64,000 bases of DNA, taken from assembly GCA_963971305.1 (NCBI GenBank), contig OZ020306.1:2472842-2536841 (forward strand), written 5' to 3'. Source of the DNA: Arcuatula senhousia (Eukaryota; Mollusca; Bivalvia; Mytilida; Mytilidae). Within the stretch, counting starts at the first letter, position 1; the number at the start of each line of letters is the position of its first letter. The notes below the pieces were generated by a model, which saw only the letters and a program-made list of their open reading frames with translations, searched no databases and was not told the origin of the DNA. This document shows positions 1-64,000 of this stretch, piece by piece. Position numbers and translations under genes: made by a program.

Positions 1-2766
1 TGGCAAACAACAAAGTGTGATCTCCATGTGGTATGATGGACAATGCTATAAATTACCTGATTCATGCCAGCATTGGCAAACAACAAAGTGGGATCTCCAG
101 ATGGTATGATGGACAATGCTGTAAATTACCTGATTCATGCCAGCATTGGCAAACAACAAAGTGGGATCTTCATGTGGTATGATGGACAATGATATAAATT
201 ACCTGATTCATGCCAGCATTGACAAACTACAAAGTGTGATCTCCATGTGGTATGATGGACAATGCTATAAATTACCTGATTCATGCCAGCATTGGCAAAC
301 AACAAAGTGTGATCTCCAGATGGTATGATGGACAATGCTGTAAATTACCTGATTCATGCCAGCATTGACAAACAACAAAGTGTGGTCTTCATGTGGTATG
401 ATGGACAATGCTATAAATTACCTGATTCATGCCAGCATTGACAAACAACAAAGTGGGATCTCCATGTGGTATGATGGACAATGCTATAAATTACCTGATT
501 CATGCCAGCATTGGCAAACAACAAAGTGTGATCTCCATGTGGTATGATGGACAATGCTATAAATTACCTGATTCATGCCAGCATTGGCAAACAACAAAGT
601 GTGATCTCCATGTGGTATGATGGACAATGCTGTAAATTACCTGATTCATGCCAGCATTGGCAAACACCAAAGTGTGATCTTCATGTGGTATGATGGACAA
701 TGCTATAAATTACCTGATTCATGCCAGCATTGGCAAACAACAAAGTGGGATCTTCATGTGGTATGATGGACAATGCTTTAAATTACCTGATTCATGCCAG
801 CATTGGCAAACAACAAAGTGGGATCTTCATGTGGTATGATGGACAATGCTATAAATTACCTGGTTCATGCCAGCATTGACAAACAACAAAGTGAGATCTT
901 CATGTGGTATGATGGACAATGCTATAAATTACCTGATTCATGCCAGCATTGGCAAACAACAAAGTGGGATCTTCATGTGGTATGATGGACAATGCTATAA
1001 ATTACCTGATTCATGCCAGCATTGGCAAACAACAAAGTGTGATCTTCATGTGGTATGATGGACAATGCTATAAATTACCTGATTCATGCCAGCATTGGCA
1101 AACAACAAAGTGTGGTCTTCATGTGGTATGATGGACAATGCTATAAATTACCTGATTCATGCCAGCATTGACAAACAACAAAGTGTGATCTCCATGTGGT
1201 ATGATGGACAATGCTATAAATTACCTGATTCATGCCAGCATTGACAAACAACAAAGTGAGATCTTCATGTGGTATGATGGACAATGCTATAAATTACCTG
1301 ATTCATGCCAGCATTGGCAAACAACAAAGTGGGGTCTCCATGTGGTATGATGGACAATGCTATAAATTACCTGATTCATGCCAGCATTGGCAAACAACAA
1401 AGTGGGATCTTCATGTGGTATGATGGACAATGCTGTAAATTACCTGATTCATGCCAGCACTGGCAAACAACAAAGTGGGATCTTCATGTGGTATGATGGA
1501 CAATGCTATAAATTACCTGATTCATGCCAGCATTGACAAACAACAAAGTGAGATCTTCATGCGGTATGATGGACAATGCTATAAATTACCTGATTCATGC
1601 CAGCATTGGCAAACAACAAAGTGGGATCTTCATGTGGTATGATGGACAATGCTATAAATTACCTGATTCATGCCAGCATTGGCAAACAACAAAGTGTGAT
1701 CTTCATGTGGTATGATGGACAATGCTATAAATTACCTGATTCATGCCAGCATTGGCAAACACCAAAGTGTGATCTTCATGTGGTATGATGGACAATGCTT
1801 TAAATTACCTGATTCATGCCAGCATTGGCAAACACCAAAGTGTGATCTTCATGTGGTATGATGGACAATGCTTTAAATTACCTGATTCATGCCAGCATTG
1901 GCAAACAACAAAGTGGGATCTTCATGTGGTATGATGGACAATGCTATAAATTACCTGATTCATGCCAGCATTGACAAACAACAAAGTGTGATCTTCATGT
2001 GGTATGATGGACAATGCTATAAATTACCTGATTCATGCCAGCATTGGCAAACAACAAAGTGTGATCTCCATGTGGTATGATGGACAATGCTATAAATTAC
2101 CTGATTCATGCCAGCATTGGCAAACAACAAAGTGTGATCTCCATGTGGTATGATGGACAATGATATAAATTACCTGATTCATGCCAGCATTGGCAAACAA
2201 CAAAGTGGGATCTTCATGTGGTATGATGGACAATGCTATAAATTACCAGATTCATGCCAGCATTGACAAACAACAAAGTGAGATCTTCATGTGGTATGAT
2301 GGACAATGCTATAAATTACCTGATTCATGCCAGCATTGGCAAACAACAAAGTGTGATCTCCATGTGGTATGATGGACAATGCTATAAATTACCTGATTCA
2401 TGCCAGCATTGGCAAACAACAAAGTGTGATCTCCATGTGGTATGATGGACAATGCTATAAATTACCTGATTCATGCCAGCATTGACAAACAACAAAGTGG
2501 GATCTCCATGTGGTATGATGGACAATGCTATAAATTACCTGATTCATGCCAGCATTGACAAACAACAAAGTGGGATCTCCATGTGGTATGATGGACAATG
2601 CTATAAATTACCTGATTCATGCCAGCATTGGCAAACAACAAAGTGTGATCTCCATGTGTTATGATGGACACTGCTAAAAATTACCAGATTCATGCCAGCA
2701 TTGACAAACAACAAAGTGGGATCTCCATGTGGAATTATGGACAATGCTATAACATGTATAAATTAC
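1..2766 (-). repeat. 73-bp minisatellite built from AARS1 exon end plus splice donor
   Basis: A tandem array with a strict 73-bp period. A landmark ATG (plus strand) recurs at 64, 137, 210 and so on to 2692 with no indel, giving 37 copies plus the parental exon copy at 2767-2814; it continues off the left edge. Read on the minus strand, each unit is the last 48 nt of the alanyl-tRNA synthetase exon (ending in the MNQ codons) followed by 25 nt of intron beginning GTAATT. Nearly every copy therefore carries an intact CAG|GTAATT donor; the copies at 2254 and 2692 have CTG|GT. Variation is by point substitution only, which suggests recent expansion or homogenisation. The copy next to the exon is the most diverged. 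Many 63-residue plus-strand open frames here are by-products of the repeat. Confidence 0.95.
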
Positions 2767-2910
2767 CTGATTCATGCCAGCATTGGCAAACAACAAAGTG
2801 GGATCTTCATGTGGAATAACAGACGAGGAATGCACATAGATATGTTCCTTCTCCTTGAAGAAGTCGATGAAGAGTTGTCTCACCTGAGACCCGGTCAAAT
2901 CACACTTCAT
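2767..2910 (-). CDS. AARS1: Alanyl-tRNA synthetase, first coding exon (partial gene)
   Basis: Alanyl-tRNA synthetase charges tRNA-Ala in the cytosol. Only the first coding exon lies in the window; the rest would be left of position 1. The exon encodes 48 residues from an ATG at 2910 and ends in phase 0 at CAG|GTAATT. It contains the RQLFIDFF segment, the HSS segment and the class II motif 1 region [13 protein letters not shown], aligning without gaps to the start of animal cytosolic AARS1, so the start is well supported. The exon's last 48 nt are the seed of the long array that fills the beginning of intron 1. A 203-bp inverted-repeat element lies about 37 nt upstream of the ATG, so the leader or promoter probably overlaps it. 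The mitochondrial paralogue AARS2 is less likely because there is no targeting leader. Confidence 0.9.
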
Positions 2911-2947
2911 TTTCTGTCTATGAATACAAAAATAAAATATTGTCTGA

Positions 2948-3150
2948 GGGGTTCAAATTAGCACTAGTCCAAGGTCTTGGACCTTCTATTTTTGATTCAG
3001 GACCTTTTAAATTTTACTTGCAAAAATCCTTGACCTGCCTCTATCTAGAATGAGTCCTAATGGGGACTTTTTAATGTTATCAGGTGGACCTTTAACCTTT
3101 TAATCCAAAAGGTTCTGGACCTTTAGTTCGAAAATGCTAATTTGAACCCC
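2948..3150. mobile_element. Short inverted-repeat element next to AARS1 start
   Basis: The 16-nt GGGGTTCAAATTAGCA at 2948-2963 is repeated in inverse orientation at 3135-3150. The interior has several GGACCTT motifs in both orientations. No clear target-site duplication is seen. It has the form of a non-autonomous DNA transposon (MITE). Confidence 0.6.
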
Positions 3151-5588
3151 TAAGTTCAGAATGTACATGTACACAAAATGTATAAATGACATGTACAAGT
3201 TATCTTTTGAAGAAATTGAATTTTAAAAGTTTAAAACAAGGGGTTTGTACAATCATGGCCACTCGATGAATTAACCTTTTAACGTTTCAGCTGAGTTTAA
3301 TTGTTTAACTATCTCATTTTTCAGAATATGTTTGCATATATATTTAACCATTTGACAAAGAGGTTTGATATGTATATTGCCATCTTATAAAAAGTAATGA
3401 TTTTTAAATGAGATGCAAATTAGTAATAATTAAGTCTAGAATGATTAATTACAATACAAGAAAATGTGTACATGAAACAAGCTTGAAAAAAATGTGTTTA
3501 CCAATAAAGAAACCTTTTAACATGTTATATCTGATTTTTTAATTGTTTATTAAAAACCAGAAACTGATTTTTTTTGTACATGTAGCATTAAGGTTAATAC
3601 AGACAGGTGTCACATGACTTTTGTACCTTTAAAAATGCAAAATTTAAGACCAGTGTCTATAAAGTCAATAATATAAAATAGAATATTTGAATTTATTGAA
3701 ATGAGTAATAAATATTCAATTAAACGCAGTGTTCTCCCCAGGAATTTTGGATAGCATCACATTTTGCGTAAACAATATCAGGTGTCAGAAAGAAAAAAAA
3801 ATCATGTCGATCAACGTTTCACTATCAATTTATGATAAGTTCTTGACCATGTATCATGTATTAGTGTTTTATGCTCCCCCCCCCCCACCCTCTTCCCTCC
3901 CCATCCCACCCCATTTGATGTAAGTCTACCTTCAAGCTATGGATACTATAGTTCCATATTAAGAAAGAGTTGGAGTAAAACAGATTGTAGCAATTTAACA
4001 ATGGCTAAAACTTGTTATCTATGAACTCTCAGTGAACTGCATCCAGTTACCAAGGATGGAAGAGGAAAAGACAGGCCTGAAAGCCATTTGCCTGGGTTTG
4101 AAGCAATAAAAAATAATATAAAATTAGCTTTTATTTTTGGCATGAATAAGTTCCCAAGTACAAATGTTTACATTTCATTCACACTGGTTAAGAGTCACTA
4201 AGTTGACAGAATCATATAGATGCCAATGGTTCTCCTGCCAAAAGGAGAAAATGATAGATAAGGTAATGGGAAATTGGGAATCTAATTTTAGACTTCCTGT
4301 TTTGACCAAGGGTCAAACAATATATCTAGAAATCAATATTTTGGAATAACAAATGTAACAATGGAATTAAATCATGTTTCATGAAGGTAAAAAGCATTTT
4401 CTTTATTTTGGGAATGGGTTATGACCGTTACTTTAGAATTCAACGACTCATATTCTAATAACACACCTGAATAAAAGCACGTGTGCATATGTTTGTTTTT
4501 GTTTTGGTCTAATCCCATTGGTCCTGGTTGGTTGTCCAATAGAAATAATTCTTTTCGCAAAAGGTGTTCACCTGCAATCTGCATGGCTAATCAGTTCAAA
4601 GATCGATATTTCCTAATTAATTGACAAAACCATGATCATTGATTTCTTTGTTAATTGGCTTGGGGTTGTAAATGTGTCAATAACTCAATGATCATCAATC
4701 AGTCAATGGCTTCATAAGGACGTCAACTCAATACCTTTGTATTTTTAACAATTTGAAATAGCGTCTCGGTAAAGACTGATAGCATCTCGGCAAATTACGA
4801 TAGCGTCTCGGTCCCGAGATGCTATAAGGGCCTGGGGAGAACACTGGTTTAACAATTGCATCAATCGTTTCTTGAATAACGTAATTTTGACAAAAACAAG
4901 GGAGATAACTCACTTCAAAATTACCATAAATTTACAATGGAATTAAATAGTAGACAAACATCTAAGCTGGTGACCCCCTGTTTTCTATGTTTTATTTTAA
5001 TATATAGGTAAAAATATAACTTTTGACAAAATAAAAACAAGATCCTAATGTAAAGAATTTTTCTGAGACATGATTTTATGCCTAAAATTTGGCCTTTCCT
5101 ATATAATCTATTGTAATTCAGGCATACTTTAACCACTTATATTGCAAAAACGAGCATGGTGACCTATCCTTATTTTTATTTTAAATAAAGGATATTAATA
5201 ACATGTTTCATTTTAGACCATAAAATCAAATGTTTAATGACAGAATTTTTTTCAGAATAGGTGTCCACATTAACCTAAAACGATTAGAAACTGAAGAAGA
5301 GTGTCTAAGTCATGGGAAGTCCAAGACATAGGAGAAGATAGGATCACCTGTTGATGCTGTTTAAATGTCTGAACCACTTTAAATCCACCTCTTCATTGAA
5401 TTTGCTAATTCGCTACACTACTACAGTACATATCATTACTTAGGACTTTCAAGTTTGTCTTGTGTTTATTTCAACGTCTGCTCAAAAGATGTACTTTATC
5501 TCCTACATCATAATTAGGCTGTTACGGGGAAGGCCGACGTTTTTATTTGGATTTTTACTTGGAGGCCTTCCATTAACAGCAAAAATCA
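3151..5588. other. Intergenic, with a TIR-bounded candidate element 3727-4846
   Basis: No gene is recognised. CAGTGTTCTCCCCAGG at 3727-3742 recurs inverted at 4831-4846, with TTAA at 3720-3723 and 4849-4852. The right subterminal part (about 4757-4827) has repeated ATAGC(A/G)TCTCGG motifs. This fits an approximately 1.1-kb non-autonomous element, possibly hAT-like from the CAGTG start. The spacing of the flanking TTAA is unequal, so the ends are uncertain. The open frames here are short and unsupported. Confidence 0.45.
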
Positions 5589-7732
5589 GGTGGTGACTAA
5601 AACGAGAAACCCGGGCCACCATCTGCTAACCCAAATATTCCAAAATGCTCTAAAATCTTTATTTCTGAATATTTTTTGATGAAATTTGAAAATAATGTGT
5701 AAAAAGCAGTCTGTGCCAAAATCTTTTTCAGCCACTAGACATTTGGGCTAGCAAATTTCTAATTCCACCAGACCGAATCAGATTCAAGCAGACCGATTTT
5801 TTTTCAGTCTAAAAGTACCATACCAAGCACTGCACCAGTAAACAATACAATGACATGACAAAAGAAATGAGCTTGGTCTAACTACATGTAATATTTTTTT
5901 CCAGATTTTTAATGGGTAAATCTCAGAGTGCCTTCTTTTACTTTGAGAAATATAATAGCAGACAAGTAAAGATATATTCTGTTTTATTTTTCAATACATA
6001 TTGATATTTAAAAATATATTGCATTTTGCATGCAATTGCATAATACATTGGCCATGTCAGTCATTCATCTTTATTTATTTTCTTGGTTGATGAACAATAT
6101 CAAAAAAACACCATTGAGGATGTTCAAAATGGCAGATTTTCGTTCATTTTTTATTTGGCATCTTTCCATTCAACGTACATATCCCCGTATAAATTGTACG
6201 TGTCTCCCAAAGAAAAAAAATCATTTGAAAGTCGAGAATCTCTTTTCCGATGACAAAAATTATCCGTTATTTCAAGAAAATTCTGAAGAGTGAGTAACAA
6301 ATTATTATAATCAAGTATCTTGTTACCCTCGTACACGTTTAAAATCATCCATATAAACGTACCGTGTTTAAAATGCCTTAAAACTGCGATTTATTTATAT
6401 GAATTTCTCCTTTTTTTTGTAAATTATTCAAGAATACCTTGACCTTTATTTACTGACCAATGCGCATATGCAAGAGGAAACCATTCCATTCGGAAGGTTT
6501 TGCGCATGTTGGTAGTGTAGAGTGTTAACTCTCTACATCCGAATGCGGGATTTCCTCCTGACGTCACGGAATCCGTTTTTAGATTATATATTTATTGAAA
6601 ATGGCCGATTTCAAGGAGACGCTGATATAAAAACGGAGAAAAACAGATCTTTATTGGATAATAAATGAAAGATAAATGCAAGAATACTGAATAATATATA
6701 TTTATTACTTTCAATTCACTAGACCGATCGGACCAGTAACTACCCAAATTAACTAGACCGATCAGATTTCTAATAGACACGGGCATCGGGCTAGTCGTTA
6801 ACGTCGCACACTGAAAAAGTATAATATCTTATTTTTTATTTTCGATTTTCCAAATAGAAATTCAAAAATTTTAATTTGAGACAATTTTCGATTTTTAGGT
6901 GACTAAAACATGTAACCCAACGAAAAGTGGAAAATTCATATTTTATCCTATAAAACACCTTTGAATCTAACAAGAACTTATTAACGATGATTTGATATAC
7001 ATCGGTGACGGACAAGTACATGTTTTAACTAAAATTACAGTAAAATATTGCTTTAAAAGCGATTTTTCTATTTTTTTATCGACCCGGGCCGCCCAGTGTT
7101 GAAATGGTATGACACGGTTGATGCTAAAATATGTCCTGCGTAACCGATACATTTTATGTACTAACTATTGTAATGTGAGTATATTTTTGTTATCAGCGAT
7201 TTGTTTTTGAAGGGAACACTTTCAAAATGTTTTCTAGATATTTTAATTCAATGTAATCAATCAAAAGTATTATAAATCAAATTGTTTTATATCCGTACTG
7301 TATTACTTCTTTTAGCTCTACCTGAGCCACTGGACGGCGGCCCGGGTCCGTAAAAATGTATGAAAATAGCTTTAAAACGAAAATTCAAATACATTTTAGA
7401 CCAACTCATGGCCTATTATATCATCTTTATCTATATCTTCAATTATTATCTCCACTTTTTCGTATTACAAGTGTTTTGGATGTGCAAATTGAGTATTTCC
7501 ACTTTTCATCGGGTTACACATTTTAGTCACTAAAAATCGAAAATTGCCTCGAAATTAAAATTTACGAATTTTTATTTGGAAAATCGAAAATAAACAATAA
7601 GATACTATACTTTTACACATTTTTTCCAATTATCATCGAAAAATATTAAGAAATAAACTCATAAGAGCATTTTGAAATATTTGGGTTAGCGTATGTTGGC
7701 CTGGGCCCGGGTTACTTGTTTTAGTCACCACC
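5589..7732. mobile_element. Long foldback transposon with 9-bp target duplication
   Basis: The ends are GGTGGTGACTAAAAC and its inverse, flanked by the direct repeat CAAAAATCA at 5580-5588 and 7733-7741. The arms are about 400 bp each. Left-arm blocks 5589-5706 and 6814-7102 pair with the right arm 7327-7732, for example ACCCGGGCCGCC near 7081 against its inverse near 7338. About 220 nt of loop remain at 7103-7326. The left arm is split by a second insertion (5707-6813). Long TIRs with a 9-bp duplication suggest a Mutator-like foldback element; no transposase frame is present. Confidence 0.75.
5707..6813. mobile_element. Element inserted in the foldback's left arm
   Basis: A 1.1-kb insertion with ends CAGTCTGTG and CGCACACTG (imperfect inverted repeat), flanked by AAAAAG at 5701-5706 and 6814-6819. 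The intact right arm of the host palindrome (about 7598-7610) preserves the uninterrupted site, which defines the insertion independently of the ends. Repeated AGACCGAT motifs occur near both ends. The CAGT-type termini suggest a hAT-like non-autonomous element. No coding frame was recognised. Confidence 0.7.
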
Positions 7733-7741
7733 CAAAAATCA

Positions 7742-9263
7742 TAAAAAAAGCCTAACAAGACATCCTAATTATTTGCCATTTGAACTACAAAGACTATATA
7801 GTTTTCTTACATTATTGCGATATAGTAATGATTTGATCCATAAACACAATCAAAGACTGTATTTATTATGAATATACTTCCAGTTTTAATCTATTAATAG
7901 TATAAAAAGGTTTGATAGTGTTTGGTGAAAATTTTAACATTTTTAGGCAAGCGCCAGCGAAGCCTTATGGAGTCTATAGAGTAGTGACGATTTTCGCGTT
8001 TTTTTTCCGTCTAGACGGAGTGATCTTCCTGCATCCAGTGTGGAAAAAAATGCTTTATTTTCTATATTACTTTTCAATATTTGTTAAGATGATACACACT
8101 TCTATAAATCTCAATTTTTATGGGCATTTTATATGACCGGCACGAGTTTTTTTTTTTCCTTTGCATCTTACATGAGGAACTATTTAGTTAAAGGCGATAG
8201 AATATACATTATGTATTCATATATTACTTGATTTGTTCGTATAAATATTTCTGTTATTTGATTGGGTAATGCAAGGACAACATCTTCTCCATTCATAAAT
8301 TCAGTATACAATACACATCACTGGGACGAATTCATTTTAATCGAAGGGGTGTTTCAATCTAATCCTAATCTGCCCCTTGTCTTTACCTTCAAATACGAGG
8401 CTTTTAGCTGTGTTCCGGGTGCTATTTACACTCAGTATGAGGCCGGCACGTATCTGGAAGAAGAAGAAGAAGAAGAATCGATACCGTTTAACATGATACC
8501 TGTCTTGTGTGTGCAATTGTGTTCATTAACTATAAATTTGAGCGAATCTGCATGACGACCCTTTCTTCGCTCACCAAAATTAATATTTCCCAAACACTTT
8601 AACAGAGAATAAATCTATTAGAGTTCTTATATATTTCGCTTGCCTTTAAACGCTTTAGCGCTTTGATTTTAATTACTTTTCGTGGTGAAATGATGGCTGA
8701 TGCAACGACAAAAAAATTATGAAATACTGACGGAATTCCTAATCTGCCCCTTGTCTTTACCTTCAATTATCACTGAGAGGTGTCAAGCTTATAATTGTCC
8801 TGGCGTAAATAAAATGTTTCGTTTCTTCTCCAACTCCTCACAAACGTGGTTGACGTTTAGACCGGTGCTAAATAATCAAGAAATAATAGTCCGGAAAAAG
8901 TTTTCAATTTCCTTTTCATTTAATTAATTGCACTGCAACTGATTCGATTAACAATTTGAAGAGTTGTTATATTTTGCCAATATAAAATTTCAAAAATATA
9001 AAACTGCTACAGAAGAATAAAAAGTTTTTTTTTTACCCAAAATAATTTTAGCAATCACCGTTTAAAATAGATAGTGGCTCTGTCAACGAATTTTAGACCT
9101 TTAATATACATATACATATTTTTCATTTCCGGTAAAATATAAGTAAGCCGGGGGGCATTTGCGGAATAAAATAGGTATGGTGATTTCGTACACTGTCACT
9201 TAAAACATGTAAATCCAACCGAACTATACATTAAGAAATTTCATTTTACGCACGAAACATAAG
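7742..9263. other. Intergenic; no gene recognised
   Basis: AT-rich DNA. A 28-nt direct repeat starting CCTAATCTGCCCC occurs near 8363 and 8740, suggesting remnants of one dispersed repeat. An open frame of 97 codons at 8262-8555 has a GAA-repeat run and matches nothing I know; I do not call it a gene. Confidence 0.5.
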
Positions 9264-10200
9264 TAATATGATGCAGGTTAACCTGTGACGCTCCCGAAGT
9301 TTAAACGTATCCTTAAATATTTTACAAGCTAAAATAAGTTTTCAAATGTTTATTGGGCAATTAATTGAAACAAATTCTTATTCGAAAATAAAAACAAAGT
9401 AGCTTTTCTTGTGGGTCCTTTGTGCGCTTAATGACGTCAGGAATTTTCAAAGAAAAAAGCGTTTAAAAGACGCAGAAAGTCCGGGAAACAGCGCGTGATT
9501 TACCGGACGTTGAAGGAAAATTGAGTCCATAGTACAACTAGAATATTGACATTTCTACCATTATCGCTCCCTTCGGGAGCGTAATATGATGCAGGTTAAA
9601 CCTGTGACGCTCCCGAAGTTTGAACGTATCCTTAAATATTTTACAAGCTAAAATAAGTTTTCCTTCGGGAGCGTATAAGGAAGGGGTTGGTCACACAGAG
9701 TTGTCACAACCCAGAAGTTCATGCAGAGCTCTCTGTGTGATAAAATAAACGTCTGTTGGGATGTACTTGATAGAAATTGTCTCTTTTGATTCTATCATGA
9801 CATTGTTAAGTTTGTTGTTGGCACCATGTTCATCATACATATGGTGTACATGAGATTATTTCTCATCTGTACGCTTTTTTTAATATGATGCAGGTTAAAC
9901 CTGTGACGCTCCCGAAGTTTGAACGTATCCTTAAATATTTTACAAGCTAAAATAAGTTTTCAAATGTTTATTGGGCAATTAATTGAAACAAATTCTTATT
10001 CGAAAATAAAAACAAAGTAGCTTTTCTTGTGGGTCCTTTGTGCGCTTAATGACGTCAGGAATTTTCAAAGAAAAAAGCGTTAAAAAGACGCAGAAAGTCC
10101 GGGAAACCGCGCGTGATTTACCGGACGTTGAAGGAAAATTGAGTCCATAGTACAACTAGAATATTGACATTTCTACCATTATCGCTCCCTTCGGGAGCGT
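9264..10200. mobile_element. Three copies of a CGCTCCCGAAG inverted-repeat element
   Basis: Two full copies of 293 bp (9289-9581 and 9907-10199) and one internally deleted copy of 66 bp (9608-9673). Each begins CGCTCCCGAAG and ends CTTCGGGAGCG. Each is preceded by the same 25-nt leader starting TAATATGATG, which holds the palindrome CAGGTTAACCTG. The leader repeats at 9264, 9582 and 9881, so the duplicated unit includes it. The junction of copies 1 and 2 (9571-9618) forms a strong palindrome. The two full copies are nearly identical, implying recent duplication. Confidence 0.8.
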
Positions 10201-10315
10201 AATACTACTATCTTGATTTATGTAAATTTTAAAATCTAAGGTTCAACTCCCTCCATCGAAGGTTGTCCTTAGAAATATCTGATATTACAGATTATTCGGA
10301 TTTTATTTTGTTTTA

Positions 10316-10490
10316 GGCATTTTCAACACATTTTCTGAATTGTGGATTTCCTATGCTTGGGTTCTAGTGCTGCTGATGATGAATAAAATTCTGAAATGGT
10401 CATACAGCTCATATAAATTAACTGCAGTTGGAGTTTACATATGATCTTGTGATCATTTACTCCATATCCTTTTATAAAATACTGATTTGT
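10316..10490. repeat. Dispersed repeat, copy 1
   Basis: A segment of about 170 bp, containing GAATTGTGGATTTCC and CATTTACTCCATATCC, matches 30725-30905 inside the last PSMB5 intron in the same orientation, with scattered substitutions. The family is not identified. Confidence 0.7.
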
Positions 10491-11140
10491 TTAACTACAC
10501 ATCTCATACATGATAATTTCTCTTTTTAGGAATTGATATATTCTGGGGGAAAAAATTGAGAAGAAGAGAAAACTGAGTAGCTATCTAAATTTTACTATAT
10601 TTTCTCCCACAAATCAGTCTTTCAGAGATGCAATAAATTGGCTAATTGAATATCGATTCTGACTTTCAGTAATATACAATTTAAGAGAATTTCGCTGTTT
10701 AAACAACATATAGACCAATATCGTGTGAATAACCATTTTTATTGCCAAACGTCGACGACCTATCGGGCGGAAAATAAATAAATTTAGCAGAAATTGCAAA
10801 ATGTATAAATATGTCAAAGTCGGCAGGTGTCAAAGCAGGCGGATGTCCAGGGAAAGGTGTACCGAGCGTACGCTACCCCTATAACTTACAAAAAATGTGG
10901 GGGTTTTTTCCACACAACCCACTTAAAAACACTTGAAAAGTTTAATGACAAACAATTTTTACGCCTCCCCTAAACTAAAATCCTTGATCCATCCCTGCTA
11001 ACGGACGTTACTGACTGTGGAAGTTTTACGTCGTGACTATACCCTACTGGGTCTGCAGCGACGGTAAACGGACGTTACATGATACCCGTTATATTATATG
11101 GTCTATGATATCGCATGTTTTGATGTTCGGATAAACGAGA

Positions 11141-11970
11141 GATGTGAATAAGTGTACGCGACACAACCAACATTAAAGAAACGGCAATTAAAAAAAAATA
11201 TGGAAAACAGCCAGCAGTCTTCAACATAACCAAAGGTCACTGCTCGCTGTCTTGCATTGGCCCAAGACTAAAAATACAATACATAAGATTCAAACAAATC
11301 CCTGGATTATCAACGAAAGACCAATTTCTGGACATAGAACAAATAACAGATAGTTGACAGGGACAAACAAAAGCTTTGACAAGGATTCCTGGCTTAGGAC
11401 AGGACACATATAAAATGTGGCGGGGTTAAGCTAGTTTTTTGGGCCAAACCTTCCCCCTATTTTTAATCTTGTATAAAGCACCAAAAAAAATCAAATCGAT
11501 AAAATTCACCAAGAGAGAACCTGAGACAAGAGTATTATACGAGAACAACGAGATATAAAGGAACTATCTTGAGAACACTCGCAGTTACTGCCAGCTAGCT
11601 AAGAAGAATTTATCGACTGATGTAAAAAAAAAATCAAACATATCGATTCTAAATTCAACATAACACTCCAAACAAGTAATGATTAAGTATTATATCATCA
11701 CACAAAACCGACATATTTGATCGCTGTAATGCTTAAAAACAAACAATAGTCAAAAGGAAAAAGATTAACGTTTACAGTTACTATCAAATTATCAATTTCT
11801 ACCAAAAACACCAAATTTAAAGATTTTACTATAACTTCCAACTTGTATCCTTTCTTTAATAAGTTTTTAAGCCAAATCACTATGTCAAGAGGATTGTTTT
11901 TGAATTTACGTGCGCCATAAGATAAGATAACTTTTATAACATCAAGTCTGGTCCAATAAGGGGGCAAAAT
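11141..11970 (-). pseudogene. Truncated Penelope-like retroelement, 3' part
   Basis: Matches the 3' third of the element at 50681-52895. The minus-strand frame 11698-11967 corresponds to the C-terminus of that reverse transcriptase (shared KFKNNPL and VKSLNLVF), followed by the same 3' untranslated region down to the terminus GATGTGAATAAGTG at 11141. The reverse-transcriptase core is missing, as expected of 5' truncation. At about 11456-11475 it lacks the 280-bp element present in the other copy, so it serves as an empty site. Confidence 0.85.
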
Positions 11971-12436
11971 AGGTTAATAAATTAAATAGCAATTTCTAAT
12001 GTTTCACGATCTTTTACCCCCGTCGTATAGTATGAGATGCAAACAACTTTATGCATGTACTGCTCTTTTTACATTCATTGTACTTGTCGAAGTCATTTCG
12101 ATATATACTGTCAAATATTTCTTTATAATATAATAAAGAAATAAGTTCAATATTATTTCATATACCATGTTAATGTATTGATTTCAGCCATTGTCTTTAA
12201 ATGGTTCGCAATCATTGGCTCTTTTGTAATTTTGCTACTTCAATGCACTTTCAAAAAACAGTATATATCATATGAAATTACATTTCAATATTGATACTTC
12301 TGTAATGGCATTTAAATATTTTGGCAGACGGTTAGGTCGCCCGGCGTATAGGTAGATTAGAACTATATTTTATCAAAATCGAAACCAATCAGGATTATCA
12401 GTGTATTTTTGTGGTAATACAATGCATATCTATCAT

Positions 12437-12444
12437 TATATAAA
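12437..12444 (+). promoter_or_regulatory. Possible TATA box of the TRIM gene
   Basis: TATATAAA lies 62 nt upstream of the TRIM start codon, a spacing that would give a leader of roughly 30 nt. The region is AT-rich, so chance occurrence is quite possible. Confidence 0.3.
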
Positions 12445-12498
12445 CAAATAATTCGTCAACATTTTAGGATTTCAAATAGTATAACTTCTTAAGACGAA

Positions 12499-14511
12499 AT
12501 GGCTGAGAGAGTGATCCGGAATATAGAGAACGATTATTTAATGTGTAGCGTGTGTCTTGGCAGGTATGAAGATCCTAGACTTTTACCATGTGGACATTCA
12601 TTCTGTGCCAACTGCTTGGCTGAACATATCCAGCAGACCGTGACGGACCGTGACACAATGTACTTTAGTTGTCCGATCGACCGGTCTCAAGTGAAGAGAC
12701 CACGAGCAAACATCAACCCAAGGGAATGGGTTAAACATTTCCCTAAAGATACATTTACGAACAATTTGATACAAGCCGTTCGGATTCACGAGGGAGTGGC
12801 GAGTGAAAACACTTTTGAAGGGGCACCTCAGCCTACACCAAGAAGTCACACAAACATACCGGCAGCACTCGCTGAGGCTCCACAAACTAGATATGATATT
12901 TATTGTGAAAACCATACTGGGAGACCAATTGAGTTCTTTTGCCTGGGATGTAACTTGATAGCGTGTTCTTTGTGCGCCGTTAGAGAACACCGTAACCCGC
13001 ACTGCGAGTGCGTGACTATAGAAGAGGCGATGGAAAGATTTCGACCGCGGATCGATGCATTGCGACGACGATTTCAGAGCCAACTTCAAAGAATACAAGA
13101 CCTTGGATCCAATGGCGGAGAAGATGATGTCGAGTTACAAAACAGCAAAGAATTAGCCTTGCGATTCATCGACGAGGTGGAAACCGAAGTTGGGCAGTTT
13201 TATGAGAGAACTCTCCAAGGAATCGAGGATCTAAAAAGTCAAGTATTTGAATCAGGTAGAGGGCAAATGAGAGACAACCGCCAATTACAATCTGTCATGG
13301 AAAATGTTCAGGCCACGCGTGAGGCTTTTGATGTTATGTGCCACAACCGCACGGACATTGAATTTTTAAGCGATCTTCCCAGAGTCGAAACACAAGCAGA
13401 TGAATATGACCAAGCAATTTTGACTTCAAGTCGGTCTTTTTCGTCCATGCAGGTCGAATTTATGCAAAATCAGAACTTTTTCCAATTTATCCGAAATCCA
13501 CCTCCTATTGGGTCAATTGCGGTTTCGTCGCAGCACCCTCAACATGGTCAAACCTATGTCCCAAACCGAAACTTTCAACAAAACATGAGAAGACAACCTC
13601 CAGTCACACATGCTCCACCTAACAGAACACGACCTATTAGTCGTCAGTTTGGAGGAACCGGTACAATAAGGCCAACTCGTACTCCACGTCCCCAACGTTT
13701 CAATGGAGCGCGAACTCAGAAAACACAAGAGGTCATAAACGTTAAAGATAGAGGAGAAGATACAATAAGTTGGCAGTTAACTGGAGTAGTTTTTGTCGAT
13801 AATTTCGTTGTCGTCATCGACTCTCAAAATCAGATGGTCAGAAAACGCGGCATTGCAGGTTCTGTCGAGGGAAATGATACACTTCCCTTAGAGCAACCCC
13901 TGTGTGTATGTAACATGGGATCAACCTCTAACATTGCTGTTACACAGCCAGATAAGAAACAAATATCAATCATAGGAACAAACGGACAGTTAAACATTGT
14001 AGAAGTTATAAACACGCACAAGCCATATGAAGGCATCTGCCAAATGCCAGACAGTAAGTTCGTGGTGTCCTGTATGGCTGGTCGGATCTCCATCGATATT
14101 CTCAGCCGAAACGGAAGGGTGTTGAAAATCATCGAACGATCTCATTTGTTTCATTGGCCGAGATTCCTGACTATTGCTTCCAATGGAAACATAGTGGTCA
14201 GCGACAGAGACCAAAAACATGTGATCAGTTTAAACCAATCAGGACAGGTGATTTGGACCTATTCGACGTCAGTATCCCCCTGGGGTGTTTCTAGTGATAA
14301 AACTGGAAAGATCTATCTGTGCTTAGATAACAACACTGTTCAAGTTATATCCGAGGACGGGAGACTTGTACAAGACAAGTTTGTTAACATCAAAGAGGGT
14401 GTTAAAACACCGTATGCCATAGCTGCACGGGCTCGCCAAGTAGCAGTAACGGAGTATGGTTCTAGTTTATTTGCAGCAAACAGTCCTAACGTGCATATCT
14501 TTACATTCTGA
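12499..14511 (+). CDS. TRIM-family RING/B-box protein, single exon
   Basis: An uninterrupted 670-residue frame, probably an E3 ubiquitin ligase. The RING finger (about residues 13-64) has C16, C19, C31, H33, C36, C39 and C58, but aspartate D61 at the eighth ligand (C3HC3D). A B-box 2 zinc finger follows (136-171: C136, H139, C148, C151, C156, C159, H164, H168). Next come a predicted coiled coil (about 175-300) and a disordered, Pro/Arg/Gln-rich linker (about 345-410). The C-terminal part (about 415-670) has repeated short beta-strand patterns resembling an NHL-like propeller of the TRIM2/3/71 type, though weakly. Bivalves are known for large TRIM expansions, many intronless. The substrate is unknown. 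The start is the first ATG, just before the RING, as usual in the family. Confidence 0.9.
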   Translation: MAERVIRNIENDYLMCSVCLGRYEDPRLLPCGHSFCANCLAEHIQQTVTDRDTMYFSCPIDRSQVKRPRANINPREWVKHFPKDTFTNNLIQAVRIHEGVASENTFEGAPQPTPRSHTNIPAALAEAPQTRYDIYCENHTGRPIEFFCLGCNLIACSLCAVREHRNPHCECVTIEEAMERFRPRIDALRRRFQSQLQRIQDLGSNGGEDDVELQNSKELALRFIDEVETEVGQFYERTLQGIEDLKSQVFESGRGQMRDNRQLQSVMENVQATREAFDVMCHNRTDIEFLSDLPRVETQADEYDQAILTSSRSFSSMQVEFMQNQNFFQFIRNPPPIGSIAVSSQHPQHGQTYVPNRNFQQNMRRQPPVTHAPPNRTRPISRQFGGTGTIRPTRTPRPQRFNGARTQKTQEVINVKDRGEDTISWQLTGVVFVDNFVVVIDSQNQMVRKRGIAGSVEGNDTLPLEQPLCVCNMGSTSNIAVTQPDKKQISIIGTNGQLNIVEVINTHKPYEGICQMPDSKFVVSCMAGRISIDILSRNGRVLKIIERSHLFHWPRFLTIASNGNIVVSDRDQKHVISLNQSGQVIWTYSTSVSPWGVSSDKTGKIYLCLDNNTVQVISEDGRLVQDKFVNIKEGVKTPYAIAARARQVAVTEYGSSLFAANSPNVHIFTF

Positions 14512-17500
14512 TTTAAAAAATATATAAACACGACATCTCGAGGTTTCAAAAACACAAAAAATGCAGCAAACATGGTCATATTTTGCATTTTCAGTTGTGT
14601 ATCCGTCGATTTCAAAAGCTATTAACTTTTTTTAAGCTGTAAACCGGTTCTATACATTATGATGAAGGGAAACGCTAAGTGCAATATATAACACAATTTA
14701 CCCGTCATATGCATTGTGATAATACCGCTGTAACCAGACTGTACCATGTGAAGTCATTTTTCAGATCTGTATTTTTAAGAAATACGTTGTAGTATCCAAT
14801 ACTTTGTTGAATCTTGATTGCCACATACTGTCCACATACTGCAAACAAAGTTTGGGGGCGGGGGATATATAGTAATCACTCTGTCCGTCTGTCCATATTC
14901 CTCATAAGCTCTTCTCCTCGTAGACCGCTCAACGGATTTTGATGAAACTGCACATGAATGTAGTATAGATGTGCATGAGGAATTTTTATCGCTCTCGTAA
15001 TTCCAATATGAAGTGGGTGTATCCTTTTGTGAGCTCGCTCACAGTTTTACTTGGTACATCTTTTATGTGTTTCACTTCTCAATCAACTTATTTATTTAAT
15101 GAACAAGAGTTGACACTTCAGTATGTCTCGCCTGTCGGCACCATCACAGAACTCATTGAAAGTCTAGCTGGGCCTTCAGAAAAGTTAAGGTCAAGGTCAT
15201 GTGACAGATGACAGAATACAAAGACTCAATGGACTAGATACCAAAGTTATTGAAAAACAATGAAAAAATACCGTCATTCAAAAAGTCATTCAACCATAAA
15301 AATGGGTCATGGTCACAGGACATGATGTCAGTTGCATAGACCATAACTCCATCTGTCTGTATACCACATATCAGATGCCTAACTTTTTTACTTTTCACTT
15401 AATTGCTTTTTTCCACAAAAGTCTTACAAAGCGTTTTTTTTTTGCCCCAAAAATCATCTAAGTTCACAGAGTGGCTGAACCATAAAAATTGGGTCAGGGT
15501 CAAACAACATGGGGCCAGTTGCATAGACCATAACCAAAAGTGTCTGTATACTAGATATCAGATGTCTAGCTATTTTACTTTTCTTATAATTCAATTTCCA
15601 CAAAAGTCTTACAAAGGGTTTTTTTGGCCCGAAAAAAAATCTAAGTTCACAGAGTCGCTGAACCATGAAAATGGGGTCAGGGTCAAACGGCATGTAGCCA
15701 GTTGCGTAGGCCATAACCCATTCTATCTGCATACCAAATATCAGATGCCTAGCTGTTATACTTTTCTTGTAATTCATTTTCCACAAGTCTTACCAAAAAA
15801 ATAGCAAGATATTTTAGTAGGATGATGGTCATTAATTGATTTTATAAACACAAGCACCCGTGCTGCGCCTAAAAGTGCATGTTGTGTATTAATTAAAATC
15901 ATCAGATACGCTTAAGCAAAAAGTTGTGGCGCAACTGAATGAAACTAAAGTTTCATACTGAATGAAACTAAAGTTTCAAAAACAGCCAAAATAAAATAAC
16001 TGCTCCAGAAAAACAAGCAATTAAACATTCAAGTTACAAGCACATATTATCACTCTACCGATATCTTCTACAAGTAGATTGTCGGAGTGGCAGATTTAAA
16101 AAAAATATATTATCAAGACAAATTCATGATTAAAACACTAATGAAGCTTATATGCCGATTGGGCAAAACTTAACGATGCTACAAATAAAGGCATATTTGT
16201 CATGTCGATGATCTTTTTTTTCAAAGTAAATATATATGCATTTTTTTATTTTCATCTTGTAAACATTTTCCATAAAAATTCAAGATCATTACAGATTCAA
16301 TTTTATCATATTAACACTTGTTTAATTATTAAGTGAAACTTGTCCCATTCCGGAAAATGAGCCTATTTATTGTAAAAATCGGAAGCGTGGACGAAAATCC
16401 TGTGGACGCGCAGACACTGCCTTTATCATACGTACACAGATGTGATGATTAACATGTAGCTCTAGCTAAATTGTATAACAAAATAAAGAAGAACTGTGTT
16501 CATGTGACACAGATGCCCCCACGTATGGTTGGACTCCAAACATGAAGTAGAAGTCCGACAGGTCAGACTGGAAATGCTTAGGACGTACAATTGGTGATAC
16601 TGAGCCACCCTACCAAATTTCAAATTATGTACGGTTTCTGAGAATAGCCCGAGGGAATTTTCACGTAAATTTTCATATCAGCCAAGTCCTAAATAGAAAG
16701 TAGAAGTCCGACAGGTCTAAAAGTCGCTTTATAGGAGGTAAAATAAAATGTCACTTCCCTTAACCGCAAATTCTAGGTCGAAGCAAGATGACGAAAAGCA
16801 TATATTATACACAACTTTAATTTGCATGCCATGTTTCATTTGACTAAGGTATTCATAGTAAGATATAGATGTGAACATTAAACCTTGAGACTTTGTAAAG
16901 TCATTTCACTGGAAATTCAAGGTCAAACGAAATTAAAGGCGCTGTCTTTAAGGAACATGCAAATTTTGTTCATCCATCCTTGACCCATCGTTATTACTTG
17001 GTTTTAAAGGTACATAAGTCATAAGTATGGACTAATTGCAAGTCACTCCTAAAATAGAATTTCAAGGGCATAGTTACTGTAATGTTAGGGAGGTTTATCT
17101 TGTGCAGCAATGTCAAAGGACCTGTATATATCAAAATTTCTTCATAGACTTTAAGATATTTAAGGGATTTGTAAAAATCATAGGAGTGCAGATGTTATAC
17201 ATTATTTAGAACCTTATTTCATCATCCCTAGGTTCTTGAGCTACATGTATCATTAGCATTGGATTTTATAAAAGTTGCTAAACCAGAAAAGCAATAAATC
17301 AAGGTAAAAACAAGAGAAATCTGTGCTAGTATATAACTATTATTCTGTAGTAAAAACACTTATAAATAACAAACAATTTATTTACAGAAAAAGCCTGCCA
17401 GTTCAGTTTATTAATTGGCTATAAAATTGAGAGAAAAATAACTGATCTAAATTAACTTACAAATCATAATGAATATATGAGATAAAATCTGTAATTCTAA

Positions 17501-17790
17501 TGCATTTTAAAGCTTGATAGATTTACATCATTTATTATGCAAGGAATTGATTTTGCAATGAATGTATTGTAATAACACCAGGACAACTGATCTTTTATAT
17601 TGTGCATATTTTTTTTAAAAGTCCTTCCTTCTTGATTCAAGTTCAAAACTTGTTGTTCTGATCACTTTGAGCTTCCTTTATCAACTACATGTCATCACTC
17701 ATTTAATCATCTAATTTTGCACAGTTTTGTTAATGAGTTAACATTTCTTGACTGTAGTTTTCCATTTTCATTTTGCTGGACAGATTCTTT
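14512..17790. repeat. Intergenic with tandem and dispersed repeats
   Basis: No gene is recognised. 14850-15230 resembles the dispersed family with CTCCTCxxxxACCxCTxAACGGATTTTGATGA. 15270-15795 holds about 2.8 tandem copies of a unit of about 184 bp (TTCCACAAAAGTCTTACAAA at 15411, again at 15596, degenerate at 15779). About 16480-16760 contains a dispersed repeat (AGTAGAAGTCCGACAGGTC) that recurs at 37560-37700 in an ankyrin-gene intron. Open frames of up to 133 codons in the tandem part come from the repeats. Confidence 0.65.
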
Positions 17791-18370
17791 TTAATCTTTT
17801 CTGAGCTTAGTTCTACTTTTTCTCGGAGTTGGTTGGGTTTGTTGGTTATCTGATCCACCTTGTCCAAGAAGCTCTTGTACAAACTTAAACTTTGATAAAA
17901 ACAGCTTCCATACAATAAACCAACCTGCAACAACAAAACAAAAATTAGGTCTGCATTGAAACAAGTGAATCTCTATCATCGCCAAGACTGTAAAGATGGT
18001 ATTCCCATTTCAACTGACCATTTTTCTGATTTAATAATTGTGCTTGCACTGGTAGTTTATCGTTACTTTCAAGAAGCCAGGTTGCATTTTCAAGTCATTG
18101 TTTTATTTTATACTGTGATACAGTAAATCAACTATTTGCATGCAAGCCAAACAAATTCACCAGCAGTTTCAAAAGAGCATGAGCGTGTAAACAACAAAGT
18201 GAAAGTAGGACTGATAAAACTTCCAGATCAATCTTGCCTACTATTTGTGATAAATAAACTTTCTGTCTATTTAATTCCATCAAAAACATGTACTCACATA
18301 TAGCAATAAACAGTATAACTAAGGAAAACGAAGCTGTGAATGTAAAAACAGATAAAAGTATTTCTTTCAT
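17791..18370 (-). CDS. SMIM13: Small integral membrane protein 13 homologue
   Basis: Two exons: 18298-18370 (from ATG) and 17791-17924, separated by a 373-bp intron with donor GTGAGT and acceptor TTGCAG. The joined product is 68 residues; the split codon encodes a Cys. One hydrophobic segment spans about residues 6-30 and runs into the family's most conserved stretch (CWFIVWKLFLSKFKFVQELL). Human SMIM13 has a closely similar VWHLFLSKFKFLRELVG at the same place. The short hydrophilic tail is basic and Gln/Lys/Arg-rich, where vertebrate proteins have a longer acidic tail. It is a single-pass membrane protein of unknown molecular role. The second exon alone looks like a 64-codon open frame starting inside the intron. 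An AATAAA (minus strand) lies near 17531. Confidence 0.88.
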
Positions 18371-20289
18371 TTCTCCCTTTGTTTACATGAAAAGCAGACA
18401 GCATAATAGTTCTGCAGTAAATGGAAAAATACTAATACATGATCGATGTTCGGTTTAGGAAGATAGTAAATTTCGGCTTAAAATGCATCCTCACAATCAA
18501 TGTCATTGCTCCTGTGAGCCCTGGCATTGCGAGGATGCTTAAAATGTAGTTGACTATTTTGTGTTTTTGTGGTTGTATAACCTGTGAGGTGCTCGGGTGA
18601 GATGTTACTGGGGTGTTAAACACAAATTCACATATGACCACATATGTCAAGTTTTTAGTAGTAATTAATAGCTGAGATAATTTAGTTTTAATTTTCTCAG
18701 TTAATAGGTACAAAAACTTATCTTCCATGAGGTTCTTGCAGACGGCATCGTAACGTAATGAACATCATCCGCGAAAAAAAAAACATCATTCATCACTATT
18801 TTCTTCTTGTATGATCAACAATAATTTTAGCTATATCGATTTTTTTTTTCTGAGAAGCACTCGATCTGAAATAAACTTTTACACTCCTGATATTCTTTAA
18901 TTTACTAAGAAAGCATTAAAGAATATTCCATAAAACAGTTCCAGAATTAAATTAAATTTACTTTCTTTTTTTTTAATTTGCGGTATTTCATCAGTTAACA
19001 TTACATTTTAAGCCTAGGAAGTCCCAACAAATCGAAATTGCCAGACTCAGCGGATCTTCGTGACTGAAGACTTGTCGAATAAGGAAGACATGAATGTAGA
19101 AGCGCATCCTCTAATTCATTGAAACATCAGCACACCTTTGGCACAGGGGCTTGAATTCTGGCCTGGTCATTCATATCGCCTTTAAAAAAATCGACTCCTA
19201 CTCTATAATACAGTGGGTAATGGGTCGATTTATTTTTTAAGTCGATATATAAAAAAAGACCAGAATTCAAGCCCCTGTGTAGATAGGGGGCTACATATGT
19301 AAGGAACTGAGGGAGGCAATGCTGAGCCTACACTGGTGCAACTTGAGTTATCAAGCATTAAAGCGATCTTGTAACTGTCGCGGTCGTCATGGTTCCGTCG
19401 GTTCTTAAAAGTCTAGAAAAAAAAAACACTCAAGAAAAGCTCAAGCTGAAGTGGTTTTCTGTCTGCCTCTTTGTACATTAGTAGGATAAGGGGTAAAACT
19501 GTAGGTTGTCTTTCTGGGCAAAGTTGTTAAATCGGTTGTGCCATCGATCGAGTCCTTGATTTTTACAGGTTAATTATCTTCTAAACAAAATGCAAAGGAG
19601 TTTAGGTAGATATGATGAAGTTATAATTCAACCATTTTACAGAATCATTTACTTAATATATGAAATTTTATATTTATTTTAGGTCTGATAAACTTCCTTA
19701 ACATAAGCTCCAGGGAAAAAAAAGGTCTAACAAATATTTCCTTTTACTGATATTGCTTTAGATTGTCACTTCTTTCCATAAACAGTTGTCCAGACCCAGT
19801 TTAAAAACATTCCAAAAAATATGTTATAAACATAAAATACTAACTTCCGTAACTTTTTAACTTCGCATGGTAACACAAATCTGGAAAATTTCTATACCAG
19901 AAGTTCAATTTCTACGTTGGAAAGATATTACAAGCAACATCTAACATCGTTATGTTTATGAAGCAAAGTAATTTGAATCTTTATTAGAATTCATCAAAAC
20001 ACTGAGATGTATTGTAATTTCAAATTAACAAATGGAACGCTAAGATACAGATTTTTGAATTCTGGTAGAGAACAAAAGTGATCAACACCTCAGTATCAAC
20101 CAGCCCTGAACTTTTGATGAAGGCCCAACAACCCATGAAAGAGTAATTGCCCTTTTATTTTGATTTTTTTATGAATGTTGCACTTAAAAAATGTATTAAG
20201 CTATAATATCTTAAAATTTATATAAGACAGTAAGAAATGTAAATTGTATATTGCTAAAAACGTCATGATATACAAAATATGAAATGAGG
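18371..20289. other. Intergenic with a 138-bp hairpin
   Basis: No firm gene. A minus-strand frame of 98 codons (18432-18728) just upstream of SMIM13 matches nothing I recognise. CACAGGGGCTTGAATTCTGG at 19142-19161 is inverted at 19260-19279, and the arms continue imperfectly inward (AAAATCGACT-like), so this is a small foldback element. The rest is AT-rich with no visible signal. Confidence 0.55.
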
Positions 20290-20483
20290 TCAAGACAGTG
20301 TTCATTTTAGGGGTTATTCCTCTCGATTTTGAAGGACTACATTAAGTTAAACCATATTGTCAAATGACCCCCTTATAAAACCGAAGTTATGACCCTTTCA
20401 ATGTCAAATAGATTTTTCCAATAACCTATACTTCAGGCACATATGTCAGGTGGGCGATTCAGGCTCCCGCGGGCCTCTTGTTT
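20290..20483 (+). repeat. 3' terminal fragment of the AGCTCACCTGGCC-type element
   Basis: Ends in GGTGGGCGATTCAGGCTCCC then GGGCCTCTTGTTTT, the same right terminus as the full copy at 55163-57593. The body upstream is degenerate (TTGTCAAATGACCCCCTTAT near 20358). Confidence 0.65.
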
Positions 20484-20539
20484 TCTATTCCAGACAATAG
20501 CTGACTCTTGGTCTGCAGAAAATAGAATAGAGTTTGAAG

Positions 20540-21640
20540 GATATGACTGGATTTTAGCCATTTTTTCCATGAAGCCCAGCTCCCATGAGGGCATATAGAG
20601 TTCTTCTACCTTTTTGAATTCTTTCCCCCACTGCTTTCTTGTTATTCTTGTGGCGGGTCAGTCCAATGTGTGTTTTTTTTTCTACTTTCTTGATTTTGTC
20701 TTTGCCAAGCTCCCAGGTTTGCACATCTTGGTTAGGACTGGAGTTAAAGATGGCAGCATCACTTTTCTGAGAGTTGATGGTAACTCTGTCCGCTCTAGTA
20801 CAGTCGTTGACAAGTGTAGAGCACATTGTAGGTCAACTGGGTTGTTTGCAATTATCGCAACATCATCAGCCACAGTGGGTGCTCCGATGAACGTGGTACC
20901 AATACGTGCCCCTGCATTGTGTTGTTGGACTGTGTCTAGTATATGGTTGTTATATCTTTTGTATAAGGTAGGTGAAAGTTTGGCACCTTGTCTTATGCCA
21001 TGTTGTGGGGGTTCAATCAATAGCCATTGCTGGTCAATGTCACTGTAATACAATATCCTCAGCAAGTGAAGATGGTCGACTTTATCCAATGTCTTTTTTG
21101 CATCTAATATGATAACTGTGAAAAGGTTGCCAGAGTGTAGTGCCTCGTTTATACATTCTAAGATTAAAAGGACAGCATTGAAAGGATTGGTCTTCTTTGA
21201 GAAGCCTCTCTGCATCCTGTTCTGGGTTGGGTCAAGGACTTGTCAACCTGATCTTGTAGGATACACTCCAGAAGTTTGTTTATGACTGGGGTGACTTTTA
21301 TCCCTCTATAGTTGCCTGGAGTCTTTTGGTCCTGGTTTTTCTTCAAAATATGACAAATGAGACCAATTTGCAGAATCCCAGGGTTGTTGCTGGATTATAG
21401 ACGACAAAAAGATGTGGAATAAGTGTACGCGACGCAACCAACATTAAAGAATCGGCAAGTTAAAAAATCACATTTGGAAAACATTATGTTGTTAAACAGT
21501 GAAGTTACGTAGCCAATAAGCTGGTCTGAGCCATTTTTCAGATGTTCAGCTGTGATGCCTAGGTGGTTTGGGGCTTTGCCACTTGCCAGTTTGGAGATAG
21601 CCTTTCTAGTTGACCATTCAGTAATTCTTAGTTCTGGTTA
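20540..21640 (-). pseudogene. Broken LINE reverse transcriptase, interrupted by a Penelope tail
   Basis: Minus-strand fragments in more than one frame. NYRGIKVTPVINKLLE is encoded at 21164-21346. RT motifs GIRQGAKLSP and VADDVAII fall in the frame at 20682-21215. Further upstream, near 21520-21640, TEWSTRKAISKLASGKAPNHLG can still be read. No single open frame survives, so this is a dead non-LTR element of CR1/RTE type. The stretch 21411-21484 is foreign: it is the terminal segment of the Penelope-like family, landed inside the LINE. Confidence 0.8.
21411..21484 (-). mobile_element. Solitary Penelope-family terminus inside LINE
   Basis: Begins GATGTGGAATAAGTGTACGC and follows the 3' terminus of the elements at 11141 and 50681 for about 70 nt before the LINE resumes. 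Similar solitary termini occur at 31436-31503 and, degenerate, at 59891. Confidence 0.75.
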
Positions 21641-22024
21641 GAGGTTATACTTGGTTTTTACGAGTACATGAAGTTTACAAAAATATTTTGAAAATTAAAA
21701 AAAAAGAAGATATTTCAGTAATAAGCAATCGGGTTTCCGTCCGCGTCGATGTTTTATTCTTTTTCATATTCAATTGGCAATTTTCAAGCGACAAAAGGAA
21801 TTAAAAAAAAACGCCGGAACTTTGGTTCCGTGTCCGATACACACTTTTTATTTATTATCTACTTTCAGTTTCTAATTTTTAATTTTTAAGCAAAATAAAA
21901 TGTTATTTTCTGATAAACTTGTTAATTGTTAAAAAGTGTAACCAGGTTATATATATTTATTTATTTATGATAATTTATAGAGATAAAAATCGTCTATTAT
22001 CTGCGGACTATCTAAATATTCAAG
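21641..22024. other. Region upstream of PSMB5
   Basis: AT-rich; it presumably holds the PSMB5 promoter and leader. There is no clear TATA box (only a TA-rich run near 21947). No gene is recognised. Confidence 0.4.
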
Positions 22025-31030
<9,006 letters not shown>

Positions 31031-31111
31031 CCTTTGACCTAATAAATTGTGACATTTCATCATTATCATGCCAAGCATGGACCTTGTCTAAGTGCTATCT
31101 TCATCTTTGTT

Positions 31112-31117
31112 AATAAA
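31112..31117 (+). terminator. PSMB5 polyadenylation signal
   Basis: AATAAA 82 nt after the stop codon. Another at 31041 is very close to the stop, so this one is preferred. Confidence 0.5.
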
Positions 31118-32070
31118 TAATGATTCATATCAAGAACTCTTTGTACCTCATATGGTTTAAAAGTTGACTATTTTATGGGTTGTCCTACAGTTAAATGTGA
31201 ACATTTGCTTCATTTTGAAGGCCATCCAGGAAAAAGATCAGCAATACATATATTAGTGCTGTTAACTTTGTTTTACATTTGTATTTACATTACTAGTTTG
31301 TGTCATGCATAAACTAATGTTAACAGAAAACAGTCAAAGCTAGTTAAATCATCAAATCATAAGTCTGCTTGGGTCGTGTTGGTAAATTCTGTCAAAAGCA
31401 TTGTTTAATCAAACTAAAGAGATAGAAGATAATCAGATGTGGAATAAGTGTACACGACACAACCTACAATATAAACGGCCATTTTAAAAAAATTCCACAA
31501 TGGATACCACCTCTCATTCCTTATTGATATAAAAGTAGGTAACAGTTGCTTAGACCCTGAAATTGAGATCTTAAAACCACTTAATGCTCAAACGTTAAGG
31601 TTTTAGCTATTAAGGTTTGAAGTTGTCTCACTTATATTGTAAGAAGAATTATATCTCCTTTTCACTTGAGTGTCAGATTGTCGATCACAAAGGTATTCTG
31701 CTCATTCTGTTTGAAACTATGTATATAACCATATTTAATTTAACGTGGTATGTAGCAGGTACACCATATGAAGTTTTGCATATTACCAAGAAGTTTTGAT
31801 CCTCAGAATCTTGTGGGAGTTTTTACGTTTTGAGGAAACGAGGAAAACTTTCATTCAATGTGCTTTTGATAACTCAATATTTGCTCTTCATCACTACAGC
31901 AAGATCAGGCCGAGATATTTAAATCAAAAGTAAAATGAAATTTTCAATGATTTTAATACCCAGATAAGTTTAACATATTTATTTATCCTGAATTGGGAAA
32001 AAAGCATAATGCTTATGTGAATCCCTCTCCAGCTAGCCTACTCTTATTGAACTCTACAAAGAGGTCTTTA

Positions 32071-32358
32071 CAGGGTTCCCACTATTTTTTTGGACACAAA
32101 ATTCAAGGGTTTTTCAAGGACTTTTCAAGGGTATTGTGGTCATTTTCAAGGATTAAAATAGTCTGCAAAAATTTAAAAAATCCAAAATTTTTCGGCCTTT
32201 TTTATCAAATGGTCAACAAATCTGCCTATTACAAAATTCCAGGGTTTTTCAAGGATATTTGATAAAATTCAAGGATTTTTCCAGGTTTTTTAACATTGAA
32301 ATGAAATTCAAGGACTTTTCCAGGTTTCCTTGAATTCAAGGATGGCGTGGGAACCCTG
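32071..32358. mobile_element. CAGGGTTCCCAC-type MITE
   Basis: Left CAGGGTTCCCAC, right GTGGGAACCCTG; TCTTTA is duplicated at 32065-32070 and 32359-32364. The interior is made of repeated TTCAAGGATTTTTC-like motifs in one orientation. The CAGGG start is hAT-like, although a 6-bp duplication is shorter than the usual 8. Confidence 0.75.
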
Positions 32359-32394
32359 TCTTTAATGTGCATGGGGTATTGATCTCCACATAAA

Positions 32395-32566
32395 GGAACC
32401 ACTTTTTTTGTCCCATCTGAAGGACTAGCAGCATTTCTTGAGACCATCCTCACAAATGGTGTCAAGAGAGAGTCGGAAAATTGTTTCATGAAATTTTCAC
32501 CCTGGACGAGGATCGAATCACAAACCTTGGTGTTAATTGATCGACAGGTTAACCACTTCACCACCG
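32395..32566 (-). mobile_element. tRNA-derived SINE, copy 1
   Basis: On the minus strand, a tRNA-like head (GGTGGTGAAGTGGTTAACC, A-box like; B-box GATTCGATCC) is followed by a body TCTCTTGACACCATTTG..GGATGGTCTCAAG shared with 35350-35505. A decayed Pol III promoter region is visible. Confidence 0.75.
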
Positions 32567-33087
32567 GCTCTACCCAAATTGTATTAATTTCAATTCATCA
32601 ACCAATTGGCTAAGCAAATATATAAAATTGCCAAGCCAGATACTTTGAAAAGTTGAACAGTAGGAATTGATGGACGACCACGCCTTTGATTGATGCACGA
32701 TAATAGGTGACCAAAAAGGGGCCAACCAAATCAGTCTGAATCAAATCCATCATTTTTACTTATTACAAAACAGAGAGCATCAACCACTGCAGATATTTAA
32801 AATTGAATTGCCACTGGGATTATAGATGTTGTGTCAAATTCACTTATTTAACATTACATTATTATCATTTTAAAAGGAAATTTTCAAATTTCTAATTTAG
32901 TTTATTATTATAACATTAACAATAGTTATAAAACATCTAACAAATATACACGTATTGGTTTACAGTGTAAACTGACTACAAAACACTGACACTAAAAAGT
33001 GTAGGTACAACATAAAAATGTTTCACATGTTACAACTATACTTATCAATTATAAAATATTTGGTTTTAATTGTATAGATGTAACATC

Positions 33088-33838
33088 AACAAGAGGCTCC
33101 TAGGAGCCTGAATCGCTCATCTGGCCTTAATATTACCATTGCCAACAGCCCGTCATGACATGAAACCATTGGAAAGCTCTTTAAAGCTGAGCATTTAAGC
33201 AAGCAAATCTAATGTGTGGCACAATTTTCCATCGTACACAATCCTTCAAGTACAATCCCTTAATTTTGGCATTTAAGGGGTCCTAACTCCTATAATGGTC
33301 ATCTGATAAATTTGGCCTTATTGATAATTTCGTTGATTTCAATTAGCTAAACATTTAAGCAAGCGAAACCTTTTCCTCACAATCTACAAGGCCAAAACCT
33401 CTGTTTTGGGGGTTAAGGGGCAATAACCCTTATAAGGGGTCATCTGACAATTTCGACTCAATGGGGAATTTTGTAGAACTCACTTAGCTGAACAATATGC
33501 AGTTGCAATAATCTCAATATCTTATATAGTTCTGGAGATAGAAGACAAAATAAGTGCAAAAGGCAGAAAAAAGGCAATAACTCCCACATGGTTTGATGTA
33601 ATTTCTTTTAAAATTTCAGTGTAGGTAGATCTTGACATACTGATCACTTTTACCTGTGCCAGAATTTTGACATCTGTCATAGTTTTTAGCCAACATGTCA
33701 TATATCATTCCTGCAAAGTTTCAGTTAAATTGGTCCAGTGGTTTCAGAGGAGAGGATTTTTGAAATTGTTAAGGGACCATGACAACGGACGCATAGTGAT
33801 GGCATAAGCTCACATGGCCTTTGGCCAGGTGAGCTAAA
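33088..33838 (-). mobile_element. AGCTCACC-bounded element with internal repeats, short copy
   Basis: Inverse orientation of the element at 55163-57593: it starts AACAAGAGGCTCC with an AGGAGCCT hairpin and ends GGCCAGGTGAGCT. Its interior repeats (AATTTAAGCAAGC, TTAAGGGGxxxTAACxCC) are few, giving about 750 bp against 2.4 kb in the other copy. Confidence 0.75.
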
Positions 33839-34977
33839 AATTAAAAGTAATTTAATAAAATGCTTACACAAAACAAATATTGCACATAACCCAAATAAAT
33901 TGTCCACAACTGCATTCACTATTTAACATAAGCAATACAATTAAGTAATAATTACCATCTCCATATTGTCATTTTATTACTTTTTAACATCATGTACCAT
34001 TTCTCTTATTACCAAAAAAAAAAAAAAATTGAACACTACTGAGAAGTATTATATAACTGCCACTAAATGTGGATATAAAAATTACAACACTGGAAAACTA
34101 AACTGGCACAAGTTTATGATACCAAAGTTTGTGTAACTTAATAATAAAGACTGCATTGTATTAAATATAAAATATTGCACACTACCCAAAAAGTAAAATA
34201 CAGTTCATTTAAACTATTGAGATTCTTATCAACATATCAAAGAAAAAATACAAGCTAAAGTGCAATAACATGTTTTTAATCAATAATACATGTGTAATAA
34301 TTAAAAATGTTTTCATTTATTTTTGTATTAAAAAAAATCACCTTGTTTAAAACACATAATCATAGTTGTGGATGACATTTGGACAAACATTTATCAATCA
34401 CAACATAAGGAAAATATATGCTGTCCATGTACAAAAAAAAATATATATTTTTTTTATTCTCATGACATCTTGTGTTAAATTCATCCTCAGGAAAAAAAGA
34501 CCTTCAAAGTACCAACTAGACACAATAAATATAAAATATATTTTTTATTCAAAAATGAAAGGTTAAAAACAGGACATCTAATTACACTAAAACTGAAAGT
34601 TGCATATTAAAGCAATTTAAATGTCATTTTTGTACTATGCTGAAAAATCGTATTAAAAATCTGGTGCACTTTACATTTTAATTAAGAACAGCACAGCTTA
34701 AAGGCCCTGATGTGCAATGTGTACAGAGCTACAGTATTACACTAAAGTTACCAATTCCCGACAGCAAGCCAAATTCTCCCAATTTCATGGATATAAAAAT
34801 ACTAACCAAATGGAGTTTTACATTATACCTTCTTACCTTGTGTGGAGGGTTTAAAAAGTAAGATAAAATAATTCAATACAAGAGATTCTCCCACATTTGC
34901 ATCTTACATTACAACAAGTTTTGTTATTGTACTAAAAGGCACCAAGTACTTGTGTCTAGTAACAGTGATAACAATTG

Positions 34978-37900
34978 CTATAGGATACTGCATGAGGAGG
35001 ATGGATTCGATTGGTTATCATCATCTGAATCCTCATCTTCTGATTGGTCATCATAATTGTCACATTTATCACAAATCTGCTGATTGGTTGAATCAAAGCT
35101 GACATTTGATTGGTTGGTTTGGTGGTTTGTGCCATTATAGGCATGACCAATAGGATTGAGTTCAATAGCCAACTTCTCTGCCATAGTCACGGACAGATGT
35201 TTATGGTGGGAGTGAGCACAGTCCATTAAGTATCCTACGACGGGCATGGGGAGTCGGACAGACCAGGGGTCAGGTTCTGGGTCACTGAAATCCTGTAAAT
35301 GCAGAAATTTAAAGCAGCTGATTGTATAAGGTTGAACTAGAAACTGATTTGGAAACTAGCATCATTCCTTGAGACCATCTTGGCAAATGGTGTCAAGAGA
35401 GAGTCGGAAAATTGGTTCGTGAAATTTTGACTCCTGACGAGGATCGAACTGTGAAAACCTTGGTGTAAGTAGCCTGATGTGTTAACCACTACACCACCAA
35501 TTGTCATGTATACTATTCAAAGCATATTGGTAGCAACAATCCATCCACTCCAGCTTACGTAGTTTACATATTGCAACTGATTCATTATCCCAGAGCTTCT
35601 AGGACTTATCGAATTCCTCGGTAGATCATCATTTCTTACAAAAAAAATGCAAACACAAGGTCATGTAGCTTTCATGGAAGATACATGCCCTCATAGACAA
35701 ATATGATACATTTGTGTATTCTTATCTCTCAGATGGGTCCAGCATTTGGTTTGTCATTGGGTTTTGATTTCACGTCCTTTACCAGATAATTGCTATTTAG
35801 TGTTTTTTTTTTTAATATTTTTATGTTTTCCATTTCTTTGTGCTGTTTTTGCTTTTATATGTTTACTGGTTTTGTCCTTGCCCTTTTGGACTTTCGACAG
35901 CCTATTGTGATTAATACTCCTTAATATATTCTTTTCTTTTAAAATTTCTACAATTTTATGTGTGACTAACCTGTAACACCTGGAATTGTAATAAATCCTC
36001 CATTTCCTTTAGATTTTGTCTGTCTTTAAAGGCCAATGGGGATCTCCCATCCTAAAATTACATACAGTTACATAATTATAGAAAGCTAATGGGGATCTCA
36101 CATCCTAAACATACATGTAACAATCAGAAAATAAATGAAAAGCCAATGGTGATCTCCAATTCTAAAAACAAGTGTTTATCATGAATCGCAAACCTCTTCT
36201 TCCTTTGATCTTAGATTGAAGTTTTATCTCAACACCAAAAAAAAATTCAAAACTCGCAGATTCAAAGCCCCATTATATATTTACTAAAACCATTACAAAA
36301 AGAAATAGAAAGTTACACAGAGGATTGTTATTAAACCAGAACTGTACCTTATCCATGGCAAAATCAGAACATCCATGTTCCATTAACATCTCCACAAAAT
36401 CATTGCCACCCTTCATTCCACAGGCATAGTGTAGAGCTGTTCTGAAGTACTACAAAATAAAAAGAATTATTCTGAACCTATACCAAATCAGAAGGTTCCT
36501 TATTCTACTACAAAATGTATTCATTAATATATCATGTGATCTACTGTAAACGAGAATATTAATGAGTAACTGCAGTTTTATGATGAAATACCTGATCTCT
36601 GATTGAGTCTATTTTCAGGTTACATTGATGAACTAATGCCTCAGAAATCAGTGTACAAGTCTCTATATCTCTTCTTAACACAGACTTATGGAGGGCAGGT
36701 TGACCTTTCCCCTGCAAAATATTAAAACTTTTTCATTAGAATGATAAAGCAAAATGAAAATGTTTTGCACAACAGTACATTTTGAAGACTTTATTTCAGA
36801 TAACCAGATAAGAATTATTAAAATTTTATAGACATTTCTATAAAGATATAATAATAGGTTTTCAGGATCCATCACTACAGTAGATCTCAAATAAACAGGT
36901 AAAAGTTGACAAATAAGTAATGTAGGCAATAAGGGGTACAAGCCAGTGCATAAATAACACTGAAATACAATTAAAATGTTGTTGAAAATATTTGCTTTTT
37001 TTGTACAAAGAAAACAAAAATCTGTAAAGTAAAAAATTGACAGATTTTTTAAACAGGGAGTAGGTGAGTGACAAACATGAAATCAAATCGAATGTTATGG
37101 GACCCCACCCTGATGCTGTATACCAAATATCAAGTGGCTGCTATTAGTAGTTGCTGAGAAAACTGTTACAAATTTTTTCCCCAAAAAAACACTTGACATT
37201 CCCCATTTTATAAACCTGATTTTCCACTTTGTAAAAATCGGCCAAAAATCTAGCTTTGTTATGACTGATTGGTCACATGTTTGCTAGTACAGGGTCTTGA
37301 TTGGTTACAGGAGAAACAAAACAGTTATCAATTTATACATTACCTGTAATCTACTGTTAGCCAGACATGTAGGGAGCTGAGTACTGGGAGAGTTGTAGTA
37401 TAGGAGTCCTTTAGCACGGTCTGTCTCACACATCTCTACAGCATCATGGAAATCTTCTACCTGATTCTGTTATATAATGGAAGCAAAGAAAATTACTGAA
37501 AATAATTCAACAAGAACAGAATTCATGGGTCCCCTGTTGAGCAGCAAAAATTATAAATCTGCCTGCTAAACAGAAAGTAAAATAAAGAAGCAATGTGTCC
37601 ATTTGACATGGATGGTCCTACTGGCCACAAACAGGAAGTAGAAGTCTGACAGGTCTGGAAGTCATTAGAAGGTACAGTTTGTCATATTGAACCATCCTAC
37701 CAAGTTTCCATGGCATAAAGAGTGAGATACTAGAATAGGCTTCGCACAATATGTGACCCCTATCAGATACTGTGTACCGAATATCAAAAACCTATGACTT
37801 ATAGTAGCTGAAAAAACGTACGAAAAAAGTGTGACTGGTGCACAGACACGCACACAGACACACACATACCAGCAGTTCTATGTCCCAAAGGGAACATGAA

Positions 37901-40900
37901 TAGTCCAATGGTACTTATATTTGAATTTGTCCAAAGTATTGGTGACATGAACATAATGTATTAATTTCACATTTACTGAGAATTGTAGGCATAAGAGTGC
38001 TTACAAAAGTGTTATTGATACATGGCAATCATTTTCATGGTCAAAGGGTCACAACTTCCACCAAAATAGTCACACAGTACCCAAATTCAAACGGTTCAAA
38101 GTATTACTGATAATAGACTTCAGTTTCCTGTCCAAAGTGACACAACTTATAAAAACTTGTCATACAGTTAGCAACAATAATGTAGCTCCTATGATATTTT
38201 TAATTGGTGGAGCTAAAATGTGGTCCCATTGCTTGTAATGTAGCATCGCTGAAAGCAAATCACACCGGGCACAATTCAATCCATTACACTTCAAATTTGT
38301 AACTAAAATATTGCTTATACTATTTTAATGACGAATCCAGTTAAATTTTCTGACATTTTGTATTTTTTACATAAATACCAATAATTTTACATTCGGGAAC
38401 TGCTGTTATGATTAACATGTGTACAAAATTTTCACAAACTTCCAATTAATATGGTTTTAGGGAAAGAAATAAGCTTAAAAGTAAACATGTACCTGAGGTA
38501 TGACAGACTGATAACACCTAATTACTTTATGTCTGGCAAATTTTGTTGGCAGGTCATAAAATATGATCCATAAATGTTAGTATTATTTAAGCTATGAGAC
38601 ATACATTTTGAATGGTTTTGTTTCAGCAATCAGGAACTGTTTATCTTCTAGCAGAATGAAGTTCAAACACTTTTTAACATAAGTTCATGTTTCTCATTGA
38701 AGTTTTAGTTGAATTTACCATGTGTTTTGCTATGCTGTTTGCTATCTTATATAGGTGTTGTTTTCATTTTTGACAACTTATTTTGAGTTTGCCTTTTTGA
38801 ACATTTGACATGAGAATGCCCTATAGTAACTTCTTTCCTTCTAAAATAAGCATAATTACCAGATAATCTTGAAGATCTTCTGACAGTTCATTCTTAAGGT
38901 CATCGACCTGAGATTAAGATTATAAAATAAAACCAGATTATGTTTGATATGAAATATACCATAATTAATACAAATGCTTTAAACATTACAAAAAGTATCC
39001 TTAACATCTGAAAAAGACAGAGTTTTTGTTTCTGTAATTTAATGAATCATAAAACTTTTCAAGTGTTATTTTAAGAAGCATCTACAGAATTGAATATACC
39101 GGTAATATGTTATCGATGTACAAGCTTGTTATAAAATTAGATTTAGGTTTATATATATGTATGTTAAAATAAAAGATATGTTGTTAACAGGTGATCTACA
39201 TACTTGAATTAAATCCTTCCATATGGAAGCTGATGCTGATGCTGCATATCTTTTAAAAGAATACGATAAGTATTTGCTGAGAAAAGTGAAACACATTTTT
39301 TCCCACCTGCCACAAAAATTTATAGTCTGGATTCAAATTTGCGAAATCTAGCAAAAAATTTAAATTGAAAGCTTTTAATTCAACTTTGCACATTTTAGGT
39401 ATTAAACTATAAGTTTAACATATTTTATACTATTAAATAAGTGTACCTCATCTGAATCAGTATCAAAGTAACCATGGAGAATCAGAGTCTTCCTGTGGCC
39501 AGGGTAATCTTCTGATGAGCTCCACTGTTTTACATGCTACAACAAACCATTTCAAATATCATGTAATAACAATGAGATCCAGGGTACTAATGAAATGTGT
39601 TTATGTTTACAATTTCTTAAAAACATTCTGAAATGTGAAATTTGCATGCACAAAAAAATCCACTGAACATCACTGTTTTCAGACAGACAGCAATTCTTCT
39701 ATTCCTATTTCAAACATAGATAAGTAGGTGAACAACAGACCCACAATATGGGATTCATCCACCCCTACTACCCCTCCACCCCCCTACCACACAGTATACA
39801 GTTGTCAGAATGACTACCATTTGGATTAAGACTGAAAAACATTGTTGTATATTGTCCTTTAAAACTAAACAATTAAACCACATATTTTTATAAATATCTG
39901 CCTCTGATAAATGTTCTTACTTTATTGATTGTCTGTACAATTTGATGACAGTCTTGAGACATAGCATAATCTCTGGCTGTTAGATTGTCCTATAAATAAA
40001 TAAAGTACTAGTGTACATCATTACAAAACATGGACATAAACATGTATCTGTTGTGATAAAGCATTGTCCCTGGCCGTTAGATTTGACTAACAAACATGAC
40101 AAATCATGTGACATCCCAAAAGCTAGATGTTTTAATTCAGATTGCTTAAAATAGTCTTCTACCTTGCCTTTACAAATGGTTTTAAATCAAGTTGTGTATG
40201 ATTTCATATTTTTAATAATTATACCTCAATCCTCTGTGTGACAATATCAGGGGAAGATTTCTGTAAAATCTCCTCCATCAAATAAGGATCTACACCACAG
40301 TCTACACAGTGAAACAATATGTTCCTACCCTGAAAAAACCAGTCAAAAACATTATACCCTTCGCAACTTTGTTGCGTGGGAAATAAAAAGATATTTAGCA
40401 CAGACAGAAAGATGTTTGAATATGAGGCCAATGTCACTCTCAGATTATATCCAAAAATTAGGAAACAACAAAGTCACATATTTATATGTAAATCTAAAAT
40501 ATCCTGAAGTTTTCTACATGGAACTCTATTCTGATTTTTGTCATTACACAGGCAATATGTCTTAACGTTAAATTAACATTAAGCTTGATTTACACTAATT
40601 TAATGTTAATATCACACCAATATAACTTTAAATTCACATTAAAATTTTTAACGTTAATTTAGTGTTAAACTTTTATTGAACATTACTTTTCTGTTGAGTT
40701 ATGCAGCCTCAAATGTTAAGTACTAATTTCTCTAAGAATCAGGCAGATACCATAAATAGGGTGGCACATCGATAATAAATACACAAAAAAATTTCAACAG
40801 AATTTGGTAAAGCAACCCCAGTGAACTTTGGTTTGAGTCAATTGACTACTAAATTTTTCAGTCTATCTTGGGTTTAGGAGATATTACCAGTCAAAATTTA

Positions 40901-43900
40901 GTTACATTGTATAGTGAAAAGTACGGGAAAATTTCCCGCCATATTTTTTTCCTATATAACCAGTCAAAAAATATCTAGGTACCAAATACATATTCAGATG
41001 TAAAAACTGCCTTGGGTTTGTTTTTGTGGTAAAATGAATGCATCTATACCCCAAAATCTGAAATTGGAAATTATCGATGTGCCAACCCCTGCCTGATCCT
41101 TATGTGGAATAGTACTTAAATTTTAAGGTGATATTAACAATTGAAGCTCGATTAACACTAATTCGACGGTTATATTAAACATTAAATTAACATTAACAAA
41201 GTTGCCTGTGTACCTTATAAAACATTTTGTCAACAGGTACTGGTTTCCATGGTAACAATAATTTTAAGGTTTCCACGCTGACCACAGGGTATTCCATCAT
41301 TATGCTGAAGTAGATAGGGATATCAAACTGTAATGGAAATAAATTAACTGTCAGTTTAAAGACCAAACATGTATCAGACAAAGCTTTAATTTGCACTATG
41401 TTTAGTTTCACTATTGTACAGAGTTCTTTCTGCTAATGTGTGACAATAGTTTCAAATGAACTTTTTTTATTTCCCATTATCAATCATTAGTATAGCACAA
41501 AGGTTTCTCTTATTCTTCTTTTTGCTTCACCAGACAGGCTCTTTTGTTTAAAACAGAAAAGGTTTGGTGATTGGTGATTAACAATTAACAAGTAAAATAG
41601 TCCTGAAGTCACAGATTTTTTGTGTGTGTAACATATGTTGGATAGTTTTAATTTTATTTTCATTCACATGAATTTAAATCTTTTTATTCCAGATAAACCT
41701 TTTCAATAGTTTAACCAAACTGTATTTTAAACAATAAAGTTCTGGGACAAGTAAACAAACAAAACAGTAGAACTATTTACCTCTTTATAAGTCATACATA
41801 AGTCTGACCTAGCACCATTAGATATGAGAAGATTAATCATCTCTGAGTTGTTCTGACAAGCTGCATAGTAGAGGGGTGTGGCACTTCTATCTCCCTAAAA
41901 AATAAACACATAGTACCTATAAACTATATCATAAGAAATATGTTGCCATCATTTGTCTTGACTAAGAAAGAAGTAGTATAAACCACACAAATAGAATCCC
42001 TTAACAAGCATGTAACATGCTCAATACTGAGGATTCATCTATTTTCAAGAGTACCCGTTTTGGTGGTTTGATGAAAAGGGATCAGTTTGAAAATTCATGG
42101 TTCTGAAGTCTGCAGCATACAGATAAAGCTTAAATATCCCTTTCATTCATGAGGTATAAAATTTCATGGGTCAATGCCACCCATGAAAACCACTAAATTT
42201 TATTTAAAAAATTATGAAACCACAGTAACTACTAAGGATTTATTTATTTTTATGGTTATCAATTTTTCTGTTTCTCTAAAAAAAATTTCAGCACAAATGA
42301 AAACCCCAATATTCACAAATAATAATGAAGCCACAGTATTTTAATACCAAGAAATAAAATCTTTTTTTAAATAGAAAAAGTTTATAAACACCAAAAAAGT
42401 TGTCATGTTGAATAATTCATGTATTTGAACAGTATGGTCCTTAAATGATGATACTTAGTATTCTATTTAAGATAACATACTAACCATATTTTTAAGATTA
42501 ACATTAAATTTGTCTTTACACTGCAGTAGTCTTCTGACCATATCCACATCCCCTGCCAAGACACCATGAGCAATAGCCTGAAAAATGTTCTAAGGTTTGT
42601 AGAATGGAAAATGAAAGAATGGAAACAAATCATGAAAATTAAAGCTTTTCTCTTTAAAGCTTTAAGAAATATGATAAGGTTGCAACCTACGATCGGAAGG
42701 AGATAAAAACTAAGCAGCTACAATGAATAACGCCATATTGTTAACAATGGTGCTCCAAAAAGATCAGAGAATAGGAGATGTCATGAGCAGATTGCTGTTG
42801 TTTTTAACATTGATGTAAGCCGAAAAATTTTTAATTTCAAATTTTTCCATTACAGATTTATCCTGTTAACTCTCCAATGAGATCTAGTGGTTAAGTGCTT
42901 GTGTGTCTGATATTGAAAGAAATATAAACAATCCACTTGTTGGGAAAAAAATAATGCTCTTGTATATAATGAGGCTTAACTTGCGCCCCAGCCTGAATGC
43001 TAATTAATATACAAGTATATTATCACGATCAAAATTGTATACAGTTAATGGCAATAATAATTTTTTGTTTAGTCTTGATAAAATTAATAATTTTGTAAAA
43101 ATCCAGTTTAAAGATACTGAGGAAATTATATTCATGGCCTAGAATAAACACATGTACAAATATATTTGAATTTTGTACTACTCACCGCTGAGATTTTAAC
43201 TCCACTGATGATCCTAATAACACCTTCAGTTCCTTTCTCCAAGGCAAGCTGTAGTAAACTTATACCACCCTATAACAAGAAAAAACAATATACTAAGTAA
43301 ATATAGTCATTGCTGCATTTATTTCCAAAGCAACTAGAACTGCGAGCTCAGTGAAGACTGTCCTTTTAAAGAAAAGTTTACTATGACCATGACCATGACA
43401 GACGACGTCAATAGACGGCAAGTGATGGTAATAGACCCATTTAAGTCAATTGAGCTAAAAATGTAAATATTTTGTTTTACTTTAAACTTTGAAAGTTCCA
43501 ATCTCTGTTTGAAAACTGTCTGAAAATCACAAATGCTGAAAGCATACTTATTGTCACAATTAGTTTATTTCACCCAAGTTCACATGCATTCATTTCATAC
43601 AATTTATTTCATTGGGCAGGTATTTAATTTCCCAAAAATTTTGCAGAGTATCAGACAATAAATTTTGCTACCACTGATGCATGTTCTGTCAAGACTCATC
43701 TACTAAAAAATAGGGCATCTAATGGGACATTAAATGATACCCTGCCAAGATATTCATCAATAGTTAAATATATTTGTACACTATTCATCTATATAAAGAC
43801 AGAAAAGAAATGAGTAATCTTTCTTAGACCAGAAAATTTCATCATAATTGTTTTTTAATTTGGAAAATTTTCAAAGTGGGAAATCTTCAATAAAGTTTTT

Positions 43901-46228
43901 CTGATCATCCTGAAAATTGAACTTGACCTGTATTTTATTCTACTCAACAGCTGTGCAAAATATCATTCAAATCCCTTGACAAGTTTTCAAGTTATCATCC
44001 AGAAACCTTTTGGGGACACAGACGGATGGATGGACACCGTAAGAAACTGAAGGTATTACATAATACCTTGCCACTTTGTGTGGCAGGTATAAAAATTAAA
44101 AATGCCAAACACTTTATGAAGATGAAAGGTATATAACAATAAAACCAACAATGCCAAACTGGGAATTGTTCAATGTTTTAACACTGGTTTAATGATTCCA
44201 TTGCTTACCAACCTTGTGTATGGACACTTTGCACCATTGATTGACTAGTTTTCTGACTGCTGGGATGTTATCATCTTCTACAGCTTTCCATAAACCAGGC
44301 TTAAAACAAAACAGAATGATTAAACAGAACAAATGCATGCATATAAATGATTAATATTGAGAAAAACACTCAATTTGATTCTTAGAAAAAAAGTACAGCT
44401 ATGGAATAATAACTAAATGTCTAGTTACCATATAATTAAGGCATATCTCTGCTATCTTGTTGGGTAGTTTCTTCTCTTTTAATCTGTCCAAAACACTTTT
44501 TCCTTCCTGAAAATATCAACATGAAACTTTTGTTTATAATATTTTAATAAAATGCTTTTTCAATCAACTGGTTCCACATTTAATGCAGAAGATGAGCATC
44601 TACAAATATCTTATGATTATGAAAATTTCAAATAAAGGTTACATAGAATAATGGAACATAACTATTAAATACTTTATAATCTCCGGAACTCATTTTGGAG
44701 TGTAAACATTTTGTTTATTTGTATCATTAAAGTTGAACTAAGCACATACATGTATATCTTTCTTGTACGAGTAAATTGACATACTCTGGGCAAAAATACT
44801 TTTGTTAGGATAATGCATTTAACCATAATATACTTACCTTATTAGTTAGGTAGATATCAGCATTACACCTCAGAAAAGCCTCAACAACATCAGGATGAAG
44901 AAAGTCAGAATGGTAAATATAGGTGTTGAATGCTGTGTTACCATTCTACAAGATATAAAAGACTAGCTGGTAGAAATTTTAACATGTTAAAGGTAAGAAT
45001 ATGAAAGAAGCAAAGAGCTACATTTACAAAAGAATGTAAAATAAAATCGAGAAAAAATTGAGATATGGAATATATATGATACAACCTACATATATAAATG
45101 GCAATATACTGAAGACAACACAAGAAAAACATGCAACTTACATGCATTTAAACTTTAACAAGCAGCAGGAAATCACATCTTAAAGATATATAAGAAAAAA
45201 TAGACCAGTTTATAAAAAGCCAAATAAAATCACTTAAAAACACTGGTACAAAACATGTGTACTTAATTTATCTATTATACATGTATAACTTAGTTTCACA
45301 ATTAAAAAGCTGTCTTCCTTAGAGCTTCTTAAATTATACCTGATCTTGTTGATTGATGTCTAGTCCATAATTACTAAGGGAGTACACCAACAAACACCCA
45401 TCTTGCTGAAGTTTGGGATTCTTATTCAATTCATCCACTAACTCATAATACAAGTTAATACCATCCGTCTAAAATTCAATAACACAAATATTAACTACCT
45501 TATTATTTATCAAATGTATTAAAATTGATGAAAATGTATGAAACAATGGCAGCAGGAGCATAGATATGGACCTTCATAATTGAAATTCAAAATGAATTTC
45601 TAAAATGTTAAGTAAGTATTCATGTTTCAACAGGACCAAAGACTGAATCTCCATTGCATTACACTGCAAAAAATGCCACACATGTGAAAGACATGTAAAA
45701 TGCCACACCTGTGTCACATGTGATTCACATGCGTTCCACATGTGTGTCACATGCGTTTGTAGACTCACATGTGACACATGCGTGTATTACATGTGTGTCA
45801 CATGTGTGAGGCACATGCGTTTCACATATGTTGAAATTTCACATAAGCACGATGCATGCATAAAATCATATGAATATATTTCAAATTATTTTGAAATCTA
45901 CACATGTGATACATGTGTGGCAGGAAACATCTAATTCACATGCGTGTCACACATATGTGAAACACATGTGACACATATGTATCACATGCGTGGCATTTTT
46001 ACCGGTATACATAGTAAAATATAACACAGTTTCTAAATTGTATGAAAACATCTCAAAAGGGAAGAATCATATATAAATTTGTCTGTAAGACCATGGTTAC
46101 CCTGATAAGAAGTTTAAATAACCCATATCTTAACCTACATGTACTTTAGAAGAAACATCTGAATCTTGATTCAACACTTTGTTAAGACATCCAGCATCCA
46201 GACTATGAACAGCTTTAACTAAATCCAT
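34978..46228 (-). CDS. Ankyrin-repeat protein with acidic tail and CAAX-like end, 18 exons
   Basis: Coding exons in transcript order: 46139-46228, 45340-45468, 44838-44945, 44429-44506, 44213-44299, 43186-43269, 42485-42577, 41781-41894, 41214-41327, 40225-40329, 39921-39989, 39447-39536, 38860-38907, 37344-37466, 36592-36711, 36348-36449, 35971-36051, 34978-35292. They total 1950 nt, or 649 residues. The first exon could end 6 nt earlier (at 46145). Every exon is a whole number of codons. Ankyrin repeats are clearest at residues 193-261 (TPLYYAACQNNSEMINLLIS) and 485-545 (RTALHYACGMKGGNDFVEML, then DGRSPLAF), with weaker ones between. The C-terminus has an acidic stretch (QSEDEDSDDD) and ends CSIL, a CAAX-like motif. 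No catalytic domain is visible, so it is probably a scaffold or adaptor; I do not recognise a specific orthologue. Confidence 0.87.
35350..35505 (-). mobile_element. tRNA-derived SINE, copy 2
   Basis: Minus strand: head GGTGGTGTAGTGGTTAACAC, B-box GTTCGATCC, then the body shared with 32395-32566. It lies in the last intron of the ankyrin gene. Confidence 0.8.
36075..36165 (-). repeat. Two decayed copies of an ankyrin exon's acceptor edge
   Basis: Exon 35971-36051 begins, on the minus strand, after TTTTAG with GATGGGAGATCCCCATTGGC. Two imperfect copies of this edge lie just upstream in the intron, near 36087-36110 (AATGGGGATCTCACATCCTA on plus) and 36140-36166 (CAATGGTGATCTCC on plus), spaced about 55-60 nt. 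Each keeps a CTA (minus TAG) at the former acceptor position. Confidence 0.75.
37560..37870. repeat. Dispersed repeat in ankyrin intron
   Basis: Matches about 16480-16760 (GAAGTAGAAGTC.GACAGGTC and flanks). It ends in an ACAC-rich run. Confidence 0.65.
40045..40090 (-). repeat. One decayed copy of another ankyrin exon's acceptor edge
   Basis: Exon 39921-39989 contains AGCATAATCTCTGGCTGTTA and GATTGTC followed by CTATAA. The intron about 60-70 nt away has AGCATTGTCCCTGGCCGTTA and GATTTGACTA, clearly the same sequence with substitutions. Confidence 0.7.
40547..41210. mobile_element. TA-flanked element abutting a splice donor, with nested element
   Basis: CACAGGCAA at 40547-40555 is inverted at 41202-41210, flanked by TA on both sides (Tc1/mariner-like target). 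The subterminal parts are rich in TTAACATTAA. Inside, AGGCAG..GGTGGCACATCGATAA near 40741-40776 pairs with TTATCGATGTGCC..CTGCCT near 41070-41095, a second element. The right end lies at intron position +4 of ankyrin exon 41214-41327. Confidence 0.75.
42027..42340. mobile_element. Two adjacent decayed MITE copies in ankyrin intron
   Basis: 42027-42228 and 42235-42340 both resemble 26768-26977 (GAAGTCTGCAGCATxCAGAT; end ATGAAxCCACAGTA). Confidence 0.65.
45660..46000. repeat. CACATG/CATGTG-rich inverted-repeat element
   Basis: Bounded by AAAAATGCCAC and GTGGCATTTTT. The interior is dominated by CACATGTG, CACATGCG and their inverses, many of them self-complementary. Non-coding, within the first coding intron of the ankyrin gene. 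Spurious open frames rich in Cys, Thr, His and Val run through it on both strands. Confidence 0.7.
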
Positions 46229-46524
46229 CCTACAATATAAAAACAATGTATACAACCTTGTAAATGATTGCTGCATATAGTTTTGTTTTGATTAATGTAA
46301 TGCCCCCTCTATATTTTCATTTACAAATTATCGAATTCATTCTATAATCTTTACACAGTGTCACTTTTGTTAACATTGTTTTTGATAATTACTTTTAGTA
46401 TATAAAAAACTATATGGGGATTGCAAATAATATTTTTGCAATACACTTCAAGAGGCAAATGAGAAAGTAGTTTGATAGGCTGACAATTATTTTAATTTCT
46501 ACAAAAATCTTTGGGAATAAGCAG

Positions 46525-46559
46525 GTCGAGGACCTATGTGCCCTGTACTTAAATAAAGC

Positions 46560-46609
<50 letters not shown>
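46525..46609 (+). repeat. Retroelement tail with (ATT)n microsatellite
   Basis: GTCGAGGACCTATGTGCCC then AAATAAAGCATTTATT and about 16 ATT units. This resembles the 3' end of a non-LTR element with a microsatellite tail. Confidence 0.6.
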
Positions 46610-46610
<1 letters not shown>

Positions 46611-46651
46611 TCTGTTTACCTTTCATATTTTATCTTTTGAATGTTGTCTAC

Positions 46652-46744
46652 CTGTTATTCTAAGATAGTATCCTGAAAATCAAAGTCTGAAACCACTGGA
46701 CATCTCTGTGTAGTATTCATCATAGCTGAAGATTTATTTCCAAA
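46652..46744 (-). other. Probable 5' leader exon of the ankyrin gene with an upstream ORF
   Basis: Flanked on the minus strand by acceptor AATTTTAG and donor CAG|GTAGAC. It holds a 22-codon upstream ORF (46655-46723, starting with two ATGs, ending TAA) which closes before the splice. The main ATG is the first one in the next exon, 1 nt after its acceptor. The exon is inferred from splice signals only. Confidence 0.5.
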
Positions 46745-48055
46745 CTAAAATTTAAAAGAGTAAAAAATGTTTTATTTCTACATGTATTATATTGTATTAT
46801 AAAAGTAATAATTACATTTAAATGAATTTTAGTTCATCATGTTCATCAAAGTGTGAAATTTTCATGAATGGATATTGTTTACATGAACATGTAATTACAA
46901 ATGTACCAGTAATTCCATCATGTCCATACTATATGCAATTTCAATACAGATATACAAGTACTCACATTGTGTAATTTAATATTACTGTAAAGTTAATGGA
47001 ATTATAATTAACTGGACTTGATATTACAATGATAATTTATTCAAATTCAAATTCTTTATTGGCACAAACATTTATACATGTACATTTATATTCACATGGT
47101 TAAGGCCCAGATGTTACAATCAACACATTGACATGCTTATACAATATATGATTATATGTGTGACGGATGAGCCTACTTTGTCAAAGACAATTACGTCCCT
47201 TTAATGTGTATATGGACTGTTTATTTTGATTTTATAATATAAATGATAGAGCTGCAGTATGTAAGATACGAATAAGCTCTCATACATTAATGATTGAAAG
47301 AGGAAGACATCTCCAAATTCCCAAAAATTTAAGACTATGTAATTTGTGTAATTCTGACCAGATTGAAGATGAAAATCACTTTTTATTTTATTGTCCAAAA
47401 TATAAACAATTAAGAGAAACATTTCATGATAAGTTATTAAACATTTTTCAAACCAAGAAGCATTTTTATTCCAAAAAGGTATATGACATTAACTTTCTCT
47501 TAAATAACACTTCATATACAATACTAAAATTAACTTCCTCTTTCATATCTGATGGATTAAATATGAGAAAAAACTAAGTTTATAATCTTTCTGTTTTATT
47601 CATATTATTATACTATAACTGTTATAAAGGTTATTGCAAACACAATGCTTATAAAATCAATAAGTATCATATGTTATCATATAAATATTACATATATATA
47701 CAATAAGTATACACATGCAATGGCATACATATTAATTGTCAGGTTAAACATGTATTGTATTCTTTATATGTCACTTTATATAGGCCTTAACCATCTATTG
47801 TAGTTGAGTTTGAGCTAATAAAATTATTCTTATTCTTATTCTTATTCTGTATTTGTAACTAATTTATTATTTAAATTTGAATTTGTGAATTATTTGCAGT
47901 TTCAATTATAGTACATTACCTTTTCAATTGCAATTTATTAATTTGTCAAGTTCATTATTGTTCAAGTTTAACTTTGCTAGCCAGGGTCTTTTCAGACCTG
48001 ACTCAGCTTCTTCAAGCAGACAGACCATGCACAGTATCTCATCATATACAGTCAT
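46745..48055. pseudogene. LINE 3' remnant with (ATTCTT)n tail
   Basis: A plus-strand frame at 47290-47577 encodes the zinc-binding C-terminus of a LINE polyprotein (RLCNLCNSDQIEDENHFLF, then YCPKY: CxxC..H..C). In-frame residues continue upstream to about 47245. The element ends near 47848 in AATAAAATTATTCTTATTC. A separate, oppositely oriented LINE 3' end lies at 47039-47100. No reverse transcriptase is left. Confidence 0.8.
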
Positions 48056-48706
48056 CAGTCAGGGGCGTAACTTATTCAAGTTATTATAGAAAATCACAAT
48101 CATTTGTTATTAAACCATAATATCAAGAGTTGTCTGCCCTTACAATCTTCCCTTGTAATAACATACAATGTACGAATGTGATTTGGGAACCGTGGTCTAG
48201 GAAAACTAGTAAAACAGTCATAATAACTAGCACATCTTATTGTACTGCAAAATTACAGCTAATCTGCTCAGTAACTTTTCACAAAATTCTAGCATGCGCA
48301 GTAAGTTTTTTTAATTGAAAATCAATAATTGATAATTAAAGATTTGTATTCTTTCATATTGGGCGTTAAATATAAAACTTAAGGTAGCAAATATCATTAA
48401 GAAAATATCACAAGAAAATGACTCTTTTTCTCAAATAAACTCATTATGTTTATAATAAGCCTACACTTATGATCTAAAATGGCAATAAAATGTACGTGCA
48501 TCAAATTAGACCATAACAAATCAAAAACACTACTTCTTTGCCTCTGTTCAATATAACAGACGTAAGTTATCCAAGGATACTATTTCAACAAATCACACGT
48601 TATTACAAGGGTAGGTAATAAGGGCAGACAATTCTTGATGTTATGAATTAATAACAAATGGTTGAGATTTTTCTGTAATAACTTAAATAAGTTACACCCC
48701 TGACTG
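48056..48706. mobile_element. 651-bp element with about 100-bp inverted repeats
   Basis: CAGTCAGGGGCGTAACTTAT is inverted at the right end (..ACACCCCTGACTG). The arms match for about 100 nt (ACAAATG and GTCTGCCCTTA blocks). GTCAT is repeated at 48051-48055 and 48707-48711. Non-coding; hAT-like by its CAG start. Confidence 0.8.
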
Positions 48707-49600
48707 GTCATGGATGTTTTAATTTAATTTTGTTCTAAAATCATATCAAGTTTTCAAATAATTTTAAAGTTTTAAAAATGTCTTGTCTTTGTTGTAAATT
48801 GTCGTTTGTGTTATAGCAGAACAGCATATTCTCCAAATAACCCTCCTGTTACATATGTATACACTTAAATTTATGAAATTGAAAGAGTCATCACTAAAAC
48901 TTTATAGATAATTTTTGTTATGTACTTTGTGTATTCCAATACTAGGGTTGCACAATATATCCGTTCCGGATTTGACTCGTCATTTAGACGAGGTCATCAG
49001 GGGTCACGGGGAGGAAAAACGACGTCATTCAACATGGCCATGGGACAAAGGGAACATCATTTTCTATCAACGATTCTTCTGTAATTATTCAACATAAAGG
49101 GTAAAAATCATTTGAAACTGACAAATAAACCAACTTTCAACATTTCCAACCCATAAAAAAGCAATCTTGAACGGAAATAAAGAATTTACTTTCTTCTTCC
49201 ATTAGCATGTTGGAACCAGTTTTTTTACCAGTTCCTCCTCTTTTGGCTAAAATAGTGACCGATCCTGCAAATGCGCAACCCTTGTATTATTAAAATGTTC
49301 TATGTACTTGTCTGCATGTTATAATGTATAATTGTTTGATGGTATAAAATATAAATTAAAGCTCCAGGGAGCAAGTAGAAGTTATGTTTCTGTTGACCTT
49401 AAACTTTACTTTAATTTTTTAAATCAAATTTACTTACTTACTATTTCTTTCATCAATCAATCAATCAATAAACTTTATTTAATTAAAGTCGGCAAGTTAA
49501 ATAACAACAAACATAAGCTCTTTAGAGCTTTTGAACCGACATTTATAAAATCAGTAAAATCCTTTCTTCTTCTTCTTCCATATACGGAGGTAACTCAGTG
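48707..49600. other. Intergenic; no gene recognised
   Basis: AT-rich. 49444-49510 starts with a (CAAT)n run followed by AAACTTTATTT, resembling a LINE 3' end on the minus strand. Confidence 0.4.
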
Positions 49601-49779
49601 TTGAGCGTTATACTCCGGCGTTATACTTTGAAGCCAGATTAGACCGATTCTGGGAAAACCAAGCACAGAGATACCAATATCTAGAGAAAATACACACAAC
49701 CGGACATGACTTTAATAGTATTAGTATTGAAGAATTAGAGATGACAGAAGAGGACGCCAGAGGTGTCCTACAGTCATAA
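49601..49779 (+). CDS. Possible coding exon of unknown product
   Basis: After a pyrimidine-rich tract and AACTCAG, a frame of 58 codons (VERYTPALYFEARLDRFWEN..) runs to TAA. Its charged, helical composition looks like genuine protein. The RLDRFWENQ stretch recalls the C-terminal tail of mollusc LINE polyproteins (fragment with xLDxxWxNQ), so a retroelement origin is the main alternative. No upstream partner exon is identified. Function unknown. Confidence 0.35.
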
Positions 49780-50307
49780 CAGATCCTGTGAGTTATTTAA
49801 CTTTAACCGACATTTCACTTTCATGTAGAATTTAAGAAAGTTTGCAAAATATGATGGACTGCAAAATGTTTTTCATCTACAGTTACTTACACTGAATATA
49901 AACTAAAGATCTACCAAAAAATTCTAAAAATAAAAAAATCAACATCAGCAACAATCAGCGTCTTTCCAACGCTTGAAAAGTTTGAAAAGTACACCTGCAA
50001 AGAAGAATTGTCAGAAATTAACTAAAACCTATAAAGTGAAACATTTTAAAAAGATACGAGAAAAAAATCAATAAAATCAGCAAATGTATTGTCTAAGTAA
50101 TTCAAATACAATATCTTTACGTTTAGCTCATTAAACATTTTGAAGACCAGGAAGTAAACTGCTAAAACCAAGAGTTGTCCCCATACAGAACTGTAAAATG
50201 ACAAAAGTGGTAAGTTATATCTAAGAATTTGTTATTTGAGGTTCCTAATAATGAGGAACAAGAAATTGTTACACATAAACATAATAAACATAAACATAAA
50301 CATCATT

Positions 50308-50487
50308 TTATTCCAGATCATGAGCCCACGAGGAGCAATAAGAGATTACAACAATGAGAGAACACATATGCATGAAAAAACACAAGGGTTAGTTAAGAGA
50401 ATGTTTTACACCTGTTGCACTTCAGACTCCAAACAAATTGTGAAGCAGATATGTGGCAGAAGATTACTTGACACATATCGCAGCTAA
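50308..50487 (+). CDS. Possible small Cys-containing peptide frame
   Basis: Frame 50236-50487 includes, after an acceptor-like TTTTATTCCAG, MSPRGAIRDYNN.. and ends KRMFYTCCTSDSKQIVKQIC, GRR and a 7-residue tail. A dibasic KR before a CC..C segment and GRR after it would suit a processed, amidated peptide, but there is no signal peptide in view. The frame stops exactly where Penelope-related sequence begins (50488). Unknown; may be chance. Confidence 0.25.
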   Translation, partial: LFQIMSPRGAIRDYNNERTHMHEKTQGLVKRMFYTCCTSDSKQIVKQICGRRLLDTYRS

Positions 50488-50580
50488 GGACTTTGTTGCT
50501 CCCTCTATCAATATTTTGTTAGAGTCAATGTGTGGTACGAATAAAAATTTAACACAAGGGAATAATACTCACTTTCAGCA
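50488..50580 (+). repeat. Inverted copy of the Penelope element's 5' leader
   Basis: GACTTTGTTGCTCC..CTCTATCAATATTTTGTT..AGAGTCAATG resembles, in opposite orientation, the region upstream of the reverse transcriptase (about 52917-52995). Penelope-like elements often carry such partial, sometimes inverted, terminal copies (pseudo-LTRs). Confidence 0.55.
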
Positions 50581-50989
50581 CCTTCCAAAACACTGAAAAA
50601 TATCTTCATTCTTGGCCTCAAATTCAAATCGGGCTTTATTGGGCAATTTTATAAATTTTTGCTATCATAGAAGAAAATGAGATGTGGAATAAGTGTACGC
50701 GACACAACCTACATTTTAAATATCCACAATGGAAAACAGCCAGCAGCCTTCAATGTGACCAGCGGTCGCTGCTCGCTGTTTTTCAATTGGCCCCTGGATT
50801 GAAAATAAAATACATATGATTCAAGCCCAATCCCAAAGTGCATTGAAAGACCCTCTTCTTGACAAAAAACAATTAACAAAAATTCGACTAAATACAAACA
50901 TAAGCTTTGATAAAGATTCCTGGCTTAGGACAGGCACATTAAAATGTGGCGGGGTTAAACTAGTTTTTTGGCGCCAACCTTCCCCCTAA

Positions 50990-51269
50990 GGCACGGACCA
51001 TTTGATTTTCTGGGGGGGGCCTGGGATTTTTTTGAAAAAAATTTCCCGGCCCAGATTTTTGTAAAAAAAAATAATCCGGCCAGCACCTAGGTTGAAAAAA
51101 ATAATCTGGTTGCAATCTTGCCAATTGAAAAAAAATAATCTTGCCAACAAAATTTCCTTGCTTAATATGTGTGTGAAAAAAATAATCTGGCCCGCAAAGT
51201 GGGTGAAAAAAATTTCCCGGCTCAAGGTAAAATCCCAGGCCACCCCCAGAAAATCAAATGGTCCGTGCC
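50990..51269. mobile_element. 280-bp MITE in the Penelope 3' region
   Basis: Perfect inverted ends of at least 27 nt (GGCACGGACCATTTGATTTT..), flanked by TAA at 50987-50989 and 51270-51272. The interior consists of repeated GAAAAAAATAATCTGGCC-like units and G/C-rich blocks. The 11141-11970 copy shows the empty site. A 3-bp TAA target suggests PIF/Harbinger. Confidence 0.85.
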
Positions 51270-51584
51270 TAATAATAATCAATAACAAAGCACAAACTAA
51301 CACACAGTAAAAATCAAATCGATAGAAGTTCAATTCAACAAGAGAGTATCTGAGACAAAAGGACAACAGGTAATTAACGGGACGTAAAGATACTCTCTTG
51401 AGAACACTCGAAGTTACTGACAGCTAGCTAAGAAGCATCCATCGACTGATGTAAAAAAATCAAGTATGTCGATTTTAAATCCGACACAACACGTCAAACA
51501 CTTGATTTGATGATGCATCATCACACAAAACCGACACACTTGACCGCTGTAATGCTCAAAAATGACATAAGTATAAAAAGGCAA

Positions 51585-52895
51585 TTAACATTTTAAAGTA
51601 AGTATCAAATTATCAATATTTTTACCAAAGAAGACTAAATTCAAAGATTTTACTAAAATATCCATTTCATAACCTTTATTTAATAAAGTTTTAAGCCAAT
51701 TTTGCATTCCCAACGGATTGTTTTTGAATTTATTTGCTCTATAAACAACATTACCGTAGAAATCTGGATGGGATATTCCCTTTACAATCAAAAGTCGTCG
51801 TGTACAGTTAAATTTTCCAATAAGGTATAGATATTTATGATAAAACTTAGTAAACGACTTCACTAATTTGTGGTAACGATATCCTTGTTTTAGTAATTTT
51901 TTTGTAATACACTGGTTTTTATCATTAAAATCAGACACACCACTGCAGATCCGAGCATATCTTACCAACTGTGAAATATATACTCCGTAAGACGGAGCAA
52001 GTGGTACATCTCCCTCTAGAAAAGGAAAATTCACAATGGGAAATGAAAAGTCATCCCGTTTATCATATATTTTAGTGTGTAATTTTCCATTGATTATACT
52101 TAAATCTAGATCTAAAAATGGGCATCTATCACCAGTAAGGTTAGATTTATTCAAAGTTAGTTCCTTGGGATAAATTTCCGTAATAAAATTAGAAAATGTC
52201 GGATTGTTTAGTGAAAGAATGTCGTCTAAATATCTGTATGTATAATTAAAAGTTTCAATGAGATGTTGTCTGTTGGGGTCTTTTTGAAGTTTTGACATAA
52301 ATTGGGATTCATAACAATACAAAAAAAGGTCAGCAATAAGTGGGGCACAATTAGTTCCCATAGGGATACCAATGACTTGGCGATAAATTGTTCTCCCAAA
52401 ACGAATATAAATGTTGTCCAAAAGATAATTTAGAGCAGTTATCATTTCTGCATCAGTCCAATTGACGTAACCTTTATGAGTCTCCTTGCTAAAAAACGAT
52501 TTATTAAATAATTTAGAAACTTTAGAGCAGATATAGTCACTTTTAGATTTATCGAAACACCATTTAACCAGATATTCAAATTGTTTTTTAATAAGACAGT
52601 GAGGAAGGTTAGTGTACAAAGTAGAAAAATCGTAGCTATCAACTGTATGGTAAGTACCTTCAAAAGCGCGAAGTTTGTCTAAAACATCGAGCGAATTTTT
52701 CACACTCCAAAAATGATTTATGCCACTGTTTTCAAATACCTTTTCGCAGTATCGAATAATAAATTCTTTCATAGTAGTCAAAGCAAGTGATAAGACTTTA
52801 GAAATATTAGTGAGAGAACACTTACTTGAAGCAGATATGAAACAAGATTTATAAGGATTTTTGTGTAGTTTAGGGATCCAGTACATTGTTGACAT
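51585..52895 (-). CDS. Penelope-like reverse transcriptase
   Basis: A 436-residue open frame without stops. RT motifs in order: WIPKLHKNPYK (near residue 6), catalytic motif A DSYDFSTLYTNLP (about 90), motif B IGIPMGTNCAP (about 175), and motif C YRYLDDIL (about 220) with the paired aspartates. The C-terminal region (KFKNNPLGMQNWLKTLL) is shared with the copy at 11698-11967. The N-terminus is short: the ATG lies just before motif 1, and upstream sequence is missing, so the frame is probably 5'-truncated. No GIY-YIG endonuclease is seen downstream. The core resembles the IPMGTNCAPLxADLF reverse transcriptases common in bivalves; assignment to Penelope-like elements rests on these motifs and the pseudo-LTR-like structure. 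Confidence 0.85.
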   Translation of the reverse strand: MSTMYWIPKLHKNPYKSCFISASSKCSLTNISKVLSLALTTMKEFIIRYCEKVFENSGINHFWSVKNSLDVLDKLRAFEGTYHTVDSYDFSTLYTNLPHCLIKKQFEYLVKWCFDKSKSDYICSKVSKLFNKSFFSKETHKGYVNWTDAEMITALNYLLDNIYIRFGRTIYRQVIGIPMGTNCAPLIADLFLYCYESQFMSKLQKDPNRQHLIETFNYTYRYLDDILSLNNPTFSNFITEIYPKELTLNKSNLTGDRCPFLDLDLSIINGKLHTKIYDKRDDFSFPIVNFPFLEGDVPLAPSYGVYISQLVRYARICSGVSDFNDKNQCITKKLLKQGYRYHKLVKSFTKFYHKYLYLIGKFNCTRRLLIVKGISHPDFYGNVVYRANKFKNNPLGMQNWLKTLLNKGYEMDILVKSLNLVFFGKNIDNLILTLKC

Positions 52896-52995
52896 GAAAA
52901 AGAAAGTAAATATATGTCAACATTCTCCCTTGTGTTTTTTTGTTCCGTTCATTGACTCTAAACAAAATATTGATAGAGGGGAGCAAGTCCCTGTG

Positions 52996-55162
52996 GACAC
53001 ATGCAGTCTTATGTGTTCTTTCTTTGGTTGTCTATAAAACAAAACATATTACAAATGTCTTCATTTATAAACACAAATATATCATATTTTACCAAAATAT
53101 TATTTGGTCACATGCTGGTAATGGAATAAATGTTAGGAAGAGACCCTTTCATTTTAGGGGGACTATGAAATCTATTTTCTTATTCTGCCTTTTCTTTTTA
53201 CAAAGATTGGAGCCTTGATTTTGTGCGTCCACCATAAATTTTCTGCCCAAAACTGCCTTATTTTTCTGCCTTTCTATTTAAAGTTTCACTTGAAGCCTCC
53301 CATTAACAATCAAATGGTGATGCTCCGGGTACGATAATATTATTCCCAGGGATTTTATCCCTAATTGGGCCACATCAAATTAATTCAAAGTTCATTGTGC
53401 AACCTTCCAAATGATTTTTTAAGATTTGAAAAAAATAAAGTGTAAATAAAACAAATGACCACATGAGCAATAATATTTTTCTTTATTCTGTTAATATAAC
53501 TATGCCAGTAATTAAACAATTAACTCAAATAGAGCAATCTAGCAAAATGTTAATACTTGCCCTATTAAATCAAGTGCACAAATCTCTGAAATATTTTAAT
53601 AGAAGATTGGAAATGGATGTGTGCAATTCCAGATTTTGAGCAGCAAAAGAAAAGAAAATTATCGATTTGTGACCAGGTTGCTTCCCTATCGATTCAAGGT
53701 CATAGATTTTAAAAATTGAAATAATTTGCATACTGATCAACCTACTTGTATCCTACTTTATGTTGTAATTTTCGTTTCATAAATATCATGTTGTAATTCA
53801 AAATTATACCGTATATTTGCTTTTATTTCATGTGTATCTAACTTTCGATATCTTCGTGGTTAGTAGCAATCTGGGAACATTAAACACCGCGAAAATTTCC
53901 CATATAAGTTATTGTTTCTGTTCCTTTTCCTAAAAAGACACAGCCAGTTGTCTTTCTTTTTTATGAATTATAATTCATGCTAATTAGTTACCCTGGCATG
54001 GATGAGAAACATAAGGATGTGGACTAATAGCCATGTCATTAAAAAAAACACAGAAGAAGAGAATTTAGCCACCAACTATTTTATTTATGAAAGGGGGGCT
54101 GGGATTTGATCCTCTATGAGAAAAAAGTTTCAGATGGATACAAATTTTGAATATTTCTATTGAGGATCAAATCTTTTCCATTGTTTGAATTAGAAATATA
54201 TACATGTACAATGCAAAAATGCAATAGGAAAAATCATCAGCAATGTAGATCTTAGTCATTATTCTGGGAAGGAAACAGAAAATCATGGTAATTTTCATTA
54301 GGGGAATAAAAGTTTGTCAAACATGTCAAACGCAGAAAAGTTCTTTAAGTTAAAAATATGTTATACTTTTTCCAATATAAAAAGTAAATTTTTGTTGGTA
54401 TCAAATTTAATCTAGAGCACTCTATAATGCTGGGAAGATGATTGGAAGTTTTATTTTAATGTATTGTTGTCACTTGGCCCCCTCAATGGTCTGTCTGTCT
54501 GTGTAATAATTTTTTTTCTCTCCTTTATACATGATATAAGAAACAAGAAGACCCATGGCCAGTTTAAATCCAATGCACCATTTGCATGTCAGCCTATCAT
54601 TTCCTTGGAATCAATATCTAAAAACTAAGTTTTACCTACATATTGATTAAGTTGAGGGAAAAGAGAATTCTGAAAATACTTTGGTCTACATATTGATTGC
54701 AATATCAGTTTAATAAGTGTGGGAGACTAAACCAATAAATGTAATTAATTCATAATATAACATACTTCAACCTTAATTTAAGAAAGCACTTGGCTTGGTT
54801 TATATTTTATACAAAATGTTTGAATTTTATATGAGATCAATTGCTGGTTTATGGTCTGTTATACATAATTGACCCATTGACCTGAAATCTATAGTGACAA
54901 GGAAGTTGTGGTTGTCATTTGCTTACTTTTTTACTTTTATTGCCCAAGCTTATTCAGTAATTACTTATATTTGATGTTAATACTTAAAGTTTATATTCAT
55001 GGAAACAGGTAAATTGTTTTTTTTTTGCAGCCTGTATTGTTGTGATAGGTGTTCAATAGACTTTTTAATTTGAAGCTTTTTAATTAAATTCCATTTTCAG
55101 ATGAGGGGGTGATTATTTGTTTAATCTTTGATAGAGTTATTTCCCCTTACTTTAATTTTTTA
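52996..55162. other. Intergenic; nothing recognised
   Basis: AT-rich, with short open frames only. No clear repeat, gene or RNA signal on either strand. It could hold an upstream noncoding exon of DIPK1, which would be needed if the acceptor at 58243 is used. Confidence 0.4.
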
Positions 55163-57593
55163 TTAGCTCACCTGGCCAAAGGCCATGTGAGCTATTGCCA
55201 TCACTTGGCGTCCGTCGTCGTCGTCGTCGTCGTCGTCCGTCGTCGTCGTCCGTCGTCGTTAACTTTTCTTCAAACTTCTTCTCCTCTGAAACGGCTGCAC
55301 AGATTCAAACCAAATTTGGTCTGGTGGTACTTTAGGGTATTCCCCACAGAACTGATGTGGGGATTTTTGATTCGTCGAAAAACATGGCCGCCGTTGCTAA
55401 AAATAGACCAGGGGGGTCAGACTACTGTTTTTGGCTTGTAAATCAAAAAGTATAAGAGATAGATGAAATCTGATGCCACGCTACTGCTTCAGCATCAAAA
55501 GCTCTACAAAAGTCACCGTTGAGTCGAAGTTGTCAGATGATGCCTTATGGGAGTTATGGCCCCTTAAAGGTGAAAAATAGCATTTTTTCATGTTTTTGGC
55601 CTATGGAATGAAAATTATTGCAGATAGAGAGAAGCTGTTGCTTGCTTAAATGTTCAGCTCATTAAGCTCTACAAAAGTCTCCATAAGGTCAAAGTTGTCA
55701 GATGACCCCTTATAGGGGTTACGGCCCCTTAAAGGCAAAAAATAGAGTTTTTGGCCTATAGAATGAAAACTATTGCAGATAGAGAAAAGCTGTTGCTTGC
55801 TTAAATGTTCAGCTCATTTAGCTCTACACAAGCCTTCATAGGGTCGAAGTTGTCAGATGACCCCTTATAGGGGTTACGGCCCCTTAAAGGCAAAAAATAG
55901 TGTTTTTGGCCTATAGAATGAAAACTATTGCAGATAGAGAGAAGCTGTTGCTTGCTTAAATGTTCAGCTCATTAAGCTCTACAAAAGTTTCCAAAGGTCA
56001 AAGTTGTCAGATGACCCCTTTTAGGGGTTATGGCCCCTTAAAGGCAAAAAATAGAGTTTTTGGCCTATAGAATGAAAACTATTGCAGATAGAGAAAAGCT
56101 GTTGCTTGCTTAAATGTTCAGCTCGTTTAGCTCTACACAAGCCTCCATAGGGTCGAAGTTGTCAGATGACCCCTTATAGGGGTTACGGCCCCTTAAAGGC
56201 AAAAAATAGTGTTTTTGGCCTATAGAATGAAAACTATTGCAGATAGAGAAAAGCTGTTTCTTGCTTAAATGTTCAGCTCATTTAGCTCTACAAAAGTCTC
56301 CATAGGGTCAAAGTTGTCAGATGACCCCTTTTAGGGGTTATGGCCCCTTAAAGGCAAAAAATAGAGTTTTTGGCCTATAGAATGAAAACTATTGCAGATA
56401 GAGAAAAGCTGTTGCTTGCTTAAATGTTCAGTTCGTTTAGCTCTACACAAGCCTCCATAGGGTCGAAGTTGTCAGATGACCCCTTATAGGGGTTACGGCC
56501 CCTTAAAGGCAAAAAATAGTGTTTTTGGCCTATAGAATGAAAACTATTGCAGATAGAGAGAAGCTGTTGCTTGCTTAAATGTTCAGCTCATTAAGCTCTA
56601 CAAAAGTCTCCAAAGGTCAAAGTTGTCAGATGACCCCTTTTAGGGGTTATGGCCCCTTAAAGGCAAAAAATAGAGTTTTTTGCCTATAGAATGAAAACTA
56701 TTCCAGATAGAGAAAAGCTGTTGCTTGCTTAAATGTTCAGCTCGTTTAGCTCTACACAAGCCTCCATAGGGTCGAAGTTGTCAGATGACCCCTTATAGGG
56801 GTTACGGCCCCTTAAAGGCAAAAAATAGTGTTTTTGGCCTATAGAATGAAAACTATTGCAGATAGAGAAAAGCTGTTTCTTGCTTAAATGTTCAGCTCAT
56901 TTAGCTCTACAAAAGTCTCCATAGGGTCAAAGTTGTCAGATGACCCCTTTTAGGGGTTATGGTCCCTTAAAGGCAAAAAATAGAGTTTTTGGCCTATAGA
57001 ATGAAAACTATTGCAGATAGAGAAAAGCTGTTGCTTGCTTAAATGTTCAGCTCGTTTAGCTTTACACAAGCCTCCATAGGGTCGAAGTTGTCAGATGACC
57101 CCTTATAGGGGTTACGGCCCCTTAAAGGCAAAAAATAGTGTTTTTGGCCTATAGAATGAAAACTATTGCAGATAGAGAAAAGCTGTTTCTTGCTTAAATG
57201 TTCAGCTCATTTAGCTCTACAAAAGTCTCCATAGGGTCAAAGTTGTCAGATGACCCCTTATAGGGGTTATGGCCCCTAATAGGCAAAAAATAGAGTTTTT
57301 GGCCTATAGAATGAATACTATTGCAGATAGAGAAAAGCTGTTGCTTGCTTAAATGTTCAGCTCATTTAGCTCTACAAAAGTCTCCATAGGGTCGAAGTTG
57401 TCAGATGACCCCTTTAAGGGGTTGTGGCCCTTTAAAGGTGAAAAATAGTGTTTTTTGCATTGGAATGAAAACTATTGCAGATAGAGAAAAGCTTTTTATT
57501 GCTTAAACATTCAGCTCATTTAGCTATACAAAAGTCTTCAAAGGGTTGACATTAAACCAGGTGAGCGATTCAGGCTCCTGGGAGCCTCTTGTT
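55163..57593 (+). mobile_element. AGCTCACC-bounded element carrying a 155-bp satellite
   Basis: Starts AGCTCACCTGGCC with a hairpin (AGCTCACCTGGCC/GGCCATGTGAGCT), then a (GTC)n run. It ends CAGGTGAGCGATTCAGGCTC with an AGGCTCCTGGGAGCCT hairpin and CTTGTT. Between about 55550 and 57560 lie about 13 units of 154-155 bp (phase marks 55731, 55886, 56040, 56195, 56350, 56505, 56659, 56814, 56969, 57124, 57279, 57434). Two unit types alternate, and a block of about 619 bp (four units) repeats. The layout recalls bivalve pearl/Helitron-related elements with internal tandem cores; this is by analogy. Confidence 0.8.
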
Positions 57594-57712
57594 TTTTTTT
57601 ATTTTCAGGAATATCAGTAAACATATAAAGATTTGACAAATCTTGCTATGGAATTAGGTAACATCTACCTTTTCTGTGTAAAGCCACAATATGTAGCTAT
57701 TTTGTCTTGACC

Positions 57713-58242
57713 TGTTTTTTTCTGTCATTTCAGATGTGACTGTCTATGCAATATGAAGTTGAACAAAATGGCAGCTTGACCCCTTTTTTTTCTGTCATTT
57801 CAGATTTTATGGTTTAGCTATGCAATGTAAAAATGAAAAGATTGCAGCTTGACCTCTTTTTCCCCCTGTCATTTCAGATGTGACAGTTAGCTATGCAATG
57901 TGAAGTTGAAAAGATTGCAGTTTGACCTCTTTTTTTCCTGTCATTTCAGATGTGACAGTTAGCTATGCGATATGAAATTAAAAAAAGATGGCAGCTTGAC
58001 CTGTTTTTTTTCCCTGTCATTTCAGATGTGATGATTTAGCTATGCAATGTGAAGTTGAAAAGATTGCAGCTTGACCTCTTTTTTTTCCCTGTCCTTTCAG
58101 ATGTGATGATTTAGCCATGCAATGTGAAGTTTGAAAAGATGTCAGCTTGACCTGTTTTTATGTCTTTTCAGATGTAATGATTTAGCCATGCAATATGAAG
58201 GTGATCAGGTCATTGTTTGACCTATATATTCTGTCTTTTCAG
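57713..58242 (+). repeat. Acceptor-side minisatellite of DIPK1 first coding exon
   Basis: Eight copies of a 65-76 bp unit starting GACCT at about 57713, 57778, 57851, 57924, 57998, 58073, 58149 and 58219. Each has a T-rich tract, a (T)TTCAG acceptor and the start of the exon (ATGTGATGATTTAGC, then CATGCAATATGAAG). The last copy runs into the coding exon. Units differ in pyrimidine-tract length and carry indels and substitutions, so the array is older than the AARS1 and PSMB5 ones. Confidence 0.92.
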
Positions 58243-58265
58243 ATGTGATGATTTAGCCATGCAAT

Positions 58266-60331
58266 ATGAAGGTGATGAGATGGCGATGTAGTCGGGTGAT
58301 AAAGGCGTTACTGTTAGCTATTGTTATCTTCGTGGTGGTGTATGTTGTTAGCCTTGTACTCATTACAGTGGACGAGAGCAGATGTTCTAACGATGAATCA
58401 AGAAAAATAATAAGAGATTTGGTTTGTATAGATATCAATATGCAATTACAATAGAGATATTAATAAGTTTAGTTATTAGTTTGAAAATATAGTAACACAG
58501 TGAAGTTGTGCTTTATGCTATTGTTTTCACCAATATAATCTTGCCTTGGTTACAAAAAGATGAAAATCACTTCAAAACGGTATTACAAAAAGGTGAAAAT
58601 TGCTATGTAAGATATTCATTGATCGTTGCAGAAATTAGTCATAAGGTTTGTTTTTAAAAGCTAATATTACTGAGTTTATGTACTTTGACATTTGGTGTCT
58701 ATAATTTTTATACTTCTTTGGTGAACAGAATTCACAAAGAAAGCATAATACCATTTTATGATAAACTTCAAGTTTTTAGCACCTCTTGTTACAGATTTCT
58801 GTTAATGTTTATGTATATTTTAAATACTCTTTATTTGAATATTTCTGTTTTCAGTGCAACAAATACAGAAGTCACAAAGTTGAGGGAACATTTTGTCACG
58901 ATATCTGTAACACTAAAGCTTTAACATTCCAAAAATGTGTCAATTACAAGCGAGGAAAGAAAGTCTTCATCTCTGAATGTAATGGTGTTTGTCAAGAGGG
59001 CAAAAAGGTCAAGGCCGTTATCAAAACCAGGAATATGGAAGGACACCATTTTGAACCCCTCCACTTACAGCCAGAGACTGGGTTACCCTTGTCAAAAGAC
59101 ACTGTTCTGAAAGGAGCAATGGCCTTGGGGAACCAGATGAAACCATTCATTGGAGAGACAGATTTCACAGAAATAACATCAATGGACAAGATATTTAGTA
59201 AGTTATGGGGTATCAGTCTGTCTGACTTTGTGAAGAACAATAAGTACCCTGGGGCTGACAATGTAGCCTTAGAGAGTCTGTGGTCGTTAATAGCTCAGGA
59301 CGAATATCTCTTAATGGCAGCTCATCAGGAATCACATTTCATTCCTCAAATCTACGGAACATGTGGACAGTTTTATGTGACTGAATACGCTCCATCTGGT
59401 AAAAATCTTCCATCATCACCAAGTCTTCTTTTTAACAGACAAGGACCTTGGAGAGAGCGTGTTGACATAGCTCTACAAATGTTAGACATTATACAAGCTC
59501 TAGACTTCGACTTTCATGAGCCGTTGCATTTCTGTGATGTGAAGGAAGAAAACTTTGGGATATCATCAAAAGGTCAGGTGAAGATTTTAGATACTGATGC
59601 TTTATTTTTTGAGACGTCTATGATGAAAGATTTGGGTGAACCTAAGTGTACCCAGCATTCCAACTGTGATTTCTTTGACTGCCGAGGCTGGTGTGACCTT
59701 GAGAAAGGACAGTGTGTACCAAAACGTACTAATAATAATTTACAGGTAATCATAAGTAATGTGGACAAATATAATACTAATACACTTTACAAGTTTTTAT
59801 ATTCTTAAATATGTGTCCTACAATATATAAAAAACTATTAATTCATTGAAATTCTTTTAGTATTACATGTTAACATACAAATAATAATGAGATATGGAAA
59901 AAGTGTAGGCAAAACAATCTTCATATCTCAGCAGTAGTTAAAAAATGCACTACATGTATAATCTTAACATTTAATATTTAGAATATTTGCACTTTTTAAA
60001 CTTTTTTACGGTCAATAGCATCAGTATAAGTTCTACTATCATGATCTGGTTATCATGTTATGCATTAAACCAGACTACATGAAAGCCCTTTAATTTCATA
60101 TTTATTTATTTCCAGAATCTCTGTGAAGATATATTTGTTGACAGAGCATTTAATTTTTACCAAGGACTCCTATGTAACCCGCCAAAAGTCGTGGCATCAG
60201 AACTGAAACAACTTCTAGAGGAATGTGCCTACCCTAACGCAAACAAAGGAGAAATCGTCAGAACTAAAACACCCAAGGCTATCTTCTGGAAACTTGTTAA
60301 TTTATTAAAGAAAAGTAAAAGATATAGCTGA
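58266..60331 (+). CDS. DIPK1: Divergent protein kinase domain 1 (FAM69)-like, three coding exons
   Basis: Exons 58266-58421, 58855-59745 and 60116-60331 give 420 residues in phase 0. A basic start and a hydrophobic segment (about residues 11-34) form a signal anchor, fitting the type II ER/Golgi proteins of this family. A Cys-rich segment follows (RKIIRDLCNKYRSHKVEG.., C66, C70, C80, C94, C98). Kinase-like landmarks are AVIK (K109), HFCDVKEEN (D280, N285) and LDTD (D298). The C317-C339 block CTQHSNCDFFDCRGWCDLEK matches the DIPK1 cysteine pattern. The EF-hand-like loop of vertebrate DIPK1 proteins is not visible. The start ATG is preceded in the exon by short upstream ORFs, one overlapping it. 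Which paralogue (A, B or C) it resembles most cannot be told; the substrate is unknown. Confidence 0.9.
59891..59920 (-). repeat. Degenerate Penelope-family terminus in DIPK1 intron 2
   Basis: GATATGGAAAAAGTGTAGGC resembles the terminus GATGTGGAATAAGTGTACGC found at four other places. It is short and decayed. Confidence 0.45.
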
Positions 60332-60864
60332 TAAAGGTTGTCAATTAAAAGCTTTGTTACAAGGGGATGAAACATGGAAGTCTATCATACTCACTTTTCT
60401 TGTATTAAGAATTCCACATTAAGAGATACATTGTATTAAGCCTCATAATTATATTTGTCAAAAGAAATCTAATTTAATATGAGGTTTATTGGCATGTAAA
60501 AAAAACCTCGGTTAATTCACCATTTCTGTTGAAATGCCTTTTACAGGTATAAATTTGAAGTTTTGTTTTTTATTTTGAATTTTTATCCCCAATCTATGAA
60601 AGTAGAATGGAATACATGTAGTGTTTAGATCCATTTGTATGTTTGTCTGTCCTTCTGTAAGCTCCTTTTTCAAAATCAGGTCTTTTTCAGGTTGAAGTTT
60701 TAACTTTGTGAAATGAAGCATCATGTTTTGTGACCATATTCTTGTTTTACCTTGATTATGGCTGATCCTTGTAGGCATAGTATTAATTTTGAACATTTGT
60801 TGATCTCTTTTGAAAATATGCAATATTTTTTTATTATTAGGTTGTATTTAGATTAGATTATTGG

Positions 60865-60870
60865 AATAAA
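60865..60870 (+). terminator. Candidate polyadenylation signal of DIPK1
   Basis: AATAAA 534 nt after the stop codon; another lies near 60955. Either could serve. Confidence 0.35.
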
Positions 60871-60979
60871 TTATGATTTATGTAACTATAAACTGGTTTG
60901 AGGATTTATAAACTAATATTGTTATGTGTTTATTTTTGGTTGTACTTTATGTTAGAATAAAATACTGTTAACTTACTAA

Positions 60980-61830
60980 TTGTCCCCCGCCGCAACATTA
61001 CAGATTTTGATGAAATTTTGTAGGATTGTTTGTAATGATATTTAGTTGATCATATTCAAATGCCATTTTGATTCGACAAATTTTATAGGAGTTATGGGAC
61101 TTTATCAACTTTGTTCACATTAGGTCATAGGAACACATTGTGAGCGCAACTCCTCTGAGACCACTCAACAGATTAACTAGATGAAATTTGGTAGGATTGT
61201 TTGTCATGATATGTCGTTGATTATATCGCACTGCCATTTTGAGACAAATTTTATTGGAGTTATGGGACTTTATCGACTTTGTTCATATAAGGTCAGAGGA
61301 ACACTTGGTGAGCACAACTACTCTGCGACCACGCTTGACAGATTTAGATGAAATTTTGTAGGATTGTTTGTCATAATATGTTGTTGATCATATCACACTG
61401 CCATTTTGATTCGACAAATTTTATAGGAGTTATGGGACTTGATCAACTTAGTTCATTTTAGGTCATAGGAATACTTTGTGAGCACAACTCCTCTGAAACC
61501 GCTGAATGGATTTTGATGAAATTTTGTAGGATTGTTTGTCATGATATGTAGTTGATCATATTGCACCACCATTTTGATTTGACATAAATTTTATAGGAGT
61601 TATGCAATTTTTATCCACTTTGTTCATTTAAGGTCATAGGAACACTTTGTGAGTACAGATTTTGGTGAAAGTTTTTAGAATTGATTGTCATGATAAAAAA
61701 AAATCATATACATGTATCATATTGCAATGCAATTTTAATTCTTCAAATTTTAGTAAATTTAAACTTAAATGTGGCGATGGGGAACATTGGCTATGTGTAG
61801 CAATCTTGATTTCTGGAGGTATTAGTTTCA
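60980..61830. repeat. GTCCCCCGCCGC-type element with about 180-bp tandem units
   Basis: Starts GTCCCCCGCCGCAAC and ends near GTGTAGCAATCTTG, the same termini as the inner element at 27584-28497. Four to five units of about 180 bp contain GATGAAATTTTGTAGGATTG, GGAGTTATGGGACTTTATC and AACTCCTCTG. Non-coding. Confidence 0.75.
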
Positions 61831-62427
61831 CAGATTATCTATCCCAAATCAAATACCCATGAGAAAAAGCATGTTTACGGTTTATTTTTTTCCCAATGGA
61901 TCCAATTGGTTGCATGGTTTAATTTTATTTTCTATTTAATTTATGGTGTGGCTAAGAGCCAACCATGTATTGTAATAAAATTGTTAATTTAATTTATTAT
62001 GTTTTGGTTTTTTTTATATTCAAAAACCTTACTTTTTTGGTTAAAACCTATATTTCTCATCTAAAAAGATTTTTATATTGAAACTTTTTTGAGGTTGTAC
62101 AATGTTATATGAGAAAATGTAGCATAGTGACAACCACCAACCAACATGTTGACCAATTTGTGCAAATAATTGTGATAACATAGTATATTTAATTTATTTG
62201 ATTGTTTATGTTTTACAATTTATATCTAAATAATTACATTCTAATTTATAACAAGAATTTTGATTGGTTAATAGTACTTCGGTAATGCAGCTTTATTTCC
62301 TCGATAAAACTCACTAGCATGTGCCACCTTGACAACAACTTTCGCGAAATAATTTTTAAAATATAAACCGTTTGTTTTGTGCAAATTTATGTGCAAACAT
62401 TTCATGTATTTTATCCGAATGTAATTA

Positions 62428-62561
62428 TATACATTGAATGCAATATTTTGTAGTTTTTTATTGGTGTGTAAAAGCATGGACCTTTGCACACATTTTGAAA
62501 TTTGCTAATGTCCATGCTTTTACATACCAATAAAACAACAAAATATTGCATTCAATGTATA
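62428..62561. repeat. Hairpin with 52-54-nt arms
   Basis: TATACATTGAATGCAATATT.. to GCATGGAC (62428-62481) is inverted at 62510-62561 with a few mismatches around a 28-nt loop. Likely a small foldback element. Confidence 0.75.
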
Positions 62562-64000
62562 CATAAAGTTCAATTATTGTAAGAGGATAAAATCTATTGC
62601 TATTTAAATTACTTTTTTGTAAGGTACCAATTTTCTTCCTTTTGCCTGGCAAACCACAAATTTGAAGCATAGAATTCACAGTAACATGTTAATACTTCAT
62701 GCATGTGTATTGTTTTTTTTTAGAATAAATGTAAATTTTTTTAGGTAGATATTTATATACTTTAAGGTGACTAGTTATATTTGTTTAGATATTTTATTTT
62801 GATTATGATTGTATGTTTTAATCAGAAATAACCATTTTTACATTATATGATCATTAACTTGTTATTTGTTGTAATTAAGATTGGTACTGTATTGCTTTTT
62901 CTTGGATGCTAGTTACATACATGTGTAATTTTTTTATCATTTTGCTGTTGTATATAACATCAAATTTCATAGGTCACCACCTGCATTCCTCAATTTTCTG
63001 TACTTAAATCATTACAAATAATTTTGTTAAGTTTCCTCAATAACCATATTTTGGAATAATTTTAAATTTGGCAGGGTGGTCCAGCTTGAGAAACTTTTTG
63101 TCCTAATCGACTATAAGGATGTACTCTGGTCAGGAGCCAAAATCTTAAAGTATTAAACTTTTTTTCTAACCTTGATTTTTGCAATGTTCTTTCTGACCCT
63201 ACAAAGGCAATATACATTAACAAAATTCATAGGTTGCTGTGCATTTTTCTTTGCTACAGACATTTAATGATGACTAATTTTTACGATTTTGTTCATTTTT
63301 AGCCATTTTTGACCAAATTTTGACTATTTTCATGAAAAAAAAATCATCTTTGTGTATAAAACTTTTTCTTATTCTTTCTGATAAGATGTATCTGGTAAAA
63401 ATGAATATATCAAACTAAAAAATATATATGTATGTGTGAATATAAGAAAGGTTTGTCCCATTTTCATGTATTTTAGAGGCAGTTTTTGCCATTCCAAATT
63501 TCTAAAAATGCTGATTTTCTCAATTTTCAAACTTCATTTGTTTTGTGGTTTCTTATTGCAAAAATGAATGACTAGTGAATATTTTTTTTCATGAAATGAC
63601 TTTTCCGCCCTAACCCCTATTTTCTGAAAATGTAACCTGAATTCACCAGCGGTTTAGGGTCTAAATTTTTAAATGGTGATTACTTCAAAACTACTTGTTA
63701 AAACTTAATATTTTTTTGCACAATATGATAAACATATATTTTAAAAATTCACTGCCATTGTTAAATAAATTTTGGATTATTTTAAAGTTATTTCCAAACG
63801 AGATTTCAATGAGACCGAAACCTGAAAAGAATAAATCCTTAAGACATGTCCGACACCTACTTCCTGCTTGGGGTAGGCAAATATGAAAAATTTCCCTCAA
63901 GCTCTTCTCAGAGGCCATAAATTGGAATGATTTTAAATTTGACATGGTTGTTCAGTTTGTAAAACTTTATGTCCTCAACAATTTACAGACCTATATGACA
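62562..64000. other. Intergenic; partial repeats only
   Basis: GGAATxATTTTAAATTTG.CA.GGT followed by ACTTTxTGTCCT occurs at 63053 and 63921, suggesting a repeat of about 865 bp or a dispersed family. No gene is seen. Confidence 0.45.

Follow-up and report, generated by a model that had tools for sequence, protein, structure and literature searches.

Arrays of tandem repeats lie against exon edges at several points in the window analysed here (the whole stretch of Arcuatula senhousia DNA, 64,000 nucleotides), which raises the questions of whether minisatellites coincide with splice junctions more often than independent repeats would, and of what kind of duplication gives rise to them. A first-pass annotation had held that chance landing was improbable, that a process seeding duplication at exon-intron junctions was likely, and that amplification of this kind was not known.

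Exon edges and their arrays

The array with the most copies adjoins the first coding exon (2767-2910, reverse strand; MKCDLTGSQ...FANAGMNQ, with a predicted donor at 2766, from the open reading frame and exon sequence) of a gene that we take to be AARS1; this and the exact names PSMB5 and DIPK1 derive from the first-pass annotation, and Pfam supports the gene families (here tRNA-synt_2c, E 4.4e-67, on the joined exons). TRF places the donor minisatellite at 1-2814 on the same strand (73 bp x 38.4, annotated as 38 copies of 73 bp), and the array extends beyond the window to position -4042, giving 93.8 (about 94) copies in full. Each 73-bp unit joins 47 bp of exon end to 26 bp of intron start, and the 92 copies of exact length include 59 distinct sequences. 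Splicing from the exon-proximal donor leaves the AlaRS sequence uninterrupted (...FANAGMNQ followed by FKPIFLG...), conserved protein sequence that argues for the exon-proximal site being the one in use. Five further AARS1 exon edges are duplicated in the 30 kb adjoining the window, unseen in the first-pass annotation.

Three exon edges are affected in PSMB5 (forward strand; Pfam Proteasome subunit, E 2.1e-43, on the joined exons). Exon 2 (22839-22983) carries a donor array at 22950-23330 of 40-44 bp units, each an exon end plus gtaag; TRF reports 22950-23263 (40 bp x 7.8), and the sequence contains about 9 copies, as had been annotated. The exon-proximal donor of this exon scores 5.3 bits, against 10.5 in the array copies. 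Exon 3 (23887-23998), which has a GC donor (TGCAG/gcaagt), is followed in the next intron by one decayed copy of its interior at about 24018-24055, a case that holds on reading the sequence by eye. Exon 4 (25323-25422) carries a donor array of 50-bp units (46 bp of exon plus gtaa) at 25377-26727, where TRF finds the expected 27 copies (27.0), of 9 unit types.

Acceptors are repeated in the same manner. At the DIPK1/FAM69 locus (forward strand; Pfam PIP49_C, PIP49/FAM69, E 1e-44) eight units of 71-73 bp occupy 57706-58284 (TRF, 71 bp x 8.0; annotated as 8 of about 73 bp), each comprising a pyrimidine tract, AG and an exon start; in the final copy this is the start of the exon proper, at 58243. 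The big arrays at AARS1, at PSMB5 exons 2 and 4 and at DIPK1 are therefore real and located as the first-pass annotation described them. Two duplicated acceptors had also been proposed amongst exons labelled ankyrin-type by eye (reverse strand), and an untargeted repeat search recovered both. That with its edge at 36051 (36029-36173) stands, with decayed copies lying upstream at both 36082-36116 and 36139-36173 and an alignment score of 45 (at least 40 in 2 of 400 control positions); the other (39954-40083), in which the exon start at 39954-39986 has one decayed copy at 40051-40083, is weak (score 31; at least 30 in 15 of 400 controls). A targeted search of ten more ankyrin edges, located by eye, found no copy (8 + 2 edges).

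Most arrays of 155-175 bp (e.g. 55500-57544) have a unit that occurs at many unrelated loci, as for repeats inside dispersed transposable elements; the word AGGTGAG occurs in a dispersed element of the window.

Coincidence of arrays with splice junctions

Of the 11 local tandem arrays in annotated gene bodies, 7 straddle a splice edge, where 0.77 would be expected; none of 20,000 random placements reached 7. The excess persists when all 17 arrays are counted (7 against 1.76 expected, P 0.0007), and in the stretch outside the window, which the first-pass annotation did not see, 4 of 6 local arrays straddle an edge (P 8e-4). The DIPK1 array is counted among the four non-straddling cases, its top TRF row ending before the edge; these four fall in 51 kb, a density that does not exceed that of random loci, where 200 kb holds 31 local arrays with periods of 18-160 (some being fragments of a single array). 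A position-based control is unimpressive: 9 of 49 edges are duplicated (5 of them donors, 4 acceptors), and among intronic positions the figure is 90 of 847 once edge and element arrays are excluded, and 704 of 1500 before that exclusion. The test is a weak one, since long arrays occupy a large part of the intron. Acceptors make up 5 of the 10 clear local duplicated edges.

Across the genome (1.04 Gb, about 34% GC), arrays containing three copies of a given word were counted. For the donor word AGGTAAG there were 3725 matches at unit lengths of 22-52, the reversed word giving 462, and at 53-83 the counts were 7820 and 904, a ratio of about 8, whilst outside arrays the two words are equally common (104 and 112 per Mb). 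Counted as distinct arrays, AGGTAAG occurs in 12 within 18.03 Mb (13 clusters minus one chance triple), the control word AGTGAAG in 11 within 228 Mb, and the broken donor AGATAAG in 16-18 within 202 Mb, an approximately 12-fold excess per word over the two controls (taking 17 for AGATAAG); the raw matches for AGATAAG are high (1617), 1340 of them falling on one strand. Tandem arrays are thus strongly over-represented at donors, as established for the word AGGTAAG. At unit lengths of 53-83, AGGTGAG shows no per-word excess (2408 against 827 matches; 14-15 arrays in 125 Mb; 188 per Mb). Amongst acceptor words, TTTTCAG shows no excess (1567 against 1246 matches, for words at 489 and 365 per Mb) and TTTTCAGG about 1.6-fold per word (766 against 309 matches, for words at 75 and 48 per Mb), so that a genome-wide acceptor excess is absent or weak.

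Origin of the junction arrays

The units of the edge arrays are 27-151 bp long and present in 2 to about 94 copies. In 14 of 16 cases more than half of the unit is exonic (mean 0.69, P 0.004, fractions read by hand), and the seams, where readable by eye, share about 0-3 bases. Only 4 of 17 unit lengths are divisible by 3; the lengths are free of any whole-codon constraint, and the copies therefore need not be read. Our preferred reading, to which we assign a probability of roughly 0.6, is that these are 'mirage' minisatellites, i.e. short local tandem duplications across an exon-intron junction, weighted towards the exon, followed by minisatellite turnover in the intron. Break repair would first copy 27-151 bp, mostly exonic, the joined ends sharing little homology. 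The exon-proximal site would then stay in splicing use and the extra copies would fall into the intron, invisible to selection, whereas duplications lying entirely within coding exons would be lost; junction-spanning duplications would escape this fate, the exon-proximal site being retained by splicing. Thereafter, as seen in the copy patterns, the array grows, mixes its unit variants and decays. Survivorship alone is insufficient for the excess, because intron-interior duplications should survive equally, and a bias towards exons is needed in addition. The exon-weighted units fit duplications that start in exons and of which only the junction-spanning ones survive.

A mutational process directed at the splice junctions as such, for instance through breaks coupled to transcription and splicing (R-loops or spliceosome-bound RNA), could instead seed duplication there, as the first-pass annotation proposed. 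The 12-fold donor-word excess, the effect on both donors and acceptors locally, and the position of 1 of 3 non-spanning gene-body arrays within 200 bp of an edge are consistent with such a process, but the units are exon-weighted rather than junction-centred and the acceptor words show little genome-wide excess; the excess at junctions stands, and we regard seeding at the junction itself as rather unlikely. A broader proposition, in which a mutational mechanism linked to splice junctions (or to exons that are transcribed) repeats exon edges all over the genome, so that roughly one in seven is visibly duplicated (9 of 59 edges in four genes), and in which junction arrays are a main source of minisatellites and a permanent store of extra splice sites on which intron change could draw, is possible, though on the doubtful side.

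It is improbable that the sequence AGGTAAG is itself a duplication hotspot wherever it occurs, irrespective of splicing. One base change (AGATAAG) does abolish the per-word excess of distinct arrays, and by eye the flanks of 3 of 11 checked AGGTAAG arrays have no exon-like look; the other 8, however, start at an open reading frame ending in the donor of the first copy. Two of these frames have clear homology that extends up to the residue adjoining the donor (PHACTR1, E 9e-15; zyg-11, E 8.5e-7), and in 6 of 8 homology is weak (MTAP, E 0.005; 7tm_1, E 0.004, below Pfam's cut-off) or none, with no Pfam match for flanks L031, L032, L035, L041 and L042 and no PDB match for L032. By codon score 6 of 12 array flanks did well, one of which (L038) is a flank not counted as exon, compared with 1 of 14 single AGGTAAG sites and 6 of 47 sites of other words, i.e. 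the array flanks are only moderately better than single sites. Furthermore, the AARS1 array has CAGGTAATT and that of PSMB5 exon 4 ATGGTAA, neither of which is AGGTAAG, and the core of the acceptor units is a pyrimidine tract plus AG.

Still less probable is that the arrays are useful, their repeated donor or acceptor sites being kept by selection because, for example, they act as decoys or bind U1. In 5 of 5 arrays the splice motifs are less variable than the remainder of the unit (0.013 against 0.036, 0.028 against 0.047, 0 against 0.043, 0 against 0.027 and 0.034 against 0.105), but the motif block is ordinary among all unit blocks (ranks 27/73, 17/41, 29/40, 15/50 and 7/72), leaving purifying selection on inner splice sites unsupported in these five arrays, and copy number spans 2 to 94. 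Finally, that a minisatellite-rich genome placed a few arrays on exons by chance is hardly credible, despite the abundance of local arrays in random loci and the closeness of the position-based control, because the junction excess is found both locally (in the event-based test and in the stretch unseen by the first-pass annotation) and genome-wide for the main donor word, results that already contradict this reading and bear out the annotation's view that more than chance landing is involved.

Relation to known systems

In the passages describing it, the Rogers model derives intron gain from tandem duplication of an AGGT-containing exon segment (PMC4974935). Our arrays resemble it in being short tandem duplications with splice-site words, but in that model the duplication gives rise to a new intron, whereas our arrays repeat a junction that already exists, within the intron it borders. 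Internal tandem repeats at human exon-intron boundaries have been attributed to minisatellite expansion, with possible novel introns (PMC2812944); half of these are coding, they are found in segmental duplications, and the passages of that report mention no splice-site excess. No new intron was seen in the window, the copies lying in the existing intron beside the copied exon.

Introner elements constitute one repeat family, dispersed over many introns and carrying splice sites. The edge arrays are likewise repeated sequence with splice sites, but each TRF-detected array derives from its own exon's sequence, and the units of these eight arrays had no match in 20 random loci. Introners, and repeats internal to transposable elements, were accordingly rejected as explanations of the eight TRF-detected edge arrays.

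The closest counterparts are in lancelets, where a mirage minisatellite was reportedly described in Adh3 by Canestro in 2002. Mirages are documented in the globins BflGb6 and BflGb9, their origin being called unclear (PMC3087553), and in PGBD5 and troponin C (PMC3902484), so that amplification of this kind was already known. As these passages describe them, lancelet mirages share with the present arrays tandem copies of the exon-intron boundary, many of which retain the splice signals while the real site stays at the exon, involvement of both donor and acceptor boundaries and unit length (about 10-160 bp, a range that includes ours); normal mRNA is still made from the lancelet genes, and alleles differ in copy number, which also changes somatically. 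Unlike the lancelet mirages in those accounts, the arrays here reach about 94 copies, affect several genes and show a measured genome-wide excess. The lancelet genome differs from the present one in size and base composition. Among the open-access literature matches listed, there is no report of mirages outside lancelets; the abalone TSSK1 gene has a polymorphic 27-bp intron minisatellite (PMC6905558), the published unit of which does not appear to resemble a splice junction. The kind is therefore known, and what is new is its scale and host: a curiosity of a few lancelet genes is extended to a genome-wide pattern in a second, very different genome, in which mirages are common enough to count, so that the start of junction minisatellites, splicing's neglect of the copies and any role in intron gain become testable, which opens a way into the origin of such repeats and perhaps of new introns.

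Edge arrays in the window and along AARS1

Analysis with TRF of the window, which belongs to an assembly of 1.036 Gb, confirmed the four large arrays proposed in the first-pass annotation, and Pfam supported a class II alanyl-type synthetase (named AARS1 there), a proteasome subunit (named PSMB5 there) and FAM69/DIPK1. The proposed copy numbers were close, i.e. 38 against 38.4 in the window for AARS1, 9 against 7.8 (TRF) or 9 (second count) for PSMB5 exon 2, 27 for PSMB5 exon 4 and 8 for DIPK1. The AARS1 array reaches position -4042 (negative positions denote DNA just outside the window start) and comprises 93.8 copies of a 73 bp unit (TRF), 92 copies having exactly this length and falling into 59 distinct units. 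The decayed copy at PSMB5 exon 3 is plainly visible in the sequence; this exon ends (window 23998-24000) at a GC donor, TGCAG followed by gcaagt, a non-standard splice site. Of two ankyrin-type acceptors said to be duplicated, that at 36051 does carry two decayed copies, and the second case is weak.

AARS1 (minus strand) continues to around -28643, and this additional stretch, unseen in the first pass, contains five further duplicated edges (by TRF and exon mapping, the decayed one by eye). All lie outside the window on the minus strand: the donors after MSSAPK (35 bp x 2) and TGTEAHK (41 bp x 8), the acceptors before LLSQGTGG (119 bp x 2.9) and GDIAWRLYDTYG (151 bp x 2), together with a decayed acceptor preceding ATGAPAYQG that TRF missed (3-4 copies of about 64 bp). 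An edge-spanning copy was present at 9/49 mapped edges of AARS1, PSMB5 and DIPK1 (score at least 50) and at 0/10 ankyrin edges placed by eye, giving a combined 9/59, a biased estimate because the four genes were picked out by the first-pass annotation; one extra ankyrin-type edge with copies, located solely through its repeat, stands outside this figure.

The arrays are of local origin, their units span the junction, and they have both grown and decayed. Donor arrays start with the real site and take up the intron; acceptor arrays end with it. The exonic share of the unit exceeds one half in 14/16 cases (mean 0.69, fractions by hand), and 4/17 unit lengths are divisible by three. Readable seams, judged by eye with several arrays incomplete in the fetched stretch, share little sequence (roughly 0-3 bases). 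Inner splice motifs are less variable than the remainder of the unit in 5/5 arrays, yet ordinary for blocks of that length.

The proposed excess at junctions was borne out against random placement within the annotated gene bodies here: 7 of the 11 arrays without dispersed units straddle an edge, where 0.77 are expected, and none of 20,000 placements reached 7. The DIPK1 array is not among these seven because its top TRF row ends short of the edge. With all 17 arrays counted, seven straddle an edge against 1.76 expected (P 0.0007), and in the stretch unseen in the first pass, taken alone, 4/6 do so (P 8e-4). The arrays left uncounted as edge arrays number four (three without DIPK1) in 51 kb, a density not above the random background, for which 20 loci totalling 200 kb yielded 31 local arrays (pieces of one array in some cases). 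A position-based control was less favourable, with the 9/49 edges compared with 90/847 intronic positions after exclusions and 704/1500 before, because it counts the bases of long arrays and not events.

Other features of the window are an uninterrupted 672 aa frame (12493-14511, plus strand), TRIM-like with a RING finger and B-box in its first 204 residues (Pfam); a 443 aa open frame (51585-52916, minus strand), by eye a putative Penelope-type reverse transcriptase; and a 155-bp tandem array (55592-57546) in a dispersed element (AGCTCACCTGGCC...CGTCGTC) whose unit matches 10/20 random loci. The genome is rich in monomer families of about 155-175 bp. Long satellite arrays occur in random loci L014 (455 bp period, 89% matches) and L026 (172 bp period, 99% matches, locus GC 0.48). 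A long 64-bp array in a random 10-kb locus (L023:6076-9995) resembles by eye, on its minus strand, an exon end (VLQEGDLVLPA) with donor, the putative exon lying outside the fetched stretch.

Splice words in tandem across the assembly

The whole assembly was searched for three copies of a word within a fixed spacing range, with the reversed word as control. AGGTAAG, the main donor word, gave 3725 matches at 22-52 bp against 462 for its reverse, and 7820 against 904 at 53-83 bp; the two words do not differ in abundance where they stand outside arrays (104 and 112 per Mb). At 22-52 bp, control words gave 571 (AGTGAAG), 740 (GAAGTGA) and 543 (GAATAGA) matches, and AGATAAG, a donor with one base broken, 1617, of which 1340 were on one strand. 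Distinct arrays were counted by hand among the first 100 matches listed, over the stretch those covered. The first 18.03 Mb of contig C1 held 13 AGGTAAG clusters, one (L034) a chance triple; controls gave 11 arrays in 228 Mb (AGTGAAG) and 16-18 in 202 Mb (AGATAAG, 17 used), i.e. per-word rate ratios of 12.7 (95% 5.1-31.8) and 12.0 (5.2-26.7), respectively. Within the same 18 Mb, 12 AGGTAAG arrays compare with 2 and 1 for the two control words. Extrapolation from this one end of one chromosome suggests about 700 AGGTAAG arrays genome-wide at 22-52 bp spacing; at 53-83 bp, five arrays lie in 3.35 Mb among the matches listed.

Flanks were fetched for the 13 C1 clusters, and L043, which landed inside its own array, and the non-tandem L034 were set aside. 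By eye, an open frame leads into the first copy's donor in 8/11 flanks (L031, L032, L033, L035, L039, L040, L041, L042) and in L036, L037 and L038 does not. For L040 (PHACTR1, E 9.1e-15) and L039 (zyg-11, E 8.5e-7), protein homology continues right up to the donor residue; matches are weak in L041 (MTAP, E 0.0047) and L033 (7tm_1, E 0.0038, below the Pfam cut-off). Pfam gave no match for L031, L032, L035, L041 or L042, nor PDB for L032. Codon scores of at least 5 were found in 6/12 array flanks (L038 among them), compared with 1/14 single AGGTAAG sites and 6/47 other words.

Other splice words gave less. The acceptor word TTTTCAG showed no excess (1567 matches against 1246 for the control, with words at 489 and 365 per Mb), and TTTTCAGG about 1.6-fold (766 against 309; 75 and 48 per Mb); probably only a minor fraction of such words are true acceptors, so that power is low. 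AGGTGAG, also a donor word, at 53-83 bp gave 2408 matches against 827 and 14-15 arrays in 125 Mb, with no per-word excess at 188 per Mb, a test diluted because a dispersed element in the window contains this word.

Source of the junction excess

Survivorship alone is unable to raise junctions over intron interiors, so that either exons or the junction itself must be more prone to duplication. We favour exons as the more prone (probability about 0.6). Short break-repair duplications would fall mostly in exon DNA; with the exon-proximal site still spliced, extra copies would end up in the intron, and duplications wholly within exons would be lost. That the junction itself is prone to duplication, the other source left by the survivorship argument, we regard as rather unlikely. 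For exon-proximal splicing, PSMB5 exon 2 presents a puzzle, in that its exon-proximal donor (window 22983) scores 5.3 bits against 10.5 bits for the array copies ahead of which it lies (23028 and later). Splicing at the next donor copy would, by eye, lengthen the exon by 44 bases that run into a stop.

Comparison with lancelet mirages

The edge arrays share their structure with lancelet minisatellites that span exon-intron boundaries, termed mirages, which reportedly occur in Adh3 as well. The first-pass annotation knew of no amplification of this kind; the lancelet papers already describe the same structure in globins (PMC3087553) and in PGBD5 and troponin C (PMC3902484). Splicing is reported to be undisturbed there, and the globin paper calls the origin unclear. 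The open-access literature searched contained no reports of mirages outside lancelets. Whilst the kind of structure is thus already known, the host and the genome-wide count are new here.
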